From: Treponema sp.
GTDB taxonomy: Bacteria > Spirochaetota > Spirochaetia > Treponematales > Treponemataceae
Direction of reading: 5' to 3'
Length of the DNA stretch: 61,193 nt
Assembly: GCA_016290335.1 (NCBI GenBank)
Contig: JAEETM010000011.1
Location: 1 to 61,193, forward strand
Part shown: piece after piece, positions 1 through 61,193 of the stretch
How positions within the stretch are numbered: position 1 is the first letter of the stretch
Layout: every line of letters starts with the position of its first letter
Translations under genes and position numbers: made by a program
The notes under the pieces: generated by a model
What the model was told of the DNA's origin: nothing
Database searches by the model: none
Seen by the model: the letters and a program-made list of their open reading frames with translations, nothing else

Positions 1-45
1 AATACTCTTAAAATTAACTCTATATCAACCATTACGGAGAAACTT

Positions 46-1014
46 ATGATTGAGAAAAAACCCCTTGTTATGGATTTGTACACAGCTGACCCTTCAGCAC
101 ACGTTTTTGATGACAAAATCTACATTTATCCTTCGCACGATGAAGACGAAGATGTTGAAAACAACGACAATGGCGATCAGTACAATATGAAAGACTATCA
201 CGTTTACGAGATGAAGGACACAGAAACTTATCCTCGTGATTGCGGCTGTGTTTTCACTCTTGATGACGTAAAATGGGCCAGCAAACAGCTCTGGGCTCCT
301 GACTGTGTAAAAAGAGGCGACAAATATTATTTCTACTTCCCTGCCCGCGACAAAAAAGGAATGTTCCGTGTAGGTGTTGCAATTGGTGATAAACCGGAAG
401 GTCCTTTCAAGCCAGAGGATGATTACATTCAGGGCACTTACTCAATCGACCCTTGCTGTTTCCCTGATACAGACGGCAAATATTACCTTACATTCGGCGG
501 ACTTTGGGGCGGTCAGCTTGATCAGTACCGCAATAACGAATGGAGCGCCGATAACAAAGAGCCACGAAAGGAAGCTGCCTGCACTCCAAAAATTGCTCTG
601 ATGAAAGACAATATGACAGAAATTGCAGAAGCTCCTCGTGACCTTGTAATTGTTGATGAAAACGGAAAGCCTCTCCAGGGTGAAGATGAAGACCGCCGCT
701 ACTTTGAAGACCCATGGCTGTTCAAAAAAGGCGATACATACTATTTTACATATTCAACAGGTACAACACACTTCCTTTGCTACTCAACAAGCAAGAATAT
801 TTACGGACCATATACTTACGGCGGAAAGATTCTTACTCCGGTTCTGGGATGGACAACTCACCACTCAATCCTCGAATATCACGGAAAGTGGTATTTATTC
901 TACCATGACTGCGAACGTTCAAACGGAATCAACCAGAAACGAAATGTAAAGTTCCGCGAATTAAAGTTTGACGACAAAGGCGGAATTATTACGATGGACG
1001 GTTCAGAAAAGTAA
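46..1014 (+). CDS. Glycoside hydrolase family 43 (xylosidase/arabinofuranosidase type)
   Basis: This 322-residue protein has the five-bladed beta-propeller pattern of GH43 enzymes, which remove xylose or arabinose from xylan oligosaccharides. The three expected carboxylates are visible: a base Asp near residue 15 (TADPSAH), the pKa-modulating Asp near 135 (SIDPCCF) and the acid Glu near 221 (YFEDPW). A late His (GWTTHHS, about 272) fits the usual propeller-centre position. There is no signal peptide, so it probably acts in the cytoplasm on imported oligosaccharides, as the GH10 enzyme at 54112 also seems to. The start has a GGAG ribosome site 6 nt upstream. It converges on glmS. Substrate (xyloside or arabinoside) cannot be told from sequence alone. 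Confidence 0.88.
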   Translation: MIEKKPLVMDLYTADPSAHVFDDKIYIYPSHDEDEDVENNDNGDQYNMKDYHVYEMKDTETYPRDCGCVFTLDDVKWASKQLWAPDCVKRGDKYYFYFPARDKKGMFRVGVAIGDKPEGPFKPEDDYIQGTYSIDPCCFPDTDGKYYLTFGGLWGGQLDQYRNNEWSADNKEPRKEAACTPKIALMKDNMTEIAEAPRDLVIVDENGKPLQGEDEDRRYFEDPWLFKKGDTYYFTYSTGTTHFLCYSTSKNIYGPYTYGGKILTPVLGWTTHHSILEYHGKWYLFYHDCERSNGINQKRNVKFRELKFDDKGGIITMDGSEK

Positions 1015-1016
1015 TC

Positions 1017-1048
1017 CAAAAAAAATGGTGGTTTCGAAAAACCACCAT
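1017..1048 (-). terminator. Rho-independent terminator of purA-glmS
   Basis: A perfect 10-bp stem (1025-1034 with 1039-1048, loop CGAA) is followed on the minus strand by a run of T (1018-1024). It lies about 110 nt past the glmS stop. On the plus strand there is no T run, so it serves the minus-strand unit. Confidence 0.8.
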
Positions 1049-1061
1049 ACATTAAATGACA

Positions 1062-1155
1062 GCAGTTTTGCTTTATGCAAAACTGCAAGCGAAAAAGCAA
1101 GGGCTAAAAATGTTTTTTATAAATACAATGAAACCGCCCTTGCTAACTTTCGCTA
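1062..1155 (+). repeat. Dispersed two-hairpin repeat, copy A
   Basis: Two adjoining hairpins: a perfect 10-bp one (GCAGTTTTGC at 1062-1071 with 1077-1086), then a longer imperfect one (1088-1104 with 1136-1154). The same arrangement and core words (GCAGTTTT, AAAACTGCAAGC, then arms of the GCnAAGGC type) recur at 32376-32466 (inverted) and 53307-53382. The repeat ends exactly at the glmS stop codon. Confidence 0.75.
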
Positions 1156-3000
1156 TTATTCAACGGTAACCGACTTCGCCAGATTTCTTGGCTGGTCAGG
1201 ATTATTTCCCCACAAAACCGAACAATAATAGGCAAAAAGCTGAGCCGGTATAATTGCAAGAATCGCTGCAAAAATATCATCAGTTTCAGGAATTGTAATT
1301 ACGGTATCTGCACTATCCTTGAAAACACTTGTATCGCCCTGGCTTATTACTAAAGTAGAAGCTCCACGCGATTTTACCTCAACAATATTACTGTTGATTT
1401 TTTCGTACAAAGCCCGCTGAGTTGCAAGCGCTACAACAAGCGTATCGGTATCAATAAGAGCAATTGGTCCATGCTTAAGCTCACCGGCTGCAAAGGCTTC
1501 AGAATGCATGTAGCTTACTTCCTTAAGTTTAAGCGCACTTTCCAGGCTGGAAGCGCTGTCAATCAATCGTCCAATATAGAAAACCTTGCTCTTATTAAAA
1601 TTAAGGGAAGCAAACTTCTGAATAGAGCTCTGATCCTTCAAAACCTGCTCAGTTTTCTCAGGAATTGTCTGAAGCTGTTCCAGCAAACGTTCATATTCCT
1701 TCTGTTCAACAGCACCCTTTACAAAAGCCATCTTCAAAGCAAGAAGATAAAGGCACATAAGCTGAGTTGTATAAGCTTTTGTAGAAGCAACTGCAATTTC
1801 CGGACCAGCCCAGGTGTAAATAACCTTATCGGCTTCGCGGCTAACTGTAGAACCGACACAGTTAGTAATTGCAATAATTCTTGCTCCAGCCTGTTTTGCA
1901 AGTCTCAAGGCAGCAAGTGTATCGGCTGTTTCTCCAGACTGGCTGATTACAATAAATACATCCTTTGAGGTAAGAATCGGGTCACGGTAACGGAACTCAC
2001 TTGCTGTATCAACAACAACCGGAACTCGGGCAAGCTTTTCAAAAATATAACGAGCTGCAACACCCGCATGGTAAGCCGTACCACAGGCAGTAATTACAAC
2101 TCTATCAGCATTCTTAAAATCCTCTTCAAGCTCCATCTCATCAAAATGTATATCAACAGGCTTCTTACCCTTTAGTACAAGACGTGGACGAAGAGTATCT
2201 GTAAGGGCTTTTGGCTGCTCATAGATTTCCTTAAGCATAAAGTGAGCATAGCCATTCTTTTCGGCAGAAGACAAATCCCAGTCAACGTGGAAAGGCTTGC
2301 GGATAACTTTTTCGCCATCCTCTGTATACAAATCAACGTGGTCTGTATACAAAACTGCCATTTCCTTCTGCTCAAGAAAGTAAACTTCGCGTGTATATTC
2401 AAGAACAGCAGGGATATCGCTGGCAATAAAGTTTTCTCCGTTACCAAGACCTACAATAAGAGGACTGTCTTTTCGGGCAGCAATAATTCTGTCAGGATAA
2501 TCGCGGCAAAGAACACCAAGTGCATAACTTCCTTCCAGCTTTGATAAAGTTGTGCGGACTGCCTGAAAAATATCACCCGTTTTTTCGTAATAATAGTTTA
2601 CAAGATGAGCAATAACCTCTGTGTCTGTCTGACTGCGGAAAACAACTCCATCAGCCTGAAGCCTTTCCTTTAATTTTGCATAATTTTCGATGATTCCGTT
2701 GTGAACAACCGCAATAGAACCGCTTACATTCGTATGAGGATGTGCGTTAATATCGCTTGGTTCGCCATGAGTTGCCCAACGCGTATGTCCAATTCCCAAA
2801 GAGCCCTTAATAAACTCTTTTGCAACCTGCTCTTCCAGAAACTTGAGCGCACCCTTTGCTTTCTGAACAACAATGCTATCGTCTTCCGAAAGAACCGCAA
2901 TTCCCGCACTGTCGTAACCACGGTATTCAAGCTTTTTCAAGGTATTTATAAGAATTGGTGTAGCTTCCTTATCGCCCACATAACCTACAATTCCGCACAT
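1156..3000 (-). CDS. glmS: Glutamine-fructose-6-phosphate aminotransferase (isomerizing)
   Basis: The 614-residue protein makes glucosamine-6-phosphate from fructose-6-phosphate and glutamine, the first step to peptidoglycan amino sugars. It begins MCGIVGYVGD, so Cys2 is the N-terminal glutaminase nucleophile after Met removal. Residues 1 to about 240 are the class II glutaminase domain. Two SIS sugar-isomerase domains follow (SQSGETADT near 360; STKAYTTQ near 410; a second from about 465). It ends with SVTVE, as the family does. A GGGAG site 6 nt upstream supports the start. It lies 43 nt after purA and probably shares its transcript and leader control. The upstream gap is too short for a glmS ribozyme. 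Confidence 0.97.
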   Translation of the reverse strand: MCGIVGYVGDKEATPILINTLKKLEYRGYDSAGIAVLSEDDSIVVQKAKGALKFLEEQVAKEFIKGSLGIGHTRWATHGEPSDINAHPHTNVSGSIAVVHNGIIENYAKLKERLQADGVVFRSQTDTEVIAHLVNYYYEKTGDIFQAVRTTLSKLEGSYALGVLCRDYPDRIIAARKDSPLIVGLGNGENFIASDIPAVLEYTREVYFLEQKEMAVLYTDHVDLYTEDGEKVIRKPFHVDWDLSSAEKNGYAHFMLKEIYEQPKALTDTLRPRLVLKGKKPVDIHFDEMELEEDFKNADRVVITACGTAYHAGVAARYIFEKLARVPVVVDTASEFRYRDPILTSKDVFIVISQSGETADTLAALRLAKQAGARIIAITNCVGSTVSREADKVIYTWAGPEIAVASTKAYTTQLMCLYLLALKMAFVKGAVEQKEYERLLEQLQTIPEKTEQVLKDQSSIQKFASLNFNKSKVFYIGRLIDSASSLESALKLKEVSYMHSEAFAAGELKHGPIALIDTDTLVVALATQRALYEKINSNIVEVKSRGASTLVISQGDTSVFKDSADTVITIPETDDIFAAILAIIPAQLFAYYCSVLWGNNPDQPRNLAKSVTVE

Positions 3001-3016
3001 TTTATTCTCCCTAACC

Positions 3017-3050
3017 TGTCATATTCGGGCTTGCCCCGGATATCTATCTG
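3017..3050. repeat. Short palindromic repeat of the GTCAT...ATCT type
   Basis: TGTC is followed by a 9-bp stem (3021-3029 with 3035-3043, one G-T pair) around the loop CTTGC, then TATCTG. Elements with the same layout lie at 37351-37403, 42398-42427 and 59087-59118. This copy fills the purA-glmS gap and contains the purA stop codon (3044-3046). Confidence 0.7.
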
Positions 3051-4318
3051 ATAATGATTGCCTCGCGTTCTGCACCAACAGAAACATATTTAATATGACA
3101 ACCAATATTCTTTTCTATATATTCAACATATTTTCTTGCTGCTTCCGGCAATTTGTCCCATTCGCGAACAGCAGAAATATCACACTTCCAGCCAGGAAGA
3201 TATTCAATAACAGGCTTGCAATCCTTCAAAGCAACCGGGAATGGGAAGCGGTCAATTTTCTTACCATTAAGCTCGTAATGAGTTGTTACAGGGATTTTTT
3301 CCATATAGCTCAAAACATCAAGCTTTGTAAGTGCAATTGCTGTAGCAGCCTGAACTTCAACACCATAACGTGTTGCAACCAAATCCAGAGAACCAACACG
3401 GCGTGGACGACCAGTTTTGGCACCGTATTCATTTCCTGCCTTGCGGAGTTCTTCGGCTTCATCACCAAACATTTCGCAAACGAATGGACCTTCACCAACG
3501 CAGGTTGCATAAGCCTTTACAACGCCAATTACATCAGTAATTTTTGCAGAAGGAAGACCTGAACCGATTGGAGCAAAAGCTGCAGAAGTATTTGATGATG
3601 TCGTGTATGGATAGATTCCGTAGTCAAGGTCGCGGAGAGAACCAAGCTGTGCTTCAAAAAGAATACTCTTTCCGGCAGCCTGTGCATCCTTTAAGAAAAG
3701 TCCTGTATCACAGATAAACGGCTTGATTTTTTCGCAGGCATCGTTAAGCCAGGCATCAAGCTTTGCTTCTGTATAAGGCTCTGCACCGTAAACCTTTGTA
3801 AGTGTAAGATTTTTCCATTCCATTATGTCAAGAAGATGCTGTTTAAGCTCTGCAGGATAAAATAATTCACCGGCAAGTACTGTTTTCTTCTGATATTTAT
3901 CTGAATAGAAAGGAGCGATTCCCTGTTTTGTAGAACCGTATTTTTTATCGGCAAGTCGCTGCTCTTCCAAGGCATCCAAATCGCGGTGCCAAGGAAGAAG
4001 AAGTGATGCTCTGTCACTGATTTTTAAGTTTTCTGGAGTAATGCTTATTCCCTTTGCTCTTACATCTTCAATTTCTTTAAAAAGATTTTCCGGGTCGAGT
4101 GCGACACCGTTTCCAAGAATATTTACAACGCCATCTCTGAAGATTCCTGATGGAAGAAGATGAAGGGCAAACTTTCCCTTTTCGTTGATTACAGTATGAC
4201 CGGCATTTCCGCCACCCTGAAATCGTACAACTACATCATAATCTTGTGTAAGAAGGTCGACCATGCGGCCTTTTCCTTCATCTCCCCAGTTAATTCCAAC
4301 AATAGCACTGTTTTTCAT
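3044..4318 (-). CDS. purA: Adenylosuccinate synthase
   Basis: A 424-residue enzyme that joins IMP and aspartate using GTP, the first committed step to AMP. The N-terminus MKNSAIVGINWGDEGKG carries the GDEGKG P-loop and catalytic Asp, and a second motif (GGNAGHTV) follows. The chosen ATG at 4318 matches the family start; the frame is open 20 codons further upstream, but that part lies in the leader terminator. The last codons run into the palindrome at 3017-3050, which supplies the stop. First gene of a purA-glmS unit with an ANTAR-type leader, which fits control by nitrogen supply. Confidence 0.97.
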   Translation of the reverse strand: MKNSAIVGINWGDEGKGRMVDLLTQDYDVVVRFQGGGNAGHTVINEKGKFALHLLPSGIFRDGVVNILGNGVALDPENLFKEIEDVRAKGISITPENLKISDRASLLLPWHRDLDALEEQRLADKKYGSTKQGIAPFYSDKYQKKTVLAGELFYPAELKQHLLDIMEWKNLTLTKVYGAEPYTEAKLDAWLNDACEKIKPFICDTGLFLKDAQAAGKSILFEAQLGSLRDLDYGIYPYTTSSNTSAAFAPIGSGLPSAKITDVIGVVKAYATCVGEGPFVCEMFGDEAEELRKAGNEYGAKTGRPRRVGSLDLVATRYGVEVQAATAIALTKLDVLSYMEKIPVTTHYELNGKKIDRFPFPVALKDCKPVIEYLPGWKCDISAVREWDKLPEAARKYVEYIEKNIGCHIKYVSVGAEREAIIIR

Positions 4319-4339
4319 AAAATTACTCCAAGTTATTTC

Positions 4340-4396
4340 AAAAAATAAAAGGCAAAGTTGTCCCGTGTTTTCCACCACAAAGACTTCTTTGCCTTT
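4340..4396 (-). terminator. Leader terminator (attenuator) of purA-glmS
   Basis: On the minus strand AAAGGCAAAG (from 4396) pairs with CTTTGCCTTT, with further pairing inside, and is followed by a T-rich run (4340-4346). It sits 22 nt before the purA start, so it would end transcription before the gene unless prevented. Confidence 0.75.
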
Positions 4397-4433
4397 GCTT
4401 TTTGAATTTACTTACTTTCACTAAGTGTGTCAA
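4379..4433 (-). promoter_or_regulatory. Promoter and ANTAR-type hairpin of purA
   Basis: The -35 box TTGACA (4428-4433) and the -10-like box TAAATT (4405-4410) are 17 nt apart. Eight nt further on is the hairpin AAAGGC-AAAGAA-GTCTTT (4379-4396), whose six-base loop has A1 and G4 as known ANTAR RNA targets do. It uses the same bases as the 5' arm of the terminator at 4340-4396, so the two folds exclude each other. Confidence 0.7.
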
Positions 4434-4447
4434 GTTGAGTAATTTTT

Positions 4448-6148
4448 TTAATCCTGCAAAGCCTCATAGCCTTCTTCGCCGGTACGAACCTTTACAACAT
4501 TCTGAACATCGTATACGAAAATCTTACCATCGCCGATGTTACCAGTGTAAAGAACTTCCTTAGCGGCTGTGATAACCAGGTCTACAGGAACTTCACTCAC
4601 TACGATGTCGACCTTAATCTTAGGCAGGAGGGTCATATCCATCTCAACACCACGATACTTCTGTGTATTACCGTGCTGCTGGCCGCAACCAAGAACGTTT
4701 GTAACTGTCATACCAGTAACACTTATGTCGTTCATAGCAGCCTTGAGCTCGTCGAACTTGCTCTGGCGTGTAATGATTGTAACCATATGGAACTTTGCAT
4801 CCGGACGTTCTGTAGCTTTTGTAACTGGAACAGCCTTTTCTACAGGAACACTGCCTGCTGCAGTTGAACTTACAGCACTTGCACCACCTACTCCAGCTGC
4901 GCCTTCTGTCATTACCTGAGGAGCCATGATAAAGCCTGCGTAGCTTGAATCAATACCGTGCTCAAGCTTATCAAGACCGATAATTTCTTCTTCCTTGCTT
5001 GCACGCAAACCATGTAATTTCTTAATAAGGCTGAAGGTAATAATCATACAAACTGTTGTCCAGGCTACGATTGTAAACTCACCAAGACACTGTACACCAA
5101 GATGCTTTACACCGCCACCATAGAACAAACCATTTTCTACGTTGAACAAACCATCACTCAAAGTACCCCAGATACCGTTTGCAAGGTGAACTGCTACAGC
5201 ACCAACCGGGTCATCAATGTGGAGCTTAAGGTCAAGGAACTCTACAACTAATACTACTATAATACCAGCTACAATACCAATGATAGTTGCACCAAGTGCG
5301 TCTACTGTAGCACAAGTTGGTGTAATTGCAACAAGACCTGCCAGGGAAGCGTTGAGTGTCATGGAAACATCAGGCTTACCGTTTTTAATCCAGGTAAAGA
5401 TCATTGTTGTAACACATGCAACTGCAGGAGCAATTGTTGTTGTTGTGAATACAGCAGCAAGACCGCCAACACCAAGTAACTGTGTACAGGCAGCACCGTT
5501 GAATCCGTACCATCCAAACCAGAGGATGAAGGTTCCCAAAGCACCCAGAGTCAGAGAGTGACCAGGAATAGCGTGAACCTTTGTTACCTTTCCGTTCTTG
5601 TCATAATCATATTTTCCAATACGTGGACCAAGGAACATAGCACCAATCAAAGCAGCTGTACCACCAACTGAGTGGATTGCAGCACCACCGGCAAAGTCTA
5701 CAAAACCAAGACCTACGAGCCAGCCCTGTGGGTTCCATACCCAACCAGCTTCAATCGGATAAACAACTGCAGAAATTACAGCTGAATAAATACAGTATGC
5801 ACTGAACTTTGTTCGCTCTGCCATAGAACCTGAAACGATTGTAGCAGCAGTAGCACAGAAAACCAGGTTGAACACAAAGCTGGACCAGTCAAGCTCTGCA
5901 AAGTTCGTAAACAACTGCATGTTAGGTTTGCCTATCAAACCAAAGAAATAGTTTTCACTCATCATCAGCCCGAATCCGAGCAGCATGAACATTGGCGTTC
6001 CAATACAGAAATCCATCAGGTTTTTCATGATGATGTTTCCAGCATTTTTTGCCCTTGTAAAACCCGTTTCTACCATTGCAAATCCACACTGCATAAAGAA
6101 TACCAGTGCCGCACCAATAAGGAACCAAACACTCCAAACTTCGCTCAT
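4448..6148 (-). CDS. amt-glnK: Ammonium channel fused to a PII (GlnK) signalling domain
   Basis: A 566-residue inner-membrane protein. Residues 1 to about 400 are an Amt/MEP channel with about 11 membrane segments, opening with the channel pore helix (SEVWSVWFLIGAAL) and containing the two pore histidines (IHSVGGTAAL and AVHLANGIWG). After a low-complexity Ala/Val/Pro linker, residues from about 455 form a complete PII domain (KFHMVTIITRQSKF... to DVQNVVKVRTGEEG). In most organisms AmtB and GlnK are separate, and GlnK plugs the pore. The T-loop keeps the first Tyr (KYRG), but the usual uridylylation Tyr in GAEY is Met here (GVEM), so uridylylation at that site seems impossible. The ATG at 6148 has AGGAGG 6 nt upstream; a GTG 8 codons earlier lies in a terminator stem and is rejected. 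Confidence 0.95.
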   Translation of the reverse strand: MSEVWSVWFLIGAALVFFMQCGFAMVETGFTRAKNAGNIIMKNLMDFCIGTPMFMLLGFGLMMSENYFFGLIGKPNMQLFTNFAELDWSSFVFNLVFCATAATIVSGSMAERTKFSAYCIYSAVISAVVYPIEAGWVWNPQGWLVGLGFVDFAGGAAIHSVGGTAALIGAMFLGPRIGKYDYDKNGKVTKVHAIPGHSLTLGALGTFILWFGWYGFNGAACTQLLGVGGLAAVFTTTTIAPAVACVTTMIFTWIKNGKPDVSMTLNASLAGLVAITPTCATVDALGATIIGIVAGIIVVLVVEFLDLKLHIDDPVGAVAVHLANGIWGTLSDGLFNVENGLFYGGGVKHLGVQCLGEFTIVAWTTVCMIITFSLIKKLHGLRASKEEEIIGLDKLEHGIDSSYAGFIMAPQVMTEGAAGVGGASAVSSTAAGSVPVEKAVPVTKATERPDAKFHMVTIITRQSKFDELKAAMNDISVTGMTVTNVLGCGQQHGNTQKYRGVEMDMTLLPKIKVDIVVSEVPVDLVITAAKEVLYTGNIGDGKIFVYDVQNVVKVRTGEEGYEALQD

Positions 6149-6161
6149 ATAAAACCTCCTG

Positions 6162-6180
6162 AAAAAGGCCACTGTGGCCT
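6162..6180 (-). terminator. Short palindrome with T run before amt-glnK
   Basis: AGGCCAC/GTGGCCT forms a 7+7 palindrome around a single base, followed on the minus strand by TTTTT and then the AGGAGG ribosome site. It could be a second, weak terminator, or it could tune access to the ribosome site. Confidence 0.5.
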
Positions 6181-6183
6181 TCC

Positions 6184-6240
6184 AAAAAAAATGGCGACAA
6201 TATCAAAACTACCTGCGCACTGTAGTTCGACATCATCGCC
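6184..6240 (-). terminator. Leader terminator of amt-glnK
   Basis: GGCGA at the start pairs with TCGCC, with extra pairing inside including AACTAC/GTAGTT, and eight T follow on the minus strand. The position, between the AT-rich upstream region and the gene, resembles the other attenuated leaders, but I could not find a six-base ANTAR-type loop here. Confidence 0.65.
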
Positions 6241-6354
6241 CTATATATTTTTTTTCAAAAAAAATTAAAAAAAATCAATATTATTTTTTTTGAGTGTCAT
6301 TCTATGGCACTCTGCCCTATTATAATTCACCTCATAAAGAATAACGAGGTGAAT

Positions 6355-6498
6355 ATGATAGTTATTAAAATGCTTTACAATTACGTAACAAGAATCTTTT
6401 ACAAACAGCACGAAGTAGAAATATGGGAAACACTCTGCCTCATTGCAGGTTACGCTGTTTTTGTAATGGCAAGAATGATTCTTTCAAAGATTCTTTAA
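6355..6498 (+). CDS. Small single-span membrane protein, unknown function
   Basis: A 47-residue reading frame starting MIVIKMLYNYVTRIFY, with a hydrophobic segment near residues 27-43 (CLIAGYAVFVMARMIL) and a basic N-terminal half, as expected for one membrane span with the N-terminus inside. The start has a good GAGG ribosome site 5 nt away, and TATAAT (6321-6326) lies about 29 nt upstream as a possible -10 box; no clear -35 is seen. It faces away from amt-glnK and lies just beyond the 3' end of glnN. I do not recognise the family. The position suggests, but does not show, a link to ammonium transport or glutamine synthetase. Confidence 0.5.
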   Translation: MIVIKMLYNYVTRIFYKQHEVEIWETLCLIAGYAVFVMARMILSKIL

Positions 6499-6521
6499 TT
6501 ACATTATTTGCCTTACAGTTT

Positions 6522-8627
6522 TTATCTTACGCTATACAGCAAATCTCCGTAGCTTGGGAATGGCCACATATCTTTTGGTGTGATAACCTCAAGTTCATCG
6601 GCACATGCACGAAGCTCACCCATTGCAGCAAAAACCTTCTCGCGGTAGAACATTGAAATCTTGCTTGAATCTGCTCCACTTGCACTAAGTTCTTTTGCAT
6701 CAAGCACAGCCTTCTCCAGAGCACAAGTCTTTTTGTAAATAGAGCTTGTAAGTGAAGAAACCTTGCTGAGCATTTCGCTTTCATAAGTAGCTTCAGGCTC
6801 ACCAACAGATTTTTTCAAACCGATAGTTCCAGCTAACGTTGTAGCGTATTTACTTGCAACCGGCAGAATATCTTTCTTTGCCATTTCAAGCATTGTTTCT
6901 GCTTCAATGTTGATGATCTTTGCATAATTCTCGTTGTGAATCTCAAAGCGGCTTTCAAGTTCAACCTTGCTGTAAACACCAAACTTTTCAAAGACCTTAA
7001 CGTTCTTTTCATCAAGGATATGTGGTAAAGCTTCCGGTGTAGATTTAAGGTTGTAAAGTCCACGCTTTTCAGCTTCCTTAACCCAGGAATCATCATAACC
7101 ATTTCCATTGAAAATGATTCTCTTATGCTCTTTAATTGTCTTCAAAATCAAGTCGTGAAGAGTTGCCTTAAAGTCTTTTGCTTTTTCAAGAGTATCAGCA
7201 AACTGACTGAGCTCTTCTGCAACAACTGTGTTTAAGAAAACGTTTGCACACGCAATTGATTCATTTGAACCCAGCATACGGAACTCAAACTTATTACCGG
7301 TAAAGGCAAATGGTGAAGTTCTGTTTCGGTCTGTTGTATCTTTGCTGAACTCAGGAAGAACAGTAACACCAATCTGCATTTTTTCTTTTTCGTGCTTGCC
7401 GTAAGGAAGGCCCTTTTCAATGCTGTCAAGAATGCCGCTCAATTCATCTCCAAGGAAGATTGAAATGATTGCTGGAGGCGCCTCGTTAGCTCCAAGACGA
7501 TGATCGTTTCCGGCAGAAGCTACAGAAATACGCAGCAAATCCTGATACTCATCAACACCTTTAATTACAGCACACAGGAACAAAAGGAACTGTGCATTGC
7601 TTTCTGGAGTTGCACCAGGATCAAGCAGGTTTTTACCAGTGTTAGTACTGATTGACCAGTTGTTATGTTTACCGCTTCCGTTTACACCTGCAAAAGGTTT
7701 TTCGTGGAGCAGACAAACCATTCCATGTTTAGAAGCAATCTTGCGGAGCATTTCCATTGTAAGCTGGTTGTGGTCGCAGGCAATGTTTGTTGTACTGAAG
7801 ATAGGAGCTAACTCATGCTGAGCAGGAGCAACTTCGTTATGTTCTGTTTTTGCCAGGATTCCAAGCTTCCAGAGCTCGCGGTTCAAATCTTTCATGAACT
7901 CCTGAACACGTGGTTTAATCATACCAAAGTAATGATCTTCAAGCTCCTGACCTTTTGGTGCTTTTGCGCCGAAAAGTGTACGGCCTGTATAAATCAAGTC
8001 TTCACGTTTATCATAAACTGATTTGTCAACAAGGAAGTATTCCTGTTCAGGACCAACAGTCGTTTTTACGCTTGTAACGGCTTCGTTTCCTTCAAACAAT
8101 TTAAGTACACGAACAGCCTGTTTGCTGATTGCCTGCATTGAGCGGAGCAGCGGTGTTTTTTTATCAAGAGCTTCACCTGTATAAGAACAGAAAGCTGTAG
8201 GAATACAAAGTGTTCCATCTTTAATAAATGCATAGCTTGTTGGATCCCAGGCTGTATAACCGCGGGCTTCGAATGTTGCACGGATTCCACCACTTGGGAA
8301 GCTAGAAGCATCAGGTTCACCCTGCACAAGCTCTTTTCCACTGAACTCCATGATTACACGTCCACCGTCTACAGGCTCAATAAAGCTGTCGTGTTTTTCA
8401 GCTGTAATACCTGTAAGAGGCTGGAACCAGTGTGTATAATGAGTTGCACCCTTTTCAACTGCCCAGTCTTTCATTGCATTTGCAACAACTGTAGCAACAG
8501 AAGAATCAAGTTTTTCTCCACCCTGAATTGTCTTCATCAACTGCTTATAAGTTTCCTTTGGCAGTCTTGCTTTCATAACTGTTTCATTAAAAACATTTTC
8601 ACCAAAAATGTCGCTTACCTGTTCCAT
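6522..8627 (-). CDS. glnN: Glutamine synthetase type III
   Basis: A 701-residue type III glutamine synthetase, which makes glutamine from glutamate, ammonia and ATP. Its length and motifs are those of the GlnN family rather than the ~440-residue type I: an N-terminal extension (about 1-120), the core with [24 protein letters not shown] and [10 protein letters not shown], and a long C-terminal helical part. The ATG at 8627 has AAGGAG 7 nt upstream; the frame is open further upstream, but that part is leader sequence. The leader has a near-consensus promoter and two tandem ANTAR-type hairpin/terminator modules. The window has a second, type I enzyme at 18699, so the cell can switch between or combine the two. 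Confidence 0.96.
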
Positions 8628-8661
8628 TATATAACTCCTTTTATAAAAAAGTGTTTCGTGC

Positions 8662-8727
8662 AAAAAAATAGGCGCTGCCTTTCCTGAACCGTTGTACACC
8701 AGTTCATAAAAAGCAGCGCCGTTGCCG
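8662..8727 (-). promoter_or_regulatory. Second ANTAR-type hairpin/terminator module of glnN
   Basis: Hairpin CGGC-AACGGC-GCTG (8714-8727; loop with A1 and G4) overlaps the 5' arm of a terminator: GGCGCTGC (8713-8720 on this strand) pairs with GCAGCGCC (8671-8678), followed by a T run (8662-8668). Just upstream, 8733-8755 can form a separate 6-bp hairpin with a 5-nt loop. The module sits 35 nt before the glnN start. Confidence 0.72.
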
Positions 8728-8766
8728 ATTAGATGTTTTGCCAGGAGACTCCCGACAATTTAAAAC

Positions 8767-8849
8767 AAAAAAGGTCGCAGAAATACCATTTCTGCGACCT
8801 CATTGTCGTTTGATGTTTTTGTTATACTGTTTCCAAAAAAAAATGTCAA
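8767..8849 (-). promoter_or_regulatory. glnN promoter and first ANTAR-type hairpin/terminator module
   Basis: TTGACA (8844-8849) and TATAAC (8821-8826) are 17 nt apart, an almost perfect sigma70 promoter. Twelve nt further on is the hairpin CGAC-AATGAG-GTCG (8795-8808; loop A1, G4). Its 3' side begins a perfect 13-bp terminator stem (8788-8800 with 8772-8784) followed by six T. Read-through of this terminator is needed before polymerase reaches the second module. Confidence 0.8.
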
Positions 8850-8878
8850 TAGCACAACAAAATATTTTATAAAAAAAA

Positions 8879-10084
8879 TTATTTCTTCCAGCTTCCTATT
8901 TTTTTAATTCTTTCTACAGCTTCAATTGTGCGTTCACGGCTGCCAAAGCCTGTAAGTCTCAAATAACCTTCACCCATTTTTCCAAAGCCGCTTCCCGGAG
9001 TTCCAACAACATTACACCTGTTCAAAAGCTCGTCAAAGAAACTCCAGCTTGTAAAACCTTCAGGAATCTTAAGCCATACATAAGGAGAATGTTCTCCGCC
9101 AAAAGCCTTAAAACCTGCAGCCTTTACGCCTTCAAAAATGATTCGTGCATTTTCGCGGTAAAAAGAAAGATTTTCCTGAATCTGCTTTTGTCCTTCATCG
9201 GAATAAACAGCTTCAGCCGCCATTTGCGTAATATAAGAAACTCCATTAAACTTTGTTGACTGGCGTCTGAACCAGAGCTTATTCAATTCCGTACCGTCAA
9301 AAACAAGCTCGTGAGGAACTACAGTATATCCGCAGCGCAGGCCTGTAAATCCGGCAGTTTTAGAAAATGACCTCAGCTCAATTGCACAGGTTTTAGCACC
9401 GTCAATTTCATAAATTGAACGTGGAATAGAAGAATCTGTAATAAATGCTTCGTAAGCTGAATCATAAAGAATCAGACTGTGATTTGCATTTGCGTAATCA
9501 ACCCACTTTTTCAAATATTCTTTAGAAGCAACAGTTCCAGTCGGATTATTCGGGAAACAAAGATAAATAATGTCCGGCGCCGTTAATGTTGATGCAGGAA
9601 TCTCAGGTAAAAATCCATTTTCTTCCTTACATGGCAGAATAATGATTTTATCTTTACGGCCATTCATAATGTTAGTATCAACATATACAGGGTAAACAGG
9701 ATCACAAATTGCAACTGTATTATCGGTTGCAAAAATATCACCAATGTTACCGCAGTCAGATTTTGCACCATCAGAAAGAAAAATCTCATCAAGCTGCATT
9801 TTAATTCCACGTGCAAGATAATCATGCTCCAGAATCTTCTGGCGGACAAAATCATAACCCTGCTCCGGCGGATAACCACGGAAAGTTTTTTCATCAGCCA
9901 TTTCATCAACTGCCTTATGCATTGCATCAATTACAGCAGGACAAATCGGTCGTGTTACATCACCAATAGAAAGCTTTATTACATCTGCATCAGGATTAGC
10001 TGCCTGAAACTCACGTGTTTTTCTATTTACCGTAGAAAAAAGATAACTCTCTTCCAAATCTAAAAAGTTTTTGTTTATTTTCAT
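8879..10084 (-). CDS. dapL: LL-diaminopimelate aminotransferase
   Basis: A 401-residue PLP-dependent class I/II aminotransferase that makes LL-diaminopimelate from tetrahydrodipicolinate and glutamate in one step, bypassing the succinylase route. Motifs seen: [10 protein letters not shown] near 37, [11 protein letters not shown] near 76, the FPNNPTGT motif near 180, the PLP lysine in [11 protein letters not shown] near 240-250, and a substrate Arg near the end ([11 protein letters not shown]). It follows dapF by 20 nt and is the second gene of that unit. Spirochaetes and chlamydiae commonly use this route. Glutamate is the amino donor, which ties it to the nitrogen genes around it. Confidence 0.95.
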
Positions 10085-10104
10085 AGCGATTATCGCCCCC
10101 TTTA

Positions 10105-10959
10105 TTACAATGTTACATCACCGATAAAAACATTTTCTGCAGGACCTGTCATAAAAACACTGTCCCCTTCTTTTCCACTCCATTCTATTTCAAGATCTCC
10201 GCCAAGTAGATGAACAGTGATTTTTTCACCCGCATCAACAAGTCCATTCAAAATTGCAGCAACAACAGTAGCACAGGTTCCGGTACCGCAGGCTAAAGTT
10301 TCGCCGGTTCCACGTTCCCAAACACGCATCCAGATTGTCCTTCTGTCTTCAACAAATGCAAACTCCGTGTTAGTCCTTTCCGGGAAAAACTCATTATTTT
10401 CAAAAAGCGGTCCAACCTGGCAAACAGGAAAATCTGCAGGCTTTTTATCAATAAATACAACCGCATGAGGATTCCCCATAGAAACTCCGGTAATTTTATA
10501 TTCCTTTCCGTCAATCACAAGCGGTCTCATAATAACCTTTTCATTTGAATCCATTTTTACAGGAATCTTTGAAGCTTCAAAAATCGGGCTTCCCATATCA
10601 ACAGAAAGCTTTGTTACTTTATCTCCGCGTTTTCCTTCAATAATCTTCAAAATCTTAACGGCACCCATCGACTCAACCGTAAACTCGCGCTTATCAGTAA
10701 GTCCTGCATCATAAACATATTTTCCCACACAACGTATTCCATTACCGCACATCTGACTGCGGCTTCCATCGGCATTGTACATTACCATTTCAAAATCAGC
10801 TGTCTTACCCTTTTTTATCAGAATGATTCCGTCACCACCAATTCCAAAGTGTCTGTCCGAAAGAGCAATTGCCGCAGCCTTTTCATCCTTAATAACACTG
10901 CCGGTACAATCAAAATAAATATAATCGTTCCCGCATCCCTGCATTTTCGTAAACTTCAT
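10105..10959 (-). CDS. dapF: Diaminopimelate epimerase
   Basis: A 284-residue epimerase turning LL- into meso-diaminopimelate for peptidoglycan and lysine. The start [18 protein letters not shown] is typical, and the two active-site cysteines are visible in [11 protein letters not shown] and [10 protein letters not shown]. The ATG at 10959 has AGGAG 6 nt upstream; the frame is open for 39 more codons, but those lie in the leader terminator. dapF leads into dapL. The leader has a strong promoter and one ANTAR-type hairpin, so cell-wall diaminopimelate supply seems to be wired to nitrogen status. Confidence 0.96.
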
Positions 10960-10976
10960 AATCCGCTCCTGAAAAC

Positions 10977-11076
10977 AAAAAAAGGCCATGAACATACATC
11001 CGAACCACCTCGGATTCACATTCACGGCCTCTTTGCCTGATAATTCATTTTTACCGATTAAGGCTCGTTTTGTCAA
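10977..11076 (-). promoter_or_regulatory. dapF promoter and ANTAR-type leader with terminator
   Basis: TTGACA (11071-11076) and TAAAAA (11048-11053) are 17 nt apart. The hairpin GGC-AAAGAG-GCC (11026-11037), extended by three more pairs past one bulged base, has the A1/G4 loop. It overlaps the 5' arm of a long terminator (10984-11030) with seven T after it. The promoter lies back to back with the nadE promoter. Confidence 0.72.
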
Positions 11077-11112
11077 TAATGATATAATCTCAAAGTAAAT
11101 CCCCCTCTATTC

Positions 11113-11223
11113 TTGACACAAAACGTCTAAAGAATTATAACTACTCTAATAATTTTATTAGTGAACAAAGGCGTTCATTCGATTAGAATAACTATTTTCT
11201 AATGGAGTGAGCGCCTTTTTTTT
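11113..11223 (+). promoter_or_regulatory. nadE-carAB promoter and ANTAR-type leader with terminator
   Basis: TTGACA (11113-11118) and TATAAC (11136-11141), spaced by 17, form a near-consensus promoter. A first hairpin, CTAAT-AATTTT-ATTAG (11146-11161), has a six-base loop with A1 but no G4. Directly after it is GTGAAC-AAAGGC-GTTCAT (11161-11178), with A1 and G4. The second hairpin overlaps a terminator (11169-11216) followed by eight T. This is the leader most like the classic two-hairpin ANTAR target. Confidence 0.78.
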
Positions 11224-11251
11224 ACATTCTATCGCCAGTCTGGAGGTTTAT

Positions 11252-12034
11252 ATGTCTTACAATTTCAATACAGAGATGATTTACAAATCCTGTGTAAGCT
11301 GGATACAGGAATGGTTTTCCAAGAATGCCGGACCAACCACAAAAGCCGTAATCGGAATCTCTGGTGGAAAAGATTCTGCACTTACTGCAAAGCTTCTTGT
11401 AGATGCACTTGGAAAAGACCGTGTTTTTGGCGTAATGCTTCCAAACGGTGAACAGAAGGATATTGCCGACAGCCGTAAGGTTTGTGATTTTCTTGGAATA
11501 AACAACATCACAATCAACATTAAAAATGCATATACCGGACTTACCGATGAAATACAGCAGTATCTTCCAGCTTCAGACTTCAGCTACGAAAATTACAGAA
11601 CAAATACTCCAGCCCGCATCCGAATGACAACACTTTATGGAATCGGCGCAATTCTTGGTAACGCTATGGTGGCCAACACGTGCAACCTCAGCGAAGACGT
11701 TATGGGCTACAGCACCTTCTATGGCGACAGTGCCGGAAGCTTTGCACCAATCTGCAAGCTCACCACAGATGAAGTTGTTGCACTCGGCGATTTTGCAGGG
11801 CTGCCAAAAGAAATTACACACAAAGCACCAAGCGACGGAATGTGCGGCAAAACTGATGAAGACAATCTTGGCTGGACTTACCACGAAGTAAACGAGCTTA
11901 TCCGCGAAAATAAAAAAGGCAAGCATTATGAAAAAATAATCGAGCGCTGGAAAAAGAATAAGTTCAAGCTTGATATAATCCGGCTTCCGTGCTTTATTCC
12001 GGAATTACCGGTAAACACGGAGTTCACAAAATGA
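11252..12034 (+). CDS. nadE: NAD synthase, ammonia-dependent type
   Basis: A 260-residue N-type ATP pyrophosphatase that amidates deamido-NAD. The P-loop SGGKDS lies near residue 38, and the family segments LSEDVMGYSTFYGDSAGSF and PSDGMCGKTDEDNLG are present. There is no glutaminase domain, so free ammonia is the likely donor, which explains placement in a nitrogen-responsive unit. The ATG at 11252 has GGAGG 5 nt upstream. The stop overlaps the carA start (ATGA), indicating coupled translation. Confidence 0.94.
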   Translation: MSYNFNTEMIYKSCVSWIQEWFSKNAGPTTKAVIGISGGKDSALTAKLLVDALGKDRVFGVMLPNGEQKDIADSRKVCDFLGINNITINIKNAYTGLTDEIQQYLPASDFSYENYRTNTPARIRMTTLYGIGAILGNAMVANTCNLSEDVMGYSTFYGDSAGSFAPICKLTTDEVVALGDFAGLPKEITHKAPSDGMCGKTDEDNLGWTYHEVNELIRENKKGKHYEKIIERWKKNKFKLDIIRLPCFIPELPVNTEFTK

Positions 12035-13137
12035 ACAAAGCATATCTGATTCTTGCAGACGGAACAGTTTTTGAAGGAAACTCAATCGGCGCACAGGGCA
12101 AAACAATCGGCGAAGTAGTCTTTACAACCGGCATGACCGGCTACCTTGAAACACTTACAGACCCAAGCTATTTTGGTCAGATTGTAACGCAAACCTTCCC
12201 TTTAATCGGAAACTACGGTGTTATCCCGGAAGATTTTGAAAGTGCCAGAAGCTGGGTACGCGGCTACATTGTACGTGAAATGTGCGACGGTCCTTCTAAC
12301 TTCCGCTGCCAGGGTAATCTTGATGATTTTCTTAAAGCCCAGAATATCGTTGGAATCTGCGGAATCGACACCCGCGCCCTCACTAAAAAGCTCCGCGAAT
12401 CCGGCGTAATGAACGGAATGATAGTGAGCGGAGAGGATTGTTCTGATGGTATTGGGCGTAATCAGGAGATTCTTATTACTGAAATTAAAAAATATAGAAT
12501 CGAGGATGCAGTAAAAAGTGTCAGCCTTAAAATAAACAATACGCCTGTACAATCATTCAAAAAGCACGTAGTTCTCTTCGACTTCGGTGCCAAAGCAAAC
12601 ATCCAGCGGGAACTTGAAAAACGAGGCTGCAAAGTTACAGTTGTTCCATATAATACAACAGCTCAGGAAATCATCAACCTTAATCCCGACGGAATCATGC
12701 TTTCAAACGGACCGGGCGACCCTGCAGAAAACACAGGCGTAATTGCAGAAATCACAAAGCTCTGCGAATATGGTAAAATCCCGATTTTTGGAATCTGCCT
12801 TGGTCACCAGATGCTGGCACTTGCACGCGGCGCAAAAACAAGCAAACTCAAATACGGACACCGCGGCGGAAATCATCCCTGCAAGGATTTACTGACAAAC
12901 CGTGTTTACATCACAAGTCAGAACCACGGCTATGCAGTTGAACCCGCAAGTCTGCCGCCACAGGCCCGCCTCAGCTTTATCAATGTAAACGACAACACCT
13001 GCGAAGGAATAGAATACACGGACATACCGGCCTTCAGCGTACAGTTCCATCCGGAAGCCTGCGGCGGTCCACACGATACAAACTTTCTTTTCGACAGATT
13101 CTTGAAGATGATGGAGGCTCCAAGTGCCACTAAATAA
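12031..13137 (+). CDS. carA: Carbamoyl-phosphate synthase small (glutaminase) subunit
   Basis: A 368-residue subunit that frees ammonia from glutamine for carbamoyl phosphate, the entry to pyrimidines and arginine. The N-terminal half is the CarA-specific domain (LILADGTVFEGNS, then TGMTGYLETLTDPSY). The C-terminal half is a class I amidotransferase with the nucleophile Cys in GICLGHQ and the His/Glu pair in QFHPEA. It starts inside the nadE stop (ATGA overlap) and its own last 14 nt overlap carB. Confidence 0.96.
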   Translation: MNKAYLILADGTVFEGNSIGAQGKTIGEVVFTTGMTGYLETLTDPSYFGQIVTQTFPLIGNYGVIPEDFESARSWVRGYIVREMCDGPSNFRCQGNLDDFLKAQNIVGICGIDTRALTKKLRESGVMNGMIVSGEDCSDGIGRNQEILITEIKKYRIEDAVKSVSLKINNTPVQSFKKHVVLFDFGAKANIQRELEKRGCKVTVVPYNTTAQEIINLNPDGIMLSNGPGDPAENTGVIAEITKLCEYGKIPIFGICLGHQMLALARGAKTSKLKYGHRGGNHPCKDLLTNRVYITSQNHGYAVEPASLPPQARLSFINVNDNTCEGIEYTDIPAFSVQFHPEACGGPHDTNFLFDRFLKMMEAPSATK

Positions 13138-16100
13138 AGATATACACAAAGTAATGATTATCGGTTCTGGTCCGATTGTAATCGGGCAGGCAGCGGAGTT
13201 TGATTATGCAGGAAACCAGGCATGTAAGGCATTAAAGTCGCTCGGGCTTGAAGTCTGCCTTGTAAACTCTAACCCCGCAACGCTTATGACCGACAGCTAC
13301 ATGGCTGATGAGATTTACATGGAGCCGCTAACACTTACTACCCTGCAGCGAATCATCGAAAAAGAAAAACCAGACAGCCTGCTTTCTACTCTTGGCGGCC
13401 AGACAGGTTTAACATTAAGCATGGAGCTTGCAAAATCAGGATTCCTTGAAAGTCACAATGTTCAGCTATTGGGAGCCCGCCCTGCAACAATTGATAAAGC
13501 AGAAGACCGCCAGCTTTTTAAAAATACAATGGAAGCAATCGGCGAACCGTGCATTCCAAGTAAGGTAGTTACAACTTACGAAGATGCAGCCGCCTTTGTT
13601 CATGATGTAATCGGCTTCCCTGCAATTATCAGACCGGCATTTACTCTTGGCGGAACCGGTGGTGGAATTGTAAACAATGAACGAGAGCTTGACGAAATTG
13701 CCCACAACGGACTTCACCGCTCCCCAATCCATCAGATACTTGTTGAAAAATGTATAAGCGGCTGGAAAGAAATTGAGTTTGAAGTTATGCGTGACTCACA
13801 CGCGAATGTTATTACAGTCTGTTCAATGGAAAACTTCGACCCGGTTGGTGTTCACACCGGCGACAGTATTGTAATTGCACCGGCTGTTACTCTTGCAGAC
13901 AAAGAATATCAGATGCTCCGTTCTGCGGCATTAAACATAATCAGTGCACTGGAAATTGAAGGCGGCTGTAACTGTCAGTTTGCGTTAAATCCCGACACCT
14001 TTGAATATGCAGTTATTGAAGTAAATCCTCGAGTTTCACGTTCATCTGCTCTTGCAAGTAAGGCAACCGGCTACCCTATTGCAAAGGTTGCCGCCCTGAT
14101 TGCAGTTGGTTTTACGCTTGATGAAATACCAAACTTTGTTACAAAAAAGACAAAGGCATGCTTTGAACCGGTGCTCGATTACGTTGTTGTAAAAATGCCG
14201 AAGTTCCCGTTTGATAAGTTTGTATATGCTGCACGAAAGCTTGGCACTCAGATGAAGGCAACCGGCGAAGTTATGGCAATAGGACAGAACTTTGAAGAAG
14301 CAATTCTTAAAGCAGTGCGCGGTGCCGAAATTGGTGTAAAGGATTTGAACCTTCCTGCATTTGAAAAAGAAACAGATGCGAAAATCCGTGAACGGGTTGC
14401 CCAGTGTACAGACCAGAGATTATTTGCAATTTATCAGGCATTAAAACGCGGACTTTTAAGTGTTGAAGAGATTCATGAAATAACAAAAATTGACGAATGG
14501 TTTTTGTGGAAGCTTGAAAAAATTGTTGCAATGGAAAAAGAAAACCAGGGAATGCTGTTCCCGCCAAAATCGTTCAAAATGGTTGATACGTGTGCCGGCG
14601 AGTTTGATGCCGAGACACCATATTTTTATTCTACAACTAACGGCGAAAACGAAGCCGAAATGTTTTTATCAGAACGACATTCTTCTTCAAAGGGAACAAT
14701 CGTTGTTCTGGGCTCAGGTCCTATCCGAATTGGTCAGGGAATTGAGTTTGATTATTCTTCTGTACAGTGTATCCGCGCACTTAAAAAGCTTGGCTACGAG
14801 GTTGCAATCATCAACAACAACCCGGAAACTGTCAGCACCGATTTTGATACCGCCGACCGTCTTTACTTTGAACCGCTTACTCCGGCTGATGTAATGAATG
14901 TACTCGCTGTAGAAAAACCGATTGGCGTTGTTGTTGCCTTTGGCGGCGGAACTGCAATCAAGCTTGCAAAGTTTCTTGACAGTCAGGGAGTGCAGATTCT
15001 TGGAACAAGTGCCGATGCAATTGACCTTGCCGAAGACCGTGAACGCTTTGAAGAGCTCTGCGACAATTTAAAAATCAACCGCCCTAAAGGACAGACTGTT
15101 TTTACCGAAAGCCAGGCTCTGGAAGCAGCAGCCCGTTTGGGTTATCCTGTTCTGCTCAGACCAAGCTATGTACTCGGCGGCCAGAATATGATAATCGCCA
15201 GAAACTCTGCTGATGTAAAAGAATACATGGCAATTATTCTGCGGCAGGGAATTGAAAACCCGGTTTTGATTGATAAATACATGGAAGGCACCGAGCTTGA
15301 AATTGACTGTATCTGTGATGGTGAAGATGTCCTTATTCCGGGCATTATGGAACACGTTGAACGTACAGGTATTCACTCCGGAGATTCAATTGCAGTGTAC
15401 CCGGCCTGGAGTTTTACTCCGGAAATGACACGCGTAGTTGTAGAAAAATCAAGAGCTATGGCACTCGCTCTTGGAACTAAGGGAATTGTAAACATTCAGT
15501 GGCTTTTCTACGGAGACCAGCTGAACATCATAGAAGCAAATCCGCGTTCAAGCCGAACTGTTCCATACCTGAGTAAGGTAAGCGGCATTCCAATGGTTGA
15601 GCTTGCTACCCGTGCAATGCTTGGTGAAAGAGTCCGCGATATGGGCTACGGCACCGGGCTTTATAAAGCACCGGATTATTTTGCAGTTAAGGTTCCTGTT
15701 TTCAGCTTTGAAAAGCTTATGGATGTTGACACTCACCTTGGTCCCGAAATGAAATCTACCGGTGAAGTTCTTGGAATTGCCGCTACCCGCGAAGAAGCCT
15801 TGTTTAAGGGAATGGTTGCTGCCGGTTGGAAAATGATACATCCAGAAACATGTGCAAATCCCGGAATCTTATTCTCTGTGCGTAAATCAGATTTACCTGA
15901 GCTGCCTGAGCTTGCCCGAAAGTTTCATGATCTGGGCTTTAAGCTGTACGCTACTACCGGCAATGCAGAAACAATTGAACGCAGCGGTATGACTGTAACT
16001 CATGTTGCTAAAGTTCACGAAAATTATCACGACAACGTTATGACACTTCTGGAAAGCGGAATTGTAAGCTACGTTGTTTCTACTTCTGCAAAAGGTCGAG

Positions 16101-16264
16101 ATCCAGCTACAGAAAGTGTAAAGCTCCGCCGCCTTGCAGTTGAACACGATATTGACTGCCTTACCGCTATAGATACCGCAAATGCTCTTGCAGCCTGTCT
16201 TGCAAGCCCTTATGCACTCGAAAATGTAAGTGTAGTTGATATGAATGAATTAAGTTTTCATTAA
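13124..16264 (+). CDS. carB: Carbamoyl-phosphate synthase large subunit
   Basis: A 1046-residue synthetase with two homologous ATP-grasp halves (about 1-400 and 530-930), each opening with a GSGPIxIGQ motif, and a C-terminal MGS-like regulatory domain (about 910-1046). It makes carbamoyl phosphate from bicarbonate, two ATP and the ammonia channelled from CarA. The start is GTG at 13124, chosen because GGAGG lies 6 nt upstream and the next residues (MPLNKDIHKVMIIGSGP) match the family start. It overlaps carA by 14 nt. Confidence 0.97.
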   Translation: MPLNKDIHKVMIIGSGPIVIGQAAEFDYAGNQACKALKSLGLEVCLVNSNPATLMTDSYMADEIYMEPLTLTTLQRIIEKEKPDSLLSTLGGQTGLTLSMELAKSGFLESHNVQLLGARPATIDKAEDRQLFKNTMEAIGEPCIPSKVVTTYEDAAAFVHDVIGFPAIIRPAFTLGGTGGGIVNNERELDEIAHNGLHRSPIHQILVEKCISGWKEIEFEVMRDSHANVITVCSMENFDPVGVHTGDSIVIAPAVTLADKEYQMLRSAALNIISALEIEGGCNCQFALNPDTFEYAVIEVNPRVSRSSALASKATGYPIAKVAALIAVGFTLDEIPNFVTKKTKACFEPVLDYVVVKMPKFPFDKFVYAARKLGTQMKATGEVMAIGQNFEEAILKAVRGAEIGVKDLNLPAFEKETDAKIRERVAQCTDQRLFAIYQALKRGLLSVEEIHEITKIDEWFLWKLEKIVAMEKENQGMLFPPKSFKMVDTCAGEFDAETPYFYSTTNGENEAEMFLSERHSSSKGTIVVLGSGPIRIGQGIEFDYSSVQCIRALKKLGYEVAIINNNPETVSTDFDTADRLYFEPLTPADVMNVLAVEKPIGVVVAFGGGTAIKLAKFLDSQGVQILGTSADAIDLAEDRERFEELCDNLKINRPKGQTVFTESQALEAAARLGYPVLLRPSYVLGGQNMIIARNSADVKEYMAIILRQGIENPVLIDKYMEGTELEIDCICDGEDVLIPGIMEHVERTGIHSGDSIAVYPAWSFTPEMTRVVVEKSRAMALALGTKGIVNIQWLFYGDQLNIIEANPRSSRTVPYLSKVSGIPMVELATRAMLGERVRDMGYGTGLYKAPDYFAVKVPVFSFEKLMDVDTHLGPEMKSTGEVLGIAATREEALFKGMVAAGWKMIHPETCANPGILFSVRKSDLPELPELARKFHDLGFKLYATTGNAETIERSGMTVTHVAKVHENYHDNVMTLLESGIVSYVVSTSAKGRDPATESVKLRRLAVEHDIDCLTAIDTANALAACLASPYALENVSVVDMNELSFH

Positions 16265-16277
16265 GCAGCCTGAAATC

Positions 16278-16386
16278 TTGACATCTCAACGCGAAAAGCA
16301 TAAAATATAATATAGTTTTTTTGAGCAAAGGCGCTCATTCGATTTAACGACTTATTGTCGCTAAGTGGAATGGGCGCCTTTTTTTT
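16278..16386 (+). promoter_or_regulatory. Promoter and ANTAR-type leader of the ykgJ-pyrG-glnA-ANTAR unit
   Basis: TTGACA (16278-16283) and TAAAAT (16301-16306) are 17 nt apart. The hairpin TGAGC-AAAGGC-GCTCA (16322-16337) has the A1/G4 loop and overlaps a terminator (16329-16378) followed by eight T. Because the ANTAR gene is the last of this unit, the regulator would control its own transcription. Confidence 0.78.
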
Positions 16387-16402
16387 GTTCAAGCGGGTTT
16401 TT

Positions 16403-17053
16403 ATGGCAAACGAAAAAAATGAAATCCAGGGGATTTTGGATAAAGTAAAAGATACGCACGAAGAAGAGATTTTACTTCAAACTCAGGAACTTTATAGCAA
16501 AATTGCTTCTACACAGGCAGCCTGGTATGAAAAATCAGGTTTTACCTGTCCGAAAGCTTGTGGTGAATGCTGCAGAAACTTTGAACCGGACCTTCTTGAC
16601 TGTGAAGCGGTTTACATGGCTGCCTGGCTTTTGGAAAATCAACCGGAAACAGCAGAAGAGGTTGCACAAGGTAATTTCCCTTTTCCTCAAAACAAGGGCT
16701 GTCCCTTCTGGAATGAGCATACAGATTATCACTGCACTATTTATGGTGGCCGTGCTTTTATATGTAGATTTTTTGGAGCCTGTGGTTCTAAGACTAAAAA
16801 TGAGAAATTGGCTTTTAAGCCCTGCAAATTTTATCCTACAGAAATTCTAGCAGCTCATAATCCGCCTCTAGCCCACAAACAGTATTCAGATGCAGAAATT
16901 ATGCAGATTTTTGGAGTTCTGCCCCCGGTTACAACAGATATAATGGAAAGCGCAATTTCGCTGAATCCCGATAACCTTACAACAAAGCTTATCAGAGAGA
17001 TTTTACCGGAAGAAATAAACCACTTAAAGTGGATTTGCAGTATGGCAAGTTAG
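16403..17053 (+). CDS. YkgJ-family cysteine-cluster protein
   Basis: A 216-residue protein with the C-x3-C-x2-CC cluster of the YkgJ/UPF0153 family (CPKACGECC near residues 49-57) and the later family cysteines (GCPFW, YHCTIY, ICRFFGACG), which probably bind a metal or Fe-S centre. The N-terminal 40 residues are charged and helical. The biochemical role of the family is not settled. The start ATG at 16403 follows the leader terminator, with only a weak ribosome site (GCGGG). It is the first gene of the unit with pyrG (29 nt downstream), which puts it under the nitrogen-type leader. Confidence 0.85.
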   Translation: MANEKNEIQGILDKVKDTHEEEILLQTQELYSKIASTQAAWYEKSGFTCPKACGECCRNFEPDLLDCEAVYMAAWLLENQPETAEEVAQGNFPFPQNKGCPFWNEHTDYHCTIYGGRAFICRFFGACGSKTKNEKLAFKPCKFYPTEILAAHNPPLAHKQYSDAEIMQIFGVLPPVTTDIMESAISLNPDNLTTKLIREILPEEINHLKWICSMAS

Positions 17054-17082
17054 TTTATCATAATAAAAAAGGAGATTTGAAG

Positions 17083-18675
17083 ATGTCAAAGTTTATTTTC
17101 GTTACAGGTGGAGTAGTTAGCGGTCTTGGAAAAGGAATTACGGCTGCATCACTCGGGCGACTGCTCAAATGCCGCGGACTCAAAATTGCTTCTCAAAAGC
17201 TGGACCCTTATATGAACGTAGACCCTGGTACTATGAGTCCCTTCCAGCACGGTGAAGTTTTTGTTACAGATGATGGTGCCGAAACAGATCTTGACCTTGG
17301 TCACTACGAACGCTTTATTGACGAAAATCTTACAAAGTATTCAAATCTCACAAGCGGACGTGTTTACTGGAATGTTCTTAACAAGGAACGCAACGGTGAC
17401 TATCTTGGCGAAACTGTTCAGATTATTCCGCACGTTACAAATGAAATAAAGGATTTTATTAAGAAAAATGCCGAAGTAAGCGGTGCTGATGTAAGTATTG
17501 TAGAAATTGGCGGTACAATTGGCGATATTGAAAGTCAGCCTTTTCTTGAAGCAATCCGTCAGCTTGCCCTTGATGTTGGTCGCCGCAACTGTCTTTTTAT
17601 TCATGTTTGCCTTGTACCCTATATTTCCGGTTCCGATGAGTTTAAATCAAAACCAACTCAGCATTCCGTAAAGGAGCTTATGGCTGTTGGTATTCATCCT
17701 GATATTATTGTTGCCCGCTGCGATAAAGAAATCCCTGTTGATATCCGCAATAAAATCAGTCTCTTCTGTAATGTAAGCGAAGACTGTGTAATCAACAACA
17801 CAACCTGCCGCAGCCTTTATGAAGTTCCACTTATGCTTCATGCACAGGATATGGATGGAGTTGTCTGCCGTGACCTTGGACTTGAGAGCCAAATTGATTC
17901 TAAAGCCCTTAATGCCTGGTCACAGATGGTAGAAAAAATCCATGCACGAAAGGATGAAGTCCAGGTTGCACTTGTAGGTAAATATACAAAGCTCCACGAT
18001 TCATATTTGAGTATTGTTGAATCATTGAATCACGCAAGCTTTGTTACAGGAAAGAATATTAAAATCAAGTGGGTTGATTCAGATACAGTAACTGATGAAA
18101 CTGCACCTGAAATCTTTGCTGACTGCGCCGGAATTATTCTGCCGGGGGGATTCGGTCACCGCGGTATTGAAGGAATGATTTGTTCCTGCCGTTATGCAAG
18201 AACACACACGCTTCCATATTTTGGAATCTGTCTTGGAATGCAGATTGCAGTTATTGAGTTTGCCCGAAGTGTTCTTGGATATGCAGATGCCAACTCCCGT
18301 GAGTTTGATGAAACTTGCGAACATCCTGTAATTGATTTGATGAAGGACCAGCGCGGTGTAATTATGGGCGGAACAATGAGACTTGGAAGCTATCCATGCA
18401 AGGTTACTCCGGGAACAATGTTAGAGAAAGCTTACGGCAAGAATCTTATAGAAGAGCGTCACCGCCACCGCTACGAGTTCAACAATGATTACCGCGAACA
18501 GATGACAGCAGCAGGTCTTACAATAAGCGGAATGTCACCAGATGGCACTCTTGTTGAAGCAGTTGAAATTGAAGGACAGTTCCATGTAGGAGTTCAGTTC
18601 CATCCTGAGTTTAAGAGCCGTCCTAATAATGCAGGTCCACTTTTTGTTGAGTTCTTGCGGGCATGTGAAAAGTAA
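17083..18675 (+). CDS. pyrG: CTP synthase
   Basis: A 530-residue enzyme that aminates UTP to CTP with glutamine. The N-terminal synthetase domain starts SKFIFVTGGVVSGLGKG, with the GDIESQPFLEA segment near 150. The C-terminal class I amidotransferase has its Cys in GICLGMQ and the His/Glu in QFHPEF. The ATG at 17083 has GGAG 8 nt upstream. It lies between the Cys-cluster gene and glnA, 23 nt before glnA. Confidence 0.97.
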   Translation: MSKFIFVTGGVVSGLGKGITAASLGRLLKCRGLKIASQKLDPYMNVDPGTMSPFQHGEVFVTDDGAETDLDLGHYERFIDENLTKYSNLTSGRVYWNVLNKERNGDYLGETVQIIPHVTNEIKDFIKKNAEVSGADVSIVEIGGTIGDIESQPFLEAIRQLALDVGRRNCLFIHVCLVPYISGSDEFKSKPTQHSVKELMAVGIHPDIIVARCDKEIPVDIRNKISLFCNVSEDCVINNTTCRSLYEVPLMLHAQDMDGVVCRDLGLESQIDSKALNAWSQMVEKIHARKDEVQVALVGKYTKLHDSYLSIVESLNHASFVTGKNIKIKWVDSDTVTDETAPEIFADCAGIILPGGFGHRGIEGMICSCRYARTHTLPYFGICLGMQIAVIEFARSVLGYADANSREFDETCEHPVIDLMKDQRGVIMGGTMRLGSYPCKVTPGTMLEKAYGKNLIEERHRHRYEFNNDYREQMTAAGLTISGMSPDGTLVEAVEIEGQFHVGVQFHPEFKSRPNNAGPLFVEFLRACEK

Positions 18676-18698
18676 GTTATATTTTAGATGAGGTTTTT

Positions 18699-19916
18699 AT
18701 GTATACAAAAAGCGAAGTTTTAGATTTTGTAGAGGAAGAGGATGTTAAGTTTATCCGACTTGCTTTCTTTGATATAACCGGTAAACAGAAAAATATTTCT
18801 ATCATGCCCGGAGAATTGAATCGTGCCTTTGAAGATGGAATCCCTTTTGATGCTTCTGCCGTATTTGGTTTTGAAAATCCTGAAAAATCAGATTTAATTC
18901 TTTTCCCGGATCCTTCTACTCTTGCAATAATTCCATGGAGACCGGCAACAGGTAAGGTTGTCCGAATGTTCTGCAATATTTTAAATCCGGATGGAACACC
19001 ATATCAGAAGGACAGCCGCACAATTTTACAGAATGCGTGCCAGCGCCTTAAAGAAGAATGCGGAATAGAAATGATGGTTGGAACCGAAGTTGAGTTCTAT
19101 CTTTTCAAGCTTGATGAAAAAGGCGAACCTACAAATGAAACCTTTGACCGTGCCGGCTATATGGATATTGCTCCTGAAGACCACGGTGAAAACATCAGAC
19201 GTGAAATCTGTTTTACACTTGAACAGATGGGCATTATGCCGGAAGCAAGTCACCACGAAGAAGGTCCGGGCCAGAATGAAATTGACTTCCACTATTCCGA
19301 TGCACTTACCGCAGCAGATAATGTTGCAACCTTCAAATGGATTGTAAATACAAAAGCTGCAAGCAACGGTTTGTATGCTGACTTTTCTCCAAAACCAATT
19401 GCCTGCAAGCCGGGCAACGGTATGCACATTAACATTTCGTACCGCAGCATAAAAAAAGGTGCAGCTGCTTCTAATCCTGATGATTCACAGGAGCTCCTGC
19501 CATATATTCTTGGCGGTATTCTTAAGCATATAGAAGAAATTACATATTTCTTAAATCCTGCAGAAAACTCCTACAACAGACTTGGAGCAAGCAAGGCACC
19601 GGAATACATTTCCTGGGGAAATCACAACCGCTCGGCACTGATTCGTGTTCCTTCAAATAAAGATGGAAAACGTCTTGAGCTGCGTTCACCGGATCCTCTC
19701 TGTAATCCATACATTGCGCTTACACTTATAATTCATGCTGCAATCGAAGGAATTAAAAACAAGATTGAACCGCCTGCTCCAATTGAAGCAAACCTGTTCG
19801 ATGAAGAAGTTGCAAAGCAGTTTACACTTACAACTCTTCCAAAATCACTCAGTGGGGCCCGAAAGCTTGCTGAACAAAGTGAGTTTGTAAAATCTGTTTT
19901 AGGAGCAGTGCTATAA
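18699..19916 (+). CDS. glnA: Glutamine synthetase type I (short form)
   Basis: A 405-residue type I glutamine synthetase. It has the N-terminal beta-grasp (VKFIRLAFFDITGKQKN), the metal-binding EVEFYLF, the GPGQNEIDFHYSDA segment, GNGMHINIS, and NRLGASKAPEY/SALIRVP near the active site. It is shorter than the ~440-470 residue enterobacterial type and lacks an obvious adenylylation loop Tyr segment, so control is more likely transcriptional. A GAGG site precedes the ATG by 5 nt. The next gene, 3 nt on, encodes the ANTAR regulator; glnA-ANTAR pairs are also known in clostridia. Confidence 0.95.
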   Translation: MYTKSEVLDFVEEEDVKFIRLAFFDITGKQKNISIMPGELNRAFEDGIPFDASAVFGFENPEKSDLILFPDPSTLAIIPWRPATGKVVRMFCNILNPDGTPYQKDSRTILQNACQRLKEECGIEMMVGTEVEFYLFKLDEKGEPTNETFDRAGYMDIAPEDHGENIRREICFTLEQMGIMPEASHHEEGPGQNEIDFHYSDALTAADNVATFKWIVNTKAASNGLYADFSPKPIACKPGNGMHINISYRSIKKGAAASNPDDSQELLPYILGGILKHIEEITYFLNPAENSYNRLGASKAPEYISWGNHNRSALIRVPSNKDGKRLELRSPDPLCNPYIALTLIIHAAIEGIKNKIEPPAPIEANLFDEEVAKQFTLTTLPKSLSGARKLAEQSEFVKSVLGAVL

Positions 19917-19919
19917 TAA

Positions 19920-20486
19920 ATGGAAGCAGACAGTCACAGCATTTTGCTGGTTTCTCGCGACAGTAAAATAATTTCTCAAATGTCGGTATTTCTTGTACCA
20001 CCGTTGTTCGAGTTAACTACAACAAGTGACTTTAACGAAGCACGCCGTCTTGCAGCAGAAAGAACCTTCAATATAATCATTGCAGATTCAGGTGATGGCT
20101 TTGATACAGACTTTGCGATTAATGTTGCAGATTCTTATTCAACCGTGCTGCTCTTAGTTCCAAACGAACATTTTGACGAAATCTCTTACAGGGTAGAAGG
20201 TTATGGTATCCTTACAATTACAAAACCTTTTGAGCCCTTCTATTTTTACAACATGATAAAGATTGCAATTGCAGTTCAGTACAAGGTGCAGATTCTTTCC
20301 AGCCAGACAACAAAGCTTAAAGTTAAGATGGAAGAAATCAAGCTTGTAAACCGCGCTAAAATGCTTTTAATTTCAAACCTTAATATGAGTGAATCAGAGG
20401 CCCATCACTATCTTGAAAAAGAAGCAATGGACCGCGGATTAAAGCGAACAGCAGTTGCCGAAGAAATCTTAAAAACTTACGGATAA
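19920..20486 (+). CDS. ANTAR-domain RNA-binding antitermination regulator
   Basis: A 188-residue protein. Residues 1 to about 120 are a receiver-like domain with a candidate phosphoacceptor Asp (IIIADSG, near 56) and the conserved Lys (ITKPFEP, near 102), though the acidic pair near the start is not typical. A coiled-coil linker follows, then an ANTAR domain at about 128-184 with the key alanines and aromatic spacing (NRAKMLLISNLNMSESEAH, then AMDRGLK and VAEEIL). ANTAR proteins bind six-base-loop hairpins in nascent RNA and stop terminators from forming. This is the only such protein seen in the window, while seven transcription units carry candidate targets. The start is 3 nt after the glnA stop. 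The signal (phosphate, or contact with glutamine synthetase or PII) is unknown. Confidence 0.92.
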   Translation: MEADSHSILLVSRDSKIISQMSVFLVPPLFELTTTSDFNEARRLAAERTFNIIIADSGDGFDTDFAINVADSYSTVLLLVPNEHFDEISYRVEGYGILTITKPFEPFYFYNMIKIAIAVQYKVQILSSQTTKLKVKMEEIKLVNRAKMLLISNLNMSESEAHHYLEKEAMDRGLKRTAVAEEILKTYG

Positions 20487-21926
20487 TTAAACAGGATATT
20501 CACCGCAGAAGCAGCCTTTACAGAATCCGCAGGAAGCTTTATCTCCACACATTTCAAGAGCCTCAAGCATTCCTTCAAGAGAAATAAAAGCAAGTGAATC
20601 TGCTCCAATTTCTTTGCGGATTTCTTCAAGTTCATGCGTACTTGATATTAATTCTCCCTTACTTGGTGTATCTATTCCTAAATGACATGGGAACTTAACC
20701 GGTGGCGAGCTTACACGGAAATGAACTTCCTTTGCTCCTGCCCTTCTTAAAATCTGAACAAGGCGACGGCTTGTAGTTCCACGGACGATTGAATCATCAA
20801 TTACAACAACACGTTTATTGCGTAAATCATTTGCTATTGCGTTGAGCTTTACAAAAACCATTGCTTCGCGTTCCGCCTGAGTTGGTGCAATAAATGTTCG
20901 TCCAATATATTTATTTTTTACGATTCCCGTTACATAAGGAATACCGCTTGCGCGTGCATAACCTATTGCCGCTCCAATGCCACTGTCTGGCACTCCAATT
21001 ACAACGTCAGCTGCAATCTTACTTTCGCGGGCTAAAACCTCACCCATTCTGTAGCGTGCTTCCTGAACCGGGATTCCATCAATTTCGCTGTCCGGGCGTG
21101 CAAAATAAACATACTCAAAAATGCAGGTCTGTTTTTTTATTTCCGCATAGCTTACAGAACGAAGTCCGTCTTTATCTATAAAAACAATTTCACCTGGAGC
21201 AATATCACGGATAATTGTTCCGTTAACAGCATCGATTGCACAGGATTCAGAAGCTAAAATATAGCCGTTATTTATTTTTCCTATACAAAGTGGTCTGATT
21301 CCATTCGGGTCACGAATTGCAATAAGGCTGTTCTGAGTCATAATGCAAAGTGCAAAGGAACCTTTTATCTGACGGGCGGTTTCAACTATTGCTTCTTCAA
21401 AAAGCTTTTTGTTTTCCGCATAATTCTCATTCAAGCTGTGACCGGGCTTTCCACCCTTTTCTATAAACTCACGGACAATCAGTTTTAAAATAACTTCACT
21501 ATCGCTTGAAGAACTGAACGTACTGCCTGAATCTTCCAGTAGAGAACGAAGCTCTGTATGATTTACAAGCTGCCCGTTATGAGCAAGTGCAATTGAACCA
21601 AACTTATAAGTGTTTAAAAACGGCTGGGCATTTTCGATTGTTCTACCGCCGGCAGTTGCATAACGCACATGACCAACTGCAATACTTCCTTTGAGCTGTT
21701 CCAGATGTTCTTTTTTAAAAACATCGCTTACAAGACCCATGCCTTTATGCAGGTTTATTTTTCCGTCAGTGTTTCCATCAGCGGCTTTAAGGGTTGTATC
21801 GCTTACTGCAATGCCTGCACTTTCCTGGCCGCGATGCTGTAAGGCAACAAGTCCATAATAAGTTAAAGTTGCAGCATTATCTGCACCGTAAATACCGACA
21901 ACGCCACATTCATCACGAAAGCCCAT
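20487..21926 (-). CDS. purF: Amidophosphoribosyltransferase
   Basis: A 479-residue enzyme that starts purine synthesis by making phosphoribosylamine from PRPP and glutamine. The class II glutaminase Cys is residue 7 (MGFRDECGVVG), so a short propeptide must be removed, as in Bacillus-type PurF. The phosphoribosyltransferase motif VVVIDDSIVRGTT lies near 365. The C-terminus has a cysteine cluster (ASCGFCKGCFCGEY) of the kind that holds the [4Fe-4S] centre in that subgroup. It is the last gene of the gltB-gltD-purF unit, 3 nt after gltD, and converges with the ANTAR gene with no gap. Confidence 0.96.
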   Translation of the reverse strand: MGFRDECGVVGIYGADNAATLTYYGLVALQHRGQESAGIAVSDTTLKAADGNTDGKINLHKGMGLVSDVFKKEHLEQLKGSIAVGHVRYATAGGRTIENAQPFLNTYKFGSIALAHNGQLVNHTELRSLLEDSGSTFSSSSDSEVILKLIVREFIEKGGKPGHSLNENYAENKKLFEEAIVETARQIKGSFALCIMTQNSLIAIRDPNGIRPLCIGKINNGYILASESCAIDAVNGTIIRDIAPGEIVFIDKDGLRSVSYAEIKKQTCIFEYVYFARPDSEIDGIPVQEARYRMGEVLARESKIAADVVIGVPDSGIGAAIGYARASGIPYVTGIVKNKYIGRTFIAPTQAEREAMVFVKLNAIANDLRNKRVVVIDDSIVRGTTSRRLVQILRRAGAKEVHFRVSSPPVKFPCHLGIDTPSKGELISSTHELEEIRKEIGADSLAFISLEGMLEALEMCGDKASCGFCKGCFCGEYPV

Positions 21927-21929
21927 TTT

Positions 21930-23495
21930 TTACTTTGCTCCATTCAATAAAAATGAATCAATCTGTCTGGCACATTCACGACCTTCTGTAATTGCCCATA
22001 CAACAAGTGACTGTCCGCGATGCATATCTCCGGCTGTAAATACTTTTGGAACGCTTGTAGCATAACCGTTCGGGCTTGCACTTTCAGGGGTTTCATTACC
22101 AATGGAAGAAACTGTTCCGCGAGGACCAAGTTCTGTACCGAAAGCCTGTGCTGTATATTCTTCGCAGCCAACAAAACCGGCGGCAACTAAAAGTAAGTCA
22201 CATGGAATTGTTTTTTCAGTTCCTTCACGTTCAACAAGCTGACGTTTTCCGTCTATCATTTTGAACTCAACCTCTACTGTCCGGACAGCAGTCAGATGTC
22301 CATTTTCGCTGAATACTTCTTTAACAGTTGTTTCATAAACACGTGGATCGTGGCCAAACTTGGCAATACTTTCTTCTGCACCGTAATCAACCTTTAAGGT
22401 TTTAGGCCACTGCGGCCACGGATTATTTGCGGCACGTTCAATAGGAGGACAAGGCATCATTTCTATCTGAGTAACACTTGAAGCACCAAGGCGAATTGCA
22501 GAACCGCAGCAGTCGTTTCCTGTGTCACCGCCACCAACAATCACTACATTTTTACCGGCAACTTCAATCCCGTATTTTTCAACAAGGCTTGCGGCAATCT
22601 GTTCGTTAGTTGTAACTACACCGATTTTTTCCAGAGCTTCGTTAGTCTGAACTACACACTTTGTTACAGCTTTAAGAAAATCAACGGCAAACATAACTTC
22701 TTTAAGTCCATCTATTCCTTTTGCTGTAAGTGCCCTGGCTTTTTTTGCACCGCAACATAAAGCAATTGCATCATAATCAGAAAGAAGCTTATCAGCAGCA
22801 ACTCCATGTCCAACATCAGCATTAAAAATAAACTCAACGCCTTCTGCTTTCATAAGATCTACACGTCGCTCTATGATTTTTTTGTCGAGCTTCATGTTAG
22901 GAATACCATACATCAAAAGTCCGCCGGCTTTATCTTCACGTTCAAAGACTGTAACACTATGTCCGCGGCGATTAAGCCAGTCTGCAACAGCAAGTCCGCT
23001 TGGACCGGAACCTACAACAGCAACTTTTTTACCGCTGCGGTGTGCAGGAATCTGAGGCTTCATATAACCGGTTTCAAATGCTTTTTCTATTATATAAAGC
23101 TCGTTATCGTGAACTGTTACAGCGCCTTCGCCGACAACAGGGCTTCCACAGTTGCAGGCTTTTTCACAGAGAGCCGGACACACACGACCGGTGAACTCAG
23201 GGAAGCTTGAAGTTTTCAAAAGTCTCCAGGCTGCCATATCAAACTGACCGTTATAAAGTGCATCGTTCCATTCAGGAATATAATTGTGGAGCGGGCAGCC
23301 GGTAACCATTCCGGCAAGCTTGATTGCACTCTGACACATTGGAACACCGCAGTTCATACAACGCGCTGCCTGTTCACGACGGGCGGCTTCATCAAGCTTT
23401 GGATGAAACTCCTTAAAGTTTTTTATTCGTTCCAGCGGCGGAACATTTCCATTTTCAATTCGACTATATTTCATAAATCCTGTTGGCTGACCCAT
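21930..23495 (-). CDS. gltD: Glutamate synthase small subunit
   Basis: A 521-residue flavoprotein that passes electrons from NADPH to GltB. The N-terminal cysteine motif (AARCMNCGVPMCQ, then CPLHNYIP and GRVCPALCEKAC) holds two Fe-S clusters. An FAD-binding GSGPSGLAVA lies near 160 and an NADPH-binding VGGGDTGNDC near 310; a final FAD motif is FTAGDMHRGQSLVVWAI. AGGAGG lies 8 nt before the ATG. It is 27 nt after gltB and 3 nt before purF. Confidence 0.97.
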   Translation of the reverse strand: MGQPTGFMKYSRIENGNVPPLERIKNFKEFHPKLDEAARREQAARCMNCGVPMCQSAIKLAGMVTGCPLHNYIPEWNDALYNGQFDMAAWRLLKTSSFPEFTGRVCPALCEKACNCGSPVVGEGAVTVHDNELYIIEKAFETGYMKPQIPAHRSGKKVAVVGSGPSGLAVADWLNRRGHSVTVFEREDKAGGLLMYGIPNMKLDKKIIERRVDLMKAEGVEFIFNADVGHGVAADKLLSDYDAIALCCGAKKARALTAKGIDGLKEVMFAVDFLKAVTKCVVQTNEALEKIGVVTTNEQIAASLVEKYGIEVAGKNVVIVGGGDTGNDCCGSAIRLGASSVTQIEMMPCPPIERAANNPWPQWPKTLKVDYGAEESIAKFGHDPRVYETTVKEVFSENGHLTAVRTVEVEFKMIDGKRQLVEREGTEKTIPCDLLLVAAGFVGCEEYTAQAFGTELGPRGTVSSIGNETPESASPNGYATSVPKVFTAGDMHRGQSLVVWAITEGRECARQIDSFLLNGAK

Positions 23496-23522
23496 TTTGT
23501 GCGCCTCCTGAGTTTCTTTTTT

Positions 23523-26500
23523 TTATGCACTGCATTTCTTAAAAGCAGCAAGCACGGCTTCATCGTGTTCTATACCAGCTTTTTCCTGAGCCGCTATTTC
23601 TGTTTTAATTTTTAGATAATCGTTCGGGATTATTTTTTTGAAGCAGGTTTTATAGTAGTCCCAATCCGTTAGTATTGCCTTACCACGTTCGCTGCCAGTT
23701 TCTGCCACATGCTGTTCAATAAGTGAATGGAGAGTTGCTTCATCTGTTGTATCCTGTAATGTTGTTACTTCATCATCAAGAGCATACATTTTTACAAGCT
23801 CGTGGTTCATACGTTTATACAAATCATGATTTTCATCAAGAACATAGGCAATACCACCGCTCATACCGGCACACAGGTTTTTGCCTGTTCCACCAAGAAT
23901 TACAGCAGTTCCACCAGTCATATATTCAAGACCATGGTCACCGCAGCCTTCGGCTACAACTGTTGCACCGGAGTTTCGTACACAGAAGCGTTCACCGGCA
24001 ACACCGTTTATAAAGGCAGTTCCGCTTGTTGCACCAAACAAGGCAACATTTCCAACGATTATATTACTGTCGGCTTTTCCTTCAAAGCTTGCCGGTTTTT
24101 TAATAACAAGCTTTCCTCCGCTCAAGCCCTTTCCAAATGCATCGTTTGCATCGCCGGTAAGACGTAAAGTAAGACCGCGTGGAATAAAGGCACCAAAGCT
24201 CTGACCTGCACCACCTGTGAAGTTTACAGTATAAGAATCGTCAGCTAATGTGTTGCCGTATTTCTTCTGGATTTCACTTCCAAGAATTGTTCCAACAGTT
24301 CGGTCTGTTGATTGAATACCAATTGCAGCACCGGGGGCGATACGGGGGTGTCCCCCGTTAGAAGGGGTAGGTTGCAACGTAGTGCAACCGAGGGATTTTT
24401 TATCGTTCAAACCAGAAAAAATAGTCCACTGGACTGTTTTTTCTGGTTTGTTCGAGTCTATAATTTCCCCTCCTAAAACTTCTGGAATCAGAGTTCTTAA
24501 ATCGATTGTCTTTTCCAGCTTAAAGTCAAACAGAGAGCGGTCTTTCTTCCACTCACTATCTTCTGCAACACCTGCAAGAACTCTGCTCATATCTACAAGA
24601 CCGGCCCGTTTAAATCCCTGCTTATCTTTGAGCTTGAGTAAATCTGTTCTACCACACATTTCTTCTACGCTATGAACACCAAGCTTTGCCATTATTTCGC
24701 GCATTTCCTGTGCAATAAACTTCATAAAGTTTTCTACATATTCAGGCTTTCCAGGGAACTTAGCACGAAGCTTTTCGTTTTGTGTTGCAACTCCAAAAGG
24801 ACAGGTGTCGAGCTGGCAGACACGCATCATTGAACAGCCCATTGAAATAAGAGGAGCTGTAGCAAATCCAAACTCTTCTGCACCGAGCAAAGCTGCAATT
24901 GCAACATCACGGCCGCTCATAAGCTTTCCATCTGTTTCAAGAACAACACGACCACGCAAGCCGTTCTGAATCAAAGTCTGGTGAGTCTCAGCTAACCCGA
25001 GCTCCCAAGGTAAGCCCGCATGATGAATTGAACTTATAGGAGCTGCACCAGTTCCGCCATCGTGACCTGAAATCAAAATTACCTGAGCACCGGCTTTTGC
25101 AACACCGGCAGCAATTGTACCAACGCCTGCTTCACTTACAAGCTTTACACTTATTCGTGCAGCACGGTTTGCATTTTTCAAATCGTAGATAAGCTGAGCA
25201 AGATCTTCAATTGAATAAATATCGTGATGAGGTGGAGGTGAAATCAAAGCAACACCAGGAGTTGCATAACGTGTTTTTGCAATCCATGGATAAACCTTTT
25301 TACCTGGCAGGTGTCCGCCTTCACCTGGCTTTGCACCCTGAGCCATTTTAATCTGAATCTCGTTTGCACTGAGAAGATATTCTTCCGTTACACCAAAACG
25401 TCCACTTGCAACCTGTTTGATTGCACTGTTATATTCTGTTCCAAGTCGTTCAGGTTTTTCTCCACCTTCTCCACTGTTTGATTTTCCGTGAAGATGATTC
25501 ATTGCGGCAGCCATACATTTGTGGGCTTCTTCGCTGATTGAACCATAAGACATGGCACCTGTTTTAAAACGCTGAACAATAGATTCAACACTTTCGACCT
25601 GCTCAATCGGGATTCCGCCGTCTTTAGCAAAATCAAAATCAAGCATTGCTCGTAAAGTGTGTGGATGCTCGTTAGAATCAACTAACGCGGTGTATTCCTT
25701 AAAGCGGGCATAATCACCATTACGGGTTGCTTCCTGAAGTGCAACAATTGTTTCTGGATTATAAAGATGACTTTCTGCCTGAGGTCCGCGACGGAACTTA
25801 TGTTTTCCAAAAGAATCAAGATGTGTATTTACTGTAAGACCTGCAGGATCAAAGCCCTGGTCGTGATGATAGCGGACATCTTCTTCAATTTCTTTTAGTC
25901 CGATTCCACCAACACGGCTGACTGTATTTGTAAAATATTTTTCTGTAACATCGGCAGCAATTCCAACTGCTTCAAAAATCTGGGCACTCTGGTAAGACTG
26001 TATTGTGGAGATACCCATCTTTGCGGCAATTTTTACAATACCGTTTATTACAGCCTTATTGTAATCGTCAATTGCTGTGTGATAATCCTTATCCAGAAGC
26101 TTCTGGTCAATAAGTTCGGCAATTGCTTCGTGTGCAAGATATGGATTGATTGCACGGGCACCGTAACCAAGACACATTGCAGCCTGATGAACATCGCGGA
26201 CTTCTGCAGTTTCAAGAATGATAGAAACAGCGGTACGTTTTTTTGTTCTGATTAAATGCTGTTCGACGGCACTAACAGCAAGAATTGCAGGAATGGCAGC
26301 GTGAGTTTTGTCTACACCGCGGTCGCTTAGGATGATGATGTTGTAGCCTTCAGTATAAGCTGCATCAATTTGTGCAAAGAGATTATCAATTGCTGCTTCC
26401 AGATTTGTTTCAAATAAAATGCTGATTGTTTTTGCTTTTAATCCGGGCTGATTGAGTGCGGCAATTTTTATAAGGTCTGTTCCTGTTAAGATTGGATTAT

Positions 26501-28193
26501 TGATTTCGAGAACGCGGCAGTTTTTAGCAGCCGGTTCAAGAAGGTTTCCATCCTTACCAACATAAACAGTTGTGTCTGTAACAATTTTTTCGCGCAGGCT
26601 GTCAATCGGAGGATTTGTAACCTGAGCAAAAAGCTGTTTGAAATAACTGAAAAGGCTTGGATGCTTTTCGCTCATTACGGCAAGAGGAGTATCAACACCC
26701 ATACTTGCGGTTGGCTCTACACCATTGCGTGCCATTGGAAGAATCATTTCATTTACATCTTCGTAATTCCAGCCAAAAGCACGGTACATAATGTCGCGTT
26801 CATCCTGTGTAAATACAGGGATTTTTTTATTCGGAATCTTAAGGTCTGCAAGATGAATAAGATTCATATCAAGCCATTCGCCATAAGGATAAGCGGCGGC
26901 ATACTGAGCTTTACATTCTTCATCTGAAATTATTTTTTTCTGAACTGTATCAACAAGTAAAATGCGGCCAGGCTGCAGACGGGATTTTATTTTTATATTT
27001 TCTTCAGGAATATCAAGAACTCCAACTTCGGAGCTGAGAATGAGCATGTTATCTTTTGTGATGTAGTAGCGGCTTGGTCTGAGTCCGTTTCGATCGAGTG
27101 TTGCACCAAGAAGGTCACCATCACTGAAAAGAATTGCAGCTGGTCCGTCCCAGCTTTCCATCATAGTTGCCCAGTAATGATAGAAATCTTTTTTATTCTG
27201 AGCCATGTTGCTGTCATGCTTCCACGGTTCAGGAATACACATCATAACTGCGAGTGGAAGAGGAACTCCGTTCATCAAAAGGAACTCAAGCGTATTATCG
27301 AGCATTGCTGAATCAGAACCGGTTGTATCAACTGCAGGAAGAACCTTCTGCATCTGTTCTTTGTTAAGTTTGGTAGAACTAACAGTTTCTTCACGGGCAA
27401 GCATACGGTCAACGTTTCCTCGGATTGTATTGATTTCGCCGTTATGTGCAATAAAGCGGTTTGGATGGGCACGCTGCCAGCTAGGCTGAGTATTTGTAGA
27501 AAAGCGTGAATGAACAATTGCAAGACTTGAAACATATTCATCAGACTGTAAATCGCTGTAGAAGGTACGGAGCTCGTGAACAAGGAACATTCCTTTGTAA
27601 ACTATTGTACGGCTGCTCAAAGAACAGACATAAGTTTTTGCACTGTGTGTATTGCAGGCTTTTTCGAACTCTCGTCGTAATACATATAACTTTCTGTCAA
27701 AGTCCAGTCCTTTTTCGCAGGCTGCCGGACGTTCAATAAAACACTGCCAGATTTGAGGCATACAATCACGTGCTTTTTTACCAAGAACATCGGCATTTAC
27801 AGGAACCTTACGCCAGCCAAGAAGCTTAAGTTTTTCTGAATCACAACATTTCTCAAATCGTGCTTTTTCTGCTTCATAAGACACTGCAGGGAAGAAAAAC
27901 ATTCCTATACCATAATCACGCTCATCACCAAGCTTTTTACAAACCTCACCTTTAGAACTTACAATCTCACCACGCGCAGCTGCTCCCTTAAAAAAATCGT
28001 GGCTTATTTGAATCAGAATACCAACGCCATCACCTGTTTCACCGCTTGCATCTTTTCCTGCACGGTGTTCAAGTTTTTCTACTATGCTCAAAGCGTTATC
28101 AACAATTTTGTGAGTTTTCGTTCCGTCAATATTTACAACCGCACCGATACCGCAATTGTCATGTTCAAAGCCTGGCTCATACAATGTTTTCAT
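23523..28193 (-). CDS. gltB: Glutamate synthase large subunit
   Basis: A 1556-residue enzyme that makes two glutamates from glutamine and 2-oxoglutarate. The nucleophile Cys is residue 14 (FEHDNCGIGA) after a short propeptide. Next come the class II glutaminase domain (to about 420), the central domain, the FMN/Fe-S synthase domain (GEGGEKPERLG; SMGCSMMRVCQLDTCPFGVATQ) and the C-terminal beta-helix (NFTGGAGQSFGAF). GGAG lies 6 nt before the ATG at 28193; 20 upstream codons are leader. An odd stretch near residues 1250-1290, just before STDRTVGT, is encoded by three palindromes (24341-24450) and looks like in-frame inserted repeat sequence. The leader carries two ANTAR-type modules. Confidence 0.97.
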   Translation of the reverse strand: MKTLYEPGFEHDNCGIGAVVNIDGTKTHKIVDNALSIVEKLEHRAGKDASGETGDGVGILIQISHDFFKGAAARGEIVSSKGEVCKKLGDERDYGIGMFFFPAVSYEAEKARFEKCCDSEKLKLLGWRKVPVNADVLGKKARDCMPQIWQCFIERPAACEKGLDFDRKLYVLRREFEKACNTHSAKTYVCSLSSRTIVYKGMFLVHELRTFYSDLQSDEYVSSLAIVHSRFSTNTQPSWQRAHPNRFIAHNGEINTIRGNVDRMLAREETVSSTKLNKEQMQKVLPAVDTTGSDSAMLDNTLEFLLMNGVPLPLAVMMCIPEPWKHDSNMAQNKKDFYHYWATMMESWDGPAAILFSDGDLLGATLDRNGLRPSRYYITKDNMLILSSEVGVLDIPEENIKIKSRLQPGRILLVDTVQKKIISDEECKAQYAAAYPYGEWLDMNLIHLADLKIPNKKIPVFTQDERDIMYRAFGWNYEDVNEMILPMARNGVEPTASMGVDTPLAVMSEKHPSLFSYFKQLFAQVTNPPIDSLREKIVTDTTVYVGKDGNLLEPAAKNCRVLEINNPILTGTDLIKIAALNQPGLKAKTISILFETNLEAAIDNLFAQIDAAYTEGYNIIILSDRGVDKTHAAIPAILAVSAVEQHLIRTKKRTAVSIILETAEVRDVHQAAMCLGYGARAINPYLAHEAIAELIDQKLLDKDYHTAIDDYNKAVINGIVKIAAKMGISTIQSYQSAQIFEAVGIAADVTEKYFTNTVSRVGGIGLKEIEEDVRYHHDQGFDPAGLTVNTHLDSFGKHKFRRGPQAESHLYNPETIVALQEATRNGDYARFKEYTALVDSNEHPHTLRAMLDFDFAKDGGIPIEQVESVESIVQRFKTGAMSYGSISEEAHKCMAAAMNHLHGKSNSGEGGEKPERLGTEYNSAIKQVASGRFGVTEEYLLSANEIQIKMAQGAKPGEGGHLPGKKVYPWIAKTRYATPGVALISPPPHHDIYSIEDLAQLIYDLKNANRAARISVKLVSEAGVGTIAAGVAKAGAQVILISGHDGGTGAAPISSIHHAGLPWELGLAETHQTLIQNGLRGRVVLETDGKLMSGRDVAIAALLGAEEFGFATAPLISMGCSMMRVCQLDTCPFGVATQNEKLRAKFPGKPEYVENFMKFIAQEMREIMAKLGVHSVEEMCGRTDLLKLKDKQGFKRAGLVDMSRVLAGVAEDSEWKKDRSLFDFKLEKTIDLRTLIPEVLGGEIIDSNKPEKTVQWTIFSGLNDKKSLGCTTLQPTPSNGGHPRIAPGAAIGIQSTDRTVGTILGSEIQKKYGNTLADDSYTVNFTGGAGQSFGAFIPRGLTLRLTGDANDAFGKGLSGGKLVIKKPASFEGKADSNIIVGNVALFGATSGTAFINGVAGERFCVRNSGATVVAEGCGDHGLEYMTGGTAVILGGTGKNLCAGMSGGIAYVLDENHDLYKRMNHELVKMYALDDEVTTLQDTTDEATLHSLIEQHVAETGSERGKAILTDWDYYKTCFKKIIPNDYLKIKTEIAAQEKAGIEHDEAVLAAFKKCSA
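24341..24450. repeat. Composite palindromic insertion inside gltB
   Basis: Three palindromes lie in a row within the coding region: ACGGGGG/CCCCCGT (24342-24358), GGTTGCA/TGCAACC with a 6-nt loop (24370-24389), and a 43-nt near-perfect palindrome with 21-nt arms that match at 20 positions (24408-24450). The reading frame stays open through all of it. The encoded stretch is rich in Gly, Pro, Ser and Thr, unlike the conserved flanks. Confidence 0.75.
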
Positions 28194-28203
28194 GTTCAGC
28201 TCC

Positions 28204-28266
28204 AAAAAAAGCAAAGAAACCGCGCACACAGAAAAACAGCGAACTGCATGCACGGCCCCTTTGCCG
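28204..28266 (-). promoter_or_regulatory. Second ANTAR-type hairpin/terminator module of gltB
   Basis: Hairpin CGGC-AAAGGG-GCCG (28253-28266; loop A1, G4) overlaps a terminator of about 21 bp including several G-T pairs (outer arms GCAAAG 28259-28264 and CTTTGC 28211-28216 on this strand), followed by seven T (28204-28210). The gltB ribosome site follows at once. Confidence 0.72.
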
Positions 28267-28286
28267 AATTTGAGAAATTTAAAAAC

Positions 28287-28382
28287 AAAAAGGTCGTAGA
28301 CATAATTTCGTTAACTGAAACTATATCTACGACCTCTTTGCCGTATTTAATTAATAGTACAAAAATTAAGTGGAACTGTCAA
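28287..28382 (-). promoter_or_regulatory. gltB promoter and first ANTAR-type hairpin/terminator module
   Basis: TTGACA (28377-28382) and TACTAT (28354-28359) are 17 nt apart. The hairpin ACGGC-AAAGAG-GTCGT (28329-28344) follows after 9 nt and is identical to the one before asnB. It overlaps a terminator whose arms AGGTCGTAGA and TCTACGACCT are perfect, with further pairing inside and five T after (28287-28291). Confidence 0.8.
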
Positions 28383-28430
28383 TAGTAACAACAATAACGT
28401 AACAAAAATCAATTATATAACTTATTCACA

Positions 28431-28584
28431 AAAAAAATAGCTTCCAGTCGAGTAACGTCTTTCAAAACCGCACGCTCGCGTGCTACACGCTGATGTTGCC
28501 TTGTAATTATATACGTTTGCCGCTAAAGCGGCAGCACATCAGAGTGTTTTTGAAAGCCGTTCCTCTCCCTCTCGCTATTTTTTT
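28431..28584. repeat. Large branched foldback element in the gltB upstream gap
   Basis: AAAAAAATAGC (28431-28441) and GCTATTTTTTT (28574-28584) are perfect inverted ends. Inside, CTTTCAAAA (28459-28467) pairs with TTTTGAAAG, and CTGATGTTGCC (28490-28500) pairs with the 28530-28542 arm. Two tight hairpins, GCACGC/GCGTGC (28470-28483) and GCCGCT/AGCGGC (28519-28532), sit within. No reading frame of note crosses it. It could be a mobile palindrome, a structured RNA or a terminator region. It and the two gltB leader modules account for most of the 28194-28646 gap. Confidence 0.65.
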
Positions 28585-28646
28585 AATCACCTTATTTGAA
28601 TTGATTTTTGCACCTTAATCCCCTACTTTCCTAATAACATGCTACC

Positions 28647-30353
28647 TTAATGGCCGCGGGCTTTCCAGGCGGGGTACCATTTTTGGAACCAGATGGTGAA
28701 AAGGCCCATAAGGAGGGGGATTATATTGTTTATGATGATTAACGAATTGCCAAGGCCATGGCGGCGGAGGAAGAAGGTCCAGATTGCGGTAAGAATATAA
28801 AGGATTCCCCAGGCGGCGGCGAGGATGTAATTAGTTTTCATAAACAGAGGATTTCGAAGGGCTTTTTCGGCGCCGTAATCATATTTGACGTAAGTTGAAC
28901 AGAGAGGTTCTTTTACGATGCAGGAACCAAGCCACAAAAGTCCGAACAGAAGGTAGCCAAGGTTTGTAGGCAAGTCTCCACTGGCGCTGATGTTTGCAAA
29001 AACTGAAAGTCCTGCAACTGCAATCATGGAAAGGCGATCCCAGATAACGAATCTGCATTTTCCCATAATAAGTGGAAGGGCGGCTACAACACCAAGAGTT
29101 ATGAGTGAGCCAATTACAGGATTTATTGCAACTGCAATCCAGAAGGTAATCCACGGAATGAGCATTGTAGTCATGGAAGGTTTCTTTAAGCTGCCTGAAG
29201 CATTTTGTGAACCAGCTGCACCACCCGAACCGTTTGCCGAGCCAGCTTCAGTGCCATCACTTCCAGTTGCAACGCTTCCAAAAAACTTATTCCAGTTCAT
29301 CATAAGGGAAAAATCACCGGTTACCGTATAAAGTTGTTTTCCAAGAGCTTCTGCACCTTCCATTTCTCCACGGGAGATTGCAACCCAAACTTCAAACGGC
29401 GTGTTAATGGTTGTTGTTACCGCAGAACTAAGCTTTTCAGCAGCATCCTTCTCAGCCTCTGAGCCAGCCGCAAAAACCCTGCATCCATCCTTTTCAAGCA
29501 GAATCTTATAGGAAGTGCCCAAATCAGTATAATTCATTTCAAGCACACGGACTTTTCCATCATACGCATTTTTATTGTAGAGAGCTGCCATCTGCTTTGT
29601 AAAGGAAAAATCTTCTGAATCTTTTTCGCCGGTTTCTCTGCTTACACCCCAGCTGGCATCTGCCATTTTTTCAAAAACATCTTTTGGATAAAGAAGAGTC
29701 TGGAGATTTTCATTTGTTGCGGCACTAATTCCACCGTTCACAAACTCAGAGCCGGCATTTTTTACAAATCCAAGATATTCATCAGTACGGGAAGAAAGCT
29801 CCTTTACTCTGAACAGCTCGCCCTGGCCACAGAAAATACTTGTATAGTTTCCTTTGCCGACAAAATGATCGAACATTTTTGTAACGCTGTCGTAATTATC
29901 CTTTGCAGAATAAAAACCGCAGGTAGAAACAAGCACATGCTTTGTAGCACTTGTATCATAACGGGCATCGTGACTGCCACTGCCATAACCGTCTTCACGA
30001 GTACTCATAAATGGAAGGCTCATTGGAAGCTGCCGGTCAATCAGATTTTTTAAAAGCCCCGGAACATTAAAATAATAAAGTGGGAAACTCCACACAATAA
30101 GGTCGGCGTTGATTTCTTTTTCAATAACGCTCTGCATATCATCTTTTATGCAGCATTTTCCAGGTGTTGCCTTCCAGCAGGCAAAACAGCCACGGCACGG
30201 CCCAATCTTCATAGAAGACAGATGAAGTTCATCAACCGTAACTTCTTCATTTTTTCCAGCTTCTGATTTTACACCTTCAATAAAACTGTTCGCAAGTCTG
30301 AGCGAATTACTAGCCTTCCCTTTAGGGCTTCCATTAATAAGCAAAATCTTCAT
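28647..30353 (-). CDS. Flavodoxin-fold NAD(P)H oxidoreductase fused to a membrane domain
   Basis: A 568-residue protein. Residues 1 to about 215 are an NADPH-dependent FMN reductase/flavodoxin-like domain (LLINGSPKGKASNS phosphate loop; PCRGCFACW and GKCCIKDDM cysteines near 55-75; IVWSFPLYYFNVPG). The middle part (about 220-360) has no recognised fold. A Gly/Ser/Ala linker near 365-385 leads to about six hydrophobic segments at the C-terminus (MTTMLIPWITFWIAVAIN onward). So the enzyme seems tethered to the inner membrane. GGAG lies 8 nt before the ATG at 30353. Substrate unknown; the cysteines suggest an iron-sulfur flavoprotein-like reductase. Confidence 0.82.
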   Translation of the reverse strand: MKILLINGSPKGKASNSLRLANSFIEGVKSEAGKNEEVTVDELHLSSMKIGPCRGCFACWKATPGKCCIKDDMQSVIEKEINADLIVWSFPLYYFNVPGLLKNLIDRQLPMSLPFMSTREDGYGSGSHDARYDTSATKHVLVSTCGFYSAKDNYDSVTKMFDHFVGKGNYTSIFCGQGELFRVKELSSRTDEYLGFVKNAGSEFVNGGISAATNENLQTLLYPKDVFEKMADASWGVSRETGEKDSEDFSFTKQMAALYNKNAYDGKVRVLEMNYTDLGTSYKILLEKDGCRVFAAGSEAEKDAAEKLSSAVTTTINTPFEVWVAISRGEMEGAEALGKQLYTVTGDFSLMMNWNKFFGSVATGSDGTEAGSANGSGGAAGSQNASGSLKKPSMTTMLIPWITFWIAVAINPVIGSLITLGVVAALPLIMGKCRFVIWDRLSMIAVAGLSVFANISASGDLPTNLGYLLFGLLWLGSCIVKEPLCSTYVKYDYGAEKALRNPLFMKTNYILAAAWGILYILTAIWTFFLRRHGLGNSLIIINNIIPLLMGLFTIWFQKWYPAWKARGH

Positions 30354-30493
30354 TTTTAAATCTCCAGCAATCAAAATATTCCCGCATAATTGAGTGCTTT
30401 AATTATGACACATTTTTTTCAAGAAATAAACCTCTTGATTGAGGAGAAAAATGAATTGAATTGTTCAGCTTACCTTAGTAGATTTAGTATGCT

Positions 30494-32251
30494 TTAGTAT
30501 GCCTTGTCGTGAACTCCGGCAATTGCGCGTCCGCTAGGCTCGTCCATGTTCTTCCAGGCGGCATCCCATTCAAGAGCTTTTGCAGTTGAGCAGGCAACTC
30601 CAGCTTCGTGTGGAACAACTCTGGCAGCACTGTCGCTTGGGAAAAGACGGCTGTAGATTTCGCGGTAATAGTATTCCTCTTTTGTTTTTGGAGGATTTAC
30701 CGGGAAGCGGTTTTCACGGCGGGCAAACTCTGCATCGCTCACTTTTTCTTCTGTCATCTTTTTGAGAGTGTCAATCCAGCTGTAACCAACACCATCACTG
30801 AACTGCTCTTTCTGACGCCAGCAGATTGATTCTGGAAGCATGTCTTCAAATGCTTTTCGCAGAATCCATTTTTCCATACGCTGCTTACCGTCACCCAAAC
30901 GGATATTCATTTTATCAGTAGGATTTAAGCCCATTGCAACATCAATAAAATCTTTATCAAGGAAAGGAACACGACCTTCTACACCCCAGGCCATAAGAGA
31001 CTTGTTTGCACGCAGACAGTCATAAAGATGAAGCTTGCTCATTTTTCTTACAAGCTCTTCGTGGAACTCCTGTGCACTCGGTGCTTTGTGGAAGTACAGG
31101 TAACCGCCAAAAAGCTCGTCGCTGCCTTCGCCGCTGAGAACCATTTTGATTCCCATAGATTTTATTACGCGTGCAAGAAGATACATTGGGGTGCTGGCAC
31201 GAACAGTTGTTATATCATAAGTTTCAATATGATAAATTACATCAGGCAGGGCATCCAGGGCTTCCTGAATTGTAAAGTGAACTTCGTGATGAACTGTACC
31301 GATGTAGTCAGCAGCTTTTTTTGCAGCAATCAAATCTGGAGAACCTTCCAGGCCAACTGCAAAGGAATGGAGCTGTGGCCACCAGGCGGCTTCACGGCTG
31401 TCGGTTTCTACACGCTTTTTGCTGTACTTTTGTGTAACGGCAGCAATGATTGAAGAATCAAGTCCTCCACTCAAAAGAACACCGTAAGGAACATCACTCA
31501 TAAGCTGTGATTTTACGGCAGCTTCAAGTCCGTTTCGAACTTTTTCTATTACACTCGGATTGATTACTTCGCCTTTTTCATCTGTTGCACGTGGAGCAGC
31601 TTTAACTGCATCATAAGATTCCCAGTCGCGTTTGTACCAGCGGTCAACCTTTCCATCCTTACTCCACAAATAACTTCCGTTAGGGAACTCTTCTATTGTA
31701 ACACAGTCTCCTTCAAGTGCCTTGAGCTCACTTGCAACATAATAACGTCCGGATTTATCCCAACCCTGATAAAGTGGAATTACACCAATTTCATCGCGGC
31801 CAATAAGATAAGCATCGCGTTCTGAATCGTAAAGTGCAAATGCAAAAATACCGGAAAGCTTTTCTATCATTTCTGCAAAGCTGCCACCTTCTGCAAGACA
31901 TTTTTTATAAAGCGGAATTATAACTTCGCAGTCGCTCTGTGTGCGGAAGTTGTAAGTTCCGGCAAACTCAGCCCTTATTGCTTTGTGATTATAGATTTCG
32001 CCGTTTACTGCAAGAATAATTTTTTCGTCATCGCTGACTAAAGGCTGTTTACCTGAAAGAGGGTCAACAATTGCAAGTCGTTCGTGACTTAAGATTGCAT
32101 TTTCACCCGTATAAACACCGCTCCAATCCGGTCCACGGTGACGGATTCTTTTACTCATTTCCAGAACCTGAGCCCGCAGCTCTTCCTTCAATCCTTCTGC
32201 AATTGGCTGACTGCCACTATTTAAGTCGAATGCTCCAACAAAACCACACAT
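30494..32251 (-). CDS. asnB: Asparagine synthase (glutamine-hydrolysing), class B
   Basis: A 585-residue enzyme that makes asparagine from aspartate, ATP and glutamine. It begins MCGFVGAFDL, so Cys2 is the glutaminase nucleophile, and the class II domain (RHRGPDWSG, SHERLAIVDP, NGEIYNH) runs to about 210. The synthetase domain has the P-loop SGGLDSS near 270 and SGEGSDELFGGY near 375. AGGAGG lies 6 nt before the ATG; 48 upstream in-frame codons lie in the leader. It has a single ANTAR-type leader of its own. Confidence 0.97.
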   Translation of the reverse strand: MCGFVGAFDLNSGSQPIAEGLKEELRAQVLEMSKRIRHRGPDWSGVYTGENAILSHERLAIVDPLSGKQPLVSDDEKIILAVNGEIYNHKAIRAEFAGTYNFRTQSDCEVIIPLYKKCLAEGGSFAEMIEKLSGIFAFALYDSERDAYLIGRDEIGVIPLYQGWDKSGRYYVASELKALEGDCVTIEEFPNGSYLWSKDGKVDRWYKRDWESYDAVKAAPRATDEKGEVINPSVIEKVRNGLEAAVKSQLMSDVPYGVLLSGGLDSSIIAAVTQKYSKKRVETDSREAAWWPQLHSFAVGLEGSPDLIAAKKAADYIGTVHHEVHFTIQEALDALPDVIYHIETYDITTVRASTPMYLLARVIKSMGIKMVLSGEGSDELFGGYLYFHKAPSAQEFHEELVRKMSKLHLYDCLRANKSLMAWGVEGRVPFLDKDFIDVAMGLNPTDKMNIRLGDGKQRMEKWILRKAFEDMLPESICWRQKEQFSDGVGYSWIDTLKKMTEEKVSDAEFARRENRFPVNPPKTKEEYYYREIYSRLFPSDSAARVVPHEAGVACSTAKALEWDAAWKNMDEPSGRAIAGVHDKAY

Positions 32252-32264
32252 AACGTGCCTCCTG

Positions 32265-32374
32265 AAAAAAAAGAGGTCGTAGATACAACCCCTGTACGGA
32301 AACCGCACAAGAATAATATCTACGACCTCTTTGCCGTTAAAATATTTATACTTCAAATGATGTGAAAAAGTCAA
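32265..32374 (-). promoter_or_regulatory. asnB promoter and ANTAR-type leader with terminator
   Basis: TTGACT (32369-32374) and TATAAA (32345-32350) are 18 nt apart. The hairpin ACGGC-AAAGAG-GTCGT (32322-32337) follows after 7 nt. It overlaps a perfect 14-bp terminator stem (32272-32285 with 32317-32330) followed by eight T. The -35 box lies directly beside the end of repeat copy B. Confidence 0.8.
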
Positions 32375-32375
32375 T

Positions 32376-32466
32376 AGCGAAGGCTGCGAAGGCAATTGCT
32401 TTATGACAGCTAATAGTTCATTCAGCCTTCGCAGTCTTCGCTTGCAGTTTTATAAATAAAACTGCA
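32376..32466 (-). repeat. Dispersed two-hairpin repeat, copy B (inverted)
   Basis: Arms AGCGAAGGCTGCGAAGGC (32376-32393) and 32425-32442 form the long hairpin. A perfect 11-bp hairpin starting TGCAGTTTTAT (32443-32466) adjoins it. Read on the minus strand the order and words match copies A (1062) and C (53307). It lies between the asnB promoter and the esterase gene. Confidence 0.75.
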
Positions 32467-32516
32467 CATTCTTTTTAGTGGTCTTTTTATAAAAAGTGTA
32501 TTATCATTAATCCATT

Positions 32517-33305
32517 ATGGCAAATTTAACAATCAGATTTTATTCAAACTCATTAAGTCGTTATACATCTTTTCAAATGTTCATTCCAAATGATTATAGA
32601 GATGCATTCCCTCCAAAAGAAGATGATAAATACATCAAACGCGGCATGAAAACGCTTTTTCTTCTGCACGGCTACACCGGCGATGCAGGAAACTGGGTAC
32701 CGGAATATATTTCCTACAAATATAATTTTGCGGTAGTCTGCCCGAATGGCGAAAACTCTTTCTGGGTTGATGGAGAGTCAAGCACAAGTAAATATGCTAC
32801 TCTTGTTGGCGAAGAAATTGTTGGTTACGTAAGGAAAACCTTTAATCTTGCAAAATCTGCCGATGACACCTACATTATGGGTATGTCTATGGGTGGCTTT
32901 GGTGCACTTTACCTTGCATTAAAATATCCTGAAACATTTGGAAAAACTGCACCTCTTTCTTCTGCTCTTATTCTGCATGGAGTTGCCGAAATGAAGCCTG
33001 GTGAAGGTAACGATGTTGCAAACTATGCCTATTATGCCCAGTGCTTTGGCGATACTACAAAAGTGCTTGAAAGCGACAGAAACCCTGAAGTTCTTGTTAA
33101 AAAGCTGCAGGCTGAAGGAAAAAAACTGCCGGAAATCTTTATGGCCTGCGGTACAGAAGATTTTCTTCTGGAGCAGAACCGTCAGTTCCACAAGTTCCTG
33201 GAAGATAACGGCGTAAAGCATACATACATTGAAAGCAAAGGCACCCACGATATGGTTTTCTGGGGCGAATATGCCGTGAAGTTCTCTGATATGATGTTCG
33301 GCTAG
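32517..33305 (+). CDS. Alpha/beta-hydrolase esterase (EstA / esterase D type)
   Basis: A 262-residue serine esterase of the putative-esterase family that includes tributyrin and acetyl/feruloyl esterases and S-formylglutathione hydrolase. The oxyanion segment LLHGYTGDAGNW lies near 50, the nucleophile Ser124 in GMSMGGFG, and a catalytic His in KGTHDMVFW near 243. There is no signal peptide, so it is probably cytoplasmic; with the GH43 and GH10 genes, a role in deacylating imported plant-wall oligosaccharides is a reasonable inference. No ribosome site is visible, and TATTAT lies 12 nt before the ATG, so the 5' leader may be very short. Its stop codon overlaps that of the converging GGDEF gene. 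Confidence 0.87.
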   Translation: MANLTIRFYSNSLSRYTSFQMFIPNDYRDAFPPKEDDKYIKRGMKTLFLLHGYTGDAGNWVPEYISYKYNFAVVCPNGENSFWVDGESSTSKYATLVGEEIVGYVRKTFNLAKSADDTYIMGMSMGGFGALYLALKYPETFGKTAPLSSALILHGVAEMKPGEGNDVANYAYYAQCFGDTTKVLESDRNPEVLVKKLQAEGKKLPEIFMACGTEDFLLEQNRQFHKFLEDNGVKHTYIESKGTHDMVFWGEYAVKFSDMMFG

Positions 33306-34729
33306 AGGCGTTCGGCCGGTCGGCGTAATTCTGGATGTTTATCGTAGAATTGTTTTTTGTCTTCGTACATTTTTCCATCAGCAATTTTCATTGCATTATG
33401 GATATTGTTGCAGTCTTCATCAAAATAAACACCCGTTGCAAACCGCACATTTTCTGTAGCATCGGCTTTTTCCTTAATTTCCTTTGCCTTTTCTATAAGA
33501 TACGCTTCTGTTGTATCGCGCACAAGAACCATAAACTCATCACCACCGGCACGGAAAATCTCTGCGTCGGGGAAAGAGTCTTTAAGGATTCTTGCAGCAT
33601 TTTTCAGCAGTACATCACCGGCTGAATGACCGTTATTATCATTTACTTTTTTAAGACCGTTCAAATCAGCAAAAATAACACCAATATTCTTTCGGTTAGG
33701 ATTTGTATCCAGACTGAGCTGGTTTACACGGTCGTTCATTTCATTACGGTTATAAACACCAGTAAGCATATCCATTGTACTGACAATACGCAGACGGTCA
33801 AAAAGCTGGTAATTCGAAATCTCGGAAGCAAGAAAATAAGAAACAAGCTCAAGAGTTTCCTTTAAGTGGACTGAATCTTCCGTGTTATAATTAGAAAACC
33901 AGATATAACCCAAAAGCTCGCAGCCAGACATCAAAGGGAAAAGAAGAAGACTGTTTATATCTGCTTCCCTCAGCGATTCATACCATTCCGGATTACGCTC
34001 ACGTACAAAATCCATATCTTTTTCGTTTTTGATGATGAGGCAGTTACTTCCGCCAATGCATTTTCCCCAGGTTTCTACAAGTTTGTAAAAATCATCATTT
34101 ACCCAGTTTTCCTTGTACAACGATTCATCATCCGGATTTTTCAAGGCTTCGCACAAAATTGAAGATTTACTTGTAAAAAAGTCTATCATAAGAATGCAGC
34201 CGTATTTTGCATCACATATTTCGCGGATATCTTTGAGCACATCGCCCATAGACTTCTGAAAATCATTTGTACCACGAAGCTTTAAGCAGGTATTTAACAC
34301 AACAGAAGCAGTTTCGTAAGAAATGCTGGACATTTTCTGGGTATCAGGCTCATGAGCAAACTCCTGCGTATACGTACAGTAGGCAATATGTTCGTCTCCG
34401 GCATCAATCGGGAGCATAAAAATATCAAACCAGAAATCAAAACGCTCCGGGTGAACGTAAGAGTGCATTGGTTCTTTCAAAACGGCACAACGGTAGCAGA
34501 AATTCTCAAAATTCAAATCTTTAGGCAAATAATACTGGTAATCGCTGTCTGGAATAAATTTGTTGGTAAGCATTTTCGGAGCATCGGGAGATTCGCGCTC
34601 AATTGAGTCAATATAAGCCTTATTACCGGCAACAATCTTAATTGCGCCATAAGATCCGTCATCACGTATTTCTACAGAGATAACACAAGTCATAGATTTA
34701 AAACCGTCTACAAACTTCTGAAAATCCAT
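33302..34729 (-). CDS. Diguanylate cyclase (GGDEF) with N-terminal sensor region
   Basis: A 475-residue protein. The C-terminal ~160 residues are a GGDEF domain with an intact active site (FRAGGDEFMVLV) and the usual start (DMLTGVYNRNEMNDR, then GVIFADLNGLKKVND), so it should make cyclic di-GMP. The middle part (about 165-310) resembles a GAF domain, and the first 160 residues look like another soluble sensor fold. No membrane span is seen, so the signal is probably internal. The ATG at 34729 is preferred over a TTG two codons upstream. The stop overlaps the esterase stop in the palindrome CTAG. Confidence 0.9.
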   Translation of the reverse strand: MDFQKFVDGFKSMTCVISVEIRDDGSYGAIKIVAGNKAYIDSIERESPDAPKMLTNKFIPDSDYQYYLPKDLNFENFCYRCAVLKEPMHSYVHPERFDFWFDIFMLPIDAGDEHIAYCTYTQEFAHEPDTQKMSSISYETASVVLNTCLKLRGTNDFQKSMGDVLKDIREICDAKYGCILMIDFFTSKSSILCEALKNPDDESLYKENWVNDDFYKLVETWGKCIGGSNCLIIKNEKDMDFVRERNPEWYESLREADINSLLLFPLMSGCELLGYIWFSNYNTEDSVHLKETLELVSYFLASEISNYQLFDRLRIVSTMDMLTGVYNRNEMNDRVNQLSLDTNPNRKNIGVIFADLNGLKKVNDNNGHSAGDVLLKNAARILKDSFPDAEIFRAGGDEFMVLVRDTTEAYLIEKAKEIKEKADATENVRFATGVYFDEDCNNIHNAMKIADGKMYEDKKQFYDKHPELRRPAERL

Positions 34730-34840
34730 ACTCAACTCTTGCCAAATCCTTATTGGAAAAGCACTCTCTCAAAAAAATATTTTGATATGTAATAATTTTA
34801 ACATAGGTTTTACAATTTGTAAAAGTGGAAATTCGAATCT

Positions 34841-34869
34841 TTGCAAATCAGAGTTTTCCGTGTTATATT
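34841..34869 (+). promoter_or_regulatory. Promoter of the TMEM43-family gene
   Basis: TTGCAA (34841-34846) and TATATT (34864-34869) are 17 nt apart, 20 nt before the start codon, which has its own GGAGG site. Confidence 0.55.
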
Positions 34870-34889
34870 TTTTATATGGAGGAAATAAA

Positions 34890-35771
34890 ATGAAAATCGG
34901 TAAAGGGAAAATTGTACTTGCAGTGCTTGTGGTGCTTTTGATTGTAACTGGAGTAAGGAACATCAAGCAGAAAAAGGCAAATAATGAAAAAATCCTTAAG
35001 CAGGTAACTGTTGTTAGTGATGGAAAAATTAAAGCTGAAAATGAAGGAAAGCTTGTTCTTGTAACAGGTGAAATTGATTATGAAAATCCGATTGATTTTG
35101 ACGAGCTTGATTATACCCTCAATACATTCAAAATCAAAAGAACTGTAAAGGATTTTGTTTCATTCGAAAAGGATGGACAAACTCACTATGAATGGCAGGA
35201 GCGAACAGAGGCAAAACACAATGTTTACCGCCCGCTGGATTTGCTCTATACAATGGAAGAAAGTGAAACTCCAACTGTAGGCGAGTTCACACTTGATGAT
35301 TACGGTTTGGGACTTGTTCGAACAAACAGCTCATACAGCGACAATGAAACAATCTACGGTCTGGCCTGGAATGGTCTTGAATATACAAATCCGAACCGCG
35401 ATGAAGAAGAAGTTGGAGATGTTTCGGTAACTTACGAGTATTTTGATGTAGATAAATGTGAGTACCTTACTATTCTTGCTAAGCAGAAAGGCAACTCTTT
35501 TGAACCTTACAAGCTGGGTAAAACTCAAATCTACAGCATTTACGAAGGCAAGGTTGATTCTACAGACATGCTTAAAGACAAGCTTGATATAGAAGTTAAA
35601 CAGAGCAAACGCGGTAGAATTGCTTTTATTGTATTGATTGTGGCAATTGCAGCTCTTGTAGCTTTTGACAGGAAAAAGAATGGTAAAAAGGCTGATGGAG
35701 ATGCAAAATCTAAAGAAAAGCCTGAATCAGCAGAAACACCTGCCGAAAACGAGCCTGAAAAATCAGAGTAA
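34890..35771 (+). CDS. TMEM43-family membrane protein
   Basis: A 293-residue protein with one membrane span at each end (VLAVLVVLLIVTG near 10-25; IAFIVLIVAIAALVAF near 247-262) and a large domain between them. The domain opens with the family pattern VVSDGKIKAENEGKLVLVTGEI and has the typical YEWQERTEAK segment, as in the TMEM43/LUMA family. Function in bacteria is not known. The C-terminal tail is short, charged and rich in Lys, Glu and Pro. GGAGG lies 7 nt before the chosen ATG; 36 upstream in-frame codons overlap the promoter and are rejected. Confidence 0.85.
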   Translation: MKIGKGKIVLAVLVVLLIVTGVRNIKQKKANNEKILKQVTVVSDGKIKAENEGKLVLVTGEIDYENPIDFDELDYTLNTFKIKRTVKDFVSFEKDGQTHYEWQERTEAKHNVYRPLDLLYTMEESETPTVGEFTLDDYGLGLVRTNSSYSDNETIYGLAWNGLEYTNPNRDEEEVGDVSVTYEYFDVDKCEYLTILAKQKGNSFEPYKLGKTQIYSIYEGKVDSTDMLKDKLDIEVKQSKRGRIAFIVLIVAIAALVAFDRKKNGKKADGDAKSKEKPESAETPAENEPEKSE

Positions 35772-35775
35772 CCAA

Positions 35776-35811
35776 TTTTCCATAATATGCCGATAATCAT
35801 ATTATGGAAAA
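35776..35811. promoter_or_regulatory. Perfect hairpin enclosing the P83/100 start codon
   Basis: TTTTCCATAATATG (35776-35789) and its exact complement (35798-35811) form a 14-bp stem around an 8-nt loop. The ATG at 35804 lies in the 3' arm, and no ribosome site is present. The loop also supplies GATAAT (35792-35797), a possible -10 box 6 nt before the ATG. It may be a translation block or a promoter for a leaderless mRNA; it cannot be both in the same transcript. Confidence 0.6.
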
Positions 35812-37321
35812 ATCACTTAAAAAAATCTGTATTTTTGGTGCTGCCCTCTTTTTTGCTTTTAATGCGGCAGCACTCGAAGTTGATGAAAACGAAATCCGTT
35901 CTGTAGCCGCTGGAGCCGCAGACCAAGTTGAGTTTATTAACTATGGCGGCCCTCATGCGGTTATTGAAACTGTGGAAGCAATTACCGGAATAGGTTCAAA
36001 CCTTGGAATTGAGCTTTCACAAAATCTTGAAGAATCACGAACAATCCAGCCGGGCGCAAAATACTCCGTTATTCACGCATACAATACCGAAAAAGACGGC
36101 CTTCTGGATGCTGATATTTTTATTCTGAGCGAAGCAGCCGGTGTTGACCACATTACAAACCTGCGCCGCATTTTGAGCGGTTTCCTTATTTCTGCCTACA
36201 ATTATTCTCCTGATGATGCCTGGACAGTTGCAACCTTCCTTACAGTTTACAATGCAGTTTACCGCGGACAGCTGGAAGAAATAAGCGGAAGATATAAACC
36301 TGTTGTAATTCACAATCTTACTCCTGAAAAAGCAGGCCTCAGCATTAACTGGGAAGACTGGGCCGGAAATACTCAGATTATTATTCCGCTCAGTGATATT
36401 ACAGATGAAGTTTCCCCGATTGATACTTCTACAATCAGTGATGATAAAGTTATAGAAGCCATCCAGAAGGAGACTGATAAGGGCATAAAAGAGCGTGAAA
36501 AAATGGCTGATATAAAAGAACGCGAAATGGATAATGCTTCCAAGCGCGCACAGACCGCACAGCGTGATGCCGCACAGCGAAAAGCTACCGGTGACCGAAA
36601 AGGTGCACGTGAAGCTCAGAAAACTTCCCGAACACAGCAGCAGATTGCGGATAAAAAACGAAATGAAGTTCAATCTGAACGCAAGGCAATTGAAAAAGAC
36701 AGGGAAGAAGTGCTTTCACGCGAGCCGATTGATTACGAAACAGGTCTTTTTAATGCAGATGTTGCAGGATTCTACAGACTTATAAATGTTGAACCGTCTA
36801 CAGGCGAAATCTTAAAGAAATCTCCGCTTACACAGATTCGCAGCAAGGCTGTTTTTGAAATTAACGGACTTTCTATTATTCAGGATGGAGAAACTGTTTC
36901 TTACCCTCAGATGTTCATTGCTGTTTGCGGTGAAAACTCTGGAAAATCTGCGGTAAAACTCTGCCTTATTGACGGTGAATCGCTTGAAATAAAGGTTGAA
37001 AGCAACGAGCTTCTTTCTGAAGGAACAGATTTAGTGCCTTACAAAGACCGCTTCCTTGTAATCATCAGCGAAGACAACGCAAATTATATTGCTTCTTATG
37101 ATTCAACACTTGCTTTACGCAGCAAGAGCTCTATTGAAGTAACTCCGAGCACACCGCTTAATCTTACCGGTTACGGCCTCCTTGTTACCGCCGCAAACGG
37201 GACTCCTTGCCTATTAGACCTTGATGATTTAAGCACAATATGGCAGAGCAGGGATTCCGGCAATGGAAACGGAAACCAGAACGCAGGACGCCCGCCGGTT
37301 GTTGATGACGAAGCAAAATAG
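35804..37321 (+). CDS. P83/100-type spirochaete antigen
   Basis: A 505-residue exported protein of the P83/100 family found in Borrelia and Treponema. Residues 1-23 are a signal peptide ending NAAALE. The N-terminal domain (about 25-210) precedes a highly charged helical stretch (about 215-310) rich in Lys, Arg, Glu and Gln, likely a coiled coil. The C-terminal part (about 320-505) is a beta-propeller-like domain. Probably periplasmic; the precise job is unknown. The start codon sits inside a perfect hairpin (see that entry). Confidence 0.88.
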   Translation: MEKSLKKICIFGAALFFAFNAAALEVDENEIRSVAAGAADQVEFINYGGPHAVIETVEAITGIGSNLGIELSQNLEESRTIQPGAKYSVIHAYNTEKDGLLDADIFILSEAAGVDHITNLRRILSGFLISAYNYSPDDAWTVATFLTVYNAVYRGQLEEISGRYKPVVIHNLTPEKAGLSINWEDWAGNTQIIIPLSDITDEVSPIDTSTISDDKVIEAIQKETDKGIKEREKMADIKEREMDNASKRAQTAQRDAAQRKATGDRKGAREAQKTSRTQQQIADKKRNEVQSERKAIEKDREEVLSREPIDYETGLFNADVAGFYRLINVEPSTGEILKKSPLTQIRSKAVFEINGLSIIQDGETVSYPQMFIAVCGENSGKSAVKLCLIDGESLEIKVESNELLSEGTDLVPYKDRFLVIISEDNANYIASYDSTLALRSKSSIEVTPSTPLNLTGYGLLVTAANGTPCLLDLDDLSTIWQSRDSGNGNGNQNAGRPPVVDDEAK

Positions 37322-37350
37322 TAGCAAAGACTGTCGAGTCTGACAAACTA

Positions 37351-37403
37351 TGTCATTGTCGGACTCGATAAACCTGTGTCATTGTCGGACTCGATCCGAC
37401 AAT
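37351..37403. repeat. One and a half copies of the GTCAT...ATCT palindrome
   Basis: The word TGTCATTGTCGGACTCGAT occurs twice (37351 and 37377). The second copy is complete, with an 8-bp stem (37381-37388 with 37396-37403) around ACTCGAT. Just upstream, GACTGTCGAGTC (37330-37341) is another small hairpin. The element fills the gap between two converging genes and may end transcription. Confidence 0.65.
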
Positions 37404-37405
37404 CT

Positions 37406-37864
37406 CTACAATTCACGGAATATAAGCTCCCCACTATAGTTACCGGTCAACCCATAATCAACACGCACATACTCTTTACAAAATATGCTTGGTATACCTT
37501 TTTTTGAAACCGCCCGTATAAAAAAATTATAGTATTTATAATTCAAAAGATTTGACACCTCAAGTTTTGGTTCATTATTCTTTATGTGCGAAGCATCAAA
37601 TGTGTAAATCAATTTCATCTGTTCGTTTCCAATTAAATTGTCATTAGAACAATAAATCTCATATTTATCAGCCCCTTCCACCGGCGCCCATTCAAGAGTT
37701 ATTATACCGTTATAAATCTCCTGCCTTATCCCCTTAAAAGATTCCGGTGCTTTAATTACCCCATCCTTAAGTCTTGGAGTATTACGCAATTCTTCATAAA
37801 AACTGCAGGAGCTAAACAGAATCCCACAAAATAATAACGTAACAAAAGCTTTTCTAATTTCCAT
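37406..37864 (-). CDS. Small lipoprotein with a fibronectin III-like domain
   Basis: A 152-residue lipoprotein. The start at 37864 gives a clean signal peptide (MEIRKAFVTLLFCGILFSSC) with the lipobox Cys at residue 20; two upstream ATG codons in frame are less likely. Residues from about 45 to 140 have a fibronectin type III-like pattern (ITLEWAPVEGADKYEIY ... YYNFFIRAVSKKG). The start overlaps the end of the preceding leucine-rich-repeat gene by 11 nt, so the two are translated together and may act together on the cell surface. Confidence 0.75.
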   Translation of the reverse strand: MEIRKAFVTLLFCGILFSSCSFYEELRNTPRLKDGVIKAPESFKGIRQEIYNGIITLEWAPVEGADKYEIYCSNDNLIGNEQMKLIYTFDASHIKNNEPKLEVSNLLNYKYYNFFIRAVSKKGIPSIFCKEYVRVDYGLTGNYSGELIFREL

Positions 37865-40800
37865 AGTTTGTTCCATCCTCATATTTTACAACAACTCCCA
37901 CATAACCAAAGGCATCGCTTGCAATTGTACGTTCTGTTGAATCACTTGCATTCCAATCCAACGTTATAGTCTGACTGCCAGTACAATAGTCGAATGCACT
38001 AGAACCGATTTCTGTTACTGATGATGGAATTGTAAGTGTGGTAAATCCTGTACACTTGTAGAATGCGTATTCTGCAATAGAAGTTAGAGTTGTTGGTAAT
38101 GAAATTGATGAAAGTGATGAACATTCACGGAAAGCGTTCTTCCCAATAGAAGTGATTCCTGTTGTACCTGTAACAGTCTGTAATGAATTACAACCTGCAA
38201 AACATTCTTCCGGAATCTCAATAGAACAACCACCTAAGTTCACAGATTGTAAAGCCCCACAATTCTTAAAGCATGGTTCAATGCTCGTTACATTAGCTGG
38301 AATTGAAAGACTTGTAAGACCTGAATTATTGAATACACCATTACCTATTGATTCCAGAGATGCAGGAAGTGTAAGTTGGGTCAGAGATGCACAATCATTA
38401 AATGTATAATCATATATTATCGTAATATCATCAGGTATGTTCACACTACTCAATGATGAACAGCCATTGAAAGCTCGTCCTCCAATTGAAGTTACAGTTG
38501 AAGGTATTTCGATTTGTTCTATACCGGCAAACCCAGCAAAAACAGAATCACCAAGCGTTGTTAAGGTAGATGGGAGGCTTACCGTTTTTACAGTTGTATT
38601 GTTTTCTACAATATCACCACATACTAATGATGTGATTCCTTCTTGAACAACAATGGAAGTTACCTTCTCTAAATCCATTCCTGAATTATTATATGCATAA
38701 TGCTGACCTTCTCCACTTACAATTATTGTAGTACCATCATTATTCACTGTAGTACCATTCCAGGCATAAACTCCATTACGATATTTTGCATGAGTTCCCC
38801 AATAGCCCTGGCAATAAGAATAACCATTCCACCATGTGTCAACATACGGCATAGTATGTGTACTGTCGTTACTATTCCAGTCTAGTGTAATTGTCTGATT
38901 ACTTCTCCAACCCTTGAATACGTTTCTGTTGAACTGATTTGTTACTGTCACAGGTACAGTAATTGAAGAAATGCCTGTACAATATTCAAAAGCATAATCA
39001 CCAATACTTGTAACAGATGATGGAATTGTAAACGCAGTAAGACCAGAGCAACCTTCGAATGAACCTTCCCCAATTGATGTAACACTATTTGGAATTGTTA
39101 TTGCTTCAAGTGCAGTACAACCTTGGAAAGCATATTCCCCAATTGATGTAACACTGTTTGGAATGTTTATTTCGTCCAGAGCTGTACAGCCATTAAAACA
39201 ACATCTTGAAATTGACGTGAGTGTGGAAGGAAGTTGTACACTCTTAATATTTTGCGCATATTTATAAGAAATATTACTGAATCCTACCCATCCGTTATCA
39301 GCATAATGAAAGCCCATTACACCTTCTTCCACAATTACACTTGTTGCATTCTGCCATTCACTAAAACTAGCTGAATAGAACGGTACTTCGCCATTTCCAC
39401 GTATTCTAAGAACACCTTCTTCATTCAAAATCCAACTGAACCAGGCATTTTTACCATCTTTATACTTAGCATTCGTTCCTGTTGTATACATTTCTGTATA
39501 ATATATATTCCGTTCAGTATCATCATTACTATTCCAATCAAGAATGATATTCTGTTCATCATTCCAACCACTGAAGGCGTTTCTATTCAAAGTTGTTACA
39601 CTTGCAGGAATTGTAATTGATTCTATGGCTGTACAATTACCAAATGCATTTTCACCAATATATGTAAGACCTTCTGGTAATGTTAATGATTCTAATGCTG
39701 TACAACCATAGAATGCATTATCCTTAATTTCTGTAACATTTTCAGGAATATTTATTTCTTTCAGAGAAGAACAACCATAAAAACAATTATAACATAACCA
39801 GGTGAATGTAGAAGGTAAACTTATACTCTCTATATTTTTTGTGTAACCAAGATCTCTGCCATCATAATAATTACTAAATCCATAATGTCCATAACTCCAG
39901 TTTGGTTCAGCAAAACCTGTTATTCCTTCTTCAACAACGACACTTGTAACATTTCTCCATTCTTCAAAGGATGCAAAAGGAACATCTCCATTTCCCCTTA
40001 CTCTCAATACTCCATCATCACTTATAGTCCAGCTAAACCACGCAGCTTTGCCATCATTATATTTAGCACTTGTTCCTGTTGTATACCAGTCTGAATCATA
40101 AATACTTCTTTCTGTTGAATCACTGCTGCTCCAATCAAAGGTAATTGCCTGTTCATCAGTCCAATCACGGAATGCACTTCTATACAGAGTTGTTACACTT
40201 GCAGGAATAGTTATTTCTTCAATTGATGTACATCCATAGAAAGCTTCTGTTGCGATTGAAGCAACATTAGAAGGTATATTTATTGACTCCAATGATGTAC
40301 AGTTTTCAAAACAACTATCAGGAATAGATGTAAGCGTACTAGGTAAACTTACTGTTCGTACATTCTGACAATTTGCACCATAACCAGAATAGCTGTTAAA
40401 TCCTGTTCTGTCAGGATAACCATCAACATAAGCAAAACCTGTAATTCCTTCGTCAACAACAATTCTTGAAGCTCTCTTCCACTCACTAAAACTACGTGCA
40501 TAGAACGGTACTTCCCCTTCACCTCTAATTGTTAAAACACCATCAACACTTAAATCCCAGGTAAAGCCATCCTGCTCATAATGAGTTCGAGTCCATAATG
40601 GCCAGGAATCTTTTCCATCTTTGTAATGGATATTAATTGTATTAACATTTTCAAAATCACTAGTATTTACAGAACGTACCGTTGTATCCGTACTATTCCA
40701 GTCAAGAGTAATAGCCTGTTCTGCTCCCCAATCGCTGAAAGCACTCATATATATTGTTGTTACACTTGCAGGAATTGTAATTGAAGTAAGTTTTGAACAT

Positions 40801-42383
40801 TTACCAAAAGCATGATCTCCAATTGATGTAAGACCATCAGGTAATCTCAATTCTTTAAGCAATTTACAACCATAGAAAGCATACGCTCCTATACTGACAA
40901 CACTTTCTGGAATATTTATTTCTTCCAACGATGAAAGACAATCAAAACACTGATTAGGAATTGAGGTTAAAGTTGATGGCAAGGAAATAGTTTTTATATT
41001 TCTTGCATATCCATTTGTTTTTCCTTCCGTTTCTCCATAATAATCTATAGAACAACCAAAGCCCACTTTATAATACTCATAATAATGGAAACCTGTTACA
41101 CCTTCTTCAACAATTACACTCGTTGCATTTACCCATTCTGGGAAGCTGTATGCTGCAAACGGAACTTCTCCCTCTCCACTTATCGTAAGTACACCTTCAT
41201 CACTCAAATGCCATTCAAAACCATCCTGGACGTAACCGATTCGCTGCCATCTTGCATAAACAGAAATGGCTCCGCTTAAATCGTGATTTTTATTAAATAC
41301 ATAATTTCCATTCTCATTAACAGGGAGTTTATTTTCATCTGCCCAATCGTTATTGAAATACCAGCCAAGGAACTTATAATTTTCTCGTGTTGGATTATCT
41401 AATAAAACACTCTTGTAAGGATTGTATTCCGTTACATAGCCTGCAGGCATTACACCATTGTCTAAATCGTAGTTAATATTGTAAAAACGATTTAATTCAT
41501 CAGCAGAAAGAGTTTTAGAACCAGTAGTTTGTAAGCCTGCTGCAATTTGTATTTCTTCTGAAGTATAAGATTCAAAATAATCTGTTCCTGTATTGTATAC
41601 AAATTGAAGCATAAGCAGATAATGTCCGCTACGAATACTACCAGAGTTTATTGTTGTAGAAGAAGAATCTGTATTATATGAAAAGCTGCATTCTATTTCT
41701 TCAAAATCTTCTGAATCTAAACTATAAAGAATTGGTTTTATACTCCATTTTTCACTACGAGCATTGTCATAATTAATAGTATACTTAAATGACCCCTTTA
41801 CATTACAATCTTCTATTTCTTTCAGTGTAAATGCTAAGGTTGAATCTTGTGTTAATGTAAGTTCTATTGAGTCTTGTAAAACTGCATAATCTGGATTGTA
41901 TTCAGTTGAAGAGCTTGAACTGGAACCATAATAATCATCATATCCATTATAAGAACTTCTTGCATACGCAGTAAGCGTAAACCTCCATTCTCCTGTGTGG
42001 ATTCTTAAGCTTGCATTACGAAGCTGACTGACAGAACCCCAAGTTCCAAGTTTTTCTTCTACCTCAGAATCTCCCGAAACTCCTGTAAGAACATAAATCA
42101 TACTTGAATAAGTGTTGTTAGAAGGAATTGCTTTTCGGGCATTTTGTACAATACTCTTTTTCTGTTCAAAATCTGGTACAGCCAGACTGAAATCTATATC
42201 AACATATTCCGGAATAATAACTTCCAAATCAGTATTATTTGTTTCCTTGTCATCAGGTTTTTCTGAAAATCCGGCATTACAAGAAACAAAGCCTGCTGCA
42301 CCAAAAAGAATTGCAAGGCACAAAGTAAAAGCAGCAATAAAATGATATACCTTGTTTCTACTGTTTTCGTAAGTTTTTTCCAT
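37854..42383 (-). CDS. Large BspA-type leucine-rich-repeat surface lipoprotein
   Basis: A 1509-residue lipoprotein: signal peptide with lipobox FVSC near 35, a folded N-terminal part (about 45-300), one InlB-type B repeat near 305-385 (YKFLGWYFNNDW ... ISVYARW), then five modules of about 170-200 residues. Each module opens with a WxLSxxGVLxIxGxGEVPF strand set and runs into BspA-type leucine-rich repeats (SLPSTLTSIP, INIPESVVSIGAYAF, ITIPASVTTIY). The last modules have the most repeats. Such proteins bind host proteins or other bacteria in oral treponemes and Bacteroidetes. GGAGG lies 9 nt before the ATG. It follows the Ig-like lipoprotein gene by 50 nt; that gap holds one palindromic repeat. 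Confidence 0.92.
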   Translation of the reverse strand: MEKTYENSRNKVYHFIAAFTLCLAILFGAAGFVSCNAGFSEKPDDKETNNTDLEVIIPEYVDIDFSLAVPDFEQKKSIVQNARKAIPSNNTYSSMIYVLTGVSGDSEVEEKLGTWGSVSQLRNASLRIHTGEWRFTLTAYARSSYNGYDDYYGSSSSSSTEYNPDYAVLQDSIELTLTQDSTLAFTLKEIEDCNVKGSFKYTINYDNARSEKWSIKPILYSLDSEDFEEIECSFSYNTDSSSTTINSGSIRSGHYLLMLQFVYNTGTDYFESYTSEEIQIAAGLQTTGSKTLSADELNRFYNINYDLDNGVMPAGYVTEYNPYKSVLLDNPTRENYKFLGWYFNNDWADENKLPVNENGNYVFNKNHDLSGAISVYARWQRIGYVQDGFEWHLSDEGVLTISGEGEVPFAAYSFPEWVNATSVIVEEGVTGFHYYEYYKVGFGCSIDYYGETEGKTNGYARNIKTISLPSTLTSIPNQCFDCLSSLEEINIPESVVSIGAYAFYGCKLLKELRLPDGLTSIGDHAFGKCSKLTSITIPASVTTIYMSAFSDWGAEQAITLDWNSTDTTVRSVNTSDFENVNTINIHYKDGKDSWPLWTRTHYEQDGFTWDLSVDGVLTIRGEGEVPFYARSFSEWKRASRIVVDEGITGFAYVDGYPDRTGFNSYSGYGANCQNVRTVSLPSTLTSIPDSCFENCTSLESINIPSNVASIATEAFYGCTSIEEITIPASVTTLYRSAFRDWTDEQAITFDWSSSDSTERSIYDSDWYTTGTSAKYNDGKAAWFSWTISDDGVLRVRGNGDVPFASFEEWRNVTSVVVEEGITGFAEPNWSYGHYGFSNYYDGRDLGYTKNIESISLPSTFTWLCYNCFYGCSSLKEINIPENVTEIKDNAFYGCTALESLTLPEGLTYIGENAFGNCTAIESITIPASVTTLNRNAFSGWNDEQNIILDWNSNDDTERNIYYTEMYTTGTNAKYKDGKNAWFSWILNEEGVLRIRGNGEVPFYSASFSEWQNATSVIVEEGVMGFHYADNGWVGFSNISYKYAQNIKSVQLPSTLTSISRCCFNGCTALDEINIPNSVTSIGEYAFQGCTALEAITIPNSVTSIGEGSFEGCSGLTAFTIPSSVTSIGDYAFEYCTGISSITVPVTVTNQFNRNVFKGWRSNQTITLDWNSNDSTHTMPYVDTWWNGYSYCQGYWGTHAKYRNGVYAWNGTTVNNDGTTIIVSGEGQHYAYNNSGMDLEKVTSIVVQEGITSLVCGDIVENNTTVKTVSLPSTLTTLGDSVFAGFAGIEQIEIPSTVTSIGGRAFNGCSSLSSVNIPDDITIIYDYTFNDCASLTQLTLPASLESIGNGVFNNSGLTSLSIPANVTSIEPCFKNCGALQSVNLGGCSIEIPEECFAGCNSLQTVTGTTGITSIGKNAFRECSSLSSISLPTTLTSIAEYAFYKCTGFTTLTIPSSVTEIGSSAFDYCTGSQTITLDWNASDSTERTIASDAFGYVGVVVKYEDGTNYGN

Positions 42384-42397
42384 AATTTATTTCCTCC

Positions 42398-42427
42398 GAG
42401 ATTGTCGCATCAAATACGACAATGACA
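42398..42427 (-). repeat. GTCAT...ATCT palindrome before the LRR gene
   Basis: On the minus strand TGTC-ATTGTCG-loop-CGACAATCTC (stem 42401-42407 with 42417-42423) is the same kind of element as at 37377 and adjoins the GGAGG ribosome site of the leucine-rich-repeat gene. Confidence 0.7.
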
Positions 42428-42433
42428 ATATAT

Positions 42434-45400
42434 TTACTCATCAAGTGTATAAAAATATCCAAAAGCAATGGTAGCATAATCTATACCATTGGATGAATAA
42501 TTCTCATTATAGAATCTAGCTTCTATAACATTTGAAGAATCATTTAATTTTCCAGATACAGTACCACTATTTATTCCTGAAGCTTCAACTTTTGTTTGTC
42601 CGTTTACATAAATATACAAATAACTCCAGCCAGAACCATAATCAGCAGATACAGTCCAGTCAAATGAATAATAACAGTTAGATTCTGCTAATTCGCTACA
42701 GGTCCACTTTGAAGTTGCCACATAACCATAATCAGTCTGATTATTTGAAGTCCATACACCATTGTTCTTAACAAAGTAATAATTTCCAGTATGACTTTCT
42801 GTTAGTACCGATGAATCAACCCTACCAATTCTTATAACATTACTGATTCTTTCTGATTCTTCTGTGTTGTAACAACTTTTTACTGCATAATATGCATACC
42901 CCGATTCAGGGATTCCAACCTGATAATTACCAGCCTTTACAGAAGCTTCATACTCAAACAATGAAGAATCTATATCATTTATATCTAATTTTTCTTCACT
43001 GGAATATTTATAGATTTTATAGCTTGTTGCATAAGGCATAGTTGCCCATCTTATAGTATGATCTGACCAGAAAATTGCAGGAGAACGTAGTTCGTAACCT
43101 TGAGGCTTTTCAGCTTCTTCGTAGCATTTTATATAACATTGTGCATCAAAATATTCGCCATCTGCTGTTCTTGCAATTAAAGTTATTAAGTGTGCACCAG
43201 TATTAAGTTTAAGAATATCTGCAGAACTAAGCTCCATAGTGCTGGCTGTTTGGGCAAGTATTGTATTATCAAGTAACCAGCTGTATTTTGTATACACTCT
43301 ACCCGAACTTGAATCTTCTGCGTTGAACGTATAGCTGCCATCGGTATTTTTTTGAGCAGCTATGTTTAATTCTGATGTACTGTAAATTGGCAAAACTACA
43401 GTGATTAGATTTCCCTGCGGAGTGAAATTACTTTCGGTACCATAAGAAATATCAATATAACAGCAGGCATCAAAAAAATCACCATTCTGTGTTTGCTGTA
43501 AAACTGTAATAACATGTTTTCCAGAAACAAGTGATGAAAGATAAGACCTTGGTAAAATTAAGCTTGTTCCATCTTCTGAAAGCTGACTGCCACCTGTCAT
43601 TTGTGACGATACAAGCGGAGTTGTATCCAGAATCCATCTGTAGGTTGCACCTTCTTCCAGCTGACCGTTTGTATTACTTGGAGCTACCGTAAACGTATAG
43701 TTGCCATCATCATCTGTTGATGAAGTAACTTTGATTGAGCTTTGTGTAAAACTAGGATAAGTAACCGTAATTTTGTTTGTTGTATAATCTTCATAATGGA
43801 TTACGGAGCATGGGAAAGCTTTGATTGGAAGTGTAGATACTCGAGAAGCTTTGTTAAAGTAATTCATTCTATAACTCATATTGTTATAACGACCTTCTAT
43901 CTCACAATAATTTGAATCCACTCCATAAGTTGATGAAGTCCAAATATAAAAATCAATATATTGAGAAGAAGATGAATCAAAGTATTTTTTCCCATCCAAA
44001 GTTGTTATAATAGAATTAATTGACGAAATGTTAACTGCTAATTTGTACACTTCTTTCAGTGTTGGCATATACCAACCCGTTTTATAATATCCTTTAAACT
44101 TTTTATTTTCGCCATAATTTATTACATAATTCCAGGCAGGATAATATGTTGCAGGGTCAGCAGTTCCTACAGAATCCATAGAACAGATATATTCCCAGTC
44201 ATCAGAACCATCTACATTTCCAGTAAACTGGTAAACATACTTATCATTACCATACTCGTCGTAAACATAATTACCATCACAACTAGAAGCAAGTTCCGTA
44301 AAGTTTATATTATATCCCGGTGATGATTCCGTACACCAGGCAAGCCCCTCAGAATGCTCTAATCCAACTCCCAGCGCATATGATTCCGTACCTTCGTCTG
44401 TAACTTCTGTCCTATAACCATAAATAACCCCAACCGCTTTTGCTTTTTGTTCACTTGTCATAGAAGATACATCATTGCAGCTTATAAAAGTTCCATCCTT
44501 AAGAATTACATCACCAATCTGATAATCCTGTGGTTCAAGCGAAGTTATTTCATCAATATTCACTGTGCAAACCGCAACGATTTCCTGATTATCAACAGAA
44601 GTGGCAGTTATGGTTGTTGAACCACCATTTATACCGGTAACAATACCGTTTGAATCAACTGTAGCAATATTCTCATCTCCGCTGCTCCAGAAATATTCTT
44701 TATGAGTTGCATCTTCGTTTACAGCTGCAGTAAGCCTTGCAGAACCATCGACAAAGATTGTAATTCCAGCTTCCGGTATATTATTTCCTTCTTCATCCAT
44801 AATTTGAATAGAAGTAACTGGATATTTAAAAATCTCAACCGTGTAGCTGTCTGTTTTAGTTTCATCATCAGCTGCCATTGCAATAATCTGAACCTTGCCA
44901 GACTTAACACCTGTTATAACACCATCATTATCAACAGTCGCAATAGAAGTATCTGCACTCTTCCAATTAACCTTTTGAGAAGCAAGGTCTGGCAAAACAA
45001 CCGCCGTTAACTGTGCAGTTTTTGTTTCTTCAATTCTAACCTGTTCTTCAGGTACATTTATTTTTACCCCTTCCGCATGGTAATACTTTGCTTCTACAGA
45101 ACACTCAGCCGTTACTTCCGGATTATCAACAGAAATTGCAGTAATAGTAACAAAGCCTTCTTTTATAGCAGTAACAATTCCATCTTTAGTAACAGACGCA
45201 ATTGAAGGGTCACTGCTTTTCCAGGTTACCGCTTTTACATTTGCATTTTCCGGCAAAACTGTTACCTGTAGCTGTCTGGAATTTCCAAGTCCAACAATTG
45301 AGTTTCTATAATCATCTTCAAAAACAAGGCTTTGAACTTTTACATAATTATTGAATACCGCTACTTTAAAAGTTGTAGAGGCATTAATTCCGTTTTCTGA

Positions 45401-45769
45401 ATATGATACAGTAATGAGAATCTCAGCATTTTCTTCGGAAGAACTGAAACCTGAATAAGAAACATACTTAGTTATATCAATCTCATTTCCACTTGTATAT
45501 TTTGCAAATACAGAAATATTCTCTACAGAAAACTCATCGCCTATTCCATAGACTGTCTTTATTGGATTATCTTTTAAATAAATTGATTGAAGGGTTCGTT
45601 TTTCTACAGTTGATTCAGTAAATGGAACATCTTTCTCGATTGTATCTTTAAGTAACTTGTCAAAAGCAGAATCATATAAAGAGTCACACCCCGACAAGGC
45701 AAATACTAGTGTGAATATAATAGAAAAAACTATGCTTAAAAATATTTGTTTACCAAAGCTTCTTTTCAT
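42434..45769 (-). CDS. Ig-like (BIG2) lipoprotein with a lectin-like module
   Basis: A 1111-residue lipoprotein. The signal peptide ends in a lipobox (FALSGC, near 25). Four BIG2-type bacterial Ig-like repeats fill about 55-410 (VTWKSSDPSIASV; VNWKSADTSIATV; YFWSSGDENIATV). Next is a DUF1566/C-type-lectin-like module (about 415-670: VGVIYGYRTE, TGWYMPTLKEV, YIWTSSTYG) related to the two modules at 59268-61193 but with AT-rich, ordinary codons. The C-terminal part has further beta domains, including an FN3-like one near 935. Of three ATG codons in a row the third (45769) has the best ribosome-site distance (AGGGG, 6 nt). Confidence 0.88.
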   Translation of the reverse strand: MKRSFGKQIFLSIVFSIIFTLVFALSGCDSLYDSAFDKLLKDTIEKDVPFTESTVEKRTLQSIYLKDNPIKTVYGIGDEFSVENISVFAKYTSGNEIDITKYVSYSGFSSSEENAEILITVSYSENGINASTTFKVAVFNNYVKVQSLVFEDDYRNSIVGLGNSRQLQVTVLPENANVKAVTWKSSDPSIASVTKDGIVTAIKEGFVTITAISVDNPEVTAECSVEAKYYHAEGVKINVPEEQVRIEETKTAQLTAVVLPDLASQKVNWKSADTSIATVDNDGVITGVKSGKVQIIAMAADDETKTDSYTVEIFKYPVTSIQIMDEEGNNIPEAGITIFVDGSARLTAAVNEDATHKEYFWSSGDENIATVDSNGIVTGINGGSTTITATSVDNQEIVAVCTVNIDEITSLEPQDYQIGDVILKDGTFISCNDVSSMTSEQKAKAVGVIYGYRTEVTDEGTESYALGVGLEHSEGLAWCTESSPGYNINFTELASSCDGNYVYDEYGNDKYVYQFTGNVDGSDDWEYICSMDSVGTADPATYYPAWNYVINYGENKKFKGYYKTGWYMPTLKEVYKLAVNISSINSIITTLDGKKYFDSSSSQYIDFYIWTSSTYGVDSNYCEIEGRYNNMSYRMNYFNKASRVSTLPIKAFPCSVIHYEDYTTNKITVTYPSFTQSSIKVTSSTDDDGNYTFTVAPSNTNGQLEEGATYRWILDTTPLVSSQMTGGSQLSEDGTSLILPRSYLSSLVSGKHVITVLQQTQNGDFFDACCYIDISYGTESNFTPQGNLITVVLPIYSTSELNIAAQKNTDGSYTFNAEDSSSGRVYTKYSWLLDNTILAQTASTMELSSADILKLNTGAHLITLIARTADGEYFDAQCYIKCYEEAEKPQGYELRSPAIFWSDHTIRWATMPYATSYKIYKYSSEEKLDINDIDSSLFEYEASVKAGNYQVGIPESGYAYYAVKSCYNTEESERISNVIRIGRVDSSVLTESHTGNYYFVKNNGVWTSNNQTDYGYVATSKWTCSELAESNCYYSFDWTVSADYGSGWSYLYIYVNGQTKVEASGINSGTVSGKLNDSSNVIEARFYNENYSSNGIDYATIAFGYFYTLDE

Positions 45770-45786
45770 CATCATCCCCTATGACC

Positions 45787-47631
45787 TTAGAAATTAATTC
45801 CTAAGGTTAGCGTAAAGCTTTTATCTGGTGATAAAAATGCCCCGAAAGAAAGCTCTTCTTGTTCCCGAGCATAATCATAGTTATATTTTTTAGGTACTCG
45901 TTTTTTGAAGGTATAAGGTTTGATAAAACCAACCAGTAAAGAAGTTGCCGCAATACCTATTCCTGAATAAATCATCATTTTTGGGATTGTATTATCCAGC
46001 TGATCAACCGAATAGCCGCTTGAGTTAGCTTTTTCTATCCAGCTTTTCTGAATATCATAACCTAAATAAACTGCAGCTGCCCCGGCAAGCTCTCCAAAGA
46101 AAACAATGCTTGAACCGGCAAGATCTCCCTGGGCCATTGAGCCAACACCCAGCAAAGGATTAAAGAAGGAATAACCAAAGCGTGCAGAACCGTTACCGCC
46201 ATCATAATAGTTGAAGTATTGATTTGTCGTAACCTCTGAATATCTTCGTTTTGTAATCTGGAGGGTTCCCTGTTCATAATATCTGTTTTTATACAGGAGC
46301 AAGATTTCATGCTCACCTTCGCTAAGATTATAAACTGCAGAACCATCGTAAATGTAAAACTTCTTTGTAGAATCTTTATACTTTCTGCTTTCTTTTTTGT
46401 CGGCGGAAGTTCCATAATAAACGCCGTCTATAAACAAATCAAAAGGAGACCTTCCTAGAACTTCAAAATAAGAAGCATCGCAATAGGTAAACTCATATTC
46501 ATTCTTCGATTCATCCAGGTATTTTTTTTCAACAACCCCGTCATTATATCGAATGCAAATCTCTGTTGCCGAAGAACCAACAACAAAGCCCTGCTGATTG
46601 TCTTTCTTTGCCTTACCCAGAATAATTTCTTTTTGATTTTTATCAAGATAAAACAGCTGACCATCTGATAAAGCGCTTACTGCAATTCGCCTTAAATCGC
46701 CTTCCACAAAATCATCTGCAAAAAGTGTTTTTACAGTTTCTTTTTCTACAACCTCGGTTACAACTTCCTTTACAACTTCAGTTTTTACGTTTTCGGTTAC
46801 ATAAGCAGAAGTATTTTTAAGATAGTAACCGGTAGTTAGAGTTGAATCTGTTATAAGAGTGACAACCAAACCTCTTGAAGCATTTTTGATTACAGTTTCT
46901 ATAGAAGCTTCCGAAGCCGCAAGCTCTGTCATAAAGGCAGCTGTAAATGGAGTGTGCTGCCCTTTTATTGAATTATTTTTATTAGCCTCTGTGGCAGAAA
47001 TTGCAACATAGCTTTCCATTTTATAATTTTTTACAGAAATACTTTCCGGGATTTCTGAAGAAGAGTCACCGCTTATATCAACAAAACCTACATCAAAAAT
47101 AAAAAGATTTTTCTTACATCCAGCTTTTGCAACTGTAGCAAAAATATCATCAAGAGCAACTGCTTTATAAGTCAGCTCATCATAATCTGCAATTTCGCTG
47201 CCTACAGGAATAAGATAATAAACATTATCAAAACTGGTCATTTCACCTGCAAAATATAAAAAGCTTGAATCTGCCCCCTTGATATTTCTACTGTACTCTT
47301 TTAAAGAATCCAAAAGCTGCTTTTGAGTACCTTCCAGCGTTACCTTAACCTGAAAATCATTTTCTGCAAGCAGGGCCGACATAGAAAGAGCATCCATAAC
47401 ATATTTTGACATTCCATTTTCTTTACGTCCTGAATTACCCATTATGAGTGCAATTTTCTTTTCGGTACTTTGTTCAGTTGCCTGTGATTCTGACTGTGCC
47501 TGTTCTGCCTGCTTTTGCAATAATTCGGCACCTTCAGAAACTTCTTCTTCTACAGTTCCTGCTGCCTGCGAAAAAATGCTGAAACCACAGAACAATATAA
47601 GTGTAATTGCCAAAACAATTTTTTTAATCAT
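45787..47631 (-). CDS. Exported caspase-fold protein lacking the catalytic dyad
   Basis: A 614-residue protein with a signal peptide (1-23). Residues 57 to about 260 have the caspase/peptidase C14 fold pattern: KKIALIMGNSGR, a helix, FQVKVTLEGTQKQL, then FLYFAGEM and FIFDVGFV. In active members the last two are YxSGHG and DAC; here His is replaced (about 130-131) and Cys is Gly (about 182), so it is unlikely to be a protease. A PEGA-like beta domain follows (about 395-475), then a membrane-associated Gly-rich part (about 485-585). Six genes run together here; it follows the FecR gene by 15 nt and precedes the Ig-like lipoprotein by 17 nt. A binding or scaffold role is my inference. Confidence 0.78.
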   Translation of the reverse strand: MIKKIVLAITLILFCGFSIFSQAAGTVEEEVSEGAELLQKQAEQAQSESQATEQSTEKKIALIMGNSGRKENGMSKYVMDALSMSALLAENDFQVKVTLEGTQKQLLDSLKEYSRNIKGADSSFLYFAGEMTSFDNVYYLIPVGSEIADYDELTYKAVALDDIFATVAKAGCKKNLFIFDVGFVDISGDSSSEIPESISVKNYKMESYVAISATEANKNNSIKGQHTPFTAAFMTELAASEASIETVIKNASRGLVVTLITDSTLTTGYYLKNTSAYVTENVKTEVVKEVVTEVVEKETVKTLFADDFVEGDLRRIAVSALSDGQLFYLDKNQKEIILGKAKKDNQQGFVVGSSATEICIRYNDGVVEKKYLDESKNEYEFTYCDASYFEVLGRSPFDLFIDGVYYGTSADKKESRKYKDSTKKFYIYDGSAVYNLSEGEHEILLLYKNRYYEQGTLQITKRRYSEVTTNQYFNYYDGGNGSARFGYSFFNPLLGVGSMAQGDLAGSSIVFFGELAGAAAVYLGYDIQKSWIEKANSSGYSVDQLDNTIPKMMIYSGIGIAATSLLVGFIKPYTFKKRVPKKYNYDYAREQEELSFGAFLSPDKSFTLTLGINF

Positions 47632-47646
47632 TTTTACCTGCCCTTT

Positions 47647-50022
47647 TTATTTAGCATTCATATCAAAAATTGTAATCTCGTATTTTCCAGGGAATGGACC
47701 CGATGGAGAAAGTGTTATTCCCGTTATTTCATCCGGGTCAAGCGGAACAAGCTCTGTTCCTGTCTGCTGCCTGAATAATTTATACGGAATATCGAACAAG
47801 AGAAGTTCCCCAGCCTTTGTGTTGAGCTTACAACCATATTCAATATTTCCTACACCAATTCTAAGCGTGTAATCATTACCGTCGCCAATTACATTAAAAA
47901 TTAGACCACTAGAACCCTGTAAAGAATCCGGTAACTGAATACCGTTCATAAAAAGCATAGAAGGAAGTTTATTTGCACTTGAAGCATTGATTTGTGATTC
48001 AAACTTAATTCCTGAATAAGTCTTACCGTCGTACTCAACAATTATCTGCTCACAGCTTGCAGTAGAAGTTCCTCCAACAGATTTATCTGTTTGTGTTTTC
48101 CATCTTGATTTTTCAGAAAACTCTGTTGCTAATACATTTTTTTCCTTAATCATAGTTTCAACATCATCTTCATCTGCAAGAGTTACCTTAAACTCTGGTG
48201 CAGCCACTGCTGTTGTTTCTGTTGATGATGATACAAAGATTTCTTCTTCAAACTTTATTTCGCCTTCTGATTCATTTGCGGAAGTTTTCTCTGGCTCTTG
48301 TGATTTTTCTGATACTTCAGGCTTTTTTTGCTCCTGTGTTTTTGGAGTTTCTTTTTGTGACTGTATTTTTTCAGCTTCTTTTATTGGAAGTACAAGTGCT
48401 TTTTCTTCCACTTCTTCAGTTTTTTCTTCCTCAGCCTGTTCCACAATTTCATCGTTTTCTGTGTCGTCCAAAAGCTCGTCTGTTAATTCATCATCTTCTT
48501 CACTAACACTTTCTGCTTCCACTTCTTCTGTTTGTGGAACAGTTTCCTGAACTGCTTTTTTAGGTGGTAATATATAGAACACAGCTGGATTAGAAGCTAT
48601 AGTTTCACCCTTCCAGCTTTCCATAAAAAGCGGGGTTACCGTCCAGGTCCATTCTTGTGCCACTTCCTGATTGCCTGTTGCCGGCATAAAATAAGGGATT
48701 TCTGTCATACAGGTGGAAACTTCAGAATAGAAAGAAATCTTCTGGTTATTTTGCCTGCACTCTGCATTTACAAGATATTTAATGGCCCGCCTGTCATTTT
48801 TCCAGGAAAGCATAACCTTAGCTGCTGGATTTTGATTTTCTGTTTCTGATGATGCTTCTGCATATTCAGCAGTGTAAACAGCATTTTCTTCCGGCAGGAA
48901 GATTTCTGGTCTGTTTACTTTATAAACCGTAAATACACCATTTGCAGAATCAGTTAACGCTCCTTCTTCGTTTTTCTGATGAAGTCTCCAGCTCCATCTT
49001 CCAGCCGGCAACTGAACATTATGAATACCGCTGCCAGAAACATTAAGATTCAAATAAGTATAAAGCTCTGAAAAATCTTCTTTTGGAGAGATTTCTAGCA
49101 TTGCTTCTATGCTGTCATTTATTTCTTCAGCATCAGCAGAATAATTAAAACCAATATCAGCTTTATCTTCTTCTGCCAGCAGATAATAGGCATTGTTTAC
49201 CGGTTCTGTAATTTTTATAGTAGTAACCGTTACATTAGAACTTGACTTATCTATAGAAGCTTTATTTCCTTCTGTAATAATTATGCTCTTAGATTCTTCA
49301 TTCTCTTTATCAGCCTGTTCTGCCTGAGTTTGAGTTTCATCCGGGAGCTTTTCAATTGCAACTTCACCGGTAACAGTCTGAACTTCAACTACATCATCTT
49401 TAACAGTGAGAACTGCCTGAGTATTCTGTCCGGCATTAATTTTATGATTACCAGCAATAACGGAAACGCTTCTTTCTGCTGAGGAAGCAAGGGTTTCAAG
49501 TTTAATTGCACCGGAAGTTACCGTTACCTGTGGCTTTGAGTCAGCTTTAGCTTGAGACCTTGCAACAGTTTTTTCAGATTTTGGCTGAACTGTTTTTGCG
49601 GGTTGAACGGTTTGCCCAGCTTTCTTTTCAGCAGGCTTTTTTTCACGCCTCATAAAAACCGGCAAAAGGCTCTTTTCTTCATCAACCTTTACCTGAATGA
49701 GCGTTTTTTCATCAAGAGTGATTACCGTTTCATCATCAAAATGAAGAACTGCTTCTGAAAGCCCACCGGTACGAATATGGTCACCATTATAGATTTCTGC
49801 ATTATTCTGCAGCCATTCCCACACAAGCCGATTTTCAAAACGTCTCTGGGCAGTACGGTATTTAAATGTAATTGTTGCAACACTTTCGGAACCTGTATTC
49901 TGAAGAGAACGATTTATTGCCTTATAAAATAAAAATAGACTGGCACCAATTCCACAAAGACAGAAAATAACGACAAAGATGTCTTTTAAAACGGCACCTG
50001 CAGATTTAGTTGACGACTTCAT
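47647..50022 (-). CDS. FecR-domain membrane-anchored protein
   Basis: A 791-residue protein anchored by one N-terminal span (about 12-33), with the rest outside the membrane. A FecR domain lies at about 65-235 (WLQNNAEIYNGDHIRTGG, then VTVTSGAIKLETLASSAER and VEVQTVTGEV), interrupted by a Lys/Ala/Pro-rich insert near 125-165. Two or more FN3-like beta domains follow, then an acidic Glu-rich low-complexity stretch (about 510-610) and a C-terminal beta domain. FecR proteins next to nucleotidyl cyclases are a known spirochaete arrangement. Its start lies within the last 17 nt of the cyclase gene, so translation is coupled. Confidence 0.85.
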   Translation of the reverse strand: MKSSTKSAGAVLKDIFVVIFCLCGIGASLFLFYKAINRSLQNTGSESVATITFKYRTAQRRFENRLVWEWLQNNAEIYNGDHIRTGGLSEAVLHFDDETVITLDEKTLIQVKVDEEKSLLPVFMRREKKPAEKKAGQTVQPAKTVQPKSEKTVARSQAKADSKPQVTVTSGAIKLETLASSAERSVSVIAGNHKINAGQNTQAVLTVKDDVVEVQTVTGEVAIEKLPDETQTQAEQADKENEESKSIIITEGNKASIDKSSSNVTVTTIKITEPVNNAYYLLAEEDKADIGFNYSADAEEINDSIEAMLEISPKEDFSELYTYLNLNVSGSGIHNVQLPAGRWSWRLHQKNEEGALTDSANGVFTVYKVNRPEIFLPEENAVYTAEYAEASSETENQNPAAKVMLSWKNDRRAIKYLVNAECRQNNQKISFYSEVSTCMTEIPYFMPATGNQEVAQEWTWTVTPLFMESWKGETIASNPAVFYILPPKKAVQETVPQTEEVEAESVSEEDDELTDELLDDTENDEIVEQAEEEKTEEVEEKALVLPIKEAEKIQSQKETPKTQEQKKPEVSEKSQEPEKTSANESEGEIKFEEEIFVSSSTETTAVAAPEFKVTLADEDDVETMIKEKNVLATEFSEKSRWKTQTDKSVGGTSTASCEQIIVEYDGKTYSGIKFESQINASSANKLPSMLFMNGIQLPDSLQGSSGLIFNVIGDGNDYTLRIGVGNIEYGCKLNTKAGELLLFDIPYKLFRQQTGTELVPLDPDEITGITLSPSGPFPGKYEITIFDMNAK

Positions 50023-51871
50023 ACTTCTTTTCTTCCTCGTCAGGGTTTACAGCTGCCAAATCCGGCTCGGAAACTCCAAGTAAAGCACGTACCTGTTTAT
50101 AAGATGTAAACTTAGTTGAATCCTTAAATCCTATTACAGCAAACATTCTAAGCTTATCTGTTTTTCCTTTTACCTTTACACCAGGCATTTCTTCTACCAG
50201 TATTTCGTCCTTAACAAGCTGCCAGGTATTTTCTGTGATAAGAACATCTGTATGGAAAGGCTTATTTAATGCTTCTGTTCTTGAAGCTGTATTAACGGTG
50301 TCGCCAATTACCGTATATTCCATTCGTTTTTCACTGCCAATCTGTCCGGCAATTACATCACCACTATTAAGACCGCAGCCTATATGAACAGGAATAAGCC
50401 CCTTTGCTACCCTCTCTTTGTTCAGTTCGTAAAGCTCTTTTCGCATTAACAGAGAAGCCTTAATTCCATTAAGAGCATCTTCTTTAGGAGAACCGGCAGA
50501 AACAGGAGCACCCCAAACGGCCATAATTGCATCTCCAATAAACTTATCTACAACACCACCGGTAGCATCTACACATTTTACCATTCGGGTCATATATTCA
50601 TTAAGGAACTCTACAACCTGTTCTGGTGTAAGCTTTTCTGACATAGCCGTAAAAGAACGGATATCTGAAAAGAATACGGTAACATTTTTATTTTCACCAC
50701 CAAGAGAAAGCTCATTCCTCATAGCTTTTTCGGCAATTTCTTTATTTGTAAAACGACCGAATGCATCTTTAAGCCGCTCGCGTTCTGCAAGTCCATGGCC
50801 CATCTTTACAAAGCTGTCTGTAAGAATCTTAAGCTCATCCTTACGTTTTCGTTCCATTTGAACTTCGTATTCACCATTTCCAATTCTGCCCGCAGCTGCT
50901 GCAAGTTGTTTTACCGGTGTACTGATGCTCTTTGACCAGAACCAGATTAACATAATACAAAGGAAGAAAATTGCACAGGAAAGGAAAATGTTTCTGATAA
51001 ATGTACTGCGGCCGGCTTCATATACTATATCAGAACTGATTGTAGTTACTGTTATAAGCTCGCCGTTTAAGATTCGTGTAAATGCCCCGAAAAAATCACC
51101 TTCCTTTTCATCTGTAAAAAGCATCTGGCGGTTCTGTTCTTTATATTCACAGATTGCATCATACAGAGCAGAACCTTTTATAGATTCACCATTCATTGTC
51201 TTATCAATATCACCGGAAATAAGAATTGAACCGTCTGCACTTACAAGATACGAGGTATTCATTGCTCCCATTGCAAAGCTGTCGTTCAAGGATTGCGGAT
51301 AGAAAATTACTGTTACCGCATATTTAGCATTTTCCCCCTGCCACATAAAAAGCTGTGAAACGATTGGTACGCTAAACCGGCGGCTTTCGTTATAATAAAG
51401 CTTTTTACCTGCAAATACGCTTGCTGATGATGAAGAATGAGCTTTTTGTATTTCAACTGCATCTTTTTTAGTAAGAACAACTGCATTTTCTGAGTTCTGG
51501 TTCAGGTCCAGAAAATCAGAGGGAAGAATAAATGATACAGTACCTTTTTCATCTTCACAAAAAATACCAAGGATTTCTGGATTTCTGATAAAGAAGTTTT
51601 CCGAAACCGATGAGGTTGAGTTTTGCGAAATATCAAGATAGAGAGAAACAGAAGATTCAACCGAATTGAAATATGATTCTACCGCAGAAGCTGTTCTGCT
51701 ATTTACAGTATGGTTATTATCTTCGGCAGTTCGACGCTCTTCATCTGTAATAAAGTAAGAAACAAGAACGGTACTTAAACCAAGGGCAAATATTACAAGA
51801 ACAGAAAAGATTGTAATTAATTGAACGCTAATTGAAAATCTGACTTTTTCGCCAGTAACTTTATCTTTCAT
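50006..51871 (-). CDS. Membrane-bound class III adenylate/guanylate cyclase
   Basis: A 621-residue sensor enzyme: membrane span near 18-42, an outer sensor domain of about 260 residues (Cache-like in pattern), a second span near 305-327, a HAMP segment (SISTPVKQLAAAAGRIGNGEY) and a C-terminal class III cyclase domain (about 395-580). Catalytic features are present: the metal-binding Asp residues in FFSDIRSF and GDAIMAVWG, the purine-binding Lys and Asp (VVDKFIGD; VIGDTVNTASR), with the Asp/Thr pair favouring ATP, so cAMP is the likely product. ATG at 51871 has GGAG 7 nt upstream. It heads the six-gene minus-strand cluster. Confidence 0.93.
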   Translation of the reverse strand: MKDKVTGEKVRFSISVQLITIFSVLVIFALGLSTVLVSYFITDEERRTAEDNNHTVNSRTASAVESYFNSVESSVSLYLDISQNSTSSVSENFFIRNPEILGIFCEDEKGTVSFILPSDFLDLNQNSENAVVLTKKDAVEIQKAHSSSSASVFAGKKLYYNESRRFSVPIVSQLFMWQGENAKYAVTVIFYPQSLNDSFAMGAMNTSYLVSADGSILISGDIDKTMNGESIKGSALYDAICEYKEQNRQMLFTDEKEGDFFGAFTRILNGELITVTTISSDIVYEAGRSTFIRNIFLSCAIFFLCIMLIWFWSKSISTPVKQLAAAAGRIGNGEYEVQMERKRKDELKILTDSFVKMGHGLAERERLKDAFGRFTNKEIAEKAMRNELSLGGENKNVTVFFSDIRSFTAMSEKLTPEQVVEFLNEYMTRMVKCVDATGGVVDKFIGDAIMAVWGAPVSAGSPKEDALNGIKASLLMRKELYELNKERVAKGLIPVHIGCGLNSGDVIAGQIGSEKRMEYTVIGDTVNTASRTEALNKPFHTDVLITENTWQLVKDEILVEEMPGVKVKGKTDKLRMFAVIGFKDSTKFTSYKQVRALLGVSEPDLAAVNPDEEEKKYEVVN

Positions 51872-52030
51872 AACCTTTCTCCAATAATACATTTTGTAAC
51901 TGCATTTTACTTTACCGTGAAATCACAATAAACAAAATGACCCTTTATTATCACCGATTTTTGCCCAAAAGTCAAAAAAGAATTGTTATCGCATAAATAT
52001 AATGCTACAATTAAATAACTGGAGAAAACA

Positions 52031-53263
52031 ATGTTAGACGAAATCCCCCGCTTTGATATGATTAAGCCGCCGAAAAGACAGCATCTTATGCCGCTTATCT
52101 GGCTGCTTTCGTTCCCGGAAGTAATTGCACACAAAAACAAGCTTACAAAAATCAATATGGAAAACATTAAGCCGCCGTATCTGCTGCTCTGCAATCACAA
52201 TGCCTTTATGGACTTTAAGGTTGCAACTAAGGCGACTTTTCCGCATAAAGTAAACTACGTTGTTGCAATTGACGGATTCTGGAAGCGTGAATGGCTTTTA
52301 AGGCTGATTGGCTGCATCTGTAAGAGAAAGTTTACGAATGATATTACGCTTGTACGCCAGCTTAAACGTGTCGTTGACAGAGGTGATATTGCTGCAATTT
52401 ATCCTGAAGCACGCTACTCTCTCTGCGGAACTACTGCCGTGCTTCCTGAATCGCTTGGTAAGCTTGCTAAGATTCTTCATGTTCCGGTTGTTACCTTAAT
52501 CTGTCACGGTCATCACGTAAACTCACCGTTCTGGAATCTGCCGGACCATAAGGTGCGCGGTACGGAAGCCGTTATGAAGTGTCTTTATACTGCAGACCAG
52601 TTAGCGCAGCTCAATTACAAGGAAATTATGCAGGGAATTGAAAAAGAGTTCCAGTATGATGATTACACCTGGCAGAAGGAAAAAGGCATTCATATTACTT
52701 ACGGTGAACGCGCAAAGGGTCTGCACAAAATCCTTTATAAATGTCCGGCTTGTGGAGCTGAATACAAAATGTCTTCTACGGGGACAACCTTACGCTGTAA
52801 CAGCTGCCAGAAAGAGTGGGAAATGACTGAGCTTAGTGAATTACAGGCAAAAAGCGGTAACACTGAGTTTACGCATATTCCAGACTGGTATGAATGGGAA
52901 CGGGCCGAAGTCCGAAAGGAAGTTGAAAACGGCACTTATGGTGTTACGCTTAAGGCACAGGTGGACGCTCTTCCGAATGCAGACCGCTACATTGATATTG
53001 GAATGGCTACTTTAACACATAATATGGACGGCTTTACGTTGAGTGGCAGCTACAAGGGTGAAGATTATACTGTAAAACTGGATGCTCCTTCGCAGTATTC
53101 TGTACACATAGAGTATGATTATCTGGGTAAGAAGGGAGACTGCGTGGATTTGAATACTATAAATGATACGCTTTATGTTTACCCGGAAGGCACCGAGTTC
53201 TCCGTTACCAAAATGGCTCTGGCAACGGAGGAGCTGTACAATTTTTATAAGAAGGGAAAATAG
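52031..53263 (+). CDS. Glycerolipid acyltransferase-like protein with zinc ribbon
   Basis: A 410-residue protein. The N-terminal part (about 40-240) is a PlsC-type acyltransferase with the catalytic HX4D motif (CNHNAFMDF near 58) and a PEA motif (IYPEARYS near 123). A four-Cys zinc ribbon follows (CPACGAEY and CNSCQKEW, near 238-265), then a beta-rich C-terminal domain. No typical membrane span is clear. The fusion of acyltransferase and zinc ribbon is unusual to me; the acyl acceptor is unknown. GGAG lies 7 nt before the ATG and TATAAT lies about 30 nt upstream. It is divergent from the cyclase cluster. Confidence 0.85.
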   Translation: MLDEIPRFDMIKPPKRQHLMPLIWLLSFPEVIAHKNKLTKINMENIKPPYLLLCNHNAFMDFKVATKATFPHKVNYVVAIDGFWKREWLLRLIGCICKRKFTNDITLVRQLKRVVDRGDIAAIYPEARYSLCGTTAVLPESLGKLAKILHVPVVTLICHGHHVNSPFWNLPDHKVRGTEAVMKCLYTADQLAQLNYKEIMQGIEKEFQYDDYTWQKEKGIHITYGERAKGLHKILYKCPACGAEYKMSSTGTTLRCNSCQKEWEMTELSELQAKSGNTEFTHIPDWYEWERAEVRKEVENGTYGVTLKAQVDALPNADRYIDIGMATLTHNMDGFTLSGSYKGEDYTVKLDAPSQYSVHIEYDYLGKKGDCVDLNTINDTLYVYPEGTEFSVTKMALATEELYNFYKKGK

Positions 53264-53306
53264 ATTATGACACTAGTTGGTGCCAGCCCGATAATGACTT
53301 GAAATG

Positions 53307-53382
53307 TGCAGTTTTACCTTACGCAAAACTGCAAGCAAAGGCAGTATAAGCTGACAACCACCATAAAGCAGAAGCCTTTGCT
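53307..53382 (+). repeat. Dispersed two-hairpin repeat, copy C
   Basis: TGCAGTTTT (53307-53315) pairs with AAAACTGCA (53325-53333), then AGCAAAGGC (53334-53342) pairs with GCCTTTGCT (53374-53382). The loop shares the word CATAAAGCA with copy B. It sits between the acyltransferase and the converging Rrf2 gene. Confidence 0.7.
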
Positions 53383-53389
53383 AGAAGTC

Positions 53390-53821
53390 TTAAAGGCAGG
53401 CACAGTCATCCGGGCAGTTTTTATTGCACAAATCAGCAATTGTGATATTGTCAAAAAAATCGTTTATGAGGGTATCGAGCTTTTCCCACATAGGAAGAGT
53501 TCTGCATCGTTCTTTTTTAGGACAGGGAGCAGCCCCGCACTCAAGACAGGAAACAGGAGCAAGAGTTCCTTCTGTAATCCGCAGGATTTCGCCAACTTTA
53601 TATTCTTCCGGCTTACGACTCAGTTTATAACCACCACCCTTTCCGTGAACACCATTTACAAGCCCATTTTTTGAAAGAAGTGTCATAATTGCTTCTATAT
53701 ATTTTTGAGAAATCTGCTGTCGTTCGGCAACTTCTTTAAGCGGAATCCGTTCTTCATTGTGATGCTCCGCCAGATCTACCATTACACGTAAAGCATACCG
53801 ACCTTTTGTTGAAACTATCAT
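53390..53821 (-). CDS. Rrf2/IscR-family transcription regulator
   Basis: A 143-residue winged-helix regulator starting MIVSTKGRYALRVMVDLA as Rrf2 proteins do, with the recognition region EVAERQQISQKYIEAIM and wing VHGKGGGYKLS. Three cysteines in the usual spacing (CLECGAAPCPKKERC, near 93-107) could hold an Fe-S cluster. Four more cysteines (DLCNKNCPDDCACL) end the protein, which is more than IscR has. Probable redox or iron-sulfur sensor. No ribosome site is visible; TAAAAT lies exactly 6 nt before the ATG, which suggests a leaderless mRNA. Confidence 0.9.
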   Translation of the reverse strand: MIVSTKGRYALRVMVDLAEHHNEERIPLKEVAERQQISQKYIEAIMTLLSKNGLVNGVHGKGGGYKLSRKPEEYKVGEILRITEGTLAPVSCLECGAAPCPKKERCRTLPMWEKLDTLINDFFDNITIADLCNKNCPDDCACL

Positions 53822-53852
53822 AAGGTTATTTTATAACATAAATGATAAAAAA

Positions 53853-53884
53853 AAAACTGTTTTGCAAAGCAAAACAGTTTTTTT
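53853..53884 (-). terminator. Terminator after the tRNA gene
   Basis: A perfect 13-bp stem (AAAACTGTTTTGC at 53853-53865 with 53869-53881) around a 3-nt loop, with T runs on both strands. On the minus strand it follows the tRNA by about 10 nt, and it also insulates the Rrf2 gene. Confidence 0.85.
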
Positions 53885-53891
53885 CTACACA

Positions 53892-53964
53892 TGGGCCATC
53901 TAAGATTTGAACTTAGGACCAAAGGATTATGAGTCCTCTGCTCTAACCGCTGAGCTAATGGCCC
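53892..53964 (-). tRNA. tRNA with CAU anticodon (Ile2 or elongator Met)
   Basis: A 73-nt cloverleaf: acceptor GGGCCAT/ATGGCCC with discriminator A, D-arm TTAGCTCAGCGGTTAGAGC, anticodon loop CTCATAA, and T-loop TTCAAAT. The variable region TTGGTC is like the lysidine-modified tRNA-Ile2 group, but Met cannot be ruled out by eye. CCA is not encoded. Confidence 0.9.
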
Positions 53965-54111
53965 GAATTGAAATAAATATTATCATAAAAGGTGTTTTGT
54001 GGCAATAGATTGGGCAAATGCTTTGCTTTGTACTTTCATTCAATTTATAAACACAAATATGCAAGCTAAATCTTCCCTGACAGTATATTCTTAAAACGGA
54101 GGCATCACTAA

Positions 54112-55377
54112 ATGGCAGATTTATCATTCAGAAAAGCAAAAGCAAAGCTTCAGTTTATTGGAGCAGACGGAAAAGTATTAGCAAACACAAAAATATCGGT
54201 TAATCAAATAAACCATGAGTTTTTATTCGGATGCGGAGCATTTGAAACACTTCCCTATACAAACGGACCTGTAGTTCACAACGGTAACGGCTCAATAACC
54301 AATTCAAAATCTCCAAGCAAAGACCCTGCCGTTATGGAAGACCGTATGCAAAAATGGCTTGGGCTTTTTAATTATGGAACTCTGCCTTTTTATTGGGGTG
54401 GCTTTGAACCAGAAGAAGGAAATCCACACACACAACAGCTTATGAATGCAGCTGCATTCCTTAAAAGCAAAGGTGTAAAAGTAAAGGGACATCCTTTGTG
54501 CTGGCATACAGGCTGTGTTCCATGGCTTATGAATTATGACAATGAAACTATCCTTAAAAAACAGCTTGAGCGAATCCACAGAGATGTAGGCAACTTTAAA
54601 GGTATAATTGATATGTGGGATGTAATTAATGAAGTTGTAATCATGCCGATTTACGATAAATATGATAACGCCATCACACGAATCTGTAAGGAAAAAGGCC
54701 GTGTGGGTCTTGTCCGCGAAGTTTTTAATGCCGCTTACGAAACTAATCCAAACGGAACCTTCCTTATAAATGATTTTAATATGTCCAGCAATTATGAAAT
54801 ATTGATTGACGGATGTCTTAATGCCGGTGCGCAGATCAACACAATTGGACTTCAATCACATCAGCATCAGGGAGTTTGGGGCAAGGATAAACAGGAAGAA
54901 GTCCTCAGCCGATTCGAACACTTTGGTTTACCAATTCATTTTACCGAAAACACAATTGTCGCCGGTCCTCTTGTTGCCCCTGAAATTACAGATTTACAAG
55001 ATGCTCATTACGATGATGATGCCGCAACTCCAGAACTGGAAGAAAAACAGGCAGACGATCTTGAACAGATGTACCGAAACCTTTTTGAAAATCATCCACT
55101 TGTTACCGCAATTACAAACTGGGATTTTGGCGACGGAGCCTGGCTTAATGCTCCAAGTGGCGTAATAAGAAAAGACAGTTCTTTAAAACCTGCTTATCAC
55201 AGACTTCACAAGCTGATTAAAGAAGAATGGCACACAAGTTATGAATGTACAACAGATAAAAATGGTTTTGCAGAAATAGAAGGCTTTAAAGGAACTTATG
55301 AGTTAACTTCAGATAAAGGGAAAGGAACCTTTGTTCTTACAGCCGGAAATGCAGATTCAAAGCTACAGTTAGTCTAA
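54112..55377 (+). CDS. Endo-1,4-beta-xylanase, family GH10
   Basis: A 421-residue GH10 enzyme that cuts xylan or xylo-oligosaccharides. The acid/base Glu174 lies in WDVINE and the nucleophile Glu279 in IHFTEN; HPLCWH, IGLQSHQH and the late WDFGDGAW complete the fold. About 35 residues precede the barrel (AKLQFIGADGKVL, like a small beta domain), and about 45 follow it. There is no signal peptide, so it probably acts inside the cell on transported oligosaccharides. GGAGG lies 9 nt before the ATG. Confidence 0.93.
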   Translation: MADLSFRKAKAKLQFIGADGKVLANTKISVNQINHEFLFGCGAFETLPYTNGPVVHNGNGSITNSKSPSKDPAVMEDRMQKWLGLFNYGTLPFYWGGFEPEEGNPHTQQLMNAAAFLKSKGVKVKGHPLCWHTGCVPWLMNYDNETILKKQLERIHRDVGNFKGIIDMWDVINEVVIMPIYDKYDNAITRICKEKGRVGLVREVFNAAYETNPNGTFLINDFNMSSNYEILIDGCLNAGAQINTIGLQSHQHQGVWGKDKQEEVLSRFEHFGLPIHFTENTIVAGPLVAPEITDLQDAHYDDDAATPELEEKQADDLEQMYRNLFENHPLVTAITNWDFGDGAWLNAPSGVIRKDSSLKPAYHRLHKLIKEEWHTSYECTTDKNGFAEIEGFKGTYELTSDKGKGTFVLTAGNADSKLQLV

Positions 55378-55403
55378 AATAACAACTGGCATCTTACAAT
55401 ATT

Positions 55404-56033
55404 TTAAATCTCACTTCTTCCGCGAAAGCTCAGGGAAAGGGTTCGTTTATCTACATACTCAAGGTCACCGCCCACCGGCATACCTGTAGCAAGGCGGGTA
55501 ACCTTTACGGGAACAGGCAGATTCAACTCTGAAATAACCTTATTCAAATACAAAGCCGTTGAATCTCCTTCCACAGTTGGATTCGTAGCAATAATAACTT
55601 CGGTAACTGCAACCTGTTCACCGGTAGCTTCATCTTTACAGCCCGCCTTAATCCTGTTCAAAAGCGGCTGAATTGAAAGCTGTGCCGGCCCTACTCCTTC
55701 GAGCGGTCTGATTACACCACCCAGCACGTGATAAAGTCCACGGTATTCGCCATAAGCTTCAATTGTAGAAACATCCTGACTCTGCTCAACAACACAAATC
55801 TGTGAAAGCTCCCGCAAAGGATTGGAACAAATCGGGCACGGATCGGTCTCCGTCCACACACCGCAAACAGAACAAGGCTTGATCCGGTTCTGAAGCTCGG
55901 CAATATTTTTTGCAAACCGCTGGACATAAAGCTCATCCTGAGTAAGAAGCCAGTTTACCATTCGCACGGCACTTTTTTTACCGATTCCCGGCAGCCGTGA
56001 AAAATTATTTGTCAGTTCATCAAAAACGTTCAT
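55404..56033 (-). CDS. recR: Recombination mediator protein RecR
   Basis: A 209-residue protein that with RecO helps load RecA at gaps. It has the helix-hairpin-helix start (FSRLPGIGKKSAVRM), the C4 zinc finger (CSVCGVWTETDPCPIC) and a Toprim domain (ICVVEQSQDVSTIEAYGEYRGLYHVLGG). The length is slightly above the usual ~198. The ATG at 56033 lies 1 nt after the ebfC stop; a TTG four codons upstream is rejected because it lies inside ebfC. Confidence 0.96.
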   Translation of the reverse strand: MNVFDELTNNFSRLPGIGKKSAVRMVNWLLTQDELYVQRFAKNIAELQNRIKPCSVCGVWTETDPCPICSNPLRELSQICVVEQSQDVSTIEAYGEYRGLYHVLGGVIRPLEGVGPAQLSIQPLLNRIKAGCKDEATGEQVAVTEVIIATNPTVEGDSTALYLNKVISELNLPVPVKVTRLATGMPVGGDLEYVDKRTLSLSFRGRSEI

Positions 56034-56034
56034 A

Positions 56035-56346
56035 TTAAATCCCAAACTGGCTCAAATCAAGACCACCCAGCAGGGATGATGATTTAGCCTTTATCATTTC
56101 CTGAACGTTATCGCACGCATTTTTGTGAGCAGCAACAATCAAATCTTCAAGCATTTTTACATCGCGGTTATCAACGCAGATCGGGTCAAGCTTAATGTCA
56201 ATCATATCGAATTTGCCGTTAAGCGTAACAGTTACCATACGCCCGCCCGAAGAACCTTCTGCACGAAGTTCGGCAAGCTCCTGCTGTAATTTTTCAGACT
56301 GCTCTTTTATAGCCTGTGTATTTTTCAAAAAGTCAAATGGATTCAT
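56035..56346 (-). CDS. ebfC: YbaB/EbfC nucleoid-associated protein
   Basis: A 103-residue DNA-binding protein of the YbaB/EbfC family: an N-terminal helix (KEQSEKLQQELAELRAEGSSGGRMVTVTLNGK), a central strand (MIDIKLDP) and a C-terminal helix. The gene stands between dnaX and recR, the usual arrangement. AGGAGG lies 4 nt before the ATG. Confidence 0.95.
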   Translation of the reverse strand: MNPFDFLKNTQAIKEQSEKLQQELAELRAEGSSGGRMVTVTLNGKFDMIDIKLDPICVDNRDVKMLEDLIVAAHKNACDNVQEMIKAKSSSLLGGLDLSQFGI

Positions 56347-56361
56347 ACATCCTCCTGTGTT

Positions 56362-58437
56362 TTAGCTATTTACTATAGTACCCTTAAATGTATCTACCAG
56401 GATTTTTACCTGAGGCGGAACTTCGCGTTTTACAACCGGTGCATCCTTGGCTTTTATTGTTACTCTGAACGTCATTGGTTTGCCACACACACGGGCAAGT
56501 TCTTCGCTGATTGCAGGTATGTTTTTCTGGATGATTTTCAAATCGTATTCAGCGGCAACCGTTGTGTCTACGCTGTCAGCAGAAACTACCCATTCACCGG
56601 TTCGTTCCAGGGAGGCAGCGGTAAAGCTGTCGTTTACGGCAAAGTTTGCCATAATTGTACCTTTGAGCTGGGCTACAGAAATAGTTCTTCCATCTGCCGT
56701 TGTAAATACATTGTTTATCTGCGCCGGGCTGCTGACTGCCGGTGAAGATTGAGCCTGCGGTTGCTGAGGTGTCTGCGGCGGATACGGTGTAAATCCTTCA
56801 TCTTCAGGATAGTAATTATCATCTGGAGGAACCTCTGTGTTCGACCAGTCATCATCATCAGAAATATCAGAGCCGTTATCTTCACCTGCTTCATCATCAG
56901 GATTAAAGGAAAACTTATCCTGAGCAGTAGGAGTTGGAATATAAACTGTCGGTATAACTTCGTCAGCCTTTATGTTGTCCTGCGGAATATGAAGCTTTAA
57001 CCTCTCATCAATAACGCCCTGCCCCGCTGATTGTTGAGGCGGCAGCGGTCCGCCATTAGAAAAAGGGTCTGCACCACCTTGTGGAGCAACTTCATTTTCA
57101 GTTCCAGCTGCATCATCATCTGAATCATCAGGAGCATCCAGACCGGAAAGCCGAGGCAAACCGTTTGGAATAGGCTTAATGCTCTGAACTGGTGCAGACG
57201 CAGGAGTTGCAGCAGATGCCGGTGAACTTGCAGCCGCAGTTGCTGGTGCAGAGGTACTTGCCTGTGCACTTACAGCTGCAGCCCCCGGATTAGCAGACAT
57301 CAAAAGATTTTGCGCTGCATCAATTGCTTTCTTAACCTCTGCATTTGAAACAAACTGATTAAGCCAGCACATTCTTGAAAAAGCAAGCTCCAGCTCATAA
57401 ATCGGCGACAATGAATAACGAATATCTCTGAAAAGCTGAAGATAAATTGAAAGAGCCCGTTCAACCTGAATTACATTCCAGGCTTCCAGAACCTTCTTAC
57501 TGTACCGTTCAGCAGAACTACCAAGCAAAGCTTCCTTTGTAACACCGTTTTTTATAAACAAAATACTGCGCAAATAATCAGCAGAATTAGAAACAATCTG
57601 GTCTACAGAAACTCCGGACTGAAGCATTTCATCAAGAAGATTTATAACAGCATCATTCTGACCGTCAGCACACGCTTCAAAAATTGTATTCAAACGTTCA
57701 ACACCAACAATGCCAAGCTTATCGCGGATTTTTTCATAAGTGATGTGACCTTCGCTGAATGCAGCAACCTGATCAAAAAGCGTATACGCATCTCGCATAG
57801 AACCGGTAGACTCCCGTGCAATCCAGAACAAGGCTTCATCATCAGCCTGAATGCCAAGCTCAGCAGCGGCATCTGCAAGACAAGCCTTAACCTTATCTAT
57901 GCTTACAAGCCTGAAGTTATACTGCTGGCAGCGTGACTTAATTGTTGCAGGAACCTTCTGAAGCTCCGTTGTAGCAAAAATAAAGATTACATACTCAGGC
58001 GGCTCTTCAATTGTTTTTAAAAGCGCATTGAAGGCCGAGTTAGAAAGCATGTGAACTTCATCGATTATATAGATTTTATAGCGGCAGTTTGCAGGAGGGA
58101 ACATAACCTCATCCTTTATCTGCCTGATATTTTCAACGCTTGTGTTAGAGGCACCGTCTATTTCAATTACATCAAGGCTTGAACCCTTAGTAATTTCCTG
58201 ACAGTTAGAGCAGGTTCCGCAAGGCTTATCTGTTGGTCCATTCTGACAATTCAAAGCCTTGGCAAGAATACGCGCAGTTGACGTTTTTCCACATCCTCTT
58301 GGACCGGAAAAAAGATATGCGTGCGCAATTCTACCAGTTTTTATTGAGTTTTTAAGAGTTTCCGCAACAAACTCCTGGCCTACAAGGTCTTCAAATTGCT
58401 GCGGACGTCGCCGTGTGGCTGTTACTTCATATGACAT
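56362..58437 (-). CDS. dnaX: DNA polymerase III tau/gamma subunit
   Basis: A 691-residue clamp-loader ATPase. Walker A is GPRGCGKTS near 45, the zinc-binding cysteines are CQNGPTDKPCGTCSNC near 64-79, and Walker B/DExx is IIDEVHML near 125. A Ser/Ala/Pro-rich and acidic linker (about 385-600) leads to a C-terminal domain (about 600-690). No ribosome site is seen; TATACT lies exactly 6 nt before the ATG, suggesting a leaderless start. Gap to ebfC is 15 nt. Confidence 0.95.
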   Translation of the reverse strand: MSYEVTATRRRPQQFEDLVGQEFVAETLKNSIKTGRIAHAYLFSGPRGCGKTSTARILAKALNCQNGPTDKPCGTCSNCQEITKGSSLDVIEIDGASNTSVENIRQIKDEVMFPPANCRYKIYIIDEVHMLSNSAFNALLKTIEEPPEYVIFIFATTELQKVPATIKSRCQQYNFRLVSIDKVKACLADAAAELGIQADDEALFWIARESTGSMRDAYTLFDQVAAFSEGHITYEKIRDKLGIVGVERLNTIFEACADGQNDAVINLLDEMLQSGVSVDQIVSNSADYLRSILFIKNGVTKEALLGSSAERYSKKVLEAWNVIQVERALSIYLQLFRDIRYSLSPIYELELAFSRMCWLNQFVSNAEVKKAIDAAQNLLMSANPGAAAVSAQASTSAPATAAASSPASAATPASAPVQSIKPIPNGLPRLSGLDAPDDSDDDAAGTENEVAPQGGADPFSNGGPLPPQQSAGQGVIDERLKLHIPQDNIKADEVIPTVYIPTPTAQDKFSFNPDDEAGEDNGSDISDDDDWSNTEVPPDDNYYPEDEGFTPYPPQTPQQPQAQSSPAVSSPAQINNVFTTADGRTISVAQLKGTIMANFAVNDSFTAASLERTGEWVVSADSVDTTVAAEYDLKIIQKNIPAISEELARVCGKPMTFRVTIKAKDAPVVKREVPPQVKILVDTFKGTIVNS

Positions 58438-58471
58438 ACAGATAGTATATCAGAAAAACAAAAATTAATCT

Positions 58472-58990
58472 TTACTTAATTTTCTTAAGCTCTACTTCGT
58501 ATGATTCCTGTTCCCAATCAGGATCAATCTGCAAAAGAAGATTCTTATTGTTTTTCTTTGAATCAAACTTTGTAAGATAGTATTTTCTGTAAGTATTTTT
58601 GCAGACAAAAGACCATACAAGACCTTCATCTGTTAAAGATTTATCTTCATATTCAATATTGGCTTTTGTGAAAACATAAATGCTTTCGTTTGTTTTAGAA
58701 TCCTGGATTTCAAGGCTTTCGTCAGAAACAATCCATTTTGCATTCCAATTTGCATCAAGCCATTCACCCTTAGGAAAAGCCATTGGATCTTCTTTTGGTT
58801 TTGGTTCCTCTTTTGGTTTTGGTTCCTCTTTTGGTTTTTCAACAACAACAGGTTTTGGAGGGTCTTCTTTTACAACTGGTGCCGGTTCTGGAGTTACAGG
58901 CTTTGGAGCTGGTGCCGGCTCTGGAGCAGATTTACAGCTGAAAAAAAACAAAGACAAACATAAAGATAAAAAGACAGATAATTTTTTCAT
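58472..58990 (-). CDS. Proline-rich lipoprotein
   Basis: A 172-residue lipoprotein. The signal peptide (MKKLSVFLSLCLSLFFFSC) gives a lipidated Cys at residue 19, and residues 20-75 are a Pro/Lys/Glu/Ala-rich stalk, including a KEEPKP repeat encoded by an 18-bp tandem repeat near 58790-58845. The C-terminal ~95 residues form a small beta domain beginning FPKGEWLDANW. Function not known. The ATG at 58990 is chosen because it gives the clean signal peptide; 22 in-frame upstream codons are less likely. Confidence 0.78.
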   Translation of the reverse strand: MKKLSVFLSLCLSLFFFSCKSAPEPAPAPKPVTPEPAPVVKEDPPKPVVVEKPKEEPKPKEEPKPKEDPMAFPKGEWLDANWNAKWIVSDESLEIQDSKTNESIYVFTKANIEYEDKSLTDEGLVWSFVCKNTYRKYYLTKFDSKKNNKNLLLQIDPDWEQESYEVELKKIK

Positions 58991-59086
58991 AACATTTTTT
59001 CCTATAATCTTTTTTTTATTTAGATAAATTATAAAGGGGAAAAAAAGTCTTTTCAATAGTTCCAGGATTTATAATTAAGTGTTATT

Positions 59087-59118
59087 TGTCATGCTGAACT
59101 TGTTTCAGCATCTATCTG
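59087..59118. repeat. GTCAT...ATCT palindrome
   Basis: TGTC, an 8-bp stem (59091-59098 with 59104-59111) around CTTGT, then CTATCTG. The last seven bases match the end of the copy at 3017-3050. It lies upstream of the proline-rich lipoprotein gene. Confidence 0.7.
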
Positions 59119-59160
59119 AAACTACAGGAATTGCACAAAGCGAAGCATAAAAATATGATG

Positions 59161-59243
59161 TTCTAAGTTTTGCTGATATAGCGACTTAGAACTGGCGGGT
59201 AACCCCGAAAGTGTTTGCAAAAAAAACGTGTTTCGGGGTTACC
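59161..59243. repeat. Two perfect hairpins past the end of the variable surface gene
   Basis: TTCTAAGT (59161-59168) pairs with ACTTAGAA (59183-59190). GGTAACCCCGAAA (59198-59210) pairs over 13 bp with 59231-59243, leaving a 20-nt loop. Neither has a T run on the minus strand, so they are not ordinary terminators of that gene. Confidence 0.65.
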
Positions 59244-59267
59244 TTTAATTGTTGAATTGTTTAATAG

Positions 59268-61193
59268 CTAAAAAGCCCGCACACAACACACACGGAAAGC
59301 GAGGTCCTTTTCGCTGGTGTCGACGTAGCCATCATAAAAGGAGACGTCCCTCGCCAGGCCGTAGTCGAAGTCGTAGTCGTGCTGGGACGACGACCAGTAA
59401 TAATCATAATTTCCCAACTGTATACCTCCAAGTGCAGTGAGTACAGAATTAAGAACAGATTTGTTTCTGTAAATATAACAAAGTTCTGCAAGGCTTGGCA
59501 TATACCAGCCTGTGGCATAATCTCCTGTAAGATTGAAAGTAGAAGCATAATTATTTACATAATTGAATGCAGGATAATTTGTTGCAGCATCCGTAGTTCC
59601 TGACGAATCTTGTGAACAGATGTAAGCCCAGTTGTTGCTTCCATCTGTGTCGCCTGTAAAGGTTGCTGTAGAAGCAGCTCCTGGACCTTCAGCACTTGGC
59701 GTACAAATTATATCTTCAAACTTTGTGTTATAACCTGTAGTTCCAGTAGGAGCCCACTTATAATTTCCGCTGTTGGTTCCACCTGCTGAATTGTAAAGCC
59801 CAAGCCAGCCTCGTGGTGTGCCATTTTCATCAAGGGCATACAAAACTCCAACGGCAGCAGCTTTTTGGTCATCAGACATTGTATTTACATTTGCATAAGG
59901 AATTATTGTGCCGGTATTGAGCAGAACATCACCTACAGAACGTACTTCTCCAAAAGTTGCACTTACCTTTACAATAGTGTCTGGCATTGTAAAGGTGTAT
60001 TTTGTGCTGTCACTTGGGTCTTTTGTAATTGTAATTTTCGCGTTAGAAGAATCTTTTACATTAAGGCTATAAAGTATGTAACTACTAGACGGTGCTACTG
60101 TGAGTGTAACTGTTTCTCCAGCATGAGCGGTAGTTTTATCTGTGCCAACAGTGCCGTTTGTCATATTGCTGATTGAAACAGGATAATTTTGTAGAGAATC
60201 TGCGCTGAAAGAGAACTTGTGCACACAACACACACGGAAATTGATGCACTTGAAGTCGTAGTCGATGTAGCCACCACCAAAGTAGACTAACCACGCGTTG
60301 CCGAGGTCGCCGCCGTAGTTGGCGTACTGGGACGACGACCAGTAGTAGTCTTCATCCAACTGAATACCACCAAGTGTATTGAGTGCTTCATTCAATCTAT
60401 CTTTGTTTCTGTAAATGTAACAAAGTTCTGCAAGGCTTGGCATATACCAGCCTGTGGCATAACTTCCTGTAAGATTGAATGTAGAAACATAATTATTTAC
60501 ATAATTGAATGCAGGATAATTTCTAGCGGCTTCCAAAGTTCCAGTCGAATCTACAGTACAAATCTCTGTCCAGTTGTTGCTTCCATCCGTGTCGCCTGTA
60601 AAGGTTGCTGTAGAAGCAGCACCACTACCAGTAACACTTGGCGTACAAATTATATCTTCAAACTTTGTGTTAAAACCTGTACTATCAGCTTTTGCCCACG
60701 CATAAGTTCCCCAGTTGGTTCCACCTGCTGAATTGTAAAGTCCAAGCCAGCCTCGTGGGGTGCCATTTTCATCAAGGGCATACAAAACTCCAACAGCAGC
60801 AGCTTTTTGGTCAGCTGTCATTGTATTTACATTTGCATGAGGAATTATTGTGCCGGTATTGAGCAGAACATCACCTACAGAATAAGTTACTTCTTCAAAG
60901 GTTGCGCTTACAGTTACATTACCTGCAGGCATTATGAAGGTGTTGTTGTTGCTAACTGTTATTTGCTGTCCACCTGAAGTTACTGTAAATGCTCCAAACT
61001 GGTAACCGGCATTAGGGGTAGCTGTGAGTGTAACTGTCTCTCCAACACTAGCTGTAGTTTTGTTTGCTGTTACAGATCCGCCTGTTATGCTTGTTGGCAG
61101 AGTAATGCTGTAGTCAATTGCTGTAAAGGTTGCGCTAACTGTTACGTTACCAGCTGGCATTGTGAAGGTGTTGTTGGCGCTGAGTGTTACGGT
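59268..61193 (-). CDS. Surface protein with two lectin-like modules and candidate variable tails (partial)
   Basis: The frame is open to the right edge, so the N-terminus lies outside; about 641 residues are seen. It holds InlB-type/divergent repeats (IMPAGNVTVSATF, tandem at the visible start and again at about 325-405). Two related DUF1566/C-type-lectin-like modules follow, each with VGDVLLNTGTIIP, QKAAAVGVLYALDENG, ATGWYMPSLAELCYIYRNK and a tail WSSSQ...FRVCCV. The two tails (60222-60341 and 59280-59396) have identical ends but different cores, in GC-rich codons unlike the rest of the gene. The fold and pattern match target proteins of diversity-generating retroelements, as in TvpA of Treponema denticola. 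The anchor or signal peptide is not seen. Confidence 0.85.
   Translation of the reverse strand, partial: TVTLSANNTFTMPAGNVTVSATFTAIDYSITLPTSITGGSVTANKTTASVGETVTLTATPNAGYQFGAFTVTSGGQQITVSNNNTFIMPAGNVTVSATFEEVTYSVGDVLLNTGTIIPHANVNTMTADQKAAAVGVLYALDENGTPRGWLGLYNSAGGTNWGTYAWAKADSTGFNTKFEDIICTPSVTGSGAASTATFTGDTDGSNNWTEICTVDSTGTLEAARNYPAFNYVNNYVSTFNLTGSYATGWYMPSLAELCYIYRNKDRLNEALNTLGGIQLDEDYYWSSSQYANYGGDLGNAWLVYFGGGYIDYDFKCINFRVCCVHKFSFSADSLQNYPVSISNMTNGTVGTDKTTAHAGETVTLTVAPSSSYILYSLNVKDSSNAKITITKDPSDSTKYTFTMPDTIVKVSATFGEVRSVGDVLLNTGTIIPYANVNTMSDDQKAAAVGVLYALDENGTPRGWLGLYNSAGGTNSGNYKWAPTGTTGYNTKFEDIICTPSAEGPGAASTATFTGDTDGSNNWAYICSQDSSGTTDAATNYPAFNYVNNYASTFNLTGDYATGWYMPSLAELCYIYRNKSVLNSVLTALGGIQLGNYDYYWSSSQHDYDFDYGLARDVSFYDGYVDTSEKDLAFRVCCVRAF
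59280..59396 (-). other. Candidate variable repeat 2 (end of the gene)
   Basis: A 117-nt block from TGGTCGTCGTCCCAG to CGTGTGTGTTGTGTG, ending 12 nt before the stop codon. Compared with the block at 60222-60341, the first and last 15 nt are identical. Of the 20 aligned codons that differ between the blocks, 17 keep the third base. Local GC is clearly higher than in the rest of the gene. Confidence 0.7.
60222..60341 (-). other. Candidate variable repeat 1 (internal)
   Basis: A 120-nt block with the same 15-nt ends as candidate repeat 2 and one more codon. It closes the first lectin-like module. Almost all differing codons end in C or T in both copies (NNY), as expected if adenines of AAY codons in a template were replaced. 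Confidence 0.7.

What the first reader, a model, noticed from the sequence alone, without database searches (positions are those of the whole stretch)
4340..32374. A nitrogen regulon controlled by ANTAR-type antitermination in a spirochaete
Nine hairpins in seven leaders share a six-base loop: purA AAAGAA, glnN AATGAG and AACGGC, dapF AAAGAG, nadE AAAGGC, ykgJ-pyrG AAAGGC, gltB AAAGAG and AAAGGG, asnB AAAGAG. All fit AANGRN, with the A1 and G4 known for ANTAR targets. Each has its own 3-6 bp stem with different bases, so the pairing, not the stem sequence, is kept. Each shares bases with the 5' arm of a strong terminator in front of the gene. The genes are nearly all glutamine- or ammonia-using (GlnN, GltBD, PurF, GlmS, CarAB, PyrG, NadE, AsnB) plus PurA and the Dap genes. 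An ANTAR protein is encoded in one of the units. Loop rule and mechanism are established for ANTAR proteins; the regulon and the link to this protein are my inference. I am not aware of a described case in spirochaetes.
Basis: partly seen in the sequence, partly recalled or inferred. Interest (0 to 1): 0.93.

Follow-up and report, generated by a model that had tools for sequence, protein, structure and literature searches.

The report
Single-hairpin ANTAR nitrogen regulon in Treponema
Gut and rumen Treponema appear to switch on a set of nitrogen genes by letting one RNA-binding protein catch a small hairpin at the very start of each message, using one hairpin where the known systems need two, and the protein is paired with what looks like a retired glutamine synthetase that may act as its sensor.

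Summary
In detail: nine hexaloop hairpins, each sharing bases with a strong terminator. A scan of 80 related loci plus the window with no loop rule recovers the same loop; the stems covary and pair at loop size six. Among 296 Spirochaetota genomes strong model matches (E<=1e-5) occur in 15, all among the 36 with an ANTAR gene. In three whole genomes 20 of 21 distinct sites at E<=0.1 precede homologues of the window's nitrogen genes.

(1) These are not the published dual-hairpin ANTAR element: a promoter ends at the foot of the hairpin in most leaders, so the hairpin should form the 5' end of the transcript, and the upstream P1 hairpin is missing (3 of 153 leaders, chance level). (2) The ANTAR gene follows a glnA in 99 of 104 loci; in 80 of 89 of these GlnA proteins the catalytic E-flap glutamate is lysine, and Arg62 and the C-terminal thong are mostly gone, while metal and substrate residues stay. 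That suggests a pseudo-glutamine-synthetase sensor.

Binding, the sensor role and the sign of the response are inferred. New variant of a known kind.

The parts
4379..4396 (-). purA leader antiterminator hairpin, loop AAAGAA; terminator about 4348-4396 takes its 5' arm and loop
   Evidence: read from sequence (leader printed); similar leader in L165; not found by model R1
8795..8808 (-). glnN leader hairpin 1, loop AATGAG; terminator follows, U tract to about 8767
   Evidence: fold; R1 E=6.6e-4
8714..8727 (-). glnN leader hairpin 2, loop AACGGC; terminator to about 8662 with apical GUGUACAA loop
   Evidence: fold; R1 E=0.95
11026..11037 (-). dapF leader hairpin, loop AAAGAG; terminator to about 10978
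   Evidence: fold; R1 E=0.19; dapF leaders in other genomes
11160..11179 (+). nadE-carA-carB leader hairpin, loop AAAGGC; terminator to about 11223
   Evidence: fold; R1 E=3e-12 (in the training set)
16322..16337 (+). leader hairpin of the CxxCxxCC protein/pyrG/glnA/ANTAR operon, loop AAAGGC; terminator to about 16387
   Evidence: fold; R1 70.9 bits, E=4.5e-16 (not in the training set)
28328..28345 (-). gltB leader hairpin 1, loop AAAGAG; terminator to about 28283
   Evidence: fold; R1 E=1.5e-12 (in the training set)
28253..28266 (-). gltB leader hairpin 2, loop AAAGGG; terminator to about 28205
   Evidence: fold; R1 E=0.18
32322..32337 (-). asnB leader hairpin, loop AAAGAG; terminator to about 32267
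   Evidence: fold; R1 E=3.8e-11 (not in the training set)
19920..20486 (+). ANTAR protein, 188 aa: receiver-like domain, long helix, ANTAR domain
   Evidence: Pfam ANTAR 2.6e-15; model pLDDT 91.5; Foldseek Rv1626, EutV, AmiR; residues
18699..19916 (+). glnA, 405 aa GSI-like protein 3 nt upstream of the ANTAR gene; E-flap Glu to Lys, Ser53 to Ala, Arg62 to Asn, C-terminal thong absent
17029..18675 (+). pyrG (CTP synthase), same operon
6522..8627 (-). glnN, type III glutamine synthetase, the probable working GS (start codon inferred by eye; the listed ORF runs to 8699)
   Evidence: Pfam GSIII_N, Gln-synt_C, Gln-synt_C-ter
4448..6172 (-). Amt-PII fusion; its window leader has terminators but no AANGRN hairpin, homologues elsewhere have one
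20487..28253 (-). gltB-gltD-purF genes behind the two gltB leader units

Best explanation
One ANTAR protein controls a nitrogen regulon in Treponema by transcription antitermination on a reduced target: a single hexaloop hairpin (loop AANGRN, C-G closing pair) that forms the first bases of the transcript and overlaps the 5' side of an intrinsic terminator. Shown by sequence: promoter next to hairpin, hairpin/terminator overlap, loop and pairing conservation, gene set, co-occurrence with ANTAR. Inferred: by default the terminator wins; when active, the ANTAR dimer holds the hairpin and RNA polymerase reads through into glnN, gltBD-purF, carAB, pyrG-glnA-ANTAR, asnB, nadE, dapF, amt or purA. Some leaders stack two such units in series. 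The receiver domain lacks parts of the phosphorylation switch, so the signal most likely comes through the neighbouring GlnA, a GS-like protein with its ligand residues kept but ammonia-handling and feedback residues changed.
For: Loop: scan with no loop rule, A1 in 116 and G4 in 125 of 158. Pairing: on 100 distinct 18-mers chosen with no stem rule 64.2% of cells pair against 45.8% shuffled and 30-45% slid; cells changed on both sides 144 against 75.5, 0 of 500 shuffles as high. Closing pair C-G in 171 of 173 sites. Geometry: -35/-10 score >=9 of 12 in 83 of 104 leaders (shuffled 18.2); with the -10 starting 28-15 nt before the loop in 78 (shuffled 8.7); 76 of the 83 predicted starts fall 4-14 nt before the loop. 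No P1: 3 of 153. Co-occurrence: E<=1e-5 in 15 of 36 ANTAR+ and 0 of 260 ANTAR- genomes, Fisher p=9e-16. Gene set: 164 of 168 sites with an ORF precede homologues of the window's genes; whole genomes 20 of 21 at E<=0.1. Protein: E158 34/34, H162 33/34, M170 34/34, R145 33/34 at RNA-contact positions; Lys102 only 18/34, position 13 basic in 27/34. Partner: GlnA directly upstream in 99 of 104.
Against: No binding or expression data; start sites are predicted. At E<=0.01 five ANTAR- genomes also match, weakly (23-28 bits), and the search used filters that lose weak matches. 21 of 36 ANTAR+ genomes have no strong match to this Treponema-trained model; some show single look-alike hairpins, others nothing clear. 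R1 was trained on loci chosen for lying near ANTAR, so part of the contrast is built in. R1 hits four of the window's nine hairpins strongly, glnN-1 weakly, dapF, gltB-2 and glnN-2 marginally, and misses purA. The loosest P1 criterion gives 11 of 153 against 6.7 expected. In EutV both hairpins are needed in vivo (PMC3369931, PMC8934654) and NasR binds one hairpin at only about 12 uM (PMC7496416), so a one-hairpin target needs a tighter binder. Asp56 (32/34) and Asp14 (28/34) of the receiver are kept, so phosphorylation is not excluded.
Confidence: 0.76

Rival explanations
1. The loops are a by-product of bidirectional terminators: an A tract followed by a G-rich 5' arm gives AAAGRN, with no protein involved.
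For: In most units the loop's last bases open the terminator 5' arm and the A tract mirrors the U tract; AANGRN also occurs at 48 of 186 other intergenic terminators, 5 of those with a >=4 bp stem.
Against: The upstream 5' arm is not part of most terminators, yet in leaders it pairs at loop size 6 (87 of 147) and hardly at other sizes (0-4); the arms covary; C-G closing pair in 171 of 173; strong model matches only in ANTAR+ genomes.
Confidence: 0.05
2. A different trans factor or a ligand-binding RNA uses these hairpins, and the ANTAR gene is merely co-inherited.
For: No binding data; ANTAR shares an operon with regulon genes, so linkage could give part of the co-occurrence; conserved apical loops exist in some terminators.
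Against: A1/G4 and a conserved closing pair are what EutV needs (PMC3369931); G4-contact positions are conserved; sites far from the ANTAR gene (other contig in G001, about 0.8 Mb away in G238) belong to ANTAR+ genomes too.
Confidence: 0.1
3. It is the ordinary dual-hairpin ANTAR element, with P1 degenerate or further upstream.
For: The three characterised targets discussed in PMC3369931 and PMC3369936 (EutV, AmiR, NasR) have two hairpins; some leaders here have two hairpins.
Against: The promoter abuts the hairpin in 78 of 104 leaders; no clear excess of upstream hairpins; double units lie 56-144 nt apart, and in the window's glnN and gltB leaders the first unit has its own terminator, whereas eut linkers are 5-12 nt and 14 nt fails.
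Confidence: 0.08
4. GlnA is an ordinary, active glutamine synthetase that happens to share the operon; ANTAR is controlled by a kinase or by PII.
For: Metal and substrate residues are conserved; Asp56 is kept in 32 of 34 ANTAR proteins; an Amt-PII fusion belongs to the regulon elsewhere.
Against: E-flap Glu to Lys in 80 of 89, Arg62 present in only 1 of 89, thong missing in the Lys type; below NCBIfam's GlnA cut-off, 381.7 against 429.15 bits; GlnN supplies a GS; receiver switch residues partly degenerate. No kinase search was made.
Confidence: 0.35

Closest known systems
EutV / eut leader ANTAR element (Enterococcus faecalis; PMC3369931, PMC8934654)
   Same: Hexaloop with A1 and G4, conserved closing pair, hairpin exclusive with an intrinsic terminator, ANTAR protein with receiver domain and coiled coil
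   Different: Two hairpins with a 5-12 nt linker, both needed; here one hairpin at the 5' end and no P1. EutV is switched by phosphorylation; here the receiver is partly degenerate
Predicted ANTAR nitrogen regulons of PMC3369931 (Desulfotomaculum, Pelobacter and others)
   Same: Several nitrogen transcription units (glutamate synthase, GS, ammonium transporter, PII) under ANTAR hairpins with terminators
   Different: Found with a dual-hairpin model; main text has no hit for Treponema or Spiroch; its supplementary tables were not seen
glnA-nitR of solventogenic clostridia (recalled; a passage in PMC4676874, mentions a C. acetobutylicum nitR antiterminator)
   Same: An ANTAR antiterminator linked to glnA and ammonia assimilation
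   Different: Clostridial GlnA is an active GS (recalled); clostridial leaders could not be fetched, so their hairpin number was not compared
GS-GlnR / GS-TnrA of Bacillus (PMC9249791, passages)
   Same: A GS family protein acts as glutamine sensor for a regulator; E flap and D50 loop make most contacts
   Different: There the active, feedback-inhibited enzyme binds a DNA-binding regulator; here a GS with altered E flap is paired with an RNA-binding antiterminator
AmiC-AmiR
   Same: ANTAR protein with an atypical receiver controlled by a neighbouring ligand-binding protein (1qo0)
   Different: AmiC is an amide-binding protein, not a GS; the amiE leader has two hairpins

Membership tests
ANTAR protein family (PF03861) | ANTAR domain over the curated cut-off | tested here: met
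   56.4 bits against 27.3
ANTAR protein family (PF03861) | Residues that contact loop base G4 in EutV (E160, Y164) and M172 | tested here: met
   E158 34/34, H162 33/34 (His, as in AmiR), M170 34/34 (EutV roles; register from the gap-free alignment)
ANTAR protein family (PF03861) | Full-length fold receiver + coiled coil + three-helix ANTAR | tested here: met
   pLDDT 91.5; Foldseek to EutV 6ww6 TMq 0.77, AmiR 0.64-0.67
Dual-hairpin ANTAR target RNA (PMC3369931) | Six-base loops with A1 and G4, stem >=3 bp | tested here: met
Dual-hairpin ANTAR target RNA (PMC3369931) | Two hairpins P1 and P2 joined by a short linker | tested here: not met
   P1 in 3 of 153 (shuffled about 1.5-1.65); promoter abuts the hairpin
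Dual-hairpin ANTAR target RNA (PMC3369931) | Hairpin mutually exclusive with an intrinsic terminator | tested here: met
   (prediction only)
Dual-hairpin ANTAR target RNA (PMC3369931) | Bound by an ANTAR protein | not testable with these tools
   co-occurrence only
Clostridial glnA-nitR type system | glnA directly next to the ANTAR gene | tested here: met
   99 of 104 ANTAR loci
Clostridial glnA-nitR type system | Same leader architecture and common descent | not tested
Active type I glutamine synthetase | Catalytic E-flap glutamate (Glu304 in B. subtilis) | tested here: not met
   Lys in the window and in 80 of 89 ANTAR-adjacent GlnA
Active type I glutamine synthetase | Metal, ATP and glutamate residues | tested here: met
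   each conserved in 85-89 of 89 (residue roles recalled)
Active type I glutamine synthetase | C-terminal thong that joins the two rings | tested here: not met
   median 1 residue (maximum 11) past the last aligned helix in the 80 Lys-type proteins; the solved GSI chains 8ufj and 4lnf have 34 more there
Phospho-receiver response regulator | Acidic residues, phospho-Asp, Thr/Ser, Lys of the switch | tested here: inconclusive
   Asp56 32/34 and Asp14 28/34 kept; position 13 basic in 27/34; Lys102 18/34; position 80 Thr/Ser in 13/34

The most novel reading that the evidence does not exclude
A glutamine synthetase was retired from catalysis and became the dedicated nitrogen sensor of an RNA-binding antiterminator. 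Its E-flap lysine may sit where the ammonium ion would bind, so the protein reads glutamate, glutamine or ATP without making glutamine. It releases or activates the ANTAR dimer, which then works on one minimal 5'-terminal hairpin per promoter across a genome-wide nitrogen regulon. The second hairpin of the classical ANTAR element would then be dispensable when the target is born at the transcription start.
Probability: 0.35. Interest if true: 0.86.

Novelty: new variant of a known kind. Interest (0 to 1): 0.72.

Why it matters
The published ANTAR target is two hairpins at a tight spacing. Why both are needed when a crystallised dimer grips one is raised as a question, with a recruitment model as the proposed answer (PMC8934654). 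A natural regulon that uses one hairpin at the 5' end would make that question directly testable. It would also give spirochaetes a global nitrogen control circuit, and it proposes a GS-fold sensor whose catalytic glutamate was replaced on a well supported branch.

Tried and rejected
Rfam had no family for the leaders; of four matches at E<=5 only a tRNA is over its cut-off. The window's own genome is not held, so the regulon was tested in relatives. The bidirectional-terminator explanation was tested and largely rejected. P1 was searched at three stringencies; the detector finds 133, 126 and 153 of 153 known hairpins (those hairpins had been selected for a stem >=3, so the last figure is by construction). 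In one search and alignment A3 the register picker chose a shifted AANGRN in a number of rows (for example AACGGC in front of AAAGAG); the rows were kept, so pairing percentages are underestimates. In one search minus-strand matches were read on the wrong strand; the table was redone and one search is not used. In one search the purA unit was one register off and amt was a probe. The CarB and GltD labels come from taking the longest nearby ORF and may hide a shorter first gene. Loci L081-L120 partly repeat L001-L080; 153 of 173 units are distinct. Some of the 104 ANTAR loci and 89 GlnA are the same gene fetched twice (L036 and L138 are identical). Nine further GlnA-like proteins in the loci, not adjacent to a detected ANTAR, have Lys in 5 and Glu in 4. 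The GlnA tree has two very long rows (L121, L128) that meet and whose place is unsure. That searches drew the same 296 genomes is taken from their like handles and counts; neither lists all. Paper searches, ten in all: ANTAR with Treponema and antitermination, 0 papers; searches listed no spirochaete ANTAR target that I recognised. Only openly licensed PMC papers are held, and several queries were broad. Seen of papers: section 10 part 1 and passages of PMC3369931; passages of PMC8934654, PMC8164766, PMC7496416, PMC3369936, PMC4676874 and PMC9249791; the rest as listings.

Full report
What was checked. The window looks like a Treponema contig: among the 80 genome loci kept, the closest ANTAR relative is 88% identical and lies in a Treponema MAG. 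No genome is held for the window. A two-strand scan for AANGRN hexaloops with a stem of three or more pairs overlapping a strong terminator 5' arm finds nine hits: eight reader sites plus an alternative register of the asnB site. The ninth reader site, purA, has a weaker terminator that takes the hairpin's 5' arm and loop; by eye the leader of the 86%-identical purA in genome G089 has the same layout behind a TATAAC -10 box.

More than chance. Eighty relatives of the ANTAR locus were fetched. A scan with no rule on loop sequence (hexaloop, stem of four or more, over a terminator in front of an ORF) gave 158 sites in these loci plus the window; AAAGAG (39), AAAGGC (36) and AAAGAC (13) lead, with A1 in 116 and G4 in 125. 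With no rule on the stem, 147 of 202 leader-type terminators carry AANGRN against 48 of 186 other intergenic terminators. In leaders the flanks pair at loop size six (87 of 147 with four or more pairs) and hardly at other sizes (0-4 of 147). Among 92 unique arm pairs 38 reach four pairs, against a mean of 8.35 and a maximum of 16 when arms are permuted; the other terminators show 5 of 46 against 1.2. On 100 distinct 18-mers the covariation score is 0.440 against 0.195 shuffled and at most 0.201 slid; 144 cells change on both sides against 75.5 shuffled. All six pairs have such a change, but shuffles give 5.9, so that count says nothing. RNAalifold, given 53 whole units, chose the hairpin as consensus; those units had been picked with a stem of three or more.

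The hairpin starts the transcript. In 104 distinct leaders a TTGACA-16/17/18-TATAAT match of 9 or more of 12 occurs in 83 against 18.2 in shuffles. In 78 of 104 the -10 begins 28 to 15 nt before the loop (8.7 in shuffles), and 76 of the 83 predicted starts fall 4-14 nt before the loop, that is, near the foot of the stem. These are predictions, not mapped ends. A second A1-G4 hexaloop hairpin in the 44 nt upstream occurs in 3 of 153 distinct leaders (shuffled mean 1.5-1.65); the loosest criterion gives 11 against 6.7. Where two units exist they lie 56-144 nt apart (15 pairs). In the window's glnN and gltB leaders each unit has its own terminator. In E. faecalis eut genes the linker between the two hairpins is 5-12 nt, 3 or 14 nt fails, and deleting P1 impairs induction (PMC3369931). 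A crystallised EutV dimer grips one hexaloop (PMC8934654).

The regulon. Of 173 sites in 89 of 120 loci, 168 have an ORF and in 164 it is a homologue of a window gene of the set: PyrG 27, GlnA 23, GlnN 23, CarA 17, GltB 17, AsnB 14, CarB 13, DapF 8, GltD 7, Amt-PII 7, PurF 6, the CxxCxxCC protein 2. Most of these loci were picked near ANTAR, so this count is biased by neighbourhood. The better test is whole genomes: in G238, G004 and G007 there are 23 matches at E<=0.1, two of them on the opposite strand of another match. Of the 21 distinct sites 20 precede homologues of the window's genes (GlnN 5, AsnB 3, GltB 3, CarA 2, DapF 2, and one each of PyrG, PurF, GlnA, Amt-PII, GltD) and one an ABC transporter ATPase. 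Of eleven matches between 0.1 and 1, two are opposite-strand matches at known sites; of the other nine, six had a locus and none of these precedes a homologue of a window gene, and three were not examined. G004 and G007 contributed loci to the model (L003, L044); G238 is not among the training contigs.

Co-occurrence. 36 of 296 Spirochaetota genomes encode an ANTAR domain. Model R1 reaches E<=1e-5 in 15 genomes, all ANTAR+; at E<=0.01 it is 17 ANTAR+ and 5 ANTAR-, the five with 23-28 bits (Fisher tests). Of eight genomes tested seven have exactly one ANTAR gene. Among ANTAR+ genomes without a strong match, single A1-G4 look-alike hairpins lie before glnA (L127, L129, L132), pyrG (L128, L130), glnN (L125) and amt (L124); terminator overlap and chance level were not tested there, and several others show nothing clear.

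The protein. 188 aa, predicted as a receiver-like domain, a long helix and the three-helix ANTAR domain, nearest in fold to Rv1626, EutV and AmiR. In 34 homologues the positions that contact G4 in EutV are E (34/34) and H (33/34), M170 is invariant and R145 is 33/34. The receiver keeps Asp56 (32/34) and Asp14 (28/34), but position 13 is basic in 27/34 and Lys102 is present in 18/34. Phosphorylation is therefore doubtful as the general switch, not excluded.

The GlnA partner. A glnA lies directly upstream of the ANTAR gene in 99 of 104 loci. In 89 such proteins of at least 380 aa the E-flap glutamate is Lys in 80, Glu in 7, Asp in 1, Asn in 1; Ser53 is Ala in 75; metal and substrate positions are kept in 85-89. 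Nine non-adjacent GlnA-like proteins have Lys in 5 and Glu in 4. Arg62 is present in 1 of 89, and the Lys-type proteins end a median of one residue after the last aligned helix, against 9-36 in the seven Glu-type ones. In the tree the 80 Lys-type proteins fall with one Asp row in a 100/99 supported clade of 81. In B. subtilis GS, Glu304 contacts bound glutamine and Arg62, this shapes the surface read by GlnR, and the thongs join the rings (PMC9249791, passages). The residue numbers for Ser53 and the metal ligands are recalled. That GlnA is inactive, binds ANTAR and senses nitrogen is inference; GlnN (type III) is the likely working enzyme.

Mechanism proposed. RNA polymerase starts at the foot of the hairpin; the hairpin folds first; without ANTAR it is invaded by the longer terminator stem (predicted -23 to -43 against -3.5 to -6.4 kcal/mol in eight window units), whose last base lies a median of 54 nt after the loop start. 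Active ANTAR holds the hairpin and the terminator cannot form. Two stacked units may give tighter control. The sign is open: the set mixes assimilation (Amt, GlnN, GltBD) with glutamine users (PurF, CarAB, PyrG, AsnB), which fits a common response to low glutamine, but the sequence does not say so.

Verdict. The element is a new variant of ANTAR antitermination, with one 5'-terminal hairpin instead of two, and a conserved GS-like partner that deserves its own test.

Noticed in passing
window 8671-8719 (minus), L012 18367 +, L044 13648 -, L072 13777 -: The second glnN terminator carries a conserved apical loop GUGUACAA (palindromic UGUACA) in 4 held sequences, all before glnN. Three other loci (L036 = L119, L051, L061) have GGAGGACGCUCC there. 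It could be a kissing loop or a second binding site.
   Followed up: partly
window 6160-6250 (minus): The Amt-PII leader has two strong terminator-like hairpins but no AANGRN hexaloop, although Amt-PII leaders in other Treponema do (7 sites).
   Followed up: partly
window 3044-4378 (minus): The window's PurA is 86% identical to that of G089 but only 38-43% to those of the 11 other genomes searched, so it looks like a different PurA lineage.
   Followed up: no
L028 11865 +: An AAAGGC hairpin unit precedes a lipoprotein whose start resembles a urea or amino-acid ABC binding protein (by eye): a possible extra regulon member.
   Followed up: no
G007 C3:157261-157313 (L156): A weaker site (E=0.087) precedes an ABC transporter ATPase that by eye looks like the nitrate/sulfonate type.
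   Followed up: no
G007 C2:109999-110060 (L149): A site precedes a second type III glutamine synthetase, 84.6% identical to the window's GlnN.
   Followed up: no
G044 (L081): A spirochaete genome with two ANTAR domains in longer open frames (409 and 275 aa), probably other ANTAR architectures.
   Followed up: no
window 32375-32443: Long near-perfect inverted repeat between asnB and the next gene (weak mir-242 match, below its cut-off), probably a terminator.
   Followed up: no
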